Positions 1 to 64,000 of a stretch of 64,000 nt of DNA are shown one piece after another (positions within the stretch are counted from its first letter, which is position 1; the number at the start of each line of letters is the position of its first letter). Where the stretch lies: contig JAQOOI010000046.1 of NCBI GenBank assembly GCA_028554645.1, positions 157,322-221,321 of the forward strand, in the 5' to 3' direction. The stretch is from Omphalotus guepiniiformis. Taxonomy: Eukaryota > Basidiomycota > Agaricomycetes > Agaricales > Omphalotaceae. The notes beneath the pieces are model-generated. The model did no database searches and had not been told where the DNA came from. It saw nothing but the letters and a program-made list of their open reading frames with translations. Position numbers and translations under genes: made by a program.

Positions 1-51
1 CCGATCAGTGAGTTATCACTACCACAGAAGAGACACGCACAATGAAAATAT

Positions 52-407
52 TCACCGCCACCAAAAGCGGGGATGCAGCATCTTCTCATACCCATACTTC
101 ACCATGTCAAAATCTAACTTCCCACCACTCGATTGAACATGTTCGACAAAACGTCTCATCTGCACCTTATCCTTCACATACTCCTCTCGTATAATTTTAC
201 TGTCAGGGTGTGAATCAGACAGTTGTTCCCTGCTTTTGTACGGGATGCAACGAAAGGGAAAGAACATATGAGAAACTATGTCCTCGAACGGAAGGTCGCT
301 GTCCGTCAATTTTCGTGATTTATAAATTTCTAAAACAAAGGAATAGCACAGCATGAATTGAGTTCAGTTTTTTGAAAAAGAATCCGGAAACCACGCACCT
401 GTGAGCT
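52..407 (-). pseudogene. Copy A, 3' half: exon 2 of transposon-split orphan gene
   Basis: This is the downstream half of a two-exon gene whose upstream half lies 19 kb away at 19,434-19,740. Exon 2 is 52-329, following an acceptor ending TTTTAG. The last 9 nt of exon 1 are 399-407, followed by a GTGCGTG donor. The reading contains the family signatures EIYKSRKL, VSHMFFPF, YKSREQLSDSH, KIIREEY and GGKLDFDMVKYGYEK. With the right-hand piece minus one 7-bp duplication, exon 1 is 316 nt and exon 2 is 278 nt, giving 198 codons including the stop. No other lesion is visible, so the insertion may be the only defect. Function is unknown; the family looks lineage-specific. Confidence 0.85.
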
Positions 408-414
408 CGGGAGC
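408..414. repeat. Left target-site duplication of giant transposon
   Basis: CGGGAGC here is identical to 19,434-19,440 at the other end of the element. The flanking bases do not extend the match, so the duplication is 7 bp. Deleting one copy together with the element restores the host reading frame. Confidence 0.9.
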
Positions 415-457
415 CCGTAAAATAACTAGTTAAAATCAGAACTTGGCAGTGATGACC
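415..457 (+). repeat. Left terminal inverted repeat of giant transposon
   Basis: Begins CCGTAAAATAACTAGTT and ends near GTGATGACC. It matches the reverse complement of 19,391-19,433 at 27 of 43 positions without gaps. The best-conserved parts are AACTAGTT (positions 10-17) and GAACTTGGC. Confidence 0.8.
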
Positions 458-564
458 GAATATCAACCTGGGTGAAGTTCAATGACAAATCATTATATTC
501 ATTGTAAATACATTACAACGGAATGTACAGTACAGTAGTAAATAACAATAATATTAATATGCAC

Positions 565-965
565 CCGTTTGAACTCCCGTCGTGTAGAAATGAACTTGGT
601 TTGAACTCGGTCGTGATTCAATGAACTCGCCGTTGGGATTTGAACTTGAGGAATGTATTGAACTTGCGTTGAGTGGATTTGAACTTGAGCATTTTGGCCT
701 GGAAATGAACTTGCACTCGAAACATTTGAACTCGACGACTTTTGAATTGAACTTGAAGGTTTTGAACTCGAAACATTTGAATTGAACTTGAAGGTTTTGA
801 ACTCAACGACTTTTGAATTGAACTTGAAGGTTTTGAATTGAACTCGCCGGTTTTTGTTGAATTGAACTCGCCGGTTTTTGAATGGAACTCGAGGTTTTTG
901 AATGGAACTCGAGGTTTTTGAATTGAACTTGAGGCTTTTGAACTCGACGAACTCGGCTTTATACT
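565..965 (+). repeat. Left subterminal array of TTGAACT repeats
   Basis: About 20 copies of a TGAACT(C/T)G motif, mostly preceded by T and spaced roughly 12-30 bp apart, all on the plus strand. Spacers are variants of GAAGGTTTTGAA and GCCGGTTTTTGAA. The open frames that run through it are low-complexity by-products. By analogy with hAT-type elements, such arrays can be transposase-binding sites; that role is inferred here. Confidence 0.8.
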
Positions 966-1085
966 GACAAAAGAAAAAACAAAATAAACATATCGTACGC
1001 GGGTATTGTACAAGTACAATCAACGATTCTTTCAGACGCAGGTCAGATTAGATGAACACAAAATAAAATAAAACTTACCTTCCAA

Positions 1086-1529
1086 TCACAGCAAAGAAAT
1101 GAGTACAAAGACCGGAGCAACGATGTTCGAAATTACTACGTCCGGAGTTCCCTGAAACTCGAAAAGCTCGCAATGTCGTCGATGGCCTATGAACCTGTTA
1201 CGAGGAATCACACAAAAACACGAACGAAATACGCACAATGAATACAAGTATCTCGCGGGCGTCGTACGCATAACGTTTCCAGCATGGCATGGCAGAGTTT
1301 TTCTGAACAGCAAAGAAGGAATGAGTGACAACCAGCAAAAAAAAACGAACTTACCGGCTCGAACGTATTCTCGTACAGGTACCGCGAGGCACCAGTGCTG
1401 TTGTTGCCCTCTACACTGTGCAGCCCACTCTCGTTTACGTCGTCGGAGGTTGGTCGTGCGACCTATTTTGTAGTGATCGGTGCCGACGATATGGAACACG
1501 TAGAGGTATCCCGGTCTGTCCGCTATCAT
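1086..1529 (-). CDS. T5orf172 (GIY-YIG-like) domain protein
   Basis: Three exons (1355-1529, 1237-1302, 1086-1186) give 113 residues with all phases closing. The protein starts with RPGYLYVFHIVGTDHYKIG followed by RTTNLRRRKREW, the hallmark opening of the T5orf172/MUG113 domain. Exon 2 gives KLCHAMLETLCVRRPRDTC and exon 3 continues CHRRHCELFEF, matching the usual RPR-C-x-x-C-x-x-HxExFEF end of the domain. The domain belongs to the GIY-YIG nuclease-like fold; whether this one cuts DNA cannot be told. It lies inside the giant transposon beside the left array, so it is cargo or an accessory protein. The C-terminal tail after FEFQG could be altered by another splice (a GTAAGT follows directly). 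Confidence 0.75.
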   Translation of the reverse strand: MIADRPGYLYVFHIVGTDHYKIGRTTNLRRRKREWAAQCRGQQQHWCLAVPVREYVRAGKFVFFCWLSLIPSLLFRKTLPCHAGNVMRTTPARYLYSLCVFRSCFCVIPRNRFIGHRRHCELFEFQGTPDVVISNIVAPVFVLISLL

Positions 1530-1763
1530 CTCCGTAAAGTGTGAAGGGTGCGCGAGAAGAGAGTTGTTTGCGACGAGAGAGTGAATTGCGAAAGTGAGAG
1601 CGAGAGATCGAAGTTGTTTGTTGCCACAAAAGTCGTCGTGGTTGAATGAATCGTCTCAAGCTATTAGTGATGAGATGTTAACTACGAGATTCACGGTGAA
1701 TACAACGTCACCTGATTTTGAAGAATATATGAAAGACCAACCTTAGCTGTTTTAGAGGAAGTC

Positions 1764-2279
1764 TTACGAGCTCACCGAAACGGTTTGTTGCTGGCGGCCG
1801 TGGGAATTTGATATGGAGAGTGCCTCGGTACGTATCTTGCTCGCTCTGCAGTGATGAGGACACTGTAGAAGGACAATGTCTGTAGGTTCTGAAATAAAGA
1901 AAGATTCTGAGAGATAGAACACGTCCAGAATCGGTACAAACTCGGGATCAGGCCACCGTTGAAACCGAATTGAGCATGTGCGCACGAGCGGGGCAATGTG
2001 TGGGGAAGCAAAGAACTGGAGGCGTTCAAAGGCTTGGGCAAGCCCCTTGCGCTGGAAAGTCTGAAAAGAGTATTTGACGGTCTCCCAGGAGTACTCACAG
2101 ACAATAGTGAGATTGCGATACAAGTAGGAATGAGTAAGCCAACGAAACGAGCGACAAGTCAAAGCAGTGCTACGCAAGCCAGGAAGATCCAGCTTGTGCA
2201 AAGCCCCAGGGTAAAGCTGCAGTGCTAGCGCTATTGCGGCGCACTTTTCATGTGAGATCGTGGTTGTACCGTTTATGAG
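1764..2279 (-). pseudogene. F-box-like protein fragment
   Basis: An open stretch preceded by an acceptor-like TTCAG reads ALALQLYPGALHKLDLPG, then LRSTALTCRSFRWLTHSYLYR and a Leu/Phe-rich stretch. The ST-L-TC-R-S-F-x-x-L-x-x-x-x-L-Y/F-R pattern is characteristic of the second half of F-box-like domains in Agaricomycete leucine-rich proteins. It stops after about 145 residues, far short of the usual 400-550, and no continuing exon is evident. It lies back to back with the PRP31 fragment inside the giant transposon, so it is probably a second piece of host DNA picked up by the element. It could be a small functional derivative, but I see no start codon with good context upstream. Confidence 0.5.
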
Positions 2280-2315
2280 CTGAATACTCGCTAATCATAT
2301 TCTTTTTACTAACAG

Positions 2316-2850
2316 CTTCTGGGCGCTCAGAAAAAGATAGCAGCCGGATTTTCCTCTGTGACCCAGAGACGGCAGCCCGGTTTCGTTTTCCAGTCTGAAC
2401 TGGTCACACAGACACCGCCAGAATACCAGATAAAGATTCAACGAACAATAGGAGCCAAGGCTGTTCTTGCAGCACGAATGGATTTGGAACGCCAACAAAG
2501 GGATGGTAGGCTTGTTCCTCTGTGCTCTACCTACTCTCGTTCCTTTGACGATGCGCCATCATATAGGTAGCTATGGAGAATTACTACGAGATAAGGTCGA
2601 AAAGCAAATAGATCGTCTTGCTGCTCCCCCTCCATCAAAGGTAGTACGGTTTACTCATCGCGCATGACTTTAGTGCACGGAAAGCAAAGGAAGCTTACGC
2701 ACAAACGGAGCTGCGCAAGTTACAGAATCGTATGGCGTTTTGGCGAAGCAGAGGAGGAAGTGGGCGCGTTTGACGAAACGAAGGGTTTGGGTATGATTGA
2801 TGTCGGGACCGGTAAAGTCAGAGAAGGAATGGGAGAGGCAAAGAGTAGAG
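2316..2850 (+). pseudogene. PRP31: Captured fragment of pre-mRNA splicing factor PRP31
   Basis: After an acceptor (ACTAACAG) the reading gives [48 protein letters not shown]; a short intron; then [66 protein letters not shown]. These are successive blocks of the Nop/Prp31 C-terminal region of PRP31, a U4/U6-U5 tri-snRNP assembly factor. The gene is broken. The N-terminal half is absent, the segment that should link PPPSK to ARKAKE is missing, and one extra T near 2,741-2,745 shifts the frame after MAF. The piece retains an intron, so it was acquired as genomic DNA, not cDNA. It lies within the giant transposon; the functional host copy must be elsewhere. Confidence 0.85.
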
Positions 2851-3111
2851 GTTTGCTGGATTTTATTCTTTCTGTTGCCCCTTTCATTGATTCATATCGC
2901 TTTTGTTAGCTAAAATGTCAAAGGAAGGCTTGTTATTCGTGTATGCTTTATCATCCGTCCACAGAGGAAGCGACAGTGGGGAAAGCAGGGGGACATTCAT
3001 CTTGGCTGGGTACAGACAGAAGGTAGAGAAACTGAAGTAACAGGTTTTACAATCGTGATATTACATTCGCACTCCATCCCTATTACCGTTGGTTATATGG
3101 ACAGCGTAGGA

Positions 3112-3432
3112 TCAACAAATGGTGGACGTGCACTGGCAAATCCAATGAGTGTCGCGCTTCGTAAGAGGGAACATTGAAACAAACCTCTTGACGATAGGGA
3201 ACGTGCGCCGCTGCTCGGCCCGCCACTTGCGCACCTGGTCGGCTAGCGTCGAGCCAGGGGGTACTTCCCGAAGTATGTCTATCCCGCACTTCTTGAAGAG
3301 GTCTCGACACTCCTTCTCCAGATTTTTGTACAAGATTGCTTGCTGTTTTGCATAAGCCACGTGTCCGGGGGTGGATTGTTTTGATGCCAGGCTTGACCAC
3401 ACCTCATACATTTTGGCAAATGCTCGAATACA
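3112..3432 (-). pseudogene. Transposase C-terminal remnant beyond in-frame TGA
   Basis: Immediately after the TGA the same frame reads CIRAFAKMYEVWSSLASK, GHVAYAKQQAILYKNLEKE and CRDLFKKCGIDILREV. This is the expected C-terminal extension of the transposase (a helical region with the pattern F-x-x-M-x-x-V-W...AYA...). A CGA-to-TGA transition in the codon after EFM would explain the stop. Whether the tail is dispensable is unknown. Confidence 0.65.
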
Positions 3433-6400
3433 TCACATGAATTCGGCATGCTTGATTTCTACTTGTTCTTCCCATCGCTCGAAGTTCGCTTCATCTCGGA
3501 AGAACTTCACTCTCTCCTCTATAGATACTTTGCTGTCAGTATGTTGTTCAGCCACTTTTGTACGTCACTCACGCTCCTCTGCCCATTCATCCACCTTGGC
3601 CGAATCTAAACCTCGCCGCCAAATCCATCCGTCCTCGCTACTGGTGTGCTCATCTTTGGCCTTCTTCGCTGGCGGGGCTACAATCGACTAGCATGAGGTG
3701 GTTCTTGAAAAAACCATAATCGTAATACCTACCTTTTGTGGGCGATGCCTGTCGCTTTGGTGCTATAGAAAAATGAATTAGATATAATGACCTTGACCAA
3801 ACATGTTGCTAACTTGCCTTTTCGTCTTGTCATTTCCGTTGCTCCTCGTGACTCTTGCGTGGATGATGAATCTTTTTCGGTCCTCTCCCACTTCATCCCA
3901 TTCCTGGCCTGATCAGTTTCGATAGATATACTAGCAGCAGCACCTGCTCTCCATAAAGCTCCATCCATGTGCCGCGATGCCCCAGGACCCCGTTTGACTG
4001 TAGTCTGTTGCCGCCATGTATCCTCCTCTCGAAGCTCTTGCCACTCTTCTGAATCCTGTTGGATGGCGCCCAGGTTCACGAGAGCTCGACGATGACGATT
4101 GTAGTGATATAACTGTTCCTTTCGCCTTGCAATATAATTGTTGATGACAGTTGTGCTGCGAGTGTTCTGGTCCTGACCACGATGGTGGACAGCCTTGTAG
4201 TCTCCGGCTGCAGTCAGCATGCGAACGGTCGCCTGTAACTCGAGGATCAAATCCCATGCTAATGCCTTTCGCAGGTCAATCTCCTTTTGAGCCAGTTCGC
4301 CCAGCCCTAGCTCGAGGTATTGATCGACCGGCACGTCTGAAGGGATCCATAGAACCTCGTCCTCCACATCACAAGGCTTCGCTGTACACACCAAGTCCTC
4401 TATGCTCGGCATTACTATAGGCTGTTGAATGCGTAATTTCTCAATCCTTCGCGAGAGCTTCACTCTTCGTTCTTCTATTTCTTGCTGAGCTTTATCGTCT
4501 GATCTCCTCCCTGTTGCCCGAACATCCTTCCCCTTGTGTTTGATGATCGCTCTAGCTGAGATATGAGTAAAGTACGGGATAAAAAGTGTGATTCAGATTG
4601 AACGCACTGAGCTTCCTGAATTGAAAGTGCTTCTTTCAGGAACCAACCGATCAATGTCTCCTGTACCACAGCGTCGACGCCGCATGATATGACTGCAGTG
4701 GACTTGAGCATTTTCTGCATCAACTGCGTGAACGATAGCGCTGGAGAGACAGCATGTCAATAAAATCCATCAGATTACATTACATTGACCTTGACCGTAT
4801 TCTCACCTTTACTTGAAGCCTGAGCATAGACCGAATGAACCAGCCGTTTTTTTTTCTTGTCGATGGTCGGAGAACAATCTTGCTGGTTCCAAGCCTCGAG
4901 CTCGTTCTGGTGAATGACGCATAAAGCACGAAAATTGTCTCGAGCTTGAATGTGCCGATTCACTGCATATGTGAGCTCCTTATACAGCTGCTGACCTGCA
5001 TCTTTTTGTTGGTGAGCTGGCCCCTGTCTTCGATATTATGTGCACTTACCCATGTTCAAGACTTTCCGAGAAGACCAAGCCATAATCATTTCAATGATCA
5101 CATCTTGCCGATGGCCGTTGCTCATTTGTCTCACCGCAGGACCAAGAGCATTTGTTTCCCCCCAAATTCCCTCCGCACTCTCTCCGTAGAAGTGGCCTGT
5201 GCATTCTTTGTAGGCTGAGGCAAACAGATACATGCACATGTCGAGATGATTGCGAACATGCATGGCAGGAATGGTGAAGCGCATGTCGCGAATGACGTAG
5301 GCCAAATCTGGAAACCATGCGGAGAATCGTTGCAACAGATGTACAGAATAATTACACTGGCTATCGTAGCTCAGCACTTGATCTGGAACACGACCCTCTG
5401 TGAATTTGGTCCGACGCAGTGCATGCGCCAACGCCAAATCCGTATTCGCAAAACGTTCACCAACCTGCAGGTCCACGATTCCTTGTGGTATCCCATGGTC
5501 ACACATCACATTGACCACCCCAGTAATGTCCATTCCCCTGAACTTTTTCTTGTTTTGCCTGGAGATAGCGTTCAAATAGGTGCAATTGGCCTTCTCCTCC
5601 TTCGATTGCTGCAATTCACCATTTTCCGTCGTGATGCCCTGCTTATTATGTGCTGCGTCCTTCTGAAGCTGTGGTACCTCGTCAATATACTTCTTTTCTT
5701 CTTCATGATGCGGAAATATTGAGCGTCCTTCGTATAATGAGACGTCTGTCCCATCGTGATTTTTGCTGAAGTGATTGAGCTGAAAATTCCCATCAAGTGT
5801 TCGACGACAGGAATGGAGATGCCTGAGATCATTTGGTACACTCTCCCAACCATCCTCCATATTCACGTTCTCTTCTGGACAGCTCGGGCAAAAGACGGCG
5901 AGGTTTCCACAGGGGCGATGGGTCAGCACGCTGTCAATGCCGTGGCCTTGCCCTGACCATTTGTTCGCTCGCATGAATGCCCATAAGCGCGTAATGGCGA
6001 GGAAATTGGCGTAGAACTCTGGCGCGGTGTGCGAAAAGTTGTAGTCGGTAAGCTGAGCAAGCGCTCGACAGTAATCATACGCGTGCTTTTTGGACGATTC
6101 CGAATGTAGCTGAAATTCTCTGAGCACTTTGAAAGTGTACGCAGTTTTCGGCTCTACCACTGACCCAGGGAACAGGTTCGCAGCGAACAGTTGGTCCCAT
6201 TTCTCAGGTCTACCCATGCAGTGACAGTACGAAACTCGAGTTGCATGTGCACCATTACTGTCTATGACATTCAACAACAGAGCATCCTCGCCGTAAGGGC
6301 AAGGGTCTCCTTCGTGTCCCAGATGGATAGACCATTGCGGACTCAGCGCAGACAGGTCGTGACGCCTAAAGTAACTATCTTCAGGTCCCCAAAACTCCGC

Positions 6401-6842
6401 CCAATGAAAAGGTAAATGTGTGTGGCATGCCAGGAAACACTGATTGCACAGTGGCGCTAACTGGAAGCAATCCCTGCATCGCGTAGTCCGAATGCGTTCC
6501 GCACAAGAACAAGGCTGTCCTATACGTGGATCTGCGTCCTTTGAGATGTAAGAACGAAGTAACGCTTCAGATCTCATCCCATACTGCTCCAAAAGATTGG
6601 CACGCTGCACTGAATATCCTTAGCCTGTCGCACCTACACATCGTACCAAGCAAGCAACGTACTCGTGTCTTCACTTCCGCCTCGTTGACGTTCAAATTCG
6701 AAGCCTCTCCCTGTGACATGTCATTCGCACCATCTCCCTGTAGACTAGGACGAATAGCGTTCTGCAGTTTCTTTGCCGGACGGTCCACTAAGATTTGAGC
6801 GAGAATATCCGGTTTGGTGGGACGTCTCCGGTTCGGTGCCAT
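3433..6842 (-). CDS. KDZ-superfamily transposase with CxC2-type cysteine cluster
   Basis: Eight exons (6647-6842, 5050-6609, 4807-4995, 4608-4740, 3818-4551, 3733-3762, 3573-3677, 3433-3518) give 1,010 codons in phase; one intron uses a GC-AG donor. The N-terminal region has the cysteine cluster CSCAERIRTTRCRDCF...CNQCFLACH followed by LPFHWAEFW, as in CxC2 domains attached to KDZ transposases. The core follows: MDITGVVNVMCDHGIPQG, SYDSQCNYS, MHVRNHLDMCMY, YGESAEGIWGETN and MSNGHRQD. The C-terminal block (LGLGELAQKEIDLR, ARRKEQLYHYNRHRRALVNLG) also fits the family. Translation ends at an in-frame TGA (3433-3435), although homologous-looking sequence continues in the same frame to 3,112. The enzyme is therefore either truncated by about 107 residues or disabled. 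It should bind and cut the element's ends. Confidence 0.85.
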
Positions 6843-6954
6843 CTGCAGCCTGCGGTTAACTGTTGACTCGTGAAGGTAGTGAGTCCTAACTGACCTTGAA
6901 CTTTGTTGCTTTCTTTCCCTTCCTTGGTGAGCCCGTGGACAGGCAGGGAACACA

Positions 6955-7195
6955 AGGACCGACCGAAAATCGGTAGGGAGACGACTTGCAGTCGCCTACC
7001 CAGTAACCACCAGACGTGGCTCTAATATCTGGAAATATATAGAACCGACAAGATAGTCGGTGGGTGCACGACGTGAAAGTCGCGCGAGGGTTGTCCCACG
7101 AGAAGTGGAAAAGGCCTTTTTTTGAGGGGAGTAATCCCGAGCGGGCGACAAGAGAGGAAAAGACCGGAACAAGGTAGCAATCAACGGACGGTTTT
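6955..7195. repeat. Short palindromic hairpins upstream of transposase
   Basis: The stretch upstream of the transposase start has several short inverted repeats: ACCGAAAATCGGT, CGACTTGCAGTCG, CGACGTGAAAGTCG. The same style of hairpin recurs elsewhere in the giant element near 13,240, 13,410 and 16,150-16,215. No convincing gene is seen from 6,960 to about 7,690; the part near 7,200-7,540 is TA-rich with several TATA-like stretches. Confidence 0.5.
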
Positions 7196-7696
7196 CAGAG
7201 TCACGTGATTTTGTCGATAAATAAACACCTAACCCTAGTTCGTGCCCTTACTCACCCCCTATATAACCTCTTCGAATTCTGGTCTGGACTAGCTCGTGTA
7301 TCTGTACTTACTATATCGTTTATGCAATATGATTTCAATGCTTTCGCTGTCCATAAGGGTCGATACGGATAATATTGTAAAATATGAAAAGTATTACAAA
7401 CACGCTGTTATACATTGCACCGGACTGATATCATTTCCTGCGAGCCGCGTCGTTTTGAAGTCCTGATGTTGTAGCTACATTGACATTGTTGAACCACGAA
7501 GAGCTGTCGATGTACGTGTCCACACCCTATATATCTCAGTGAGGCACTGTCATTCAACACTCAGTTACCTCAAACATACCATGTTCAAGCTGTTTTTCTC
7601 TTCCCGCTCTTCCGTTTTTTGCTCCGTGGCGCTCTCAGGCCTTTGCCTGGAAAGGGGTTGTCAGTTTCTAACACTGAAGCGAAGCCGGCACGAAAC

Positions 7697-7885
7697 TCAC
7701 CTCGGCTCTTCTTCAGCTGTATGCTCCCTAACAAGATGCTTCAATCCACGCAATGCAACTTCGTTCCAACTCAACGTGTTCAACGATGTTGCGGCCTCTG
7801 CGCCACTCTTTCCTTCTTTGGCAGTCACTTGCTGCTTCGTTCCTCTAGATGCGACTGCGTTCCGAATTGACGCGTCGTTCAACAT
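7697..7885 (-). CDS. Small duplicated coding unit, copy 1
   Basis: Reads MLNDASIRNAVASRGTKQQV ... SLNTLSWNEVALRGLKHLV ... TAEEEPR and runs into a GTGAGT donor-like site. It is a tandem paralogue of the unit at 7,946-8,173: both start ML, share NxVAS...QQVxA, and share the core L(S/T)WNEVALRGLKHL followed by TAE-E/D-E. Conservation of a protein core while the DNA has drifted suggests minus-strand coding. The product is not recognised. Downstream exons toward 7,600 are possible but not defined. Confidence 0.45.
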   Translation of the reverse strand: MLNDASIRNAVASRGTKQQVTAKEGKSGAEAATSLNTLSWNEVALRGLKHLVREHTAEEEPR

Positions 7886-7945
7886 TGATCTCGGGGTTTC
7901 TCGTCAGCTCCTGAGACTAGTAAGAATGCGTAACCGAAACCTCAC

Positions 7946-8173
7946 TTTGTCTCATCTTCAGCTGTAACCGGGGTGATGAGGTGCTTCAAGCCACGCAACG
8001 CGACTTCGTTCCAGGTCAACGCGTTCGACGAGGTTTCGGGCTCGGTCCTTCGACTGGTGTGGGGTGGTTGGCTGTCTGCGCGTCTAACAACGTCCTGAGA
8101 CGTACCTCGTTTCTGCTCTCACTTGCTGTTCGTCTGATGCGACAGTGTTGCAGTTTACTTCCTTTATCAACAT
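7946..8173 (-). CDS. Small duplicated coding unit, copy 2
   Basis: From the ATG at 8,173 a first exon reads MLIKEVNCNTVASDEQQVRA. A short intron (GTACGTC to GCAG) then brings in QPPHTSRRTEPETSSNALTW, NEVALRGLKHLITPVTAEDE and ends at a GTGAGG donor-like site. It pairs with the unit at 7,697-7,885 with a period of about 245 bp. Function unknown. The gap from 8,174 to 8,545 toward the next gene shows only a GAAGGTGGT microrepeat (about 8,247-8,272) and nothing else convincing. Confidence 0.4.
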
Positions 8174-8545
8174 GGTGGAAACGGGGAGGAGGTGGTCAAT
8201 CAGAGAATGTAGTACTTACTTATATGACTGCCAATCGTGAAACTTGTGAAGGTGGTGAAGGTGGTGAAGGTGGAAGATGGATCAGTATGTTATGTCTGTA
8301 TTGAACGACATATCTTTCATCTATATTGCCTCATTTGCATTTGCCTGCCTGCCACGTACTGATCCCGGTACGCGCACGACCTTTGCCAAAAAAACAGCTC
8401 GCGTTTTCACCTTAGTGTCCCCTTCCCCACATGTTGGTCACAACAATTCAATATTGAGCTTGGCAACAAAAAACACAGTGATGATGATGTTGGAGATTAG
8501 TGCTACATGTTGAACTACATTTTAAAAAAAACAGAAAAGCAATAG

Positions 8546-10704
8546 TCAAGCAGGCAGGCGACGAGGTAGAACAGGCGGGCGTTTGAGTACGACGAAGGCT
8601 GACTGAACGTAAAATTTAACAATGTTATGCTCCCATTCTTTCCCGCGTGACGGTAACAGGTTCAGGTCTGCATCAATCCCGCGTCGCCAGATAACAGGCT
8701 TCGAACCCGACCAAGTGTCCAGTAACCGCCAAAAATGCCTCAGAGCGTGATATCGTTCCACCCAATCCTCTGCAATAAGGCCTACATTCGCATCAGGGAA
8801 TGGCTGAAAGGTGGTCCCTGTTTGAAATATTTTGTCGACCAAGGCTTCTCGGGCTCGACGGTGCTGAGCTTCCGCAACTGCAAGTTGGGCTGCGCTCTCA
8901 TTGACTGACGGTCGTGGTTTCGAAGAGTCCAATTGACGATCAACTGCAAGCAATTCGTGTCTGAAGTTGATCATTGCCAGCTCCCATATAAGTACTTGAC
9001 CCCGCCTGCGGTCGAACGGACCTGTTCGCGAAGTCACAGGCGACGCCTTCCCACCGAATCGGTCCATAGTGTCTCGCACCAAATGAAACGCATGACTCTT
9101 TATTGCCTGCTTTTTTGTCTCAATCGCCCGACCAGGATCAGTATTCAGTGTTGGCATGTTCAGAACCTTTCTCCACGTCTCGGTGCTTTGTGGCTCCACA
9201 GGCGTCTGCAAATCTCGGCATCTCGCCAACCACGCTGGACGGAAATGCTCCCATTGATGGAGAAGGTTGTCCTGTCGCCCGTCGGTTCGGACGCCAAAGA
9301 ACAAACCGGGATCTGGCACAACGAAAAACTTCTTTTGCTGAGTGATGCCCTGAGTTTGTATGGTGAGATTGACTCGCTCCCATGATGGAATCGTCGCTGG
9401 TGCCATTGCATCCGTTGAATCATAGTCGTCGAAAGGATTGCGTTCCTCGGGTGGTGCTACATTGAAAGGTAGAATATCAGTAAGAGTGCCTCAGTGTGAG
9501 TAGATATTGAAAACTGACGCCCCACGCCCTTTCCAAACCGAGGTTTGGCGGAAGTGCCCCTCTTGGACTGGCTGTATGGGCTCACAGCAGCGGCGTGATT
9601 GATGCGGTCATTCCTAATAACTCCGGTCGACGTTTCGGCAGGTTGGGCAGCGGCAGAGTGCGAGTACACAGGGGAAATGATACGATCGACCCCAACCCGA
9701 TGGGACGACTGGTAGTCCCCCGGATGGTGGCTGTTTTGGAAAGGGCTAACATCTAAGAAACAATTGATGCCGGAAATACGAATGGCTGCGAACTTCGTCT
9801 CAGACCCAGCCTGTGTAGTGGCGATAGGAAGGTATGGGGGCTTGGCCTGGGCTACGCAGATCTTTGGTGGGGCAGGTTGTATTAACTGCACCTCCTTCTG
9901 AATGACCTGGCAGCGGAAGCTTGAGTAGGGTCGCACAAAGTACACAGGGAGTCCGGCGCGAAATAGCAACGAAGCCTGGGCATCGTCCCACACAAACACA
10001 CCAAGACGTGTGGCGCACGTTACTGTGGCTGCCTGTCCTTCACCCCTCATCAGCGCAGAGAATGTGTCGACATAGTCAAACATGGCCTGCAAAGTCAGCC
10101 ACGCCCTTTGTAATTCCACCAACCCTCGTTGAAGATCACGGATAGGGGAGGCAATGGTAGTGATGTGGATGAAACAGATCTCCATTGTTTGACGCAGTTC
10201 CCCTACCAAAGCTCTGTCACGGCCATCAGACGAGGTCAAGAAGAACTTTTGTGTTCGATCCTCCATCTCTTTCACGGCTCGTTGGAGGTCCTCCTTGAAA
10301 TCATTGGCGTAACCAGTGGTACCGCCTACAATTGCCTGTCGTGTCGGACTGTCCGGGAAAAAATGGAGGTAACAGTCTTTAATATCGCTCCACATGACTC
10401 GATAATCCCAAAAAGGCCAAAGTTCATCTTCAGGTCGCACTGGTATGCATGCAAGATAAGGATACGTTGGATGGAAAGGTTGCGGCCAGCGACAAGGGTC
10501 ATCCGGACCATAGCGAGCGTCGGACCGACGATATATATCTCGAGTGGATCCATAGGGAGGTTCTGGAATGCTAATCATGTTGGGGGAGGTGATGAACGCC
10601 TGGATTTTCGGCAGGAGTGCTCCTGTTACGCCGTCAGAGTACGTGATTTCGACACCTTCTTCGACCTTGTTGCGGGTAAGATTGATTGAGTGCGTTGCTG
10701 ACAT
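8546..10704 (-). CDS. 698-residue protein of unknown function, transposon cargo
   Basis: Two exons (9519-10704 and 8546-9456) with a GTCAGT...TGTAG intron give 698 residues in phase. The start MSATHSINLTRNK is the first in-frame ATG. The N-terminal half contains CRWPQPFHPTYPYLACIPVR, DELWPFWDYRVMW, LQRGLVELQRAWLTLQAMFDY and RAGLPVYFVRPYSSF. These patterns (WP-x-x-FHP, GxPV(Y/W)(F/Y)(I/V)RP) recall large unnamed proteins common in Agaricomycete repeats. The C-terminal half has VPDPGLFFGVRTDGRQ and a basic helical region. No catalytic motif or membrane segment is seen. Its location between the transposase and the other cargo genes suggests a role in transposition or element maintenance, but this is inference. 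Confidence 0.7.
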
Positions 10705-11318
10705 TATGCTACACATGGAATGAGAAGTATTGAGAATTATTACAAGCCATGAAGGAAACTGGAAACGCACGGCTCAGTCCTTTATGCAATGCAACCAGTA
10801 AAACACCAAATGGAACCGATGGAACAGTGACAGACGCCAAAATGGCGCCGCGATCTAGACTAGCACGAGATGTGCTAGTGTTTTGCAGAAGCACAATGAA
10901 GTGCCTGTGTTCAAGAGATAGCGTTCAAAGCTGTGTGAGGAAGTAGAGGAAGGAGGAAGAATATTAAGTTAAGCGCCGCGGCGCCACATCAACTGGCTCA
11001 TTAAGCGCTCAGCGCTCAGGCCACAGCGCTGCGCCACACGCAGCCCCATCTATCAGGGCACCACTTATTTAACCACTTATCAATATATCAGGCACTACTT
11101 ACTTGACATCAAAACTCTCATAAAATGTGACGTTGTGTGGTTATAAGCCAAATATATATTTATCGTTAATGTAACTAACGCTATTCACGACTCATTGAAA
11201 CATCGGATGAAGTGCAGCTTCCACTCCCTCAGCACATAGTTCCTTGTAAAACCCGACGGCGTCGTCTCTGTTTCGCCAAGCGTTACAACGTTTTTAGCGA
11301 CAGTAAAGGGGGGAACAC
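10705..11318. other. Intergenic stretch in giant element, no gene seen
   Basis: Contains a GC-rich palindromic patch (GCGCCGCGGCGCC, near 10,972-10,984) and short repeats of GCGCTCAGCGCTCAG. I see no reading frame that resembles a protein. Confidence 0.5.
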
Positions 11319-12056
11319 TTACAGATCCTCAAAGACTCGACACTGTTCCTTCCATTGTACCACATGCCGCAGACTCTGACCATCCACTACTTTTCCCTTC
11401 GCTTGCTGCCGTTTCTTCTTGGGGCTCGCAGGCGAGAACGTGCACGGAGGATCAGTTCCCATGTACTGAAAAGGATCGGCAGGGTCCGGAATACGAGGTC
11501 GAGTAGGTGTAGCAGGGCCTGAAGGGGAGGATAAGAGACGAAAGCGCTGTGTGAGCTCCACCACTGATGCACCCTGAGCGACTGATGCAGGCTGAGGATT
11601 GACGCGATGAGTGGAGGGGTTTGCAGCGGTAGGCGATGACGGCAAAGGTTCAGAGGCTGGAACTGAAGGCGAAAAGGGAGACCCCACGAAAGGTTGCAGT
11701 GTGCCTGTCCAAGGATTCACGAATGAATCGTCCTCGCCATCGCGGTGATCGTGACTTTCAAGGCATGCAAACCTCCACCATTTCAAGGCCGAGTCCTGCG
11801 AGCTGAATTTCCGGGTTATGGCCTGCACCTTTTTCGCTTGAAGGCTGGCACGATTCCTGCAGAGCATTAGAATATCTGTTTCGAAGAAAAGGTCACGGAC
11901 TCACCAGTCCTCATAAATACCAGCTTTCGCTCCGTCGAATAGCACATAATAAGACGGGGTGACACTGTTATAGACAGGGCTTTTCAGGCAGTACAATGGG
12001 GGCTTGCAACCTCGGCGAGGGTCGCCACTAAAATCATTATCACTGGGGTTGCTCAT
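11319..12056 (-). CDS. RNase H1 N-terminal-type (viroplasmin-like) domain protein
   Basis: Exons 11905-12056 and 11319-11856 give 229 residues, with an in-phase intron (GTGAGT...CTGCAG). Residues about 35-80 read YYVLFDGAKAGIYEDW, NRASLQAKKVQAITRKF, SSQDSALKWW. This is the YYxVxxGxxxGIYxxW...F-x-(S/T)x-x-x-A-x-x-(W/F) pattern of the RNase H1 N-terminal / caulimovirus VI domain, a small nucleic-acid-hybrid-binding fold. The rest is Pro/Ser-rich and ends with basic SPKKKRQQAKGKV, a possible nuclear signal. No RNase H catalytic domain follows. Such stand-alone domains are widespread in mushroom genomes. As cargo of the giant element it may bind nucleic acid. Confidence 0.65.
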
Positions 12057-12357
12057 GGATGAAGGATAAGAGGACAGTCACACTGGTGTGACCATCTAAA
12101 CCAGCAGGATCCGCGAGGCATCCATCACGGCCACATAATTTTCTTTTGCAGGTCAAATGATTTTTCAACGACCGACAAAAAAGGATTCTGATCGCAGGGG
12201 TGATGATCTCTATGCAACCAATAGCAATCTATTCAGAACTCGTAAACTACGATACATCACGGACTAGAACCAAGGAAGGTCAAATCAATAACTTCGCGCT
12301 CGGGGGAGGAGAATCCCATTGCTGTATCTCCATCAGCTGAAGAGGGGAAAGACGATG

Positions 12358-13090
12358 TTAGCTATCAATGACAGGGAAGTATGGGTGGCACAACTGACAG
12401 TCTGGAGTGGCTGCGCGGGGTGCAGGAACCTCAACGATGTTATGCGGAGTGTACCAATGGGGGTTATAGTGAAGACGGTGCCTAAATACTTCAGGCCTCC
12501 CAACAGTGCGAACGAATTCACTGAACGCAACCCGAACGTATCCTCGAATAGAGGTGCTGAAAGCTAAGGGTTTCCTCGGGTCGCAAAGAGGGCCGCAAGG
12601 AACTGCTCGTCTCATCGCGTCTGTCGGGCCATGGGTCCTAGACCACACTGTCCGATCGGCACGCTCGTAAAGGACAACCATTGTGCCGAGGACACAGCGC
12701 TGGAGAAAGCTGGTCCTCATATGTTGGGGCTGCTCGTTGGCGCACTCCCTATGTTCATGCCCTTCGGCCACACACTATAGATGTAAAATGGTAAATTCTG
12801 TTAGCGAGGCGCATGGTAAGGACATATTGACTGACCTCTTGTAGAGTTTGCCCCATTCGTGAGAAGTCATTACGACCGTAATCAATCCAGCGGGCCAGTT
12901 CACACGAAGGGAACCTGGGGTTGTTCACTACGGGCTGCACGATGCCGTAGATGACATGCTTGAGCATGTATTCGAGCGCACGAGCAGGTGAGACAATAGG
13001 TGGGACAGACGAAAGAACACCCAGCAGGTTCTGGACGTCCGTGTTGAGGGGGTCATTGTGAGGTTCAACACTTTGAATGTCCACGTCCAT
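12358..13090 (-). CDS. 223-residue unknown protein, transposon cargo
   Basis: Exons 12836-13090 and 12358-12774 (intron GTCAGT...CTATAG) give 223 residues starting MDVDIQSVEPHNDPLN. Exon 1 includes RALEYMLKHVIYGIVQPVV; exon 2 contains several Cys and His residues (ECANEQPQHMRTSF, DCQLCHPYFPV) and the aromatic stretch HRLHYNPHWYTPHN. The intron position and donor context (Q/E-E before GT(C/G)AG(T/C)CAATATG) match those of the gene at 14,875-15,831, so the two may be distant relatives. I do not recognise the family. The 300 bp upstream (12,057-12,357) shows nothing. Confidence 0.55.
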
Positions 13091-13220
13091 GTTGAGCAAT
13101 GCATCAAGTTGGAACTGTTATATACGCTTCAGCACCCAATCACAGGTAGGCAGTGGTTGACGCGTATACCTGTTGGGGTGACCCGAAACTACGGACATGC
13201 AGCACTCTGATAGGAGAAGG

Positions 13221-13515
13221 TGTTACGGCAGGAGCCGCCCGGCGCGCGACTCCAGGTCGCTCGCCACACAGAATGACGCAAGGGTCGTCAAAGCAAAAAG
13301 CAAAATAAAATAAAAAAAGGAAAAAAAAAAAGGAAAAAAGACCCAGTGCTGAGTTGTACTGGAAGAGAGTTGATACGCGCTTGTTGTTACGGCAGAAGCC
13401 GCCCGGCGAGCGACCTGGAGTCGCGCGCCGCACAGAACGACGCAAGGGTCGTCAAAACGAAAAAAAGGCCCAATGCAGAGTTGTACTGGAAGAGAGTTGA
13501 TATGCATTTGTCGTT
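13221..13515. repeat. Two-unit tandem repeat of about 160 bp
   Basis: TGTTACGGCAGGAGCCGCCC (from about 13,221) recurs as TGTTACGGCAGAAGCCGCCC (from about 13,384). Each is followed by a short hairpin (GCGACTCCAGGTCGC and relatives), GACGCAAGGGTCGTCAAA, and GAGTTGTACTGGAAGAGAG. An A-rich tract (13,300-13,340) separates the units. Not coding. Confidence 0.7.
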
Positions 13516-13613
13516 GTGGAGCTAAGTCACGTGAATTGGATGAATAATTCCACGATCACGCGCAAGCAAAGGACCACGAGGCTCACATGAGCCCAAGTAA
13601 TCGTCACTCTTTT

Positions 13614-14165
13614 CTTAACCTTCACCTCGTCCGGCGTTGGCCACTTCATTGTGGTCCATCAAGCATGGCGACCGGTGTGTCGTTAGTGCAGTCTGACCAT
13701 AGGTCACTACCATTTTTTTCGAATATATCTTTGTTGACCCGCGGGATAAGACCCGGTACCTTCAACTAGTTGTTACCTGAAGACCTACCTACTATCGTAC
13801 TTAAGTTATCCTTCACCTCGTCCGGCGTTGGCCACTTCATTGTGGTCCATCAAGCATGGCGACCGGTGTGTCGTCAGTGCAATCTGACCATAGGTCATAA
13901 CCACTTACGAATATATATTTGTTGAACCTAAATTGATACCGGAAGACCCTACTGTCGTACAAAATTTATCGTTCGCCTCGTCCAGCGGTGGCCACTTTCC
14001 TTGTGGTCCAGCAAGCATGGCGACCAGTGTGTCGTTTAGTGCAATTTGACCATAGGTCATTGCCTTTTTTCAAATATATCTTTTTGGTCCGGCGGATAAG
14101 ACCTCCACTTGTGGTTGAGAGAGCATACCGACCGTCGCGTCGTTAGAGAAATTGACCATAGGTCA
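13614..14165. repeat. Degenerate tandem repeat, four units of 130-190 bp
   Basis: Units start near 13,620, 13,808, 13,975 and 14,105. They share TTGGCCACTTCATTGTGGTC, AAGCATGGCGACCGGTGTGT and TGACCATAGGTCA, followed by GAATATAT(C/A)TTTG. The last unit is shortened. No coding signal. Confidence 0.7.
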
Positions 14166-14344
14166 CTGACACAATGAAGATGAGTATTGCCGGACTGCCC
14201 AGGCATGCGGTTCATCTGAAACGCATTTAGTTTTGTTTTTGTTGGCCAGGGCTCGCCGGCGCACTCAGAGCTCAGTCAGTCTCCTTATAGCTAGAGCGAG
14301 AGGGTTGTGGGGAGCGGGTGCACTTTCGTGCACCTGGTTCGATC

Positions 14345-14665
14345 TTACAAGATTGGCGGAAAGTGTTGGTCAGAAAGGAAGGAAAAACCAATGATCGAAT
14401 TTCAGAGCTTTGCTCCGAAGGTAGGCGTCATCATTGAAATCCTTTTGAGTTGTGCTGAATCTCAGTATGGCTAGACCGAGAAGTGCAGGCTCAACTTCGG
14501 GCGCCAGTCGTGCAGGTGGTGCTATCAAGATTGACCGGAAGGGTTGGTTGGGAAGGGAGAACGTTGAATCCAATCGGCAGTTGCGCGTGAGATGGATTAA
14601 CTAGAAGTGTTAGCATTGCCCCGAAGGTAGGTCACATAACTGAAAATCGATTTGAGTAACGACCC
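14345..14665. repeat. Two-unit degenerate tandem repeat of about 180 bp
   Basis: CAAGATTGGCGGAAAGTGTTGG (near 14,348) recurs as CAAGATTGACCGGAAGGGTT (near 14,527). Each leads to GCTCCGAAGGTAGG or GCCCCGAAGGTAGG and an AATC(C/G)(T/A)TTTGAGT element. From 14,666 to 14,874 I see nothing but AT-rich sequence. Confidence 0.55.
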
Positions 14666-14874
14666 TGATAGATCCCGATTGTTCTGTGACACAAAGTTTC
14701 TAATATTATTTCTTGAGTTTCTTAGCGAAGAATGCAGCAACTTTCAAGAATTTTATTTTTGCGGTAAGTCAATTGCATGAATTTTTCACAGACCCACTAA
14801 TCTAAACACATCGCTACAGAATACTACTACTTTTTTCTCAGTTTTTGGTTTTTCAAATGTACTTCGAGCGGTAA

Positions 14875-15831
14875 TCAAAATTGTTTCACTAAAAGATCCC
14901 ACCCTGGAGTGTTGGTGATTCCCACCTTGCGAAAGAGCAACAAATCACCAGGCTGGACTCGGAGATCAGTGTCCCAATTAATTGGGGCCCATCGAACCGC
15001 TCGTTTTTTGGAAATCTCGAAGCGGTCGCCGGTCTCGATGCCAGATTGGCCCAGTCGAATCTTGTTGGAATCGAGTGAGAGACGAAAATCGCCGTGGAGT
15101 AAAATGACTACCCTGCGAGCGGGGAGTCCATCCTGGAATGAAAATTAGCTCTATTTGCGCGCATGTGAGAGCAGGAAAAATGTACCTGAAGCCAGAAGCG
15201 CAAAGTTACCTTTCCAGTGGGGCAAGGGGAGTCTACAGCGGGTGTAGCGGGAGAGAGGCTACGAGGCCTGTTTGAAGCGTTTGCGCGCGGTACTGACGTT
15301 GGGGCGTCCTCGGGGTCGAAGCGGAGCTTGCAGATAACGTGCTAACAGGAGACGACAGATTCGCTCGGAACGGGGTATACGGCTCAGTCGCGCGAGTGGC
15401 CCTCGTGGCACGTAATGCACCAGTGGTAGCCCGAGAGGGGCGACGCAAATCTTCGCGATAGCGTAGCCTATCGGCGATGAAACCCTCTTCGAAGACTTCG
15501 GGATGTGACTCTCGCAAGTTGATATGGGTAACGTAGTGGCGGTCACGAAAGAAATAGGAAGCGCGTGCTTCCACGAATTGCTGTGATGCAAATGGTCAGG
15601 CTGGGTCATCACTGAGACATATTGGCTCACCTCCTCGTACCAGCGACCGATGTTAGAGAGGTGGCGGTCACCTGTGTCGAGGTGAAGACCACGAGCACCA
15701 CGAGGTGGAGGGATCAACCGGCGCAAGTGCTTGACAAGATCACGCTCGATCGCACGCATCATAGTCTGCTTGTCGCCTTGATAGACGAGAGCGACCTCAC
15801 CGTATCGTTCGACGTACCCTTCTGGACGCAT
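14875..15831 (-). CDS. Unknown multi-exon protein, transposon cargo
   Basis: Exon 1 (15631-15831) reads MRPEGYVERYGEVALVYQGD ... GRWYEE. An intron GTGAGC...ATCACAG joins in phase to exon 2 (15,580 downward): QFVEARASYFFRDRHYVTHI, SHPEVFEEGFIADRL, then a Ser/Thr/Arg-rich stretch. A third, clearly open exon (14875-15132, after TTTCATTCCAG) reads RRVVILLHGDFRLSLDSNKI, RLGQSGIETGDRFEISKKR, WDTDLRVQPGDLLLFRKVG. The join between exons 2 and 3 is not solved: the exon 2 frame stops at 15,233 unless a further splice occurs around 15,200-15,300. The family is not recognised. Gene limits are therefore approximate. Confidence 0.5.
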
Positions 15832-16319
15832 GAAAGGAAGGACAAGAAGGGGAGGGGAAGCAAGTATCAGCTTTTATGACCTGAGCCCTACGAGGAGGTC
15901 AGTACAGTCAGATATGTTCACGTACACATAGGGACTGTTCGGCAGTGCCGGGTCAATTTTTCGTAGACTTGCTGGTTGTCTGGTTTCAAGTTAACGAGTG
16001 TTCAGATCTGGAGATCTGAAGTCTGGAATTCTCAGGCCGTAAAATCATTTTCTCTAGGTATCCAAATAAACAAGTAGAAGGCAAGAAAAACAACAAACAA
16101 AGTTTACTGTGCCAACCGAGGGGGAAATTTGATCGTCTCTCCATACCCAACCTTGCGCGACTTTCAGGTCGCCAGAGCACACGACGTCAAGTCGTGTTTG
16201 CGAGCTGACATCTGGTCAGCCCACACTGAGTTCTCCCCCCGCCTCTGACCCGTCGTAGTTCGAAAACTTCCGGATGGACACATCGGAAATCTCGGACCTG
16301 CTGACCGCGCCTGTGGACT
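15832..16319. other. Intergenic stretch with short hairpins
   Basis: Between two divergent cargo genes. At 16,150-16,215 there are three consecutive short hairpins (CGACTTTCAGGTCG, ACGACGTCAAGTCGT, GCTGACATCTGGTCAGC). Promoters for both neighbours must lie here. A possible upstream start for the plus-strand gene (MDTSEISDLLTAP, 16,274) would need a 25-nt intron, which is too short to trust. Confidence 0.45.
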
Positions 16320-18689
16320 ATGGAGGTACGCTACCCAGAGGTTTTCGTAGATGCAACTGAGGCACTGACGCGTCATTTAGCGTGTTCTAATAAACGAAGA
16401 AAAGGTCCTACAGGAGTTCTGACCGCGGAGCAGAAAGCAAGAGTGGATATGCTGATGCCGTCATGGACTGCCGTCTTGGAGGCGAATCGTGTGGCAAAGA
16501 AGCCGTATCGGTCCAAAAACCCGCCTGAGGTGTTGGCGTGGCTGCAGGCGGTAGCAGTGAGGCTGCTGGACGAATCGCCCGAGTTTGCGGCAGTTAGAGA
16601 GCAGAGAGCGTTGATTAAGGTGGGCCTTGAGAGTTGAAAGATGTTTGGTTTGGTTCTGACAACTTTCCGCCTGTAGAACATTGTTTCCGCCTTCAAGAAC
16701 TACCGCTTTCATCAATATAGCGAGGAGTCAAACACGGTACAGTCACCCGTTCCCCCCGACGCAGGCAAAAGCCATGATCGCGTGGTCTTCAGTAACCCTT
16801 CGAAAGCTTCGGCGGTCTTTTTCTCGTTCCAGTCGAGGGTTTCCGGCAAGGACATCTTCAAGGAGGAGAGACTAGAGGAAATCAGAAAAAAAGCAAAGGA
16901 GCTACAGCTGTCGAATGATGCTGAAGGACGACAAAACAACAATGCGGGTTTGTTTGCGCGCGCGCTCGCAATCTGTTATCGCGAGTGTGAGGAGAAGGAG
17001 CGATACGAGCAGAGGGCAAGTGAACTAAACGTCAACGAAAAGGAGTAAGTTAAACCCCCCTCCTCATTGAAATTATACAGCTGAGCCTCGGAATAGGAAT
17101 CGCGCAAAGTTCTTAGGAGCGGCTCACAGCACACTCTCTGCCATACGAGATACTGGACGCTTAGGACAAGTCGGCATGCAGTTGATGCTGGCGTACATGA
17201 GTGAGAGTGGTCCACGTGCGACTATGTGAGTTGTTCCTTTGACGCTGTCAACTAATCAACTTACATTTTTGCGGTTCAAGGTTACCAATTGACCCTGTAT
17301 GGAAGCCTGAGGGCGAGGAATGGGAGGACGATACCGAGTACGTTGACCGATACGCGTCTTGGGCCGGACAATTTCTTTCAGCTGGTACGTTGAGTAACTG
17401 GTGCCGCCTCGAGTTGATATTGATTGACATTCGAAACATGCGCAGTGCACACACAGGATAACGGACAGCGCCAACACGAGATACCCTCGAATAAGGAGGG
17501 TGTTCCGGTCTTTCCCGAGGTCGATCTGTGGAAGATGACAGGTGAGGAACAGAGTGCGTTGTATAACGCTTATTTCAGTAGAGTTTGGGGTATGTTCGTT
17601 TATTCTACACCTTGCGCAGGGCAATGAATCTGACCTGATCATTCAGAACACAGCTGGCCTTTTGACACCACTATGCCAGCAATCCCATGGGCTGATATTG
17701 CGGAGACTCCAAATCTATTCTACGATACACAAACGCATACGATGCCCAGACCACTTGTAGCAGCAGACTTACTTGAGCTGAGCGACATCATGAGCGTGAA
17801 TAGTTCAATGAGAAAACACTCGGGAGTCGAGGCGGCGTGCCCATTCGTGTTCTACCCGAAAGCTGTTATCCAGCAAAACCTGCATTCACATAAAACGTCG
17901 GTTCAGGAATCATGGTGTGAGGGTGAAGAGGTCGATGGCAAATCGTCGTCACCGATGGTCATGGGTGACATTCCCTTGGGTGAGGAATCTGCTGGAGAGG
18001 ATGACGAAGCGGTGTGGCAGGGCATTGAGGACGATGTCAAGTCATCGTCACCGATGGTGATGGGTGACATTCCTTTGGGTGAGGAAGGTGCTGGGGAGGA
18101 TGACGAAGCGGTGTGGCAGGGCATTACACAGTCGGACAAGACGCCAGGGGACGAGGAAGAAGACGAAGAAGAATGGCAGGGTATTGCCCAGGAAGAAGAG
18201 GGAGATGAATGGCAAGGCATTGCCAAGGGCTCAGTGGAGTCACCAGGCGAGGAGAAAGCGATCGACGTCGGGTGTTCGGAGATCATGCATCACGAAATCG
18301 GTTCCAGTGAAATGGGTACAACAAGACCAACACGGAAGAAGAGGGCGGCTGTGAGTTCTCCACGGGCTCGGTCGGCAGCTCGAGCGTCAGTGCAATTGGG
18401 AGCAAGAGGTCTCAGTGCACCTGCTCCTTTGGACGCCACTCCCAGCCTTTTCATGAATGGTGTCCCACGACCTGAACAGCCAAAGGAGTGGACTGAGAAG
18501 CAGCTTTGGGGAGCGGGGGCACCATCGGGATGGAGGGGTTATGCGATGTTGACGGATGATGGACAACCAATGTCTTGGGTCCCTGGCCTTGGATTTGTAG
18601 AGGTTGATGAGCACACTCAAAAAGTGATTCATCGCGACGAATTTGACAATGTTCGCTACTATGACCGACCGACACGGACTACCAAGTAA
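16320..18689 (+). CDS. 695-residue unknown protein with acidic WQGI repeats
   Basis: Six exons (16320-16619, 16677-17044, 17097-17225, 17281-17384, 17446-17589, 17647-18689) close in phase to 695 residues, which strongly supports the model. The N-terminal half is helical and charged (LTAEQKARVDMLMPSW, NPPEVLAWLQAVAVRLLDES, EERLEEIRKKAKELQLS). It continues GRLGQVGMQLMLAYMSESG and YVDRYASWAGQFL. The middle carries an acidic tandem repeat (SSPMVMGDIPLGEE, AGEDDEAVWQGI twice, then more WQGI units). The C-terminal part is basic then compact (GWRGYAMLTDDGQPMSWVPG). No enzyme motif is recognised. It is the last gene before the right end of the giant transposon. Confidence 0.7.
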
Positions 18690-18718
18690 AACTCGTCTTT
18701 GTGTGCGTGCCCGAAGTT

Positions 18719-19390
18719 TTTACTAACGTGGTCAAGTTCACTACTAATGGTGCGACTTCATCAGTGCAATGTCAAGTTCATTGGTGGGGGTGGAGTTCAT
18801 TGGTGCTGAGTTCAAGTTCATTAGCAAAGGTGGAGTTCATTAGTCTGGTATGAAGTTCATTACTGACAAAGCTCAAGTTCATTGGTAGGGGTGGAGTTCA
18901 TTTTGTAGTCTCAAGTTCATTATTGACGAAGTCCGAGTTCATTAGTGGTGACGGAGTTCATTACGGACCTGGCGCAAATTCATTAGCAAAGGTGGAGTTC
19001 ATTTTTTAGTCTCAAGTTCGTTACTGACGAAGTCCGAGTTCATTAGTGGTGACAGAGTTCATTACGGACCTGGCGCAAATTCATTAGCAAAGGCGGAGTT
19101 CATTTTTTAGTTTGGAGTTCATTATTGACGAAGTCCCGAGTTCATTACTGACGATGGAATGATGGTCATACCTGGCTCTGGTTGAACAAGAAGGTGAAGT
19201 TCATTACTCCAAGGCTGAAGTTCATTAGTGGCATGGGATTCATTACAGACCCAGCTCAAGTTCAATACGCAGGTGAAGTTCATAAGTAGCCAAGTTATAT
19301 TTCATTAGGTTACCAGTACATTCACGCAGGCTTTTGTTGTAGTCTACCATTATGTAATCAAGCAAGTTCATTTGAAGCCAGATCAAGTTA
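18719..19390 (-). repeat. Right subterminal array of AATGAACT repeats
   Basis: About 25 copies of (C/G)AAGTTCATT or GAGTTCATT on the plus strand, i.e. AATGAACT on the minus strand, with longer repeated phrases (GACGAAGTCCGAGTTCATTA, GGTGACGGAGTTCATTACGG). The motif has the opposite orientation to the left array, so both arrays read TGAACT inward from their own end. No coding. Confidence 0.8.
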
Positions 19391-19433
19391 GGTGATGACC
19401 GCCGAGTTCAGAATAGAACTGGTTAAAATTTAC
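19391..19433 (-). repeat. Right terminal inverted repeat of giant transposon
   Basis: Reads inward on the minus strand as GTAAATTTTAACCAGTT ... CTGAACTCGGCGG ... CATCACC. It aligns without gaps to the left end and has AACCAGTT at positions 10-17, where the left end has AACTAGTT. Confidence 0.8.
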
Positions 19434-19440
19434 CGGGAGC
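19434..19440. repeat. Right target-site duplication of giant transposon
   Basis: CGGGAGC, identical to 408-414. Confidence 0.9.
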
Positions 19441-19740
19441 ATACTGTACTATGTTCTTCGGAAGACCACACTTGAATGAGTCGTAATAGAAAACGGAGTC
19501 CCTGAGAGACAAGGGACCTTCCTCCGCAATCTCTTTTGGCTCTCTGAGACTGGAGATGAAGGACAGGAAGTCTTCGTTCGATATAACGTAGCCCATAACC
19601 CAGGCATCCTTCGACGCTCGTTTCTTGGAACGTTTCGCAGAAGACGAATTAGACTTCTTCGAGGACTCCTTCTTCAACTTCGTTTCTGTGGGGAGTTCGG
19701 GGTCAGTCGTTGCAAGAGGTGGAATTGTGGTGGAAGACAT
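19434..19740 (-). pseudogene. Copy A, 5' half: exon 1 of transposon-split orphan gene
   Basis: From the ATG at 19,740 it reads MSSTTIPPLATTDPELPTET, a Lys/Ser-rich linker, then AWVMGYVISNEDFLSFISSL, LSLRDSVFYYDSF and GLPKNIVQYAP. It breaks exactly at the 7-bp duplication (19,434-19,440). The missing end of exon 1 and exon 2 lie at 52-407. The frame is intact up to the insertion, so the transposon appears to be the cause of inactivation. Read through the junction, the reading ends within a few codons inside the element. Confidence 0.85.
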
Positions 19741-20312
19741 GATGATGGAGAGAGCAGAGAAAGGTCCCGTGATCGTGCCCACCTGTGGTTTTATCGCAAT
19801 TTCGCACAATGGGCGCCTGGGCATTCCATCAGTGGACTCGGAGGTGCAACAAACAAGAGTTCACAGAAGAACGGAAGTGTACCTGGACGTGTATTCGAAT
19901 CTTGAAGAAGTTGGCTTCATTCACTAAGTGTCTTAATTTTCAAGTTACTCGAAGGGGAATCCTAATTATTGATTCTGCCCTGCTCTGACCTCCCTGATGA
20001 GCTCGAGAGCGGTCAGGGTGTTAGTTTTAGAGAATAGTAACACTCAAGGTACTAGCATCTTTCCAATTAGTCGAGGAAACTCTGTAGTAGAATCCACTCA
20101 CATCTGACAAGGTCTACCATATGCACAACTCACTGAGGAACTCGAAAAGGTTGAATTCCGGAACGATTATCACTGGCATCTAAGACCTAAATCTGAGTAG
20201 TATTTGAGTATCCAAACCATGCGTGCCACAGTCACAAATTAATAGATAGTCAGCCATCTAGCAAGGTACAAACGAGCAGCTTGATGCACCACCCATTACA
20301 TTATGTACTCAA

Positions 20313-21551
20313 TCATATACGCTTATCCCTCGAGTTCTTGTTTCGCACCTGAGTCCCAAACTCCGATAACCCGAACATCCTAGTCATGAGCCAATTCTTC
20401 GCGAGTCCGAAATTCATCAGAAAGTATACATCTGCCGAAAGTTCAACGACACTTACGAAGAATTTCTGACCGAGGAATGTGTCTATGAACCAACACACCC
20501 AGGCTTTGTTACCAGCCCACAGGGATGCTCGTGGAGTAGGTTTAAGAGCTTCCGCGACGACAGTGGCAGCGTACTTGTCAGTATCCATAGCGTCCACTGA
20601 GAATCTTAGATCAGAAGGTTTCGGGCACAGATAGTTGCGCATATACTCTGAGATCGGTTGAGACGTTTCTCTTGGAATGCTTGATCCACGGCTTCGTATA
20701 GAGAACCTTCTGGGATTGCGAAGGGTTTCACTATGTTACTTTTGACGGTGCCAGTAATGACCTGTGAAATAGTCAGCACAACGAGATGTCGGAAAAGAGA
20801 AGCCAGGCTTACGTTCATGACTCTAATGCTGAGCAAAACGTCAGTTCGCAGATGCTTCCAAAGTGATGAACATGAACCCACTTGAACGGAGCCAACTCAA
20901 TACGAAGAGTATTTCCGAATGCATGAAGCGCTGCCTTGGTGCTATTATAAGCAGCACCGAAAGGGACAGGTGTGATAGCAGCTATGCTTCCTGTATTGAC
21001 GACACATCCGTTGCCAGAGGCGATGAGAAGATGAACAAATTCTTGTACCATCACCATAGGAGCAAAAAGATTGACTTCATAAAGCGCTCGAACCGCATTC
21101 ATGTCCATGTCGGTGACGGCCATGGGATACGCTAGAAATTCTCGTCGCAAGGCCTCGACAAGCTATCAAGAGAAAATACCCACCTTGTCCCCTAAAGTAC
21201 GTTAGAAAGAGTCGTGAAATTCAGAAAGACACGGAAACTCACGCGTTATTCACCAGGATATCAAGCTTTCCTCCAGTCCGACTAGCAACCTCATCTCTCG
21301 CCTTCCTCACTGCCTCAACATCAGTCACATCCAATGCCAACGTCTCAACGCCAATTGCCGCCAATTCGCTCATGGATTCCAGTTGACGGGACGTAGCAAA
21401 AACTCGTGAGCCTGTAATTCAAAGTCTGAGATATATGATAAACTCTCGAGAAGAGTCTTCAAGAGCCTTTCGAGTGAAATTCCTTTGCGAGTGCGTGGCC
21501 TATACCGCCGGCGCTACAGCCAGTAATGAGCACGGTCTTTGATCCTGTCAT
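20313..21551 (-). CDS. Short-chain dehydrogenase/reductase, AYR1-like
   Basis: Seven exons (21467-21551, 21243-21411, 21184-21191, 20882-21131, 20813-20822, 20647-20761, 20313-20596) give 306 residues in phase. The NAD(P)-binding motif is TGCSAGGIG near residue 10. LDVTD, then LDILVNNAG, follow. The catalytic Ser/Tyr/Lys region is NTGSIAAITPVPFGAAYNSTKAALHAF. The C-terminal helical segment (AGNKAWVCWFIDTFLGQKFF) is hydrophobic, as in 1-acyl-dihydroxyacetone-phosphate reductases. Two exons are only 8 and 10 nt. The first intron would need an unusual GC donor (AAAG/GCTCTT). It is an ordinary host gene lying between copies A and B of the orphan family. Confidence 0.8.
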
Positions 21552-21676
21552 TTTCTTGGATTGGTTGAGAGAGAAGGGTGGGCGTCGCGGGGCGATGAAG
21601 AGTGGGTCCGCATGAGAGGATGTACGGATCGTTTACATAATTCAAATGACTCTTCAGTTGCGTGCGTGGTCACGAT

Positions 21677-21682
21677 CACGTG
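21677..21682. promoter_or_regulatory. CACGTG box upstream of copy B
   Basis: CACGTG lies 56 bp before the copy B start. The same box with related flanks lies upstream of copies C (23,905-23,910) and D (24,906-24,911); copies A and E have CCCGTGATCGTG instead. CACGTG is the core of bHLH-factor sites in fungi; regulation by it here is inferred. Confidence 0.4.
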
Positions 21683-21737
21683 GCGTCGTGTCGCTCAGTG
21701 GCATGACCTTCGATTCTCACTTTGGATTTTTCTCATC

Positions 21738-22402
21738 ATGTCTACTAGTACTACCACCACAGGTCCACCTCTTGCGACGACTGATGCTGAACAACTCGAT
21801 AAAGACACCAACTCCTTGAGGAAGACTTCCACGAAGAAGTCTACTTCATCTTCTGCGAAACCTACCAAGAAGCGGCCATCGGATGATGTCTGGGTTATGG
21901 GATACGTTATATCTAATGAAGACTTTCTATCCTTCATCTCCAGTCTCAGAGATCCGGAAGCCATTGAGAAGAGGGGTCCCTTAGGTCTCCTTGACTCTAT
22001 GGTGTATTACGACACATTCAAGCGTTCTCTTCCGAAGAATTTGGTGCATTACGTTCCTGCGCTCGAAGGTGCGTGTCTTCGGATCCTCTTTCTGTGAAAC
22101 TAGTCGACTTCGTGGTATCCCTCTATTTAGAGATTTATAAATCACAAAAATTGATGCACGCCGACGTTGAGCTCGAGGAAGCAGTTTCGCACATGTTCTT
22201 TCCCTTACGGTACATTCCGTATAAAAGCAAGGAACAACTGTCCGATTCACACCGTGACAGTAAAATTATACGAGAGGAGTCTGTGAAGGATAGGGCGCGA
22301 ATGACACGTTGGGTCAAATACGTTCAATCGCGCGGTGGAAAACTAGATTTTGACATGGTGAAGTACGGATATGAGAAGATGCCGCATCCCCGCCATTGGT
22401 AG
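21738..22402 (+). CDS. Copy B of the orphan family, apparently intact
   Basis: Exon 1 (21738-22068) and exon 2 (22131-22402) with a GTGCGTG...TATTTAG intron give 200 residues. The layout is a Ser/Thr start (MSTSTTTTGPPLATTDAEQL), a basic Ser-rich linker (KKSTSSSAKPTKKRPSDD), then VWVMGYVISNEDFLSFISSL and YYDTFKRSLPKNL. Exon 2 has EIYKSQKL, VSHMFFPL, YKSKEQLSDSH, KIIREESVKDRARMTRW and GGKLDFDMVKYGYEKM. No signal peptide or membrane helix. It is the only copy on the plus strand, divergent from the dehydrogenase with 186 bp between the two starts. Function unknown; the compact conserved core and charged linker suggest a small soluble, perhaps nuclear, protein. Confidence 0.75.
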
Positions 22403-23128
22403 TCGATAATTCAATGTGCGTGTGTTTCTCTGGTAGTATTGTACCTCCCTGATTGACGCCTCCTCCCTTCTAGTACAATGCTGTCGCAAATCAGATGACG
22501 GTCATTGCTATTCCAATTCCTGCAGGACAGACGGAACAGTGGCGCTCAGCTTTAATCTTTAAGCCTCAGACTAAACCTCAAGTTCATTGCGCTCGTTGAA
22601 AACACTACGCGCCATTCCTTGCAAAACGGTTGAATATAGATTGGTGCCTTCGGTGCCTTTGGGCAGAGTATGTAGCAGGAGTGAATGATGTTGGTTGCAT
22701 GCAAATGCTCATAATTCAAGTATGTGTAAACCTACATTACTATAGCCTCGAATCCGATTCAGCTCTTTGAGGAAAGTCGAGATAACCTCTTGCAATGTTC
22801 ACTCAGTCGTCCCCCATCGCACTTGCTTCGTCAAGTTGAGTAGACAGTGAAGCCAAAATATCGTGCAACGGCTGTGCCGGTTTGGGGCTCGAGTCTGTAT
22901 CTGCTGGACTTGCTCGTTGATCTCTGTATTATGTAACTTTAATGCTGCGTCTGCGCTGCGATGTGTACATTTGGGTGAAATTGACAAGAGATAATTCTGG
23001 TTGAAATCCTTTTTTTTTCGTCTCTCATCGAATGTGCGTGGAGAAACCACAGCATTGTACTAGAAGGGAGAGGCGCCAATCAGTAAGGTTAATACTATCA
23101 GAAAAACACACGCACATTGAATTCTCGA
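22403..23128. repeat. Shared 3' flank of orphan-family copies
   Basis: After copy B, GACGCCTCCTCCCTTCTAGT and ACAATGCTGTCGC recur after copies C, D and E in matching orientation (for E near 26,725-26,750). GCCTCAGACTAAACCTCAA (22,563) recurs inverted at about 26,538 beyond copy E. The duplicated unit therefore includes several hundred bp of 3' flank. I see no convincing gene here; an 83-codon open frame (22,799-23,050, minus) has no recognisable features. Confidence 0.55.
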
Positions 23129-23788
23129 CTACCAAAAGCGAGGATGCGGCATCTTCTCATATCCATACTTCACCATGTCAAAATCTAGCTTTCCACCACG
23201 CGATTGAATGTATTCGACCCAGCGTGTCATTCGCGCCCTATCCTTGATGTACTCCTCTCGTATAATTTTACTGTCAGGGTGTGAATCGGACAGTTGTTCC
23301 TTGCCTTTATAAGTGATGTATCGTAAGGGAAAGAACATATGGGAAACAGTGTCCTCGAGATCAAGTTCGCTGTCCATCAATTTTCGTGATTTATAAATCT
23401 CTAAGCAAAAGGACACCACAGATTAAGATACTTTCTGAAAGAGGATCCGAAGACACGCACCTTCGAGCACAAGAGCATACCGCTCCAAATTACTCGGAAG
23501 ACAAGACTTGAACGTGTCGTAATACATGATAGAGTCATGGAGAGATAAGGGACCATCCTTCTCAACTTTCTTCGGATCTCTGAGACTGGAGATGAACGAT
23601 ACAAAGTCTTCATTAGAAATCACGTAGCCCATAACCCAGACGTCATCCGACGACCGCTTCTTGGGACGTTTTACAGAAGACGAACTAGACTTCTTCTTCC
23701 TCAAGGACTTCTTCTTCAAGTCGGTTTCCGTGGAGAGTTTGGGGTCGTTCGTTGCAAGAGGTGGATTTGTGGTATAGGCCGAGCGCAA
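23129..23788 (-). pseudogene. Copy C of the orphan family, start codon lost
   Basis: Exon 2 (23129-23400) is intact and exon 1 (23461 to about 23,785) carries the full family core (VWVMGYVISNEDFVSFISSL, SLHDSIMYYDTF). Where the other copies have the start region, the DNA switches to unrelated sequence (about 23,775-23,860). The upstream in-frame reading reaches a TGA without an ATG. The conserved promoter block with CACGTG (23,905-23,910) survives further upstream, so roughly 85 bp replaced the first codons. It could be expressed only with a new upstream exon or a non-ATG start. Confidence 0.65.
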
Positions 23789-24206
23789 CGTGTATGTGCG
23801 CCCACCGGGGCGATGCTTCGGGCTAAATGCGTGCGAGTCTCACGGAGAACTGAAGCGATTGGACTGAAGGGTTCGTCGTGACGCGACGAGATGCGACACA
23901 AAGTCACGTGATCGTGGCCCATTGCATATTTATTATTAATATTATCTATTATTATTTCGGCGAAATCTCTTCGAAATTTGCCACCTACTTTCTCTTCGCA
24001 CAATGGGCTTTGACCACAGTGAAGTGCGACAAACAACAGTTCACCGAAGTGCGAAATTTACATGTATGGAAGTTGATACAATACTCCCGGAGTTCCGAGA
24101 TGAAGTTTATACAACACATTACACGCCGCGGGCCACCAAAGACCTATCCAGCATCTAATATGCGTACTGAAAGGAAGAGGCGCCAGTTGGTGGGTTGAAT
24201 TATCGA

Positions 24207-24848
24207 CTACCATAAGCGAGGATGCAGCATCTTCTCATACCCGTACTTCACCATGTCAAAATCTAGCTTTCCACCGCGCGATTGAATGTATTCAACCCAA
24301 CGTGTCATTCGTGCCCTATCCTTGACGGACTCCTCTCGTATGATTTTACTGTCAGGGTGTGAATCGGATATTTGTTCCTTGCCTTTATAAGCGATGTATC
24401 GGAAGGGAAAGAACATATGTGAAACTCGAACATCGAGCGGAAGGTCGCTGTCCATCATTTTTTGTGATGGATAAATCTCTAAACAAAGGGATACCACGGA
24501 TTGGACTAATTTCAGAAAGAGGATCCGAAGACACGCACCTTCGAGCCTAGGAGCATCCAACTTACTCGGAAGGCGAGACCTGAACCAGACGTAGTAACCC
24601 ATAGAGTCACGGAGAGATAAGGAACCTTCCTTCTCAATTTCCTCCGGATCTCTGAGACTAGAGACGAACGATACAAAGTCGGCTTTAGACATAACGTAGC
24701 CCATAACGAAGGCATCGGTCGAGGGCTTCTTGATACGTTTCGCAGAAGATGAAGTAGACTGCTTCTTCAAGGACTTCTTCAAGGACTGGGTTTCTGTGGA
24801 GAGTTTGGGGACATTCGTTGCATGAGGTGGATCTGTGGTAGTAGACAT
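24207..24848 (-). CDS. Copy D of the orphan family, apparently intact
   Basis: Exons 24539-24848 and 24207-24478 give 193 residues. The 60-nt intron (GTGCGTG...TGTTTAG) is a multiple of three and has no stop, so retaining it would give a 213-residue variant. Features: MSTTTDPPHATNVPKLSTET, a basic linker, FVMGYVMSKADFVSFVSSL, LSLRDSMGYYVWF, then EIYPSQKMMDSDLPLD, VSHMFFPFRYIAYKGKEQ and the standard end. More diverged in exon 1 than the others. A CACGTG box lies about 60 bp upstream. Confidence 0.72.
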   Translation of the reverse strand: MSTTTDPPHATNVPKLSTETQSLKKSLKKQSTSSSAKRIKKPSTDAFVMGYVMSKADFVSFVSSLRDPEEIEKEGSLSLRDSMGYYVWFRSRLPSKLDAPRLEGACLRILFLKLVQSVVSLCLEIYPSQKMMDSDLPLDVRVSHMFFPFRYIAYKGKEQISDSHPDSKIIREESVKDRARMTRWVEYIQSRGGKLDFDMVKYGYEKMLHPRLW

Positions 24849-24911
24849 GATGGGAAATGAGCTGAAGTTTCGTCGTGGCGCGACAAGATTTATGCGACAC
24901 GAAGTCACGTG

Positions 24912-26799
24912 GTCGTGGCCAATGCGGTCGTCGCAATCTCCTCGAATTTTCTGTTCGCAACTTGCATCACTAAATTCAGGGACCTGCCGTGATGGATTAT
25001 AAGTCCGCGTAATACGTGTAATCTACTGTAACACCAATAATATGATCATAATATTATACATCAAATTGTAAGGAATTTTAACTCATTAGACCTTTGGACT
25101 TTTTTTGACAATTATTATACTTCATTTACACAACACACAAAATCTATGTTAAGACAGCACAATTAGAAATTTTTCTCGGATATCCTCATACTGAGCTAAC
25201 AAATATATCTTATTCAATACAATAATAAATATATCTTGACATTGCACACAACATTGCACACATTCAAACATAATAAAACTTGTATATCATTGCGCAGGGT
25301 AGACTACATACAAGACTATTTAACTACATGCAACACTCCCGTGTAACATGCGAGGCAAGCTAAAATTAAATAATAAGTGCCGAGCACCACCATAAGCAGA
25401 ATGGTGCACGTACCAGATAGTATGTATGTCCTTTTAAGTCTACTTCAGTAATGACAAGGCCAATTAGTAAAAAAGAGTTGCAAAAGATATTGAATGACAT
25501 ACTTGTCTGCCCACTTCAAAGTCCTACAATATAGTATCTGTGTGAGAAAACAGGATGTGAGGAATAAAGAAATTCGAGACATAAAAGCTAACATACTATT
25601 TTCAGATTGCCCACTTCACAGTTCTACAATATAGGATCTGGTTGAGGACCAGGATGTCAGAAAGAAATAAGTTTGAGATGTAAGAACCAACGTACTATTC
25701 CCAGAATCATTGTGGAGGTGGTGGTTGGAGAAAGAGAAGGAGATGGAAATAAATCAACGAAGTCACGGCCTTTTGTATGTTGCCAGTCACCTGATCGCGT
25801 TGCGGAGCGGAATGCCGGTGCGCGGTTACTTATCGGGTGGTGCTTATCATTTCCAGCTCCGACATCTTAGAAATTTTCTTAAGTGCATCGCTTGTGACTC
25901 GAGCATTGAGCTCGTTCCATAATTCTCAAGGCTGAGATCCAGCTAACAGTCTCTGAGTGATGTGCTACAGAAAAGTTTCTTACTGTAGGAGCTCTTCACA
26001 TATGTGCAAATCCTAAGTTAGTGACATATTGGCTGGTGGTCACTTGGTATTTTATAATTAACTCGTAAATTGTATGAGGAAAGGTAAGTGTGTACAATAT
26101 TGCAAAATAAATACAGCAGAAATATACAGCAGTATAGATATGTAAAATAAATCCTTCAAATTCTCACCAATCATGGTAGTGAAATAATAATTACTGGCAC
26201 CCGTAATATTGTACAATTGTGGCAGCAAGATTATAACATGTCAAAATTTCGAGTAATTCTGATGCCATCCATATATGGTATAACAATCCGTGATCATGAC
26301 ATATCTTATCTGCATCAAACTCAAATTCCCACAACGCCTCACCATGTTTCCCCCGATTTAGTGATGTGACTCAAGACTACAGTGATGTGCGACAGAAACG
26401 TCAACTTGAATCATGATCCAACAACCGAAATAGTCTGCTGTTCGTTTGAACTAGAAGTTCTAAGTTTTTTGACCACCGTAATTCGCTGCGACAAACAAGA
26501 AGTCCCCGTTGCTTGCAATGACTTCGGGCGAGCGAAGTTTGAGGTTTAGTCTGAGGCTTGAGGCTGGAGCTGAACCCCTGAGCAGTACTACATCTGTCCT
26601 GCAGCAATTGGGATCGTATTGAACTCTATTTAGTTACATCACGGTCGCGCAGTCGGAATAAGTTCATACAACACATTACACGCCGCAGGCCACCAAAGAA
26701 TGTTCCAGCATCCGAATGCGACGGCATTGTACTAGAAAGGAGAGGTGCCAATCAGTGAGGTATACACTACCACAGAAAAGATGCCCACAATTAAGATAT
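24912..26799. other. AT-rich intergenic region, no gene seen
   Basis: Long AT-rich stretch with scattered ATATAT and TAATAAT runs. The part near 26,640-26,790 is copy E's 3' flank (ACACATTACACGCCGC is shared with 24,115 downstream of copy D). Apart from the 105-bp tandem repeat listed separately, I find no structure that suggests a gene. Confidence 0.5.
25497..25700. repeat. Two-unit tandem repeat of about 105 bp
   Basis: GCCCACTTCAAAGTCCTACA (25,509) recurs as GCCCACTTCACAGTTCTACA (25,611), each followed by ATATAG(T/G)ATCTG, CAGGATGT(G/C)AG and GAAATAA/AAAGAAATT-type sequence. Confidence 0.65.
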
Positions 26800-27408
26800 T
26801 CACCACCAATAACGGGGATGCAGCATCTTCTCATACCCATACTTCACCATGTCAAAATCTAACTTTCCACCGCTCGATTGGACATGCTCGATAAGACGTG
26901 TCATTAGCGCCTTATCCTTGTAATACTCCTCTCGTATAATCTTATTGTCAGGGTGTGAATCAGACAGCTGTTCCATGCTTTTATACGGGATGCAACGAAT
27001 GGGAAAGAACATATGAGAAACTATGTCTTCGAGCGGAAGGTCGCTGTGCTTCAATTTTGGTGATTTATAGATCTCTATAAATCAAGGGATATCAGGATTT
27101 GATATTTATTCAGTGAGAATCCGGAAGACACGCACCTGTGAGGTAGGGCATATTCTTCGGAAGACCATGCTTGAAACAGTCGTAATGCAGGATAGATTCT
27201 CTGAGAGATAAGGGACCGTCCTCCTCAAGGTCTTTCGGATCATTGAGACTGGAGACGAAGGATAGAAAGTCTTCATTAGATATAACATAACCCATAACCC
27301 AGGCATCGTTCGACGGTCGCTTCTTGGAACGTTTCGCAGAAGATGACGAGTTGGAAGTAGATTTCTTTTTCTTCAAGGACTTGGTTTCTTTTTCGAGGAC
27401 TTCGGCGT

Positions 27409-27415
27409 CAGTCGT
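27409..27415. repeat. Left target-site duplication of 1.1-kb element
   Basis: CAGTCGT, repeated at 28,536-28,542 on the other side of the element. Confidence 0.85.
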
Positions 27416-27542
27416 CAAAAGTAGAACTAGTTTTGATTAATCAATTTCGGTGAAGGCCGAGATATGAACCGCAATTGAACCAGGTTATATAATGAACTGT
27501 ATTTGAACTACATTATATAATCTTACAGAAAAATACATCAAA

Positions 27543-27623
27543 TGGATACAACAGGACTCGAACCTGAGACCTCTTGATCACGTCAAATCGACAAGGCTCA
27601 TAAACCACTGAGCCACACAACCA
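27543..27623 (-). ncRNA. tRNA-like module 1 (Pol III A and B boxes)
   Basis: On the minus strand, TGGCTCAGTGG is an A-box/D-arm (stem GCTC...GAGC) and GGTTCGAGTCC is a perfect B-box, ending ...ATCCA. The acceptor stem pairs poorly and the anticodon loop is enlarged. It is therefore a tRNA-derived promoter or pseudogene, not a convincing functional tRNA. It points outward toward the left end of the small element. Confidence 0.6.
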
Positions 27624-28362
27624 TTGACAACAGCATGGACATCTCACGGTATATTGCACCGTACATCCACATTTCGGTGCAAATATTATTCAAAGTTAAT
27701 TGTTACAGTTCAATTCCACTTCATATGCCTGGTTTATTAATCATTATAGTTCAATTGCTGATCAATTGCTGTTCAAATACTTCTTGATTCACAATATATG
27801 TTGCAGTTCAAATGCAGTTCAATTGCTAAGTTCAAATATCTAACTACTTCATTTATTGTATTATTACAATTCAAATACAGCAATTCAAATGCAGTTCAAT
27901 GACTAGGTTCAACTACTGTTCAATTGCTAAGTTCAAATACCTGTTCAATTATATTTACTAGAGATGAAATGTGGTTCAATTGCTGAGTTTTGTTCAAATA
28001 TATAGTTTATTGTAATACTACAGTTCAAATACAGTTCATAACTCATAATCTCTAAGTTCACATAGTCCATTATATTTGCTTTCAATTGCTGAGTTTTGCT
28101 CTGGTTCAAATGCATAGTTCAAATGTAGTTATAATCTGTTCAAATACACAGTTCAAATGCAGTTCATAAGTTATATTCTGTTCAAATACACAGTTCAATT
28201 GCAGTTTATTCTGTTCAAATATATAGTTCAAATGCAGTCCATAAGATATATCTCTAAGTTCAAATACAAAGTTCATTATCTCTGCTCTGGTTCAAATGCA
28301 TAGCTCATAAGTTATGTATGCTGATCTATTAAGTTGCAATAATATGTGGTCTTTACAATTAA

Positions 28363-28440
28363 TCATTTGGTGCAGTGGTTAACCCGTCATAGAGTTATTG
28401 TGCCCTGCAGGCCCAGGGTTCAATCCCTGCTGTGAACAAA
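28363..28440 (+). ncRNA. tRNA-like module 2 (Pol III A and B boxes)
   Basis: TTTGGTGCAGTGGTTAACCC is A-box-like. CAGGGTTCAATCCCTG forms a perfect T-arm hairpin containing a B-box. The acceptor stem is not convincing. It points outward toward the right end of the small element, mirroring module 1. Confidence 0.6.
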
Positions 28441-28535
28441 TATTAATTTTGTATTTCATTATATAATCTGGTTCAATTACAGTTCATATTTCGGGCTTCA
28501 CCGAAATTGATTAATCAAAACTAGTTGTCTTACAG

Positions 28536-28542
28536 CAGTCGT
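28536..28542. repeat. Right target-site duplication of 1.1-kb element
   Basis: CAGTCGT, identical to 27,409-27,415. Confidence 0.85.
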
Positions 28543-28825
28543 TGCAGAAGGTGGACTTGAAGTGGTAGACATGATGAGAGAGATGAAGACAAAGGTCCCG
28601 TGATCGTGGCCCATTATTTTCACCTAATATCACACAATAGACGCCTGAGCGCTAGCTTTCACCACAGTAGATTCGGAAGCGCAACAAATTTAAACAAGAA
28701 TTCACAGAAGAACGGAAGTGTACATGTCTGGAAGTATCAACGTCAATTAGAACCTTGATCCGAATGAAGAAGTTGGCTTCACCTCCTCACTATCAAGAAA
28801 CCACTAATCATTTATCAATCCGAGA

Positions 28826-30009
28826 CTATGCCCACCAAAAACCTGTCGGAGACTTGATCTTATCGTTAGACGCAACGACTTTCAAGTTCTTCCCACCATC
28901 AATCCGCTCAAAAACCTTTACACCCCCTCCGTTCGCACCGCCGGCAACGAGATACTTGTCGTCTGGCCCGCCAAACTGCATTCCACGTAGGTGATTCAGC
29001 CCCGTTCTGACCTCCGCGATGAGCTCGAGAGCGTCAGGGTTAGCTATAGAGAACATGGCGATGGTGTCGCCTTCTGGAGATGGGTCGTTTCGGTTAGAGA
29101 CGTAGACATAGGGCACCGGGAAGGAAGGGTTAGGCTTGGGAAGAAGGATTTCGGCAGCGAGCATATCGTTCGGGAGTGGAAGTGGTTTCGACAATGTGGA
29201 GACTTGAGTGATGAATTTGGGCTCTCCCAGATTGGGCGGGTACTTGTGTCGTGAAAGGGTACTAGTCAGCTCGAGAAGCGTATAGAGGTGACCGTCTAGA
29301 AGATAAGGATCGTGTATGAGGCGAATTGTACGAGAATCCGAAGAGATGGGGTAGACATACCGTGAACGGCTACGTGTCGCGGGCCATTTCCGCCTTCATA
29401 TTGAACGTGTCCTCCTATCTTCCACGAGCCTGAAAGATCCTTCACAAAACGGTAGACACGATCACCTCCTAAATCCGGGACAAGAAGTTCGTTATATGCG
29501 TTGTTGTAGAACACCTGGTGAGCATGAGATGCTTCTTGGCGAGTTTCATTAGGACCCGACCCATGCAAGGTGGTCGTCGCGGGAGCTTCGTCGAGGAGAT
29601 ACGGGGCGGAGTCGCTGATTGGGAGCACAGTCACGGAGCCGGGCAAGTACTGGAAGAACGTAGATGTCGATACACTTTTAATGATTCAGTATGCAGCCAA
29701 GTAATTGCAACGTACGTTTGCGATAAACAGTCGATCCTCCGCGGCAACAACAGAGCATGGATTTCCTCCGCCATACGACGTGCGAGCCACGACCTTCCCT
29801 TTCCCTTCTTCGTCGTATCTAATCGCAACGATCTTCCCTTCATCTTGCTCCAAGCACGTAAAAAATAGCGCCTTGTCTCTAGGATGAGGCGTTATCCAAG
29901 AAGGCTGAAAACCAACTTCCACAGAGCTCGTCAAAGTCAATTTATCCCCGTCGAACGAGAGTGTATAAACATCATTCGTATAAGAGGCGACGAAGATTCT
30001 AAAAACCAT
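28826..30009 (-). CDS. Lactonase-type seven-bladed beta-propeller protein
   Basis: Exons 29716-30009, 29361-29649 and 28826-29295 give 350 residues in phase. Motifs of the 6-phosphogluconolactonase-like / carboxymuconate cyclase family are present: FVASYTNDVYTLSFDGDKL near the start, PSWITPHPRDKALFFTCLE, SHAHQVFYNNAYNELLVPDL, GDRVYRF, GNGPRHVAVH, PYVYVSNRN, GLNHLRGMQFGGPDDKYLVA and GGGVKVFE. The repeated blade pattern (VPDLGGDRVYRF, VAGGANGGGVKVFER) is clear. No signal peptide, so cytosolic. It may hydrolyse a sugar or muconate lactone; the substrate cannot be inferred. Ordinary host gene bordering the orphan cluster. Confidence 0.85.
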
Positions 30010-30935
30010 TTGTCGTCAATGTTGTTATCGTGAAAGTAGAATATGGTTGAGACTCGCGGCTTTATAGGCGTCCAACGGTGCAACGGCCTCTTTCCTGATA
30101 GAGATGACCGACATTTTGCCGGTACTCGGGCCTACAAAACGAACACGGCCAGGCCACATCGTTAAGACTCTCATCGAAAAAAACAAGATTAAGCACGCTT
30201 TGAAAACGGACATGAAAGGAGTTTGCTGAAAGCAAGCATGAAGGTGGTGAAAATGGAACAGGGCCGTCAGAACGAATTTCGAAGGTCCGATAATTCACCA
30301 GCGAACACGTGGCTAATTACCGCAAAAGATATCTCCCTCCCCACTTAAGTACGACGAGTTTCTGAGTAAGTAGGTCGTGTAAACGGAGAATCTTTGACGT
30401 CTCGTACAGAGAGACGGTGATAGGACTATGGTGAATTCGAGGTACAGATTAATGCCGAGTTTTCTCCTTGCTTTATGGAGATGCGAGAAGCGGAGGGGAA
30501 AGAGCTTTCTTTGAAGTTGGAGAAGGTAGGTACTGCATGTAACAAAATATTCTTCAATCAAGAACACTTGGAACGGGGTATCGCTGACGTACTTCACCAC
30601 ACCAAGCGGAAGTGACCCAAGAGTTAAGCAAACTCTCCATGTCGTTGGTTGCAACAGTGTGGAGTGCTTGCTATCTTTGAGGTCAGCCATTGGCCGCTTG
30701 TTCATCATAAATCGGAAGTATCATATCATTCACATGCAATATCCTCGCTAAAGAACAGGTCATACGCAGCAAAGGAGAGATTCGTCAGGAACAAGGAAGA
30801 GCAAGAGTGGGAGCCATGGTATCAGCATGTGTCGACAGGAACTAAAATGAACAGAGTCACCAACATTTGCGTCGGAATCTTCAGTGTTCCTAGCATTCGT
30901 TCACGTTCACAAAGGCGACGTGACGTACCCATTCC
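30010..30935. other. Intergenic region, no gene seen
   Basis: The open frames in this stretch (longest 131 codons at 30,313-30,708, minus) show no family resemblance. The part just upstream of 30,010 presumably holds the lactonase promoter. Confidence 0.4.
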
Positions 30936-32228
30936 TCAGTACCACACAATACCCTTCATCAACCTCCTTCCAGTTCTCACCACCTGTGCGCTCCTGACTT
31001 CCCCGCCGCTCTCGAACTCGGCCCCGACCGTAACAACACCTCCAGGATGAAGTATCCTCACCAATCTTTCCTCACTCTCTCCACCACCAACTGTCCCGTT
31101 TCTCGTTTCCTTCTGACGCTGCACAATATCCCACGCCAGAGTCCCCTTTACATTCGCTGCCACACCTAGACATAACCCCACCGTCATGGGTACCGCTTTA
31201 TGTGGGACGCCCATGGAGAGGGCAGTTATTGTAATATCTGCGTCTTCTTCACCAGACAAGCTCTGCTTCGGCGCCTGAATCATAGCGATCTTGGGTTGTG
31301 CTTGTGCGGAGGGGTCAAGACCCATCTTCAACGCACCAGCTTTTCGTAGAGATTCCAAGAGCCCAAGAAGCGCATTAGACGTGTTACCAACAAGCTGCTT
31401 CGGGGAACTATCCTGTATCCCACTGGCATTGCATACCTCTTCAGTGAGGACAAGCACAGTTGGGTTCGTCGCGTCGACTAGTGAAGCCTTGAACGGCCGA
31501 GGGTATCCCTCTACGTGTAGATCTACCGTTGGCGCGTTATCAGCAGCAGGAAAGAGCTTTCCGGTACGCGAACCACTGGGATAGAGGAATTTGAGCGCGA
31601 TTGCAGAAGCTTTTCCTGGGACTCCAGCGATAGATGTTTCAGGAAGTGAGAGGTCGGGACGCCCAGAGGACGTACATAGTGGAAACGTCGTCTCGATGAC
31701 CTTTTGTGTATTCGTGTTATAAGCACGTACAGTAGCGTGCGTACGACTCTCTGAAGCTACCTCCGCGAGATCACAGAGCTTTTCGTCAAGTGCGAAAACG
31801 CCTACCATGCTCGAGAGATTTCCGCAGTTGCCAGAGTAGTCAATTGTGGAATCGCGTATGCCTACCTGTACAAAGGTGTATTCGATATGACAGCCCTGAG
31901 CACGTTGGTCAGGCAATGCTGGACCGATAATCATTATCTTTGAAAGACTCGATACACCTCCGCCCATTCCATTGAGTTGGCGTCCGTGCTCAGGATCTGG
32001 TGAGCCCATGATCCCGAGGAATATATTGTCCCATTGTGACCTATCTTTGGGGAGTGCGGAGTCGAGTAGGTAAATACCTTTTGATGTTCCACCTCGGAGG
32101 AAGGTCGCAGGAAGATGCCTCTCGTGCTCGGAAGAATGTGTTTGCAAGGTTCGACTGTTTCTGAAGGTACGCCGGGAAAGCGTCAGAGAAGACCGTCGAG
32201 ATAGATATGACGCAATTCGATTTATCAT
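30936..32228 (-). CDS. PrpF-family (aconitate/methylaconitate isomerase-like) protein
   Basis: Intronless, about 430 residues from the ATG at 32,228. That start gives an Arg/Ser-rich presequence (MINRIASYLSRRSSLTLSRR) typical of mitochondrial import; the frame stays open to 32,345 with an earlier possible start. PrpF motifs: PATFLRGGTSKGIYLLDSAL near residue 45, GSPDPEHGRQLNGMGGGVSS, LSKIMIIGP, YTFVQVGI, DYSGNCGNLSSMVGVFALDE, and ALSMGVPHKAVPMT with VKGTLAWDI toward the end. PrpF enzymes isomerise methylaconitate in propionate metabolism and have diaminopimelate-epimerase-like folds. Fungal members are mitochondrial or used in secondary pathways. Confidence 0.85.
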   Translation of the reverse strand: MINRIASYLSRRSSLTLSRRTFRNSRTLQTHSSEHERHLPATFLRGGTSKGIYLLDSALPKDRSQWDNIFLGIMGSPDPEHGRQLNGMGGGVSSLSKIMIIGPALPDQRAQGCHIEYTFVQVGIRDSTIDYSGNCGNLSSMVGVFALDEKLCDLAEVASESRTHATVRAYNTNTQKVIETTFPLCTSSGRPDLSLPETSIAGVPGKASAIALKFLYPSGSRTGKLFPAADNAPTVDLHVEGYPRPFKASLVDATNPTVLVLTEEVCNASGIQDSSPKQLVGNTSNALLGLLESLRKAGALKMGLDPSAQAQPKIAMIQAPKQSLSGEEDADITITALSMGVPHKAVPMTVGLCLGVAANVKGTLAWDIVQRQKETRNGTVGGGESEERLVRILHPGGVVTVGAEFESGGEVRSAQVVRTGRRLMKGIVWY

Positions 32229-32345
32229 GGTCGCCTGTCTTTTTGACAGAATGAATACTTCGCTTGAATGCGGCATAGTCAAGGTGTGTGTATACCCACC
32301 TCGGAAGGGTGCCCGCTTTGAAAGAGCGCTAGTTTTCGCTGGCAC

Positions 32346-33435
32346 AGATGTTTCTGGAGAATTATGGAGAGATACCTAGTGTGACTTCATGAACTGACCG
32401 TTATGAGCTGCAACACGAACGTACAACTAGTTTCCTGTGGTCGTTAGAAGCCAAGGGAGTTATCGTGAGAACTTGAATGTCGACTTGGGCGTCAACCCCT
32501 AGTTTAGTCAGCATCGGACTCGAGCGGTCCGGTGAAGACGTTAGACGGGTGTGCAGTAGGATATGAGAGCGCGCATATAGCTACAGCTATAAAGTTTGCT
32601 ACGTTTATTTCACAAGATCGAAACGGAATTGCTACAATTACTCAGCAAGTATCTTCCTACCGCTGATTGTTCTGCAGGCAAAAGCTTACAATGTTTCTAG
32701 GTTTGGAAAATTCGTGAGCGCTCGGCGTCGAAATCAACAATGATAGCTCATTGTGGATGTTTGTCAGGTCCGGCAGAACAAGGGAGGTTGAACGGACGTC
32801 GATGTTGATCGTACCCCTTCAACCTTCAAGTTGTGTTCTTGGAACTATAGCACGACATAAGAATGACTTCACCGATTGTACGGACATGAACAAAGTCCCG
32901 ATGTTTCTCAGATTAGCTTTGTGTCAAACAATGTTTTCGGGGTGGCTAGTCACAAACGGAGGTCTCGATTGTGTAAGATAGTTGCCCATCTTCTCTCTCT
33001 GGTCGACCGACTCGGACCTTGCTCGGACTCACCATTTGTTCTATAAGTTGTAGCGGAGAAAGCTTTGGGGTCCAAGTCGTGTTCTTATGCCATGGTGGTG
33101 CCATATCATTGCATAGAATCATTCCTATTCCAATCTTAATCTCCGTGAATGTGGGTTCAAACGTTCAAGCTCTATAACCATTACATAGGTACATTGGCGG
33201 ACCTCGAGCTCCTTTTCAAGTTCACAAGAAGACGCTAGTCGAGAGCTCGAACAGGTAAGATCGGATGTGAAAGTGATGACATAGACTGGGTTACTTCGTA
33301 GCATGCTCTATAAACTGTGAAATCTTGATTCCTTCTATGAACATACATTGATATGAGTTTCCTTCATGCAGTGAGCTGCTAGAAACTTTCAAGTCGGGTA
33401 TATCTCTCACCATTATCTATCTGACCCTAATAAGA
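32346..33435. other. Intergenic region, no gene seen
   Basis: About 1.1 kb with no reading frame showing protein-like conservation and no clear repeat. Confidence 0.4.
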
Positions 33436-34524
33436 TCATACCAACGACTCGTAAATCGTCTTCGTATCATCACTCCAGGATGGCCTAGGAATACGGAACC
33501 CGTCCCCAACTTTCGTATACGTCACATCGCCTAGCCTCCCAATGGCTCTAAACCGAGTAGGATCGACTATTCCATCCTCGTTCAAGACGTCCTTTCGCAC
33601 ATGAATATATTTGACGAGCCCTAGTACGAGGCTGGCAGTAGTCTCTCCTGTCGCAGGGGACTTGATTTCGACGATCTGATACAACTAGAGAAAATGGTCA
33701 GATAGTAGTAGTGATGGAAGTTGACTGATTTGCACGTACCTCGCACTCCATTACAAAAGCGCTTTCCTTTACACGTGGAGCTTTCACATGAATCTGTATC
33801 ACAGCAAGCATTCGAAATTAGGCTCGTTGTATGCGTTATTAGCCTGAGTGATATTTACGCTAGGAGCCATAGTCAATCCGCTCAAAGGCCATTCACTAAC
33901 ATCCTCCGGCGCATTGATAGACGTAACGTTCGCGTTATTGACAAAAGGCTCGCTGATGATGCTGACAGTAAAACCTTTGCTTTCCCTGATATTGCGCGCT
34001 GTGTCTTTGTACTTGCCAGGGCCTGCATTTACGCAAGACACAGATATAACGGGCGGATTTGTGGAAACCTATGTATATGCGCTTGGTATCATTGGCTCGC
34101 CGATTGGCAACGAGGGAAATACCTGGTTGAACCAGCTGACAAGAGGCTGAGTAAAATCAAAGCTATGATATATGTGATTCCTCACCTGAAAGGAGCGAGA
34201 TTATGAACCCCGTCGTTGGAAACTGTCGAGACGAACGCAATCGGCCTTGGTACGATGCCACTGATCATTAGTTGGTACAGTTTGCTGATTGATTTGTTAG
34301 AATGACAGCTGTACGATGTCTGTGAGACGAACCACGACGTACAGTGGATTCTCGGTCGAAGGGTCCACGACCTTCCATCCATCTTTCTCCCCCTCTACCC
34401 ATTCACGACCAAACGCCGAATCTTCAACCTTCTCTCCAATTTTCCAATCTGATGTAGGTTTATCGGTACACTTGAAGGTTGACTTCTCATCGAATGGAAG
34501 TAATCCGCTTGCAGATGTAGCCAT
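33436..34524 (-). CDS. Flavin reductase-like FMN-binding protein
   Basis: At least six exons. Exon 1 (34343-34524) encodes MATSASGLLPFDEKSTFKCT and WKVVDPSTENP. Exon 2 (34186-34284) carries the diagnostic KLYQLMISGIVPRPIAFVST and NDGVHNLAPF. Next come WFNQ; NPPVISVSCVNAGPGKYKDT with ARNIRESKGFTVSIISEPF; IHVKAPRVKESAFVMECE; and QIVEIKSPATGETTASLVLG with VKYIHVRKDVLNEDGIVDP to the end. The order (GIVPRPIAFVST, NLAPFS, PPVISVS, KDTxxNI, VNAxxxS) is that of the DIM6/NTAB flavin reductase family, which binds FMN in small oxidoreductases. No membrane segment. Exons 3-6 were placed by eye, but all joins keep frame. Confidence 0.82.
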
Positions 34525-34961
34525 TGTATCAGAGGGCGAAGTGGGGACGAAAGCTCGATGTCGTTGCTGGACAGATATAAGATCACATAATAAGCTCAGT
34601 TATCTGGTGTGAACCGATGGCGTCAGCGAACACAGGAAGCAAATGAGAAAGGACCTGAACAGACTCACTTTCATCGTGAAATTGTTGAAAACGTATGTTT
34701 TTGACGACTTTTTCAGGTCACTGACACTTCAACCGGTTTCGATGAATTTCCGCATAATGAGAGAGAAAAAGGGAAGAGTATTAGCAGGAGTAGGCCGCTG
34801 AAGAAAAGACGAGATCGTACGTGGCCCGGAGCTCCTAGCCGAAATTACATCATCTTCGCGGGCCGGCCGCTTTTTCAAGGTCTGTGGCCTGAATGTGGCT
34901 CTTTCAAATTCAACGTCCTGGCATAAACTGACGCACTTTCTGGCTCGCAGTGCCACTTTTC

Positions 34962-35036
34962 CGTCGACCTTCAAAGCTTCAAAGCTTCAAGCTTCAGCTT
35001 CAGGCCTCAAGGCCTCAGGCCCAGGTTCCAACTACC
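34962..35036. repeat. GCTTCAA / GGCCTCA microrepeat between divergent genes
   Basis: Runs of TCAAAGCTTCAAAGCTTCAA, GCTTCAGCTTCAGG and CCTCAAGGCCTCAGG just before the F-box gene start; probably promoter-proximal low-complexity DNA. Confidence 0.4.
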
Positions 35037-35041
35037 CGCTA

Positions 35042-36709
35042 ATGATGTCCAAGTCCGATTCTATCCAACTCGATTTTGGCGAAAGGGAAAACACGTTAGT
35101 TTGATTATATGCTATTCAACTCCCTCGAAGACTAATGATAGTTTTCTAGGAATGATTGGGATATTCAATCTGCGATGGTTCTATGCGCTTCCAATAAGAG
35201 CTTCCGGCGTGATTCTACGGTGCGTCGTCATTTCTATCTATTTCGATGTGGTTCTCAGTCTCACAAACATTCTAGAGCTGCAGTGATCATACGAATGTGC
35301 AGCCTCCTCCTATCCATCGGCTACCTACTGAGTTACTACTCGAAATATTCTTGTGGGGTGTCACGATGGAATCCGTGTCTGGTGGCCACTCCGTGAAGAC
35401 GATCGTCACTAGTACTTTGAAATATAACGCGTTCAAATCTCCACACTGCGCTTTGTGGCTCTCAGGGGTGTGTCGTCTTTGGAGAAGCGTCACGACGTCT
35501 TGCCCACAGTTATGGTCCTGTGATGAATGGTGTATCGACTTGGACGACACGCTCCCATCCGACGATGGGTTGTTTTCTCATTATCTCGAAATGTCGAAGC
35601 CACTCCCACTCAATCTTCATCTCTGTTGCTCCTTCTATGACGAACCATGCTCCAAAACTCTACGAGTTGTGCTTTCCCATCGCGCTAGATTGCGTTCTCT
35701 TCGAATCAACCACGGTTACAAAATACCAAAATCCATGGAAAAAGTGCTCATTGAATCTTTTGGACCCCGCCCTATTACGGGTTATTTCCCTAACCTGGAA
35801 TCCTTTGAACTTGAATCCTCTAACTGCGTGGTGCTGATGCAGAGTCAGTTTGTCCATACAACTAATATTTTTTCAGTCACTCCTAAACTGCGGTCATTCG
35901 TGATTGATAATGATCAGTTTGGTGGATCCGCTTTCCCATACTCCCAACTTGAGTCGTTCACTCTTGGGAATTTCGATCTGGACACCGACTGGCGAAAGCT
36001 CAGCAGGATCTGTCCCAGATTGAAAAAGCTCATTCTACACCACGGCTCTTGGTTCTATCATGTCCCTGAAACACTCCCTTCTCCTGTTGTCTTTCATTCA
36101 CTCACGTGTGTGGTGTTTGCCCTCAATAACTTCAATTCCTCCCGTCGCATGGATGCATTGGCTATAGTGTGGAAAACCTTTGTCATGCCGTCGTTGCAGT
36201 CGTTGTGCATCTACTCGAAGACCGGTTACAAGATGGACTTGGACTCTCTCGTTTTTCAAGATCTCAAAGAGTTTTTCTCGCAATTATCTTGTCCACTCAG
36301 GAAACTTCGCTTTGTCTGGGTGGAGATTTCTGTACCTGACCTTCATGAAATCCTCCGACTGCTACCTCAGCTTACTGAGCTCATGATCTTCTTTCCTCTG
36401 CATGACGGTGCTACACTTCCGTCCTGTAGTTATTCCGGGTTGATTGAACTCCTTGCTAAGGATGATGACGACACCAGAATTCCTCTTTTACCTTGTCTGA
36501 CATACTTGGAACTGGAGATGAAGGTGGATGTAGATATGATGAAAAGGATAGCGGCCATGCTTGATAAAGACTGGCCAGGAGAACTGCGTCTGCACACAAG
36601 AGGCACTCAAGATCGGCCAGTTTTCATCCCTCGTCAGCTAAACGCCAAATTCGGCCTCAATCTCCCTAAGCACGTTGTGGGCGAATTCAAAGAGACATTT
36701 GTAAATTGA
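35042..36709 (+). CDS. F-box / leucine-rich repeat protein
   Basis: Exons 35042-35094, 35150-35219 and 35276-36709 give 518 residues. Starting at the second of two adjacent ATGs would lose one. The F-box lies at about residues 45-95: PPIHRLPTELLLEIFLWGV then ALWLSGVCRLWRSVTTSCP, LWS. The remainder is a leucine-rich ladder (RARLRSLRIN, FPNLESFELES, CPRLKKLILHHGSW, MPSLQSLCIY, CPLRKLRFVWVEI, LPQLTELMIF). F-box proteins recruit substrates to SCF ubiquitin ligases, and mushrooms have hundreds of members with this design. The substrate is unknown. It diverges from the flavin reductase gene. Confidence 0.88.
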
Positions 36710-37001
36710 AAGCAGTACACAATCTAGAAATCCTATATCTGTAACCTTGTGCAAATGATATATATATTTCTTGCTCAGTACAGACTGACCACCCCTCTGC
36801 ACCATGATCTGGTGAGCATGGGTGGAACAATGTAATGCTAATTGAGGATTCAGCGTCGCAATCTCTGTTCCAAACCTCCAATGATCACTTCACTCTTATA
36901 TGCTTCCTATCCGAAGATAAACTCATTTAAGAGACCGGAAAACGGAGAGATAATGAGATAATGTGGACGAGCTGTATGAGGTCTAGCTCAGTGGGAAAAG
37001 G

Positions 37002-37202
37002 TCAGGAAGTCAGGAAAGGAGGCTTGCCTACGGCGACGGGCGTAAACTGACGTCGGAGGAGCCGGTCAAGTTCCCATCTTAGGGTCTCCCCCGGCCGCGA
37101 CTTTGGCTGCTTCCGAATCAGCAGCTGACGCGCCATGACCGAAGCTTCAATTTCTTCTCTTTGATCTTCGTGTGCACAGTTACTACATTCAACATAGACC
37201 AA
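37002..37202 (-). CDS. Possible small Cys-containing protein exon
   Basis: An open stretch reads VYVECSNCAHEDQREEIEAS, VMARQLLIRKQPKSRPGETL and RWELDRLLRRQF. It is protein-like in composition, with an ECSNC start, but I cannot define its first exon with confidence. It may continue upstream to about 37,318. The rest of 36,710-37,512 shows nothing else. Confidence 0.25.
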   Translation of the reverse strand: MVYVECSNCAHEDQREEIEASVMARQLLIRKQPKSRPGETLRWELDRLLRRQFTPVAVGKPPFLTS

Positions 37203-37512
37203 GCTACCCTGCGGTCAAAAGTTCTGGAGCAACGACTTCTCCCAGGGACTCTATACTTATACATTCTCTCTTCGCGGAGCGCCCGGGACATTTGAATTCC
37301 ATTTCCTAACATATCAAAATGGTCCGAAGCCGATTGGAGGTAGGATTCAGAGGCCGGCTTCGTCGATCTGAAACAATTTCATATCAAATGCAAAGTGTTG
37401 CCGAACAGGCCCTCAGTTCTTTGTTTTTCAAAGATCTTCCATGTTCTTTCTTTCACTTTCTTTGACCTGTTGCCACTGAGTACTGAACCCCTCTCATCTT
37501 GTCTTTCTTTCG

Positions 37513-40425
37513 ATGCCTCCTCCTAAAGGGTGAGTTCTCGCGCTCTTTCATGCATGGGAACGCGTTCTGAACTCGATGAATGCAGACATATCTACGATCA
37601 CATTCCCGGCCATCCTGTTGGGACGTGCTACAAAACGCGACAAGAACTAGCTGCTGCTGGAGTTCACGGTTCCCCGCGCCAGGGAATTTTCGCGAAAGGG
37701 ACGCGTGCTGCATATGCTGTTGTTTTGTGAGTGGCAACCAATTCGTTCCTTGACTTTTTGCTTACTTATGTTCATGATGATAGGTCCGGGCAATATGAGG
37801 ATGACAATGATCAGGGTTTGACTTTGTGCGTGGGCGTTTTCGTACTGCTCAGGCGATGTACTAATTCTATGATTATATTGCTGTTTAGCACATACACCGG
37901 AGCCGGTTGGTTTTCTCGTGGATCTGCTGAATAGGATCACACGAATTGACTCGGCCATAAATAGGTGGACGGCTTGATAAAGATGGTAAACAAAGTAAAG
38001 TACAGCAAAATGATCAACGTTGGAAGGGAGCGAATCATCTATTACGAGTGAGTTGTTCGAGTTTCACCAAAGTTGGAATGCTGAATACAGATGGCATACA
38101 TCTCCACTACTCAGTTATCCCATCAGGAGAGAAGGAAAGTTCGCGTCATTCGAGGACACAAATCGAATTCTCCTTATGCTCCGAAAGAAGGGTACATCCA
38201 TCTTATTCAATCTTGGCACCATTTTGTTTATAATCCATGTTTGAATTAGGTATCGTTATGACGGACTGTATTTCGTTATCGACGTAAGCTCAACTTGTTG
38301 ACGTTGGAATTGCGAATGGGTGATATAACTTACAATGCGCGCTTAGATTCGTACCGGAAGAGGAAAACAAGGTCACAAAGTTTGCCTATTCGACTTCAAG
38401 GTATGTTCTTTATTGCGATATCGACCTTCAAGCGTCTCATGTTCGTATTACTTTCAGCGTTGCAAAGACCAAGCAGCCCCACCGTGGACATATAATCTTA
38501 GTACATTAAACGCCGAAGCCGGTCCAAGCGAGCGATATACAGCCCACGAAGCAGGATCATTCCAGGCTCAGAAATTGGCGCCTCACAGAAGATCTGATAA
38601 ACGTAATACTGAAAGGGTTCATTCAACGTCTAGGACTGCGATAAGCTCACATCAACCACCAAATGCGAACGAGGAGGAGGAGGAGGAAGAGTCAATCTTC
38701 CGATTTGGCTCTCAATCTGAACCTAAACCCTTCCGATTTGACTTGGCACAATCTGCACCTAAAAAGCTCCCGGAAAAAGCCCCAGCGTATCCGAGTCGCA
38801 GCTATCATATGCGTGCAGGTCAAGCGTCTATTTCCAAACCTACTCCCGAGTCAGCCTTGTCATGTAAGTATCAAAACCTATTTTGTATCAATTTCTCACT
38901 AACGTGAATACTTTTGTTTTACTTCCTACAGTACCTGAACCAGAATCGTTCCAAAATCAAGTGGTGGTACGTTCCTGGAACTCTACTCCAAGACCAGTTG
39001 AAACGGATCAATTCTCCGACTCTCGTCGACTACCAAACTTCATGGAGGAGGAGGAGGAGGAGGATGAGTTTATCATGAGCCGATATGGTGCACGGTATCT
39101 ACGAGAGGTTTCGAGGAATGCCCGGAACCGTGGTTACGATGAAGGTGCGGGTGCGCAACCAACCACATCCACCTTCAACCACTTTACCGCTTCAGACGAG
39201 GAATGTAAGTACCCGACAATCTTCGCATTTCATATCGAACATCACTAACCTGAACACCTTCCTTCCTACAGTACCTCAATCAACCACGCTCTCCGATACA
39301 GACTCGCGGAACTCTCCTGTCATGATGGCCGCGATGTCAGTATCGTTTGCGCATAGTATTGGACCTGGTCCTTATCCAGAGGCGTCATTTGTTGGTGACG
39401 ATGACTTTCTGGATGGGTATCACATGCCAGTTGAAGAGTCTGATGAGGAAGAGGAGGAGAAGGAGGAGGAGGAGGAGGAGTCTGATAGGGAGGAATTGCC
39501 AGTGGATACGAGACGAGAGTTTGCGTTTTGCGCATTTGTTGCAGAGGTGGGATATGGAGATGGAGAGGCGGGTGAGGAGGAGCAGGAGGATCGGGAAGAG
39601 TACGATGATCCAGTCCAGGGTGCGCAAAATGACGAAGACGAAGAAGCAGAAGCAGCAGAAGTAGAAGAAGACGAGGAGGAAAGCAATTCACAATACGACG
39701 AGTTCTCTAGATGGAAACGATTCTGGTATTGCAGATGCGGGAAAGTCCATTATTCAGCGGAGGAACCTGAGTGTGGGGAGTCGGACGGGAGGTTGGTGGA
39801 GAGTCCGGATGTGGAAATAGACGAGGACGAGGATCAAGATGAGGGCGAAGATGAGGATAACGATGACGATGAACACGAAGGAGAGTTTGCGTATCGCGCA
39901 TTTGTTGAAGAAGTGGGATACGGGGATGGAGACGGAGACCACTCGAATGAGGAGGAGGAGCAGGAGGGTGAGAAGGAGGAAAAGGATCAGGAAGAGTATA
40001 ATGATCCAGTCGAGGGTGCCCAAAATGACGAAGACGAAGAACCACACCTGCGTGGGTATACAGAGTCGCAGGATTCTCTCCAGGAGTATTATAACTCGGA
40101 TTCAGAGGAAGACGAAGACGAAGATGAGGAGGGGGGATTTGTCTTGGATTGGAAGGAATGGAAACATCGGGAATCACCGGATGAGGGTGAGGGTGAGGAA
40201 TGCCCGGGGGAGAAGGCCCGAGATGAAGAGAAGGACGAAGAAGAAGACAGGGATGGGGATGCAGGTGAAGAAGATGAAGGCGAAGACGATGAAGAAGAAG
40301 AGGATGAAGACACAGAAGAATTGAGAGAACAGGATGAAGACGAAGGAGAAGATAACTATGCTGAAAGTGATGAAGATTCCAACTCACTCGAGTTGGATGA
40401 GCGTATCAGACGATTAAATGTGTAA
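37513..40425 (+). CDS. SRA-YDG domain protein with long acidic tail
   Basis: Eleven exons (37513-37529, 37586-37726, 37784-37825, 37889-37905, 37965-38047, 38127-38191, 38250-38283, 38347-38400, 38458-38863, 38932-39204, 39272-40425) give 761 residues in phase. Residues about 5-150 are an SRA-YDG domain: HIPGHPVGTCYKTRQELAAA GVH (written in two parts), LSGQYEDDNDQG, FTYTGAGGRLDKDGK, KVRVIRGHK, YAPKEGYRYDGLYFVID and GHKVCLFDFK. SRA domains read hemimethylated or modified cytosine by base flipping. The rest is disordered and extremely acidic,, with repeated blocks (FAFCAFVAEVGYGDG-like, EEYDDPVQGAQNDEDEE-like) and ends ELDERIRRLNV. No RING finger is present, unlike UHRF1. The 3' end is duplicated downstream. 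Confidence 0.85.
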
Positions 40426-41325
40426 ATGAAGGAATGGGCAATGATCAGGAGTGTAATCATAGTATATGTTGTACTAATGTTTTGATGCTTTGATGTATGT
40501 ATATTCATGAATTCAAGAGTCCCGGAATATTGGGGAAGCCATTTTTTTAGTACTTTTTTGAACCATTTGATAAAAAGAAACGCGCCATTGAATGGAAAGA
40601 ATGACTGAATTAAAGGGGATGAGGATGAGGGCGAGGACGAGGACAAAGATGAAGAGAACGATGAACACGAAAGAGAGTTTGCGTATTGCGCATTTGTTGA
40701 GAAAGCGGGAGATGGAGAGGAGGAGAGTGAGGAGGAGGAGCAGGAGGAGGAGGAGGAGCAGGAGGAGGAGCAGGAGCAGGAGCAGGAGCAGGAAGAGTAT
40801 GATGATCCAGTCGAGGGTGAGGAAGAGGAAGAGGAGGGGGGATTTGTCTTGGATTGGAAGGAATGGAAACATCGGGAATCACCGGATGAGGGTGAGGAAG
40901 GCCTCGGAGAAAGGGCTTGCGATGAAGACAAGGACGATGAAGAAGACAGGGATGGGGACGAAGGTGAAGAAGATGAAGGCGAGGACGATGAAGAAGAAGA
41001 AGAGGATGAAGACAAAGAAGAATTGAGAGAACAGGATGAAGACGAAGGAGAAGATAACCATGCTGAAAGTGATGAAGATTCCGACTCACTCGATTTGGAT
41101 GAACGTATCAGACGACTGAATGTGTAAATGAAGGAATGGGCAAAGATAGGGAGTGTAATCATAGTATATGTTGTACTAATATTTTGATGATTTGATGTAT
41201 ATATATTCATGAATTCAAGAGAGTTCACAATCCCGGAATATTGGAGAAGCCATTCTTTTAGTACTTCTTTTTAACCATTTGATAAAAAGAAACGCGCCAT
41301 TGATTGAAAAGAATGACTAAATTCA
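39838..41325. repeat. Tandem duplication of the SRA gene 3' end
   Basis: Unit 1 (about 39,838-40,617) and unit 2 (about 40,618-41,325) share the acidic coding tail, the stop codon, and about 190 bp of 3' flank (GAATGGGCAA, GTGTAATCATAGTATATGTT, AAAAAGAAACGCGCCATTGA). Coding similarity begins at GATGAGG(G/A)(C/T)GA-type sequence in both. They differ mainly in the number of GAG/GAC codons. Confidence 0.8.
40609..41127 (+). pseudogene. Truncated duplicate of SRA gene acidic tail
   Basis: Open for 172 codons, from a TGA at 40,606 to the stop at 41,125-41,127, with no starting ATG in the homologous part. It carries the same markers as the parent tail: FAYCAFVEKAGDGEEE, EEYDDPVEG, GGFVLDWKEWKHRESPDEG, and a C-terminus LDLDERIRRLNV almost identical to the parent. 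The SRA domain and all upstream exons are missing. It is probably a non-functional by-product of unequal exchange in the repeat-rich tail. Confidence 0.75.
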
Positions 41326-41374
41326 AAATTTGTACTATATCATACATTTAGTTCATCAACACATTCCCCTCCAC

Positions 41375-43154
41375 TTAAAGTCTCAACGTAACATCCGCCA
41401 ACGTCGTCTTCAACACCACCCTCCCCTTTCCCCTCTTCCCATCGCCCTCCCCCTCCCCCTCCCAAACCACACTCCCCCTAACAACCCCCCTCCCCTTCCT
41501 CTCCCAACTCACAACCCTCTTCCTCCCTCCCCCCTCCGGATCCTCAACATCCTCATCAACCAAAACATCCTGCCTCCCAATCCCCGATCCCGATCCCAAA
41601 AGCTCGAAAACCCCTTCGTACGTCTCGTGGAGCTGCACATCGATTGGTGCGAGGGATGTGTGTGCGGAGAGGGTGAGGGTTGAGGTTGATGGGGCGGTGG
41701 GGATGTGGAGGTTGATTGGGGCGAGGGAGGTACGGGTGTGGATTGTGAAGTTTCCTCCGGAGGAGGATGAGGGGGAGGATGAGGTGGTGGTGGCGTCTTT
41801 GGTTATTGTGAAGAGGGAGACGGAACCGGTGATTGGGCTATATAGTGTACAGATGAGATGAAGGGTCGGATAATTTAGAATAGTAGGAAAACATGACATA
41901 CGCATTCGCAGTCCGCATATGAACTGAAGTCGAAGAAGCCGAAGATTTATTATTATAAAGGCTCACATCAACATCGATATGAGCATTAACAGTTTCCAGC
42001 TTCAACGAATCCTTTGCACTAAACTTCCCCTCGATTGGGCTATTCGCAGTCATCACCGTAACTTTGCCTCCTGATAAAGACTACAATCCAATCCAATCAA
42101 GTCAGTTCACGTATATCCGTGCGTCAAGAACTCAAAAACAACGTACCTCGACTGAGATAGGTAACATCGACCCTTTCAATGAAATAGAGTTGAAATGCAC
42201 CGAGTCGGCGAGATCACCGACGTTATGAGAGAATAACCCCATGTTGGTGTTGAAATCCTTGATAGATAAAGGAGAGCTGGAGGGTCCTTTTGGCAGAATG
42301 ACTTTTACGTGAAAGTCGATATGTGTGTGGTGTTCGTGGTGATCGTGGCGGTGACGATCATGAACGGACTAGAAACAGAAGCAACCGCCTATAAATATGC
42401 GTTTCATTAGAGTAAATGTAAGGTCACATACGAAAATCCCAACACCATGTTCTCCCTCCCTCCCTTTAAGTTGACACAATTGAACATACTTAAGAACGTG
42501 GAGTGGGCGGTAGCTTGTGGTGACGCTAACAACAGCAGAATCACCACTGAGTTCATCCGACTGTACAACCTCTACTTTTCCAATCGACAACGGACCACGG
42601 GAGAGTAGGAAAAGTTGATCTGCTGAGATTGGAAGCTCGAAGGTATCGGTGAGACTCTCGATATCATGTGGATATTCAGAATAATCTCGTCCTGCGTTGC
42701 TAGGCTCCTCATCAGATTCTGGCCATTCAGCACAGTGATCAATTGTCAGCTCTGGTGGGATAGGCCATTGTGGTTCGAGAGTCGAGGTGACGGAATGCTC
42801 GCCCTACACGTATGAATAACATTAGCAGCAAATCCAGGTAGGAAGGGGGGAGGGGGGGGAACTGACCCATTGAGGAGACCCATGACGCCAATGATTATGA
42901 CGATGCCCGCCTCGCTCTCGACGGAACTTCAGAGCATCGTGTAGAAGAGCCTTGAAAGCGAAGAAAAGCAATAAACCAGCGACGAAGAATTTGAAAAAAC
43001 GCTTTTTGTGAAAACGTCGACGATGAGCGGGGTCGTGGTCGTGTTCGTGATTACGATCATGATCACGAAAAGAGTGAGGTGAATGGTGGCACGATTCGCA
43101 TGCGCATGCGCATACGTGTGGGGTGGAAATCAGAGGTGATTTTTCTTCATCCAT
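41375..43154 (-). CDS. Membrane-anchored beta-repeat protein (paralogue 1 of 3)
   Basis: Exons 42867-43154, 42432-42803, 42147-42368, 41902-42080 and 41375-41837 give 507 residues in phase. The N-terminus is His/Cys-rich (CACACESCHHSPHSF, HDRNHEHDHDPAHRRRF), then a single membrane helix FFKFFVAGLLLFFAFKALL at about residues 54-72. The rest is a series of short beta-strand repeats: FELPISADQLFLLSRGPLSI, DFNTNMGLFSHNVGDLADS, VMTANSPIEGKFSAKDSLKL, TVNAHIDVDVSL and TSLAPINLHIPTAP. The recurring T-x-N-A/S-x-I pattern resembles DUF4097-type adhesin-like folds. Two paralogues lie next to it in the opposite orientation with the same exon plan. Function unknown; a type II surface or endomembrane protein is likely. 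Confidence 0.72.
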
Positions 43155-44007
43155 AGCTAGGGCGACTAGGGAGTTGACGTTGATAAATCCAAGACAAAGT
43201 GATGCTTTATATCTGAGGAAGAAATCAATAACATTCGTCAGCTTTTATAAAAATTCGGCACACACCGTCAGACTATGTTTCAGAGGCAGACTGCGCTGCG
43301 CCTCTTTCGGCAACACCGCTGCGGAGTTGAAGCATCCCTATCAGAAATTGAGTCGATGTCATTGAGTGAATAGATCCAGGAGGTTTTGTCAGGAATCGAG
43401 TGCTGCGTCATGAGGGTAGATATCGATAGACAGCGGAAACGGCAGGGCTAGGTGGAGGGGGTACGCAAAATATACTGCGGGTCACGAACTCGAGAGATCT
43501 TTATCAATGCCAGGAGATGCCTATCAGTTCTTGTGGCGAGTCAATTGACGGACGCGCAGTAACAGGCATGAGATGCATACTGGGCGAGAAAATATTGAAT
43601 GATAGAGAGAGAGGAAAGGAGAGTGAAGCAGGGAAAGGGAACGAAAAAAGAGGGTCCCGGAAAGAGAACGGTCCGGCAAACCGAACATAAGCGCTTCACC
43701 GACGAGCGCTTTTATGTCTTTATTTTATTTCTCCCTTCTTCCACACAATTGCGTCGTAACATGGCACTTGAACCCGCTGAACCTTCGGCTTCACCCAGGC
43801 CCATCTCTTCCAAACCAGATGACCCCATTCCCAAGCGCAGCAGGAGTAAACCTTGGCACTCATGGGTACGCAACTCAAGATCTCGCCTTCTGAAAACTGC
43901 GCAGCAGTAAACCGCTGACAACTCTTTTCTAAATTCTTTCAACCTTCTTTCGGCACACATCTACAGATACCCAGTATCACTCGAATCCACCCCACTACAT
44001 CCCCTGA

Positions 44008-45400
44008 ATGACCCAGCCCACACTCGCAGACAAATGGGTTTCCTCATTCCGCATGACAATCGACCGTGAAGCTGAAGCAGAATGGTCTCCAGTACCTCCC
44101 GGTTCTTCGAGTACCCAGCCAGGCATAGGAACTCTCAAATCATCTTTTCACCTCCCAGTGACATCTACTCGACTTTTCTGTATCTCTCGTGGTGATTTAT
44201 CCTCTGGAAATATACGCATCGCGCAGGTTGACCGCGTCAGCGACTTCGTCTTCGTTCACGTCACTGTAGAGCTCTCTCCCGGAGAGAGTCATGCTAAAGT
44301 TGGAGATTTCATGGTGTGTGCGTTGAAGAGGAAAGAGACGCAGTATGGTATTGGGATATTCGTGCGTATTTCGTTCCTCTCTTTCGTCGTCGTGACTCGG
44401 ATGCGATGCTGAATATGGTTCGAGTTTATAGACTTCGACTTCTGAACAACATTCCGACGGGTTGCATTCACAGCAATTCCGAATGCACTTCACCATCCTC
44501 ATAGAATTCCCCAAACCAAAACCAACTACCCATCTTCTCAAAATCCGGAATTTCGAAACGGATATGCCTCTGTTCTCTCATCAAGTCGATAATCTCGCTC
44601 CTGGAGTTGAATTTCGGACAATTTCGTTGAGGAGTTGTACCAAGTCTATATTAGTTGATGTGAGTTGCCATCCTTTCGATGCGATGCAAGGAACAAGCAA
44701 GCTCCTTCAGTACTGAGATTACTGATTACTCTCCCAGTCTCTCCGAGCTCGAAAAACATATTGCGAGACATCGAATTCATCTATCGAAGGAACATTCATA
44801 GCAAGCACCTCACTCAAAATGATCACAGCCAACGCTCATATCAGGGCGTCCGTACGCCTTGAAAATGCAGACCCACGTAAATCCACGGAACTGACGATGA
44901 ACACCAGCCATGGGTGAGTCATCTCTCTATTATCACTATCACTATTCACCCTTCCAACTGACTGGTTTACCAGCCCAATATTCGGTTCAATAACGCTTTT
45001 CGCACCGAGCTCCTCAAACCCCAACCCCGAACGTGGCGGAAACTTCTTCGTCAATGCTTCAACTAACAACGCCCCACTGACAATAACGTTTCCCTCCGCG
45101 CCTCTTGAGTGTAATCTTCACATTCGGGCGATTTCTTCGATTGGTGAGATAGATGTTACGCTTCCGGAGACGTACGAAGGGTCGTTTAAGGTCACGGGGC
45201 ACGCGGAGGTTGTTCAACGACTCGGAGACGATGCTTCGCATTCGCGGGGGCAAGAGCAGGGAAAACGGAATGTGGAGTTTGAGGTGGATGAGGAAGCTGT
45301 TGTGGCTGGATGGGTTAGTTGTACGCAGGAAGGGAGGTGTAGAGGTGTTGTTGAGGTGTCGACGTCCATTGCAGGGGCTAGGCTGCGGTTGTGTCAGTAG
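44008..45400 (+). CDS. Beta-repeat protein (paralogue 2 of 3)
   Basis: Exons 44008-44361, 44474-44659, 44738-44913 and 44974-45400 give 380 residues. It aligns along its length with paralogue 3 and with the part of paralogue 1 after the membrane helix: FHLPVTSTRLFCISRGDLSS, IRNFETDMPLFSHQVDNLAP, EGTFIASTSLKMITANAHIR, INASTNNAP-like FFVNASTNNAPLTITFP and LPETYEGSFKV. No membrane helix from this start. An upstream open stretch (43,761-43,910; MALEPAEPSASPRP, KRSRSKPWHSW) could be a 5' exon but no in-frame join was found. Confidence 0.68.
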
Positions 45401-45829
45401 AAGAGAAGAATGTTTCTGTTTGTCATTGCATTTTTCGAAGGCGCTAAACCAAGTCATCGCTAGACGCCCAAACACATGTTACAGCCCCTCATGGCACAGG
45501 TATTTAACACCGTTCCTATAAGCGCTCAAGTTTTTTACATAGGCCGTACCACGCCTTGCCTTGTCCCTGTGCTGTCCTATTGCACTTCAGTGACTCAATG
45601 CGAAGTTGTAGTCTGTCATGCATTTTAGTTTAAAGGTATTACAGCTGAATTTCAATGGAATTTCGAGTATTTAAGGGCGGATGGAGATTATGGCCACGGC
45701 CACATTCATACTGTGGCAACTTCTTTCAGTCACAATTCTTTCAGTACACTTCACCTTTTAACCTTAATCACACGCGACATCCACGACTTTCCCTCACTCT
45801 ACTGCCTGCTGCCTACTTGCTTACTTCCA

Positions 45830-47270
45830 ATGCCTCCCTCTTTCAACAGCACAAGCGCCGAAAACCTCCTATGGTCAATCCCACCAGACCTAACCATCAC
45901 TCGCGAAGCCCACTGGACTCGCTCACCCCACATGGGGCACTCCAACTCCGACACCGCAGTAGCGTCCTTCGAACTTCCTCTAACATCCGAAAAGATCTTT
46001 TTACAATCTGCTGGTCCGTTTAGTAAAGGAGATCTTAAAGTTATAGCGGATGATGAAGTTAGGGGGTATGTTGTTGTTAGGGTTTATGTGAGGACGACGG
46101 TGCCGGGGTGTGTGAGGGTTTGTGAGGTTAGGAAGGTGGGGGGAGGAGGGGGGAATCAATGTGGTGTTGGGGTTGGGGTTTTTGTATGTATTTTGTTTTC
46201 CCCATTTCTGTGTTTCTTTATAATGGTCAGTTTAACCCACCTTCACCCGGCAGACTCGGTCAAATAGAACCAGCAGAAACGGTTTCCTTCAACAAACGAT
46301 AAACTTCCAATGCGAAGTCATCGTTTCTTTCCCTCGCGCAACTTCACCACGAGCCGCTTCGTTGACCGTATCGAATTTCGAAACCGATATGCCTGGGTTT
46401 ACACACTTGATTGGGAAAATCGCTCGTGTTGTTTCGTTTAAGAATATCTCTCTTGGTTCTGCGAATGCTTTGATTGATATTGGCGTGAGTGATTAATACC
46501 GTATGTGAATCGCCACGGGGGCTAACCAGCGTATTGCGTTTTTGTTTTTTTTGCTTTTTGCGTTTTGAAGTCCATACGCGCGACACGCGCAGTGGTTAAA
46601 ACTAACAACGCGGCTATTCAAGGCGTTTTCGTTGTTATAGCTTCTCTTGAGCTCGTTACGAGCAATGCTATGATTCAGTGTGCTATGGTTGTTGTTAATC
46701 ATGCTGAGAATAGACCTACGAAGGTTTCGATGAAATCGTCTAATGGGTAAGCCACGCGCACGCGTATCCTGATCGATCTAATATCCTTTTTGGAACAGTA
46801 ATATCAACAGTAACATCATGCTCTACTCATTCCCCGAGCCCACCGAGACCACAGCCTTCGACAGACTCCCCCCTCTAACCGAAACAGGCGGATCCTATAC
46901 AATATCAACACAAACATCAAACGCACCAATCTCACTAGATATCTCAGAAGCACCGAAATGCAGTACACTTAACCTTAATGCGACAACATCGAATGCGAAA
47001 GCACATGTTAGATTACCGAAGAGGTTTAGTGGGGAGTTTGATGTGGGGAGTTCGAGGTGGAGTGGTGTGGATGTGAGGTATGGGGGTGGGGAGAGGGATG
47101 AGGAGGGGAATTTGAGGTATGTGGATGTTAGGAAGGATGGGAGTTGGAGGACGAGGGGGTTTGTTCGTTGGGGTCCGGTGCGAGCGCAGGGAGCGGGAGC
47201 GGGAAGGGGGGGAGGGGGAGGAAATGTTGTTGTGAGTACGTCGAATGCGAGTGCGTCGTTACAGCTATAG
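45830..47270 (+). CDS. Beta-repeat protein (paralogue 3 of 3)
   Basis: Exons 45830-46183, 46254-46484, 46571-46746 and 46799-47270 give 410 residues. Its exon 1 (354 nt) and exon 3 (176 nt) are exactly the same lengths as in paralogue 2. Signatures: FELPLTSEKIFLQSAGPFSK, SNFETDMPGFTHLIGKIARV, VVKTNNAAIQGVFVVIASLE, LVTSNAMIQCAMVV, TQTSNAPISLDISEAP, NLNATTSNAKAHVRLPKRF. No signal peptide or membrane helix. The C-terminus is glycine-rich (GAGAGRGGGGG). Head-to-tail with paralogue 2, so a local duplication. Confidence 0.7.
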
Positions 47271-48316
47271 ATTAGCTGCCCCGAGAGTATGTTTCTTCTT
47301 CGTGGTTGATATCGTTCGTTACAGAGCCTGTAGAATCGAATCCTATTGAATCACGTAGTAGTAGGTCAGGACCTGTCATGTATATCTAAAGTGTATTAGT
47401 CTTTCCTTCGCCTTTAATTTCATTCAAATTCTGTGAAGATGAAATGCTGTGAGCCAGGCAAACATCACCGAGAAGTGCGAACACTGGTTCCACGCAGACG
47501 ACACATTATTCGTGCTCCCAACCATTTTATATCAAACATAGCCGTCATCCGGTGTATGTACCATATCCTGCTCCATCCTCATCTCCAATCGCACTGCATT
47601 GCAGCCATGCATATTTTTTGCTATCAATTTCAAGGGTAGACTCTGGTATACACTACCGAGGAGGCGGAGCGGAAGAGAAGGGAGCATGCGAGAATAAATG
47701 CCGACAAAGGGAGATAACTTGCTTGGACGCGTCAACATAAGACACAGAACACACACATTCAATCCAAACGATTTAGAATCATCATTAAGAAACATTACAC
47801 CAATGTAAGTATCTACCCAAAGATCCACTTCCCAAACCCCTCCGACTCGAAAGAAAAAACAATCCGAATCATCACCAGGATCCAGCAAAACAAAACACAA
47901 AAAACACCCAAAGTTGCGTTTTCCAAAAATTGCTGAAAGCCAAAGCTTTCAGACGGGTTCGGATGTATAATTTGCAATCAGCAAAAAGACTGTGCCTCGG
48001 TAAAGACCTCACTGGCGACAGTATGCCCTAGCACAAAGATAAAGGAAACAAACACGATCCACCAAGGGATTATATAGTCCCCTGGGTACGCACGGACCAG
48101 TTGGTGGTATTTGGACGAAAGGGAACCGGCGGAGAGCTCATGATCAGAGTAGATCCCGGGCCGGTGGTGAGCTGACTCATTGATATTGGTCAGTTAAGGC
48201 TGTGCAGCCCTGTGCCTGCTCTGGCTCTCCTTCGACTCTCGAGTGTTCGTTCTGCCTCTTGCGTATACGACCCGGACACGTACACGTACACCCCCTGGGC
48301 GGCCTCCCTCCTCACC
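47271..48316. other. Intergenic region, no gene seen
   Basis: About 1 kb with short open frames only. It should contain the promoter of the gene starting at 48,317 (CCCTCCTCACCATG start context). Confidence 0.4.
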
Positions 48317-49923
48317 ATGATATTCGACAAAACACCTTTACCTGAAGATCCAACCCCCTCTGAAGCTCCTCCGTCGTATGAAGATATTCGTGGCGCTGGT
48401 TCTGGTGCTTCTGGACTCAGTGCTAGTGCTAGTGCCGCTAGTGCTAGTACGAATGTCATCTTTCGAGATACGAAGGTCGATCCGAATGGCAGCGCTTACC
48501 CTTCCCCTTCATCGACATCGACATCTACGATAACTTCCCCAACGATTCAACATTCCCCGAATTCTGCAAATTCTTATTCCTCCTCCTCCTCCTCCTCGTA
48601 CAAAGGTAAAGGCAAAGCACCCGCATCATCATCATCATCATGGTGGGGTTACGGTGGTTACGGTTTCGGCGCTTCACGTACGACACGAGAAGTACGCACG
48701 ACGGTATTGAGTATCATACGTGATCTCGTTAGCGTTTCAAACAATGGCGCTAACACTTCGTCGGGTCCTGGTGATGGTGCTGGTGTTGGGAAAGCCGCAT
48801 CGCGGAGTATTTTAGAGAGTTGTCAAGAAGCTTGTGAAGGATATTCACTTTCTCTATCGACTTTATTGCAGGAAAAGTCTATTGAGGGTCATACGCCTTT
48901 ATATTGGGCTATCATCAATCGACCTCCGGAGAACACAAATGATTCGGACGAGGATGCCACCACCCCCAACTCCGAATCAACCTCAAATTTCGACTTGTCA
49001 GGATCAAGTGATTTACTCACTTGTCTCTTATCATTCTCCGCACCATTAACACCATCCACAATATCCGACATACGAAACGCCTGCCTCGTTACATCCGATC
49101 ACGCATTTTTCCAACGATTAAGACTCTCACCCGAATTCTCACCTCTACCGGGGACAGATCAGATGGTTCTGGGAGCGACGATGAGTCCAGATGAAGTGTT
49201 TGTGGAGAATTTGAAAGGAGATGAAGGTTCTTTTGCTGTGAATTTTAAGATACCTTATTTTCAGAAAAGGATGAGGGTATCGAGGGAGGTTGTGGTGGAG
49301 TTTATTGCTAGAGGTGCGGCTTCTTTTTTTGGCTTTTGCCCCATCCCCCCCGCGAGTCTGATATTGAGGGTTTATATTTTAAAGGTCGTATGTGGAGACT
49401 TGCGTTTTGTACGCCAGAAAACCTACCTAGACACAGTCGACCTCGTTCATCAGGTTCTTGGTGTATCTCCCTATCTCTACTAGAGAATAGCCCACCTACA
49501 TGGATCGACTCACGTATCGTCATATCAGACGCTTCCACCACTAATCCCCTCTCCCCAGGCTCTTCATCGACATTCGCTAGCTTCATCCCGGGTTCGAGTT
49601 CTCTGAGCGAAGGAAGTACAAGGTCTCCCATCATCATACGTATCCAATCTATGGATCAGTTAATCCCACCATATGCGTTTCGGCATCCACATCAGTGTAG
49701 AGAGATTGTTGCTTCGTTGGATGATAGTAATCAAGGTTCAAGTCTTCAGCATGCGTACGTATAAAGCAATCCCTGTTTCGTTTCGTTTGGAGTGTTACTC
49801 ATTTGTGCACTTGTGCGCTTTTCGTTTTATAGGGGAAGCTCGTATATTGGATCAGACGAAGGGTTGAAAGCGAGATTGGAGGCGAGGTTGAGAAAACCTG
49901 AAGCTGAGTGTATTATTTGTTAG
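48317..49923 (+). CDS. Conserved basidiomycete protein of unknown function
   Basis: Exons 48317-49313, 49385-49754 and 49833-49923 give 485 residues in phase. The first 130 residues are Ser/Ala/Gly-rich and disordered, with a PPSYEDI-type motif (SEAPPSYEDIRGAG). A folded region follows: TTREVRTTVLSIIRDLVS, ILESCQEACEGYSLSLSTLL, SIEGHTPLYWAIINRPP, DLLTCLLSFSAPLTPSTISD and IRNACLVTSDHAFFQRLR. This is an ankyrin-like helix pair (EGHTPLYWAI) with a long insertion. A beta-rich part follows (FAVNFKIPYFQKRMRVS, RMWRLAFCTPENLPR, IRIQSMDQLIPPYAF). I recognise the pattern as widespread in mushrooms but know no function. Confidence 0.7.
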
Positions 49924-50089
49924 GGCCACGGACGGGGTGGGGTGGAATAATTGGGTAGTTGTAGGTTTTTAGTATTGAGATACATGTGTAACTTCTAAGG
50001 TTGCATGAGGCCCAACAACCACACTTTCAATTAGTTTATCTCGCGCCCATCTGCGTAATTCCCATTCGACCGCTGAATAAGTAACAACA

Positions 50090-50340
50090 CCCATCATCTC
50101 ATTTCCATCCCTCAGGCTCCATTCTCATTCGAAAAGCCAACATATGGGTTCTCGGTCTGCATACTGCCCACAGGGAAATGGATGAGCGTTGCGATACGTA
50201 TCAAGCTTACTGTAATCGTCTCGAGGAGGAAGATGGTGAGATTGAACTATGATCCATGGATACGTCGGTTAGAGAGATGCATTTCAGTTTTTCGTTTGAG
50301 TTGTCGTTTGCGTTTGTGAGGGTGGGGTTTGACGTGAATC
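50090..50340 (+). pseudogene. Short relic of PL14-like polysaccharide lyase
   Basis: CCATTCTCATTCGAAAAGCC then ACATATGGGTTCTCGGTCTG and GGAAATGGATGAGCGTTGCG parallel the C-terminal exon of the lyase pseudogene at 59,469-60,516 (CCGACGTATGGGTTCTCTGT, GGGAGATGGATGAGTGTTGC). Broken readings include FSFEKPTYGFSV, GKWMSVAIRIKL and EEEDGEIEL, in different frames. Only about 200 bp survive. Confidence 0.6.
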
Positions 50341-50736
50341 CGAGGAGAAAGTTGGGGACTTTGTTCTGAGGTTAGGGTTGATGGACGTGAAGGCGCCGAC
50401 AAATAGGGGAAACGTTGCGTCAGCGTGACAGTGCCGAATGATGCCGAGCTTCACGCGTCATCCTTCCGGCTGCTCCTTGCGCATGCATCTGGCATACACT
50501 CGCGTCTCGAGTGCGGAGGGATGTCAATGGGCCGACCAAAGACGTGTACCCAAATGCTGCGTGCGCCGCCGCTCGGATCTATATAAATGATCCCGCCTCT
50601 AACCTCTAAAGATCTAACTCTCCATAACATATCTTCCTTGCAATTGCAATCTTTCCTACCTTTCTCTCAACTCTCGACTCTCAAACGTCCGACTCTTTAA
50701 AGCTTTAGCTTTACCCCTCTTGACAAAAGACTCGAA

Positions 50737-51395
50737 ATGTGCGGCCATCGTCTAATGTGGTTCATCGTCGGTGCTGGAGCAGCTACATGGTACTCAAACC
50801 ACCGTGACGTGAGCCACGCCTGGGGTTGTCACCGTTCCGGTGTGCAGAGTCAAACTACTGGCAATGCCAATACTAGCGGCGGCCCCTCGGATTATCGTTC
50901 TGGTGAAGAGAAACTTGCTCAGGGTACACAACCTGAGACTCCGGGAAGTTCGTCAGGGTTCCCGGGGGTTCCGTGGAGGCAGCAAAGTCCTACGTCGATG
51001 CAGAGCTCTCCTGGGTTCGATCAGTGGGCAGAGGAGAAAGCGCGTTTTATGGAAGTTAGTCGGCAAGTTGGAGATACTGTGAGTTTAATAAATTTAACCC
51101 CTCCCCCCCAAATACACATTATCTGACGATGGATCGTTTGAATGAATGAATTAATAGGTTAGCGAGATGTCCGAAGTTACACTCGATACATTATCCAAGA
51201 GTATCGAATCAATGAAAGCTGTGCGTTCTCTCAATAATCCTATTAGAACTATCGTACTCACCTACTTTGATTCTTCAACGCACACTCTAGAGAATTGCTC
51301 AAAATCGTTTAGATCGCCAACGTGCAGAAGAAGAAAAACGGTTATCGGCGGGGTCGGAGGGGCAGAGAAATTCTACTTCGGGTCGTCTCGTTTGA
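50737..51395 (+). CDS. Small conserved membrane-anchored protein
   Basis: Exons 50737-51078, 51158-51220 and 51291-51395 give 169 residues in phase. The start MCGHRLMWFIVGAGAATWYS forms a hydrophobic N-terminal helix with a leading Cys-Gly-His, and WGCHR follows. The middle is Gly/Ser/Pro/Gln-rich. The C-terminal half is a long helix: FDQWAEEKARFMEVSRQVGD, VSEMSEVTLDTLSKSIESMK and RIAQNRLDRQRAEEEKRL. This design (short N-terminal membrane anchor, coiled-coil tail) is common in basidiomycetes and unnamed. A TATA-like TATATAAATG lies at about 50,580, upstream. Confidence 0.65.
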
Positions 51396-51546
51396 TTGAA
51401 GATAGTAAACGTATTGCTTGACTCGAACAGTTTATCCTGAACAGTTTTAATGTTGGTGTATACGGCGTGTATTCTTTTATTTATTACTTGTCATCTGTAT
51501 AATCCCCTCTCGTGCATACCTCAATGTCAAATACTATAAGTGTACC

Positions 51547-53532
51547 TTACATACACGTCCTTTTATAACCCCACCGGTCCTTGCGTATGTGCCAAATTGA
51601 AGCTGGGTGTAAAAGAAACGCAAGTAGGAACCAGTTAGTTAGTGCGTTCGATATTTCGAGAGGGGGGAAGCCAAAGATATACATACCCAGTAGGATCATA
51701 CTTCGCATACGTGCTCTTGAGAAACTCGTACCCTCCATACGTCGCAAACACATTCTGACTCGCATCACATTCGTTGATGTTATAAGGAAGATCCGACCTC
51801 GTAGGTACACTGACAAAAATCCCCATCAGAAATGACATCCAAAAAAACCAAAACTCAGTACTCAGTACTCACTTGTCAAGATAAAACATCCTCCCATCCT
51901 GCATTTCCTCCGAGATAGCCTCAACACCCTCCGGAAGCGCAACTTGAAACATAACATTATTATACCCACCCTTACTCTCCACATCCGAATCTATCACATT
52001 CCCTCCTTTTTCTCTCCCAATATCAATCTGCCCTTGAGTCACAGGCGAAAACGTGATAACAGAGAAATACAGTTCATCCGAGAACGTTGTACTGTAATTC
52101 GTCCATAACCTCAGGGACTCGATGTAATCACCTATCGGGGACTCGCCGGAGAGTGCGCTTGCAGCGAAGAGTTGTCCGTGACCACTTGAATCTGTGGATG
52201 CGTCGAGGATGTGTGATATGTCGATGTAGCTTAGGGCCCCGAGGGAGGTTGTGTTGGAGGGGATTGAGAGGAATTCGGAAAAGGTTTTGTTGAAGAGTGT
52301 GGTGTCGGAGCTGTTGTAGAATAGGTAGGAGATTCCGTAGTAGTAGCCGACGTAGTCGAAGGTTGTTAGGAGTTCTATGTGTGTGTGTGTGTGAATTTTT
52401 AGTATATGAAGAGGATGAGAAGACGGATATGCGGCAGCTAACCTGCGTTGGTATCGTTTGAGTTCGCAGCGAAATTAGCGACTGCTTGTAATAACGCATT
52501 TGCTGAAGATATCGGGTACTTTTCATATCACCAGCCCTTTAGTTACGCACTTCAACCTAACATTCCAGTGATTCCACTCACCGTTATAGAACCCCCATAC
52601 CAACTCTTATCCTCCTCCCTCCCCGTATGAACAGCCTCAACCTCAAACCTCGTAACAATCCCAAACCTATTCGCACCCCCCTTCAAAGCCTTAAACAAAT
52701 CCGCATATTCGTTATCCTTTCTCGCAGTAACGAGTGTTCCGTTGACTAGAACAACGTCTAGTTCGACGTAAGAGTCTGCTCCGTAGCCTTGTGAACCTGA
52801 GAGGAAACTTATTCCGCCTCCGAGGAGGAATCCGGTGCCTACGTCGCTAGGAAACCGCGCGGTTTTGTTAGTTAGGATATGAAGGGAATTGTGGGATGGG
52901 TGGGGGGTTGATTGACTCACCTGTATCGAGCGCCGACTGCTGATACGCCGTGTTCCTCGAGTCCGGCAACGGCGTCTTCCCAATGAATACCAGGTTGTAA
53001 TGTGATAGTATCACTTTCAGCGTTATAAGTGACCTCTTTCATCTCCGAAAACGAAATTAAAATCCCATTATCGACACTTTCCAAATAAAACAAGATTAGT
53101 ACTCATCACGGCGCCACTACTTGAGTAAAGAAGACCACTTCTTGAAGTTACTCACTTATTCCATCCCTTCATCGCACTATGTCCCCCAGCCTGAACAGCA
53201 TAATCAAGTTCCCCATCAAATATCGCTTTCATAGCACCCTGAACATGACTCGCATTCGTCGGGAAGACGATACATGCCGGGCTGAATTCGGTATTGAATA
53301 AGTTCCATGATGCGGTGGCTCCTGCGTTATACCGAGGATCGTTGGGTGTTTGAACGATGGAGGTGCCAAGGGTGGATTGGAGTTGTTGGCATGTTTCGTT
53401 GGCGTTGGCTTGGGTGGTTGGTGCCCTACGAGTGGGATTGGGAGTGGCGAAGGAGGAGGATGGGAGGGGGGATGTGAGGAGAAGTGGAAGAATTTGGAGA
53501 AAGGTGAATTTGAAGCGAAGGTTGTGCGGCAT
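51547..53532 (-). CDS. Secreted FAD-linked oxidase (berberine bridge enzyme-like)
   Basis: A multi-exon gene; exon 1 is 53156-53532 and exon 2 begins at 53,077. It starts with a signal peptide (MPHNLRFKFTFLQILPLLLT). The PCMH-type FAD-binding region reads NLFNTEFSPACIVFPTNASH, VQGAMKAIFDGELDYAVQAG, GHSAMKGWN (the His of GGHS can carry FAD), VSAVGAR, and TGFLLGGGISFLSGSQGYGA with DSYVELDVVLVNGTLV and GGANRFGIVTRFE. The C-terminal BBE block is ASQNVFATYGGYEFLKSTYAKYDP. Such enzymes oxidise oligosaccharides or natural products outside the cell. The second FAD-linking Cys of bicovalent members is not obvious (SAVGAR follows directly). Middle exon borders were not all fixed. Confidence 0.85.
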
Positions 53533-54851
53533 CGTTCGTTCGTTAGTTCGTTGATGCTGGAAGAAACTTTAGCTTCAAGGTTGAGGTGGTTGGAGCTGGT
53601 GGGTATTTATATGTATGTTATACCCCCAAGTAGTTTCTTTGAGGATTCATCGAAACGGTATGAAGGTACGCGGCGGCTCTCGGTGTACATCGTTTGGGGG
53701 TATTACAATGTCTTCTCATTGTTCTTGTATTTCCAGGGACACTGGTGCGAGGTACCAGTAAGCGAGCTGAGTGTTGAGAGCAACTTGAACTTCAGGGACG
53801 ACGTAGACTGGGAGGGGAGGGGTCCTTGCATTCCATTGCCCAGGGGTCCATCTTCGCTTCGAGGTTGGCTTCGGGGTATTCGGTACACCGTGTGTAACCC
53901 GTGAAGTAAAACCAATAGAGCCGCAGAGCGTACTGTAAAGGTGATGAATCAGCTTCAGCGCTCAAGCGCTCAAGGCCGCCACACATTCAATCAATGTTTT
54001 CAATCTTACCTTGATTTTACCGGTACGGGTCATTAGTAGTGAGATATGATATATGTATGATATGATATGTTTGTGTCCTTTTGAGGCTATTCCGTGAGTG
54101 ACTATGCGGGAGAAGGGCTGAGAAGGGCTGCGAAGGGGTGTTGGTGATGGGTCGATGGGCGCCCCGAGTCGGTATCTTGGCAAGAACAGTCTTGCAAATG
54201 ACGACGAGGACGCGATACAGAAGACAGTGGGAAAATCCAGGGAAATGGTTGGAGCACGTGAGATCCCCGGCACGGCAGCACCGAACGTTTAACCAGATCA
54301 AGCAAAAATCTTCCGCTCCTTCCCATACATACTGTAACATACTTATGAACGTTCAAATCAGTCTTAAACTTCGTCATGGGCTCATATGTAGTATGTTCTT
54401 CTTTACGATCTTTCTCATCAGCCTCGGCCTTGAGTACTGAGTACTGCACTACATACAGAAGGAGATAAGTATGTAGAGGCCAGAGCCGGCGCCGCCACAC
54501 CGTCGCCGCAACAACCACACGGATTCGGCGGAGAATCGTGTGGGTCTCTCAATTGACACCCTGTTGACACCTCCTTCAAAAAAATATCACTTCAAGGTCC
54601 AGTTTCTCGCTCATGCCTTCGGATTTCCTGCAATTACCATAAACGGAGATTTCGGCTCAAAACGCTTTTCTCTCTCTACGCTTTGACTTCTTTCAAGGCT
54701 AGCGCTAAGCGCTACGTGGCGAAACTTCTGCACCCACGCCGGTTCGTTGGGGGGCTTGTCTGAGTCTCAGCCGCACTATCGATATCCTCACTCCTCACAC
54801 TTTTCTACTCCATACCCCCACCACCACCACCCCTACCTCAACATCCCTTAA
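53533..54851. other. Intergenic region, no gene seen
   Basis: Contains pieces such as GCGCTCAAGCGCTCAAGG and AGCGCTAAGCGCTACG, and a pyrimidine-rich run with CACCACCACCACCCC before the next gene. The open frames have no family resemblance. Confidence 0.4.
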
Positions 54852-55591
54852 ATGGAGGTCATCTTCGACAACAAAGCCAACATCCTAAACGCCAAACTAC
54901 GAGCCACACACGACAACTCCATCATCTATTCTCTACAAACGACATTCGGCTTCCTAGGGCGCCAAATTACGTTGCTTCAAGATGCTAACCCGTCACCTGG
55001 GGCTCATGTGACTGTTGGTGCTATTCATTGGAAGGAGAAGTTGTTTGAGGTTCATGGGACGAAGAAGAAGATTAGTGAGGTTAAGGAGAAAAAAGGGGGG
55101 TATTTGAATAAGTGCGTGTGGTAGTTTTCTTTATGTCTTAACGAATGTTTGAAGTCATTTCATTTCAACTTAGGCGGAGGTATTGGCGTTGGGCACCTGA
55201 ACGAAAGGAATACGAACTTAAACACAACGACGACGAATGGCAGGTGGGTCATTTACGCGTTTACGTTCTCGCTCAGATACCCCAATTCCCCTACGCGTTT
55301 TTCAGGCTCTTTTGCAAGTTAAAGATAACACGAAAATCGCTGCACGTTTCTCAGTCCCATATCGCCCTCACCTGTTTACCAAAACGGAGCCACCTGCGTT
55401 ACGCATGACGCGTACCGCTCTGGCTGAAGATGAGATTCTTCTCATTCTGGCGTTTATATACTCTGAGGCGAAACGGCAGGATAATACGGTGCGTTCTCGT
55501 GGTGTCTTGTGTTGTCCCTCCCTCAAATGAATCTGATGCGTACCTTCGATGTTAGAATTGTTCTGTCGCGAACGGTTCGGAGGTGTGGTAG
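54852..55591 (+). CDS. DUF6593-type domain protein
   Basis: Exons 54852-55111, 55174-55243, 55306-55488 and 55556-55591 give 182 residues in phase. It has the strand-rich layout of DUF6593 proteins: IIYSLQTTFGFLGRQITLLQ, VGAIHWKEKLFEVHG, RRYWRWAPERKEYELKHNDD (the (R/K)RxxxW-x-x-x-GxEYxxK motif), AARFSVPYRPHLFTK, ALAEDEILLILAFIYSEAKR and a polar end. The fold is thought to be a tubby/LURP-like beta barrel; function is unknown, and mushrooms carry many copies. No signal or membrane segment. Confidence 0.75.
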
Positions 55592-56195
55592 GCCATGGAT
55601 GGTAGGTAGGGCAAGATGGACTCAAAGTTTGTTTGGACATTTGAATTGTTGGGATACCTTTCCGAAGCCATGATACGGTTACCTTACTTTGATCATGAGC
55701 TACTCTCCTTTTCGCAGATAGGGACGATGTACTTATAATACCTCGCAGATTGGATGCGGAACCTACGCACTGCGCTGTTTCTAGACGTAACTTACATTTA
55801 CATCTATCGTCCAGTGGGGTATACCAGATCGCAATTTCCGACATCCTTCGAGACTCATGCATCATGGCTAGAGTCCGGGGGTGGGTATAGAATGTGTCCT
55901 AAGAACACTTTATCCTTCTATTACGCGGACGTTTTCTATGCATGCGATATCAGCTCAGAGAGGGGCAGCATGGACCAGAGGTGTTAGTTCGCCCTGCTAG
56001 AGACGCATATACGGGTGTGTTGATTCCCATTTTCGACGAGGACGTACGTGGGCCACCTGGATTCCTAGTAACCTTAAGACCCCGAGGCCAATCGTAATTC
56101 AAGTGGAATGGTATATCGTATACAGCATACAAGCAGCAAGCTGAGCAAGCTGACGCGCACAGACTCGATACGTGTGACTTCATTTTACACTACAC
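55592..56195. other. Intergenic region, no gene seen
   Basis: About 600 bp with no recognisable coding sequence between convergent genes. Confidence 0.4.
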
Positions 56196-57849
56196 CTACA
56201 CATAAGCCTGATCAACCCAAGAAGACCAACTACTCCCCAACACAACTTGGATAGTATAATCCGCATTCGAAGATACCTTTTTGGCAAATGACGCACGAGT
56301 ACCGGATGCTCCTGCACCTAATTTCATTTCATTTTTTAGTTCGGCCTTCATGCACATGTGTAATGGAAGAGGATGCACCGTACCTGTATTATCATACTCA
56401 ACAAAAGTGACATCTTGAGTATTAGGGGTCGATGAAGACCATTGTTCCCAACCAGCACTGTTGATTAGGTTGCCTAGGTTGCAGGATGTGTATGCGACTC
56501 TGTTCGTTCGTTGCGGTCTCAGCGAGAAGAATCATATATTGAATAGGAAGGACATTGTATGGTTTTGTATGGTAATGAAGGGTACTCACCGAGCCCATTG
56601 GGTCCATGGACGACCTAGGAATACTTTTCCTGTAAGATCGGTTGTAGCTGCTGAGCTGGTTTTTATTGTTGATTCGTTAATTACGACTGGGTACCCCAAT
56701 AAGGAAAAGAATAAGTTTGCTGACGATAAGTAAGTAAAGGCTTGTAGAACTCACAAAGACTCTCATCATCCGCATCCGAAGGTCCATCAGCCGTAATCGC
56801 ACCAGCACCAAGGGAAGCAATAGTATTTTTATGAAAGAATGTTCTGGCGTGTTGACCGAATATGTAGTCTACTGCTCCTTCGATGTAGCAGGAACCGAAG
56901 AATTGGTTGCCGGTTTCTGTTAGGACTGTGTCTTGCCAGCTATGTTATGAGAGGGGAATGGTGAGAGGGGACTGGGGGAGAGGGGAGTTGGGGGTGGGTT
57001 GACGGACCTGTAGAAACCACATGCGTAGTATCCTTGATTCGTACCATATGCGCTTAGAGCTAATGCTTGACCGTTACTTGAGGATTGTCCAAACTACATA
57101 CATACACATACGCCGATAGACAACGTGAGGAGAACCGATGAAAACGAAAACAAAAAAGAAAAGAAAACAAAGAAAAAAACTCACAGTATTCTTCACATTC
57201 ACATTATACAACGCGAAATTATCTTTATGAACTCTTAATGTCCCACTTTCATCATCGTTACCTGCTTGACCTGCAGATTCGGAATGAGTGATTGTTACTT
57301 GGTTTGAGGTTTGTGTTGTTGTGTCTTCTGTGTATCCCAGGATCTACAGAGTCCGATCTCGAGGTTAGCGAAAAGCACAAGTAGGTAGGATTACGGTTTA
57401 GGCGTTTGAAGTCGCGTACGCACGCTGAGTTTTCCGGTCCTTGTTATAGATACTTGTTCAGAGTACGTTCCTACCATCAAGGTAAGGGGCCGTAAGTAAC
57501 ATACACGAAAATGAAAGCGAAGTCGAGTTTGAATCCTCCTCCAAACACACACAACGCAGTAACATAACATACCAGGATACACAAAAATAACCTCCGTACT
57601 CCCATCATCCAACGAATCAACAGCACTCTGAATCGTTCCAAACTCTCCACTCGAAGCACCGCTCGCACGAACAACTACGGCTCCTGATGGAGGGGATGTA
57701 CGTGAGGCGCGTTTGGTCAATCCGATTGACGCGGCAGTCACGGTGGTGGTGGTGATTGAGGAGAGAAGGGATATGAGGATTGTGAAGAGGAGGAATTTGA
57801 ACGAGGTGCCACCAGTGAGTGTGCGGAGGAAAGGATGAGGGTTAGTCAT
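56196..57849 (-). CDS. Secreted pectin methylesterase (CE8)
   Basis: Several exons on the minus strand. The start at 57,849 gives MTNPHPFLRTLTGGTSFKF, then a hydrophobic signal (LLFTILISLLSSITTTTVTA); an in-frame ATG at 57,906 would extend it by 19 residues. CE8 motifs in order: FGTIQSAVDSLDDGSTEVIF, TYSEQVSI, FGQSSSNGQALALSAYG, TNQGYYACGFYSWQDTVLTE (the QDT catalytic Asp), CYIEGAVDYIFGQH (the second Asp), FLGRPWTQWARV (substrate-binding Arg) and WEQWSSS. It removes methyl groups from pectin outside the cell, fitting plant-litter decay or plant interaction. Together with the lyase relics and the FAD oxidase it makes this end of the window rich in extracellular carbohydrate genes. Confidence 0.88.
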
Positions 57850-57906
57850 GGTTGATTTGTGGTGAACGGACCTGGTGAAGAAGGGAGGGTTCACGAAGGT
57901 GTCCAT

Positions 57907-59468
57907 GTCAACGGGTTCTGCTTATAAGTAGGTAGGTACTTTTTCTGTGAGAATCGGATGATGAAATTCGGGGAAATTAAATTGGAGGATTGCGTTTATT
58001 CACTTTTGGGCCTGGAGGTAACATGGTAACACTCTTACCTGTAACGGCTGCAGTGGGTGCAGTGGGTGCAATTTCCCGGAAGATGAAGACGGCCCGGAAG
58101 GAATTATCGGAAAAATGATGGTATGTAGAGACTACATAGAGTCTTCTGTAGGCTAGATGAAGTATATGTGACAGTGGACTTGGAAAACTACACGCGTTGA
58201 AGTAGAGTCATATGGAGAGGGTCACATACAACGTAGGTACATACGACGTTGAACCGGCCCGCGCGCGGGATAAATACGAAAGCGTAATACGAAAGCCTGA
58301 AAGCTTGTAAGTATACCGCAGGCAGCTGCACAATGATCCATGTGCATGAGCGCTTGAGAAGCGGTCCGTTACCGAAAGGCTTACCGAAAGAAAACCTGAA
58401 GGGCCGATAAACCCCCGTCGGGGGTGAGTATGGATAATTCATTTTCTGACCACACCGGTATCAGAATGGTCAAACTCAACACATGAGCGCTTGAGCAGTC
58501 AGTAATGAATATACATATAGACATTCAAGCCAAAACCAACCTCATTCGCATTTCTCTCATTCGGGGAAGAACCCAAACTGGAAATCATCATCATCATATC
58601 CACATACTTATATCATCCGGCATGGCATTTCCTCTCGACCTCGACGTGGTCAAGGTGCGGACTCGTCAGGTGCTATGTACATAGTGACTTTCCTACTTTA
58701 TATCGGAAGGGACCTCAGATGCTCGTTATCGCTAGCAGTACCAGTACCAGTACCGAACCCAGGGAAGAAATCTAGCCTGAGGCGAACGGACGAGAGGAAG
58801 GAAGGAATGAAGTGTGGGTGGAAGGATTCGGAGTCGGAGTATAACGCGTGTGATGGAGAAAACCCGAAACAGTTGGGAGTGATAACGAGAGTGGGTGAAG
58901 CCTGCTGAAGGGTGTAAAGGGTCACGACGACCTGCGAGGTGCGAGGATGATCATGCACGTCGTTGACACATGGGCCATGGCGCCATCGAGTGATACTCGG
59001 GTGATACTCGTTATCCTGCTTGCTTGGGGTTTTGACCCATTCGGCTCGAAAGTAGTGAAGGAAGGGAGTGAGAGTCTTCCACGTCCACAAGAATCGTACG
59101 CGTCCGCTTTTCCACAAATGATCATAAAAAAGCCATCCCACTCTCATCGTCCCCCTCACTCGACCTCCAACTCCAACTCGACCTCCAACTCCAACGCGAC
59201 CTCCAACTCCAACTCCTTCTCTCCCCGGCGGCCTCTCAGGCTCCTCGTTCCCTTTCATCGGCGTTTTGTGTGCATAATCCGCAAAGGAAGAGAGGTATCG
59301 TTCTGTGGCGACTCGGAGGGAGGGATGGATGGAAACTCTAAGTTGACAGCTGTTTATCTCAAGGCCCGTCACGTTACTTTTCGACCTTCTCCCAGGCCAG
59401 TCACGTTACTTTTCGACCTTTTTCGACTCCCCTATCAATATTAATATCGGCTTCGTCACCCCTTCCCA
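57907..59468. other. Intergenic region with low-complexity tracts
   Basis: Contains GCAGTGGGTGCAGTGGGTGC (58,050), a pair of inverted-type pieces AGCGCTTGAG (58,349 and 58,486), CTCCAACTCGAC repeats (59,160-59,210), and GTCACGTTACTTTTCGACCT twice (59,366 and 59,400). No gene recognised. Confidence 0.4.
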
Positions 59469-60516
59469 ATGACAATGCCTCCATCGTTATCGAGCACGAA
59501 ACAAAATCTCCTCCCAATTTCTTTTCTCCTCGGGTTTACTACGAACCCTACTCTCGCTGAACACGCAAACACAAACCCTCACGAAACCGCAACCGCCTAC
59601 GGAAACCTAACATACATCGCACTAACCGACGAATCGTCATTAGGCGTACATAAAGTCGCTTCGAGGACGAAACATCCGGTTGTTACGCCCCCCAAGTGCG
59701 CGATTGGTTCTTGTGCTGGTGGGGATGATGAGGACGACGAGGAGATACCTCCGCCACGCGTAGCTTGGGAAGCGTTGTATCCAAAAGGAAGTGTCAATCC
59801 ATCCGGGAACGTACCTGGTGGATTCGGGTTTTACATTTCTGGGTCGAAGGAGTTTGCTGCTGCTCTAGCTGCGGATGGGGAACGGGAAGAACCAAGCGAA
59901 GCCCTCATGAGTTATCGAATGATGCTCGAAGAAGCCTGGGATTGGGTTAAAGGCGGGAAATTACCCGGTGTTTATGGTGGAGAAGGGACTTTGGCATATG
60001 GATGTACGGGTGGTAGAAAGGATGATAGGTGTAAGTGTTTTAATGTTAGGTTGATGTGGAGATCTGGGGGAATTGGAGAGTTATACGTTGTATATCCCAC
60101 CAACGACGAATAACACCCAACGTCTGTTAGGCGTCCCTCCGTTTTCATTCGAAAACCCGACGTATGGGTTCTCTGTTGGTCGGGGAGCGTTTTACTATAC
60201 CCGTTGGGAGATGGATGAGTGTTGCGATACGTGTTAGGCTTAAATTGTCTTGGGGAGGAAGATGGTGAGACACTTTGTTTGCCTTGCTTGCTTCCTAGTA
60301 CTCATTCCTGTTTTTCCGCAGGCGAAATCGAACTATGGATAGACGGTACAATCCGTTATATCAATCACTGGATTAACACTGAGAACGTCGGGAGAGGGAA
60401 AGGTTAAGGGATTCCCATTTTCAGACGTTTTTTTTGGTGGACATGGAACTGAGTGGGCTTCGTCGAAGGATCAGAAGGCTTGGTTTGGGGATCTTACCGG
60501 TGTTGTTGTTAGGTAG
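59469..60516 (+). pseudogene. PL14-like polysaccharide lyase, frameshifted
   Basis: Begins with a signal-like MPPSLSSTKQNLLPISFLLG. Recognisable blocks: RVAWEALYPKGSVNPSGNVP, GGFGFYISGSKEFA, SYRMMLEEAWDWVKGGKLPG, GEGTLAYGCTGGRKDDRC, FNVRLMWRSGGIGELY, PPFSFENPTYGFSVGRGAF, TIPVGRWMSVAIRVRLKL, GEIELWIDGTIRYINHW and FFGGHGTEWASSKDQKAWFG. These match the order in family PL14 (glucuronan/alginate-type) lyases. At least four changes of frame are needed (near 60,085, 60,190, 60,240 and 60,405), only one of which coincides with a plausible intron, so the gene looks inactivated. A shorter relic of the same gene lies at 50,090-50,340. Confidence 0.72.
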
Positions 60517-61640
60517 CTGGGAGAGGTTGCGTGTGTGGATCGGGTGGCGGGGAGGGGAGTCACTTGGGAAATGACGCTGGACAGGGATGGCGATCAAAGC
60601 TATTATCATTGTCAATAATACGTTTCAAGGAGATGATGACGTCGTTAGAGGGAACGTATCGTGAATGGGAGGTTGGAGGAAAGGAAAAAGGGAGGAGGGA
60701 GGAGGGGTGGTCCGTTCCGACTCGAATAGTCAAGCTTGTCAAGCCCAATCCTTTACCGCTTTATGTCCACCGATCGTTCTGCTGCTGCTCTAATGCAAAT
60801 GCGATGCGGCCGTCTTCCCAACTTTCACCCTCTTTCTTCCACCCACGCACCCTCTCGTGCTCCCGAGTCCCCACCCCCGAGTCTCAAATCTACCACGTGC
60901 ACGAGCAATCTCTCGGATACGATACCTGGATCAACGTTTGCACAGGACGGCAGGGAAATACGGCGGTGGGGTGATCAGATGGACTCGCGTTGTAGAGGGA
61001 AGGGGTGGTTTGTACGCTTTGACGTTGACGTTGAGTAGCAGCGACTCGAAAATGGTGCGTCGGGGTGATAACATCCAAACTCCTGATGTTGATTCCTATT
61101 CCTATTCACAGACGACGTCAGTACTACAATCCTCGAGTCCTCTTTCATCCACATCCTCGTCATCCTCGATACTCTCCCTCATCCTACTCCGGAATCGACC
61201 TAACTACCCAACATCCAAACGATTCACATCCCCTCCCTCCCCTCCACTGGCATAACCCGTACATTGCTTCCCGACACTCATGGACATCCTCCCGGAATCG
61301 TGGTGCTCATCCAGTTCGAGCGATTCTCTTACTCGGCGGCCTCACCACACGCGCTGCGGTTGGTCAGACGAAGGAGAACGAATGCGGGAATGCGGGGGAA
61401 TGCGGAGTGTGTGGAGTGGGATGTGTTATGTGTTATGTGTTATGTGTTATGCGGAGTGTAGAAGTGCGGAATGGCGGTGGGGACGCGGACGGGACGGCGG
61501 TAGACGTTAGACGTGAAATTAATATACCATCAGGCTGTCATGAATGAACGAACGACCGAAGGGATAGACGTTTAGACGTACGTGTACACAGAGAGTACCG
61601 GCGGGAAGAGCACAACTTCACCTCCGCAGGTCCTGGAAGT
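60517..61640. other. Intergenic region with TGTTATG microrepeat
   Basis: GTGTTATG-type repeats at about 61,425-61,452 and AG-rich or CTC-rich tracts; no gene seen. Confidence 0.45.
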
Positions 61641-61657
61641 TGTCACGGGCCGCTAGT

Positions 61658-61960
61658 AAACTACGTTTCCTTCAAGTATATGCTATACCGCCTCCTCTTA
61701 CCCTAGACCGCTGTGTATTCCGCTTCATGAATTTGAGCCCGCCGGTCCGAGTCGGACATACACTCCGATTGGACTTGATTTCACGCTCGATAATCGGAAA
61801 TGATTGTAGACTAACGTTTTGTTCAAGTATATGCTATACCGCCTCCTTTTCACACTCTACCGCTGTGTATTCCGCAATCCCGATTCTTGAGTTTGAGCCC
61901 GCCGGTCCGAGTCGGACCTGTACCTCATACACTCTGATCGGGATTTCCAGGTCCGGTGAT
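61658..61960. repeat. Two-unit tandem repeat of about 155 bp
   Basis: CAAGTATATGCTATACCGCC (61,673 and 61,824), CCGCTGTGTATTCCGC (61,708 and 61,859) and TTTGAGCCCGCCGGTCCGAG (61,732 and 61,892) occur in both units. Confidence 0.8.
61896..61921 (+). repeat. Left copy of 26-bp inverted repeat
   Basis: AGCCCGCCGGTCCGAGTCGG followed by ACCTGT. The reverse complement, with one extra G, is the last 27 bases of the window (63,974-64,000). A partial copy is at 61,736-61,757. Confidence 0.75.
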
Positions 61961-62145
61961 TTACAGATATATTTGGATACAAGCAGCTAAAACACTGGTG
62001 GCTGGCCCTATTGTGAACATTTCTGGAAACATCATACTGTACATACATACAATTTACATCAAAAAGAAAAAAAAATGCCTGTTCTGAGCTCTTTCAACAA
62101 CCATATACTTTCACCTTTCTCAAACCAAACCAAACCAAACCTAAA

Positions 62146-63268
62146 CTAATCCTTGCATGCAGACAAAATCATCTCAATCCACTCCAAAAACACCTTATCT
62201 TCTTCTTCACTCCCCACAGCTTTCTCCATTTTATCCTTCACCATCTCCACCAACCTGATTTTCTCCTCCAATGGATACTCAGATCCCAATGTAACCCAAT
62301 GGTACAACTGATCAACAACATGGAGCTGACCTGTCTGGGCCTGAGTCTTACTGATGATAGCTTCAAGTTGGTTGATCTTGGCTTCAAGTCTTGACAATAG
62401 ACTTTGTTCAGGATTATTGTTAGTGTCTTCTTCTTCTTCTTCTTCTTGTCTCTGTGTCTTGCTGCTAGAGGCCTGGGAACTACTGGAATCAGTAGATCCT
62501 GTCTTGAATTGCTGTTAGGCTGTTAGTTAATTAGATATTAATTCAAAAAGAAATACCTGGAGTGTGTTCATCATATCAGTATCTCCTCCTCTCTTTTCTA
62601 GTCATCCTTTGTTTTCCTTTTACCTGTTTACCTGGCCTCTGCTTCTTTTCCATCTTTTCTGCATCTGCTCCAGGTGTGCTATCACCCACTACTAACACCT
62701 CTGCCCATCTCACCTGCTTATAACTTGTACCATATGTCTTCAGAGGCTGTTTCTATATATTGTGATATCAGATCAACAGAAAAGAAAAGGTACAAAATAT
62801 TCAAGTATCTTGACTTACCAGAATACCCTTCTCTGAAACCTTCTCTGCTGGTGAAGTTTTTCTTCATTTCATCTCTTTCCTTCTCCTTCTCCTTCTCCTT
62901 CTCTTCCTCCCAAAATCCTCTTCAAACTCATCCTGTCTCACTCTCCACTCCTTTTCCGCATCCTCCCGCTTCTGCTTCACAGCCACAACTTCATCCCGGG
63001 CTAAATCACGCCTTTTCCTCCATTCTCGTCTTTCTGCCTTTGCAATTTGAATCCCTAAAAACAGGAAATCAAGTCATATCAAGTATTACTATGTGTTATA
63101 TTCAAGTCTCCTACATACTTTTTCAACCTCAGGATTGTTATTACCATACATGTGATAAAGAGAAGGATGAGTCATATCTGGTCCTGGATCAGTAAAAGGA
63201 GGTGGAGATGGGTATTTTGATTTAAAGTCTGGAGTTGATTCTTGTTGGAATTGTTTGGTGGGTGTCAT
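62146..63268 (-). CDS. Coiled-coil protein in repetitive DNA, unknown
   Basis: Exon 1 (63119-63268, or from an upstream ATG at 63,343) reads MTPTKQFQQESTPDFKSKYP, SPPPFTDPGPDMTHPSLYHM and YGNNNPEVEK. A second coding block (about 63,050-62,830) is highly charged: ERREWRKRRDLARDEVVAVK, QKREDAEKEW, then EKEKEKERDEMKKNF in a shifted frame. The last block (62,520 to 62,146) reads TQRQEEEEEE, LLSRLEAKINQLEAIISKTQ, HVVDQLYHWVTLGSEYPLEE and KIRLVEMVKDKMEKAV, a coiled coil with a compact end. The middle joins are unresolved. Lower GC than neighbouring genes and enclosure by inverted repeats suggest it belongs to a mobile element. Confidence 0.5.
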
Positions 63269-63343
63269 TGTGGTTTTGTTGTAGATGGAGGTGGGGGTAA
63301 AGAAGAAGAAGGGAAAAAGCTTATTTTTTCTTGGGGGTGGCAC

Positions 63344-63973
63344 TTATATATGGCATGTGTTTATTTATATATATTTGTGAATTGTGGCTTTGAGTTTTTT
63401 TTTTTTTTGGATAATGATTTGCTTTGGATGTGTGTAGTGCTGCAAAGCTGCTATGAGGACCTGTTATAGAAAAGAAGGACTGTGATACATTAAAAACTAT
63501 AATACTTAATTAAAGGAATACCTCAGCATTGAGTTAATTTTTAATCTGCAAAATTATAAGAAATGTCCAAACAAAATCTAGCAGTAACTATAAGGCTTTT
63601 TATTAGAAGTCTGCTACATCTAAGAAAGTGAGTTTAACACCCAGAAATGGAAAACAATTTTTTGCTTGTCAACCACTGATGGTACTCATTTCTTTTGTAA
63701 AAAAAAAAAAAAACAAAAAATTTGCTTCATTTGGAAGGTGCTTGATTATTCTAATGGACCACAACATTTGTGGTATTTCTTGATTTGGGAGATGGTACCT
63801 CGGGCCCCCTTGGAGTGCTATTGAGGAAAGGTGTCACAGTCTGGAGTATTGTATAAGGCTTGAATTGCAAGATTATAAGTATACATAGGACACAGTTAAT
63901 TGAGAAACAAAAGCAGATAACTACAAAAAGTGGTTCACCAATCGGTAACTGATTCAGGTGAACCGTAAGCTTG
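63344..63973. other. AT-rich tract, no gene seen
   Basis: Very AT-rich, with poly-T (63,397-63,408) and poly-A (63,701-63,713) runs; resembles the non-coding part of a repeat element. Confidence 0.45.
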
Positions 63974-64000
63974 ACAGGTCCCGACTCGGACCGGCGGGCT
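63974..64000 (-). repeat. Right copy of 26-bp inverted repeat, at window edge
   Basis: ACAGGTCCCGACTCGGACCG then GCGGGCT, inverted relative to 61,896-61,921. The element may end here or continue past the window. Confidence 0.7.

Follow-up and report, generated by a model that had tools for sequence, protein, structure and literature searches.

A 19,019-bp stretch within the window, the 64,000 nucleotides of Omphalotus guepiniiformis DNA analysed here, is very probably (about 90%) a DNA transposon of the KDZ superfamily in a mushroom-forming fungus, with several genes and recent mobility. As read from its DNA, it is one unit with exact ends, 7-bp target duplications, an uninterrupted site, recent spread and recurring partner genes. 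The element lies inside a host gene, with the following ends and flanks:

Positions 415 to 19433, no strand: KDZ transposon, 19,019 bp, with base-exact ends; the same end bases in the C79 and C49/C31 copies, and an uninterrupted site on contig C38.
Positions 408 to 414, no strand: left copy of the target site duplication (TSD) CGGGAGC, 7 bp.
Positions 19434 to 19440, no strand: right copy of the TSD CGGGAGC, 7 bp.
Positions 415 to 474, plus strand: left imperfect terminal inverted repeat (TIR), core AACTAGTT about 9 nt in.
Positions 19374 to 19433, minus strand: right imperfect TIR, core AACCAGTT about 9 nt in, reading inward.
Positions 19441 to 19740, minus strand: first 300 nt of host gene exon 1, start codon at 19740.
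Positions 52 to 407, minus strand: what is left of the host gene, comprising the final 9 nt of exon 1, the intron and exon 2; approximate limits, from the joined model.

Both flanking copies of CGGGAGC reported by the sequence-only reading are present. At a single fixed pair of positions, 7 bp would match by chance with probability 4^-7, and 2 of 20,000 random position pairs in the window matched over 7 bp. The termini are CCG..TAC with imperfect TIRs. The inverted termini, also claimed earlier, are real though imperfect, as the two 60-bp ends reach a local score of 19.5, whereas 500 letter shuffles of the left end gave at most 13. Elsewhere in the genome, two more long copies, at 99.3% and 99.5% identity (BLAST), share both termini, and each has its own 7-bp duplication: TGCGTGG for the copy on C79 and CTCATTT for the copy on C49/C31, read across the two contigs. 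All three long copies of the window family are therefore flanked by a 7-bp duplication. The match to the C79 copy begins and ends exactly at the first and last bases of the element, which shows independently that the boundaries are base-exact, as proposed. Because other copies end at identical bases, we set aside both a chance duplication and a boundary produced by the assembly only.

The three copies of about 19 kb (one of them in two pieces) differ at 0.22-0.32% of aligned sites, and their content is identical except for small indels and a nested element. With so little divergence between them, the 19 kb travelled together as a single unit, and did so recently, as had been proposed.

The insertion point lies 9 bp upstream of the end of coding exon 1. 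Removing the 19,019 bp and one duplication recovers the 198-codon host frame predicted from the window, with an exon 1 of 316 nt (remainder 1) and a product of 197 aa plus stop. An uninterrupted copy of this gene, with a 316-nt exon 1 and a 196-aa product, is found on contig C38. Apart from a local inversion of about 9 kb, C38 is collinear with the window contig, C36. Across 450 bp the C38 site aligns at 93%, with just one CGGGAGC. Neither outcome that would have counted against the insertion (lack of an empty site, or other copies with different ends or no 7-bp duplications) was seen. C38 is likely the other haplotype, or allele, of C36. Were it instead an old segmental duplicate, it would not be a true empty site. 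The divergence between the two contigs (1.4% to 5.4% in four aligned blocks), the tandem gene family common to both, the inversion, and a match of one 1.5-kb probe to a third contig, C29, at 90% would all fit a duplicate. We consider it improbable, given the collinearity across the region and the alignment through the single CGGGAGC. In addition, the site of the C31/C49 copy has an uninterrupted relative of its own on C20, with a single CTCATTT, although this site lies within a repeat.

The genes and subterminal arrays of the element are listed below.

Positions 570 to 1058, plus strand: left subterminal array; in the first 700 bp, 18 TGAACT and 1 TGAACA on the inward strand and 1 TGAACT on the other.
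Positions 1086 to 1655, minus strand: T5orf172 (GIY-YIG type) open reading frame, stop to stop; Pfam PF10544, E 9.5e-6, over the cut-off; relatives at other KDZ loci.
Positions 1764 to 2294, minus strand: weakly F-box-like open reading frame, unconfirmed; Pfam PF12937, E 0.027, below the cut-off.
Positions 3434 to 6842, minus strand: transposase with CxC2 and KDZ domains; eight-exon, homologue-guided model that runs for 1003 codons up to the first stop in the window copy.
Positions 8546 to 10716, minus strand: gene A, orphan, 702 aa; two-exon model; relatives in other mushrooms.
Positions 11200 to 12056, minus strand: gene D, ribonuclease H1 N-terminal (Cauli_VI) domain; three-exon model; Pfam PF01693, E 4.3e-6, over the cut-off.
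Positions 12373 to 13090, minus strand: gene B2, an orphan whose 3′ end is uncertain, with weak relatives in the elements on C38 and C42.
Positions 15230 to 15831, minus strand: gene B1, orphan; matched at element loci only; its length differs by 2 bp from that in the two other copies.
Positions 16274 to 18689, plus strand: gene C, orphan, 692 aa; seven-exon model; last-exon relatives at other KDZ loci.
Positions 18735 to 19410, minus strand: right subterminal array; in the last 700 bp, TGAACT occurs 24 times on the inward strand and TGAACA once on the opposite strand.

KDZ was reportedly named by Iyer et al. in 2014. The identity of the element as a KDZ-type transposon, recognised from the letters alone, is borne out by two Pfam matches in the transposase: the KDZ domain (PF18758, E 5.6e-44, covering profile positions 6-216 of 217) and the CxC2 cluster (PF18803, E 5.2e-26). 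The element has what characterises the superfamily, a KDZ domain with an adjoining CxC cluster, TIRs and short TSDs (about 4-8 bp). The 7-bp duplication, found in 3/3 long copies, is that of Kyakuja and not the 8 bp of Zisupton. Nevertheless, we rejected a filing under Kyakuja, because the CA..TG termini without TIRs are absent, and the element is placed in KDZ with no named subgroup. Relatives of the transposase and of gene A occur in Dendrothele, Stygiomarasmius, Lentinula, Rhodocollybia, Collybiopsis, Mycena, Mucidula and Marasmius, a range that suggests a marasmioid host within the Agaricales. The predicted fold of a gene A relative from Lentinula (P0014) had no solved-structure match with an E value of 0.001 or below. 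Scanning viral contigs with the initial part of gene A gave nothing that was confirmed, and gene C had no database relative among 7,996 candidates scored.

The genome holds four families of such elements, of 14.4, 15.1, 19.0 and 21.4 kb, and 7-bp duplications were found in 7 of the 9 copies tested across them. The C38 element (14,375 bp) has the TSD CGTTTTC and the C41 element (21,363 bp) AGTAGCG; both came from offset scans for 7 bp (625 and 676 offset pairs), in each of which about 0.04 chance matches are expected. In the 15.1-kb family, inspection of the flanks by eye, taking CTG as the right end, gave GATGAGA (C42) and AAGTCCG (C16), and two of the four copies (C78 and a second on C16) had no matching duplication. 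Defined boundaries, a duplication, an uninterrupted site and the presence of several families together in a single genome bring base-level tests of mushroom KDZ transposition within reach.

The partner genes recur in these families. Against a naive expectation of 5.2%, a KDZ transposase lies near 14 of 21 gene A loci, 8 of 13 gene C loci and 19 of 68 GIY-YIG loci; the remaining 7, 5 and 49 have no KDZ match within 20 kb. Gene B1 was found at 9 loci, every one with matches to A and C, and in a search scoring 16 candidates its matches were confined to element loci. In the divergent C38 element, GIY-YIG, transposase, A, B2, B1 and C follow one another as they do in the window, with unchanged orientations, at identities of 67% (transposase exon), 60% (A) and 33% (last exon of C). 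In the stretches compared, differences between families are concentrated at codon position 3. Several genes inside the element are also found with other KDZ transposases, and so appear to belong to the element lineage rather than to be random host cargo. The earlier claim that the whole 19 kb travels with its genes stands, refined by the finding that several of these genes accompany other KDZ transposases as well. Orphan mushroom genes of these partner-gene families may accordingly be transposon genes, not host genes. The gene set is variable across families: in the C42 family GIY-YIG is located at the opposite end, the C42 element has no match to B1 or the gene D frame, and at C41 no GIY-YIG match lies within 20 kb.

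The length of the element and its several genes besides the transposase could also mean that a small mobile core captured passing host genes, as with Starship cargo. The gene A loci away from any KDZ match (a third of the total) fit such capture, and gene D and the F-box-like frame could be passengers because neither was matched in the C38 or C42 elements. We nonetheless put this explanation aside as very unlikely, since divergent transposases are accompanied by most of the same genes; the conserved order in C38, the restriction of B1 to element loci and the equal content of the long copies all stand against it. Like Starships, as far as the accounts used here describe them, this is a large multi-gene fungal transposon. 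Unlike those tyrosine recombinase elements with accessory cargo, it has a KDZ transposase, a 7-bp TSD and recurring partner genes. A Starship would have a tyrosine recombinase captain gene at one end; no such domain was found among the main open reading frames and spliced models scanned.

The TGAACN arrays are probably transposase-binding sites. Inward-facing TGAACN numbers 43, 42, 44 and 26 at the ends of the four families; 500 letter shuffles averaged 1.5-1.6 and peaked at 6-7. In the C42 family, however, 6 TGAACA at one end face outward. Most likely, the CxC2 and KDZ transposase would bind the subterminal TGAACT arrays together with the terminal repeats and cut both tips, presumably by cut-and-paste chemistry. 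The whole 19 kb would then be pasted into a target with a 7-bp stagger, and repair of the staggered target would leave the 7-bp duplication. Partner proteins may act as helpers in transposition, and the copies would later be cytosine-methylated. The recurring partner genes and the oriented arrays suggest needs beyond a transposase alone. It is a more doubtful proposition that this is a distinct KDZ lineage with its own multi-protein machine, comprising the transposase, a GIY-YIG type nuclease and A, B1 and C, with family-specific TGAACN recognition at both ends. If true, a eukaryotic transposon of the cut-and-paste type would have a multi-subunit gene set, most of it kept across divergent families.

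Several known systems resemble this one in part. According to the excerpts of PMC12810828 used here, KDZ1, KDZ2 and KDZ3 of Cryptococcus neoformans are about 9.2-11 kb long, with 139-241 bp TIRs, CxC1 and TSDs of 8 bp (KDZ1) or 4-8 bp (KDZ2, KDZ3). They share with our element a KDZ and CxC transposase, TIRs, short TSDs and recent movement; ours differ in their size of 14-21 kb, CxC2, 7-bp TSD, short imperfect TIRs and several partner genes. Two Kyakuja families of Laccaria bicolor have CA..TG termini, no TIRs and a TET/JBP gene in the part of PMC12730594 consulted. TET-carrying Kyakuja of this and other Agaricomycetes resemble our element in KDZ group, mushroom host, 7-bp TSD and an accessory gene beside the transposase. 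Here, however, the termini are different, TIRs are present though imperfect, and the element has no TET match: none of 7 Tet_JBP matches in the genome falls on C36, C79, C49 or C31. Like that of Marasmius oreades, ours is a KDZ-rich and probably marasmioid genome; the M. oreades TE library holds elements of up to about 42 kb, and the sections of PMC8290104 and PMC9674265 drawn on leave their kind unstated and give no gene content for KDZ elements. KolobokP, in the portion of PMC9587614 available, is likewise a DNA transposon with a transposase and a homing-type endonuclease, although it belongs to the Kolobok superfamily and has a His-Me finger enzyme instead of KDZ with a GIY-YIG type protein. 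We found no description of this gene set in the open-licence literature searched, including the parts consulted of PMC6431247, PMC5718144, PMC12062965 and PMC12510652; one may already stand in Iyer et al. 2014.

Finally, the intactness claimed earlier holds for the host frame and not for the element. All three long copies of the window family are apparently damaged, and thus none is demonstrated to be autonomous. A stop lies near the transposase C-terminus in two of the three, gene A has an internal stop in one, B1 differs in length in one, and in one a nested element separates off the left end. Differing codons among the copies are 16 nonsynonymous and 11 synonymous (equal-length stretches, with A and B1 left out). 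The element could therefore be a non-autonomous or dying passenger, last mobilised in trans by a related intact copy, a possibility we take seriously without favouring it. On the other side, the C49 copy is without the C-terminal stop, and most of the damage could postdate insertion because most copy differences are CpG transitions. These make up 44 of 61 differences in one copy pair, as against 78 of 579 in the flanking contig differences. This dominance suggests that cytosine methylation acted on the copies after insertion, and the CpG bias would be its record in the sequence.

The paired CGGGAGC, the element ends and the split host gene were all found as the sequence-only reading had described them. 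That reading had also proposed a search for an empty site with a single CGGGAGC, and an uninterrupted counterpart does lie on contig C38 of the same genome, where a 450-bp alignment with the window shows 93% identity and one CGGGAGC. Around the insertion, C38 and C36 (the contig carrying the window, which spans C36:157322-221321) are collinear, with about 91-98% identity across syntenic blocks, save one inversion of ~9 kb directly left of the insertion (C36:148288-157044 versus C38:42594-51138). On sequence grounds, C38 is likeliest an allele of C36, a reading that is likeliest rather than sole because a probe 25 kb from the insertion matches C29 as well as C38, at 90% in each case.

The host frame proved intact, as had been claimed. 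The rejoined gene has a 316-nt exon 1, of which nucleotides 301-307 are the duplicated 7 bp, and encodes 197 amino acids; the C38 version encodes 196. Several members of the gene's family lie nearby on both contigs. Among the three ORFs scanned right of the element (window 19441-22402), none matched Pfam over cut-off.

Searching the genome (42.5 Mb in 80 contigs) with each element end separately, as the same reading had suggested, recovered further copies with their own 7-bp duplications.

Copies and fragments of the window element
C79:63327-82355, copy of 19,029 bp, first and last bases identical to the window element, duplication TGCGTGG
C49, main piece of a further copy, element positions 88 to end
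C31, remaining piece of the C49 copy, element positions 1-90, cut off by a nested element
C75, fragment retaining only the first 1,631 element positions

CTCATTT ends the left flank on C31 and starts the right flank on C49, and is the duplication of this divided copy; a related repeat on C20 passes uninterrupted through the same site with a single CTCATTT. No uninterrupted counterpart of the C79 site was found: its left flank gave four genome matches, of which those other than the flank itself were partial. Duplications of 7 bp thus flank 3/3 long copies, each with a different sequence. The KDZ transposase would most likely act by cut-and-paste with a 7-bp stagger. The nested element (on C31 from 129548, on C49 from ~55863) carries near-identical inverted arms of at least 1.6 kb, has CACTG at its termini and is flanked by a 3-bp duplication, TTG. 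Both the termini and the 3 bp are as in CACTA/EnSpm elements, which suggests that family.

The insertion had been judged recent, and the aligned long copies indeed differ at few sites (61/18,975, 41/18,996 and 42/18,992 in the three pairs). CpG transitions make up 44/61, 29/41 and 31/42 of these differences, 9/13 between the C42 and C78 copies of a 15.1-kb family, and 10/19 in the C75 fragment. In flanking sequence of C36 versus C38 they make up 78/579, over four blocks picked from a longer list, one of which had 33/184. When 72 sites were polarised by majority rule, 50 changes pointed away from CpG. We read the CpG excess as probable deamination of methylated cytosines after insertion.

The transposase carries CxC2 and KDZ domains, a left-end ORF a T5orf172 domain of GIY-YIG type, and gene D a ribonuclease H1 N-terminal domain (all Pfam). 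Genes A, B1, B2 and C had no Pfam match over cut-off among the ORFs and models scanned, the exon models being built on splice motifs and homologues, without transcripts. Gene A has 18 database relatives at 26-43% identity; the AlphaFold prediction for one from Lentinula (P0014; mean pLDDT 75) gave no significant match to solved structures. There is apparent damage in each long copy: a stop in the transposase C-terminus in two, a gene A stop in one, a B1 length difference in one, and the left end split off by the nested element in one. Given this damage, the present copies may not be autonomous.

Three other families occur in the genome, one of them the 15.1-kb family, with copies on C42, C16 and C78.

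Single elements of the other families
C38, 14,375 bp, duplication CGTTTTC
C41, 21,363 bp, duplication AGTAGCG

GIY-YIG, transposase, A, B2, B1 and C are all present in the C38 element, arranged and oriented as in the window element. In the C41 element A, B1 and C were matched, with no GIY-YIG nearby among the matches listed. In the C42 family the transposase, A, a weakly matching B2 and part of C follow the order of the window element, with GIY-YIG at the opposite end and no match for B1; the gene D ORF had no match in this family or in the C38 element. Two of the four C42-family copies have 7-bp duplications and two, at C16:319200-342000 and C78:727378-742515, have no matching flanking duplications, possibly through recombination between copies. 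In the stretches compared, differences between families are commonest at codon position 3, which indicates long-term selection on the partner and transposase proteins.

Two boxes, called by eye, are shared by all four families. The outer one, ~10 nt from the tip, resembles AACYAGTT (one C41 end has AACCAGGT, the C42 family GACTAGC); the inner one, ~30-45 nt from the tip, resembles CGGT....CC. Beyond these, towards the element interior, lie TGAACN arrays, mostly inward-facing. The window element has 18 TGAACT on the left and 24 on the right, and 8 on both strands across the intervening 17.6 kb. Over both ends, inward TGAACN number 43 (C36), 42 (C38), 44 (C41, with 508 nt of right end) and 26 (C42 family); 500 letter shuffles gave means of 1.5-1.6 and maxima of 6-7. 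Outward copies number 2, 2, 0 and 6. At the sixth base, T predominates in the window and C38 families and A in the C42 family, with a mixture in C41. Between the ends of the C42 element, TGAACA is also found 12 times, both strands counted. The arrays match the pattern expected for transposase binding.

Across the genome, searches scored best candidates only, so all locus counts are lower bounds. At least 98 KDZ match rows gave 55 loci, one row per locus being kept by hand and 43 second-part rows dropped; gene A gave 21 loci (at least 30 rows), gene C 13 (at least 15), and GIY-YIG 68 (at least 84 rows, 71 used, the rest being second parts of loci already listed). Among the matches listed, 14/21 gene A, 8/13 gene C and 19/68 GIY-YIG loci have a KDZ locus no more than 20 kb away; the naive random expectation is 5.2%. 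Gene B1 has at least nine loci (C36, C49, C79, C72, C41, C38, C7, C19, and C78 near 349 kb), and each of the nine has gene A and gene C matches. Because GIY-YIG, A, B1 and C recur, putative helper functions are suggested for them.

Cryptococcus KDZ elements are ~9-11 kb and mobile (PMC12810828). Kyakuja of Laccaria has 7-bp duplications, like the window element (PMC12730594). The genome of Marasmius oreades is rich in KDZ elements, and its TE library includes elements of as much as ~42 kb, their kind not given (PMC8290104, PMC9674265). In the accessible main text of open-licence literature, no description of the recurring partner gene set or of the TGAACN arrays was found.

At the KDZ loci on C7 (~95 kb), C19 (~455 kb) and C78 (~328 kb), GIY-YIG is ~4.4 kb away and gene A ~16 kb off in opposite orientation, with B1 and C farther out. 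This may be a second architecture of larger size, near 30 kb. Weak Tet_JBP matches, under the family cut-off, lie ~6 kb or less from KDZ matches at C34:105820 and C43:58688.
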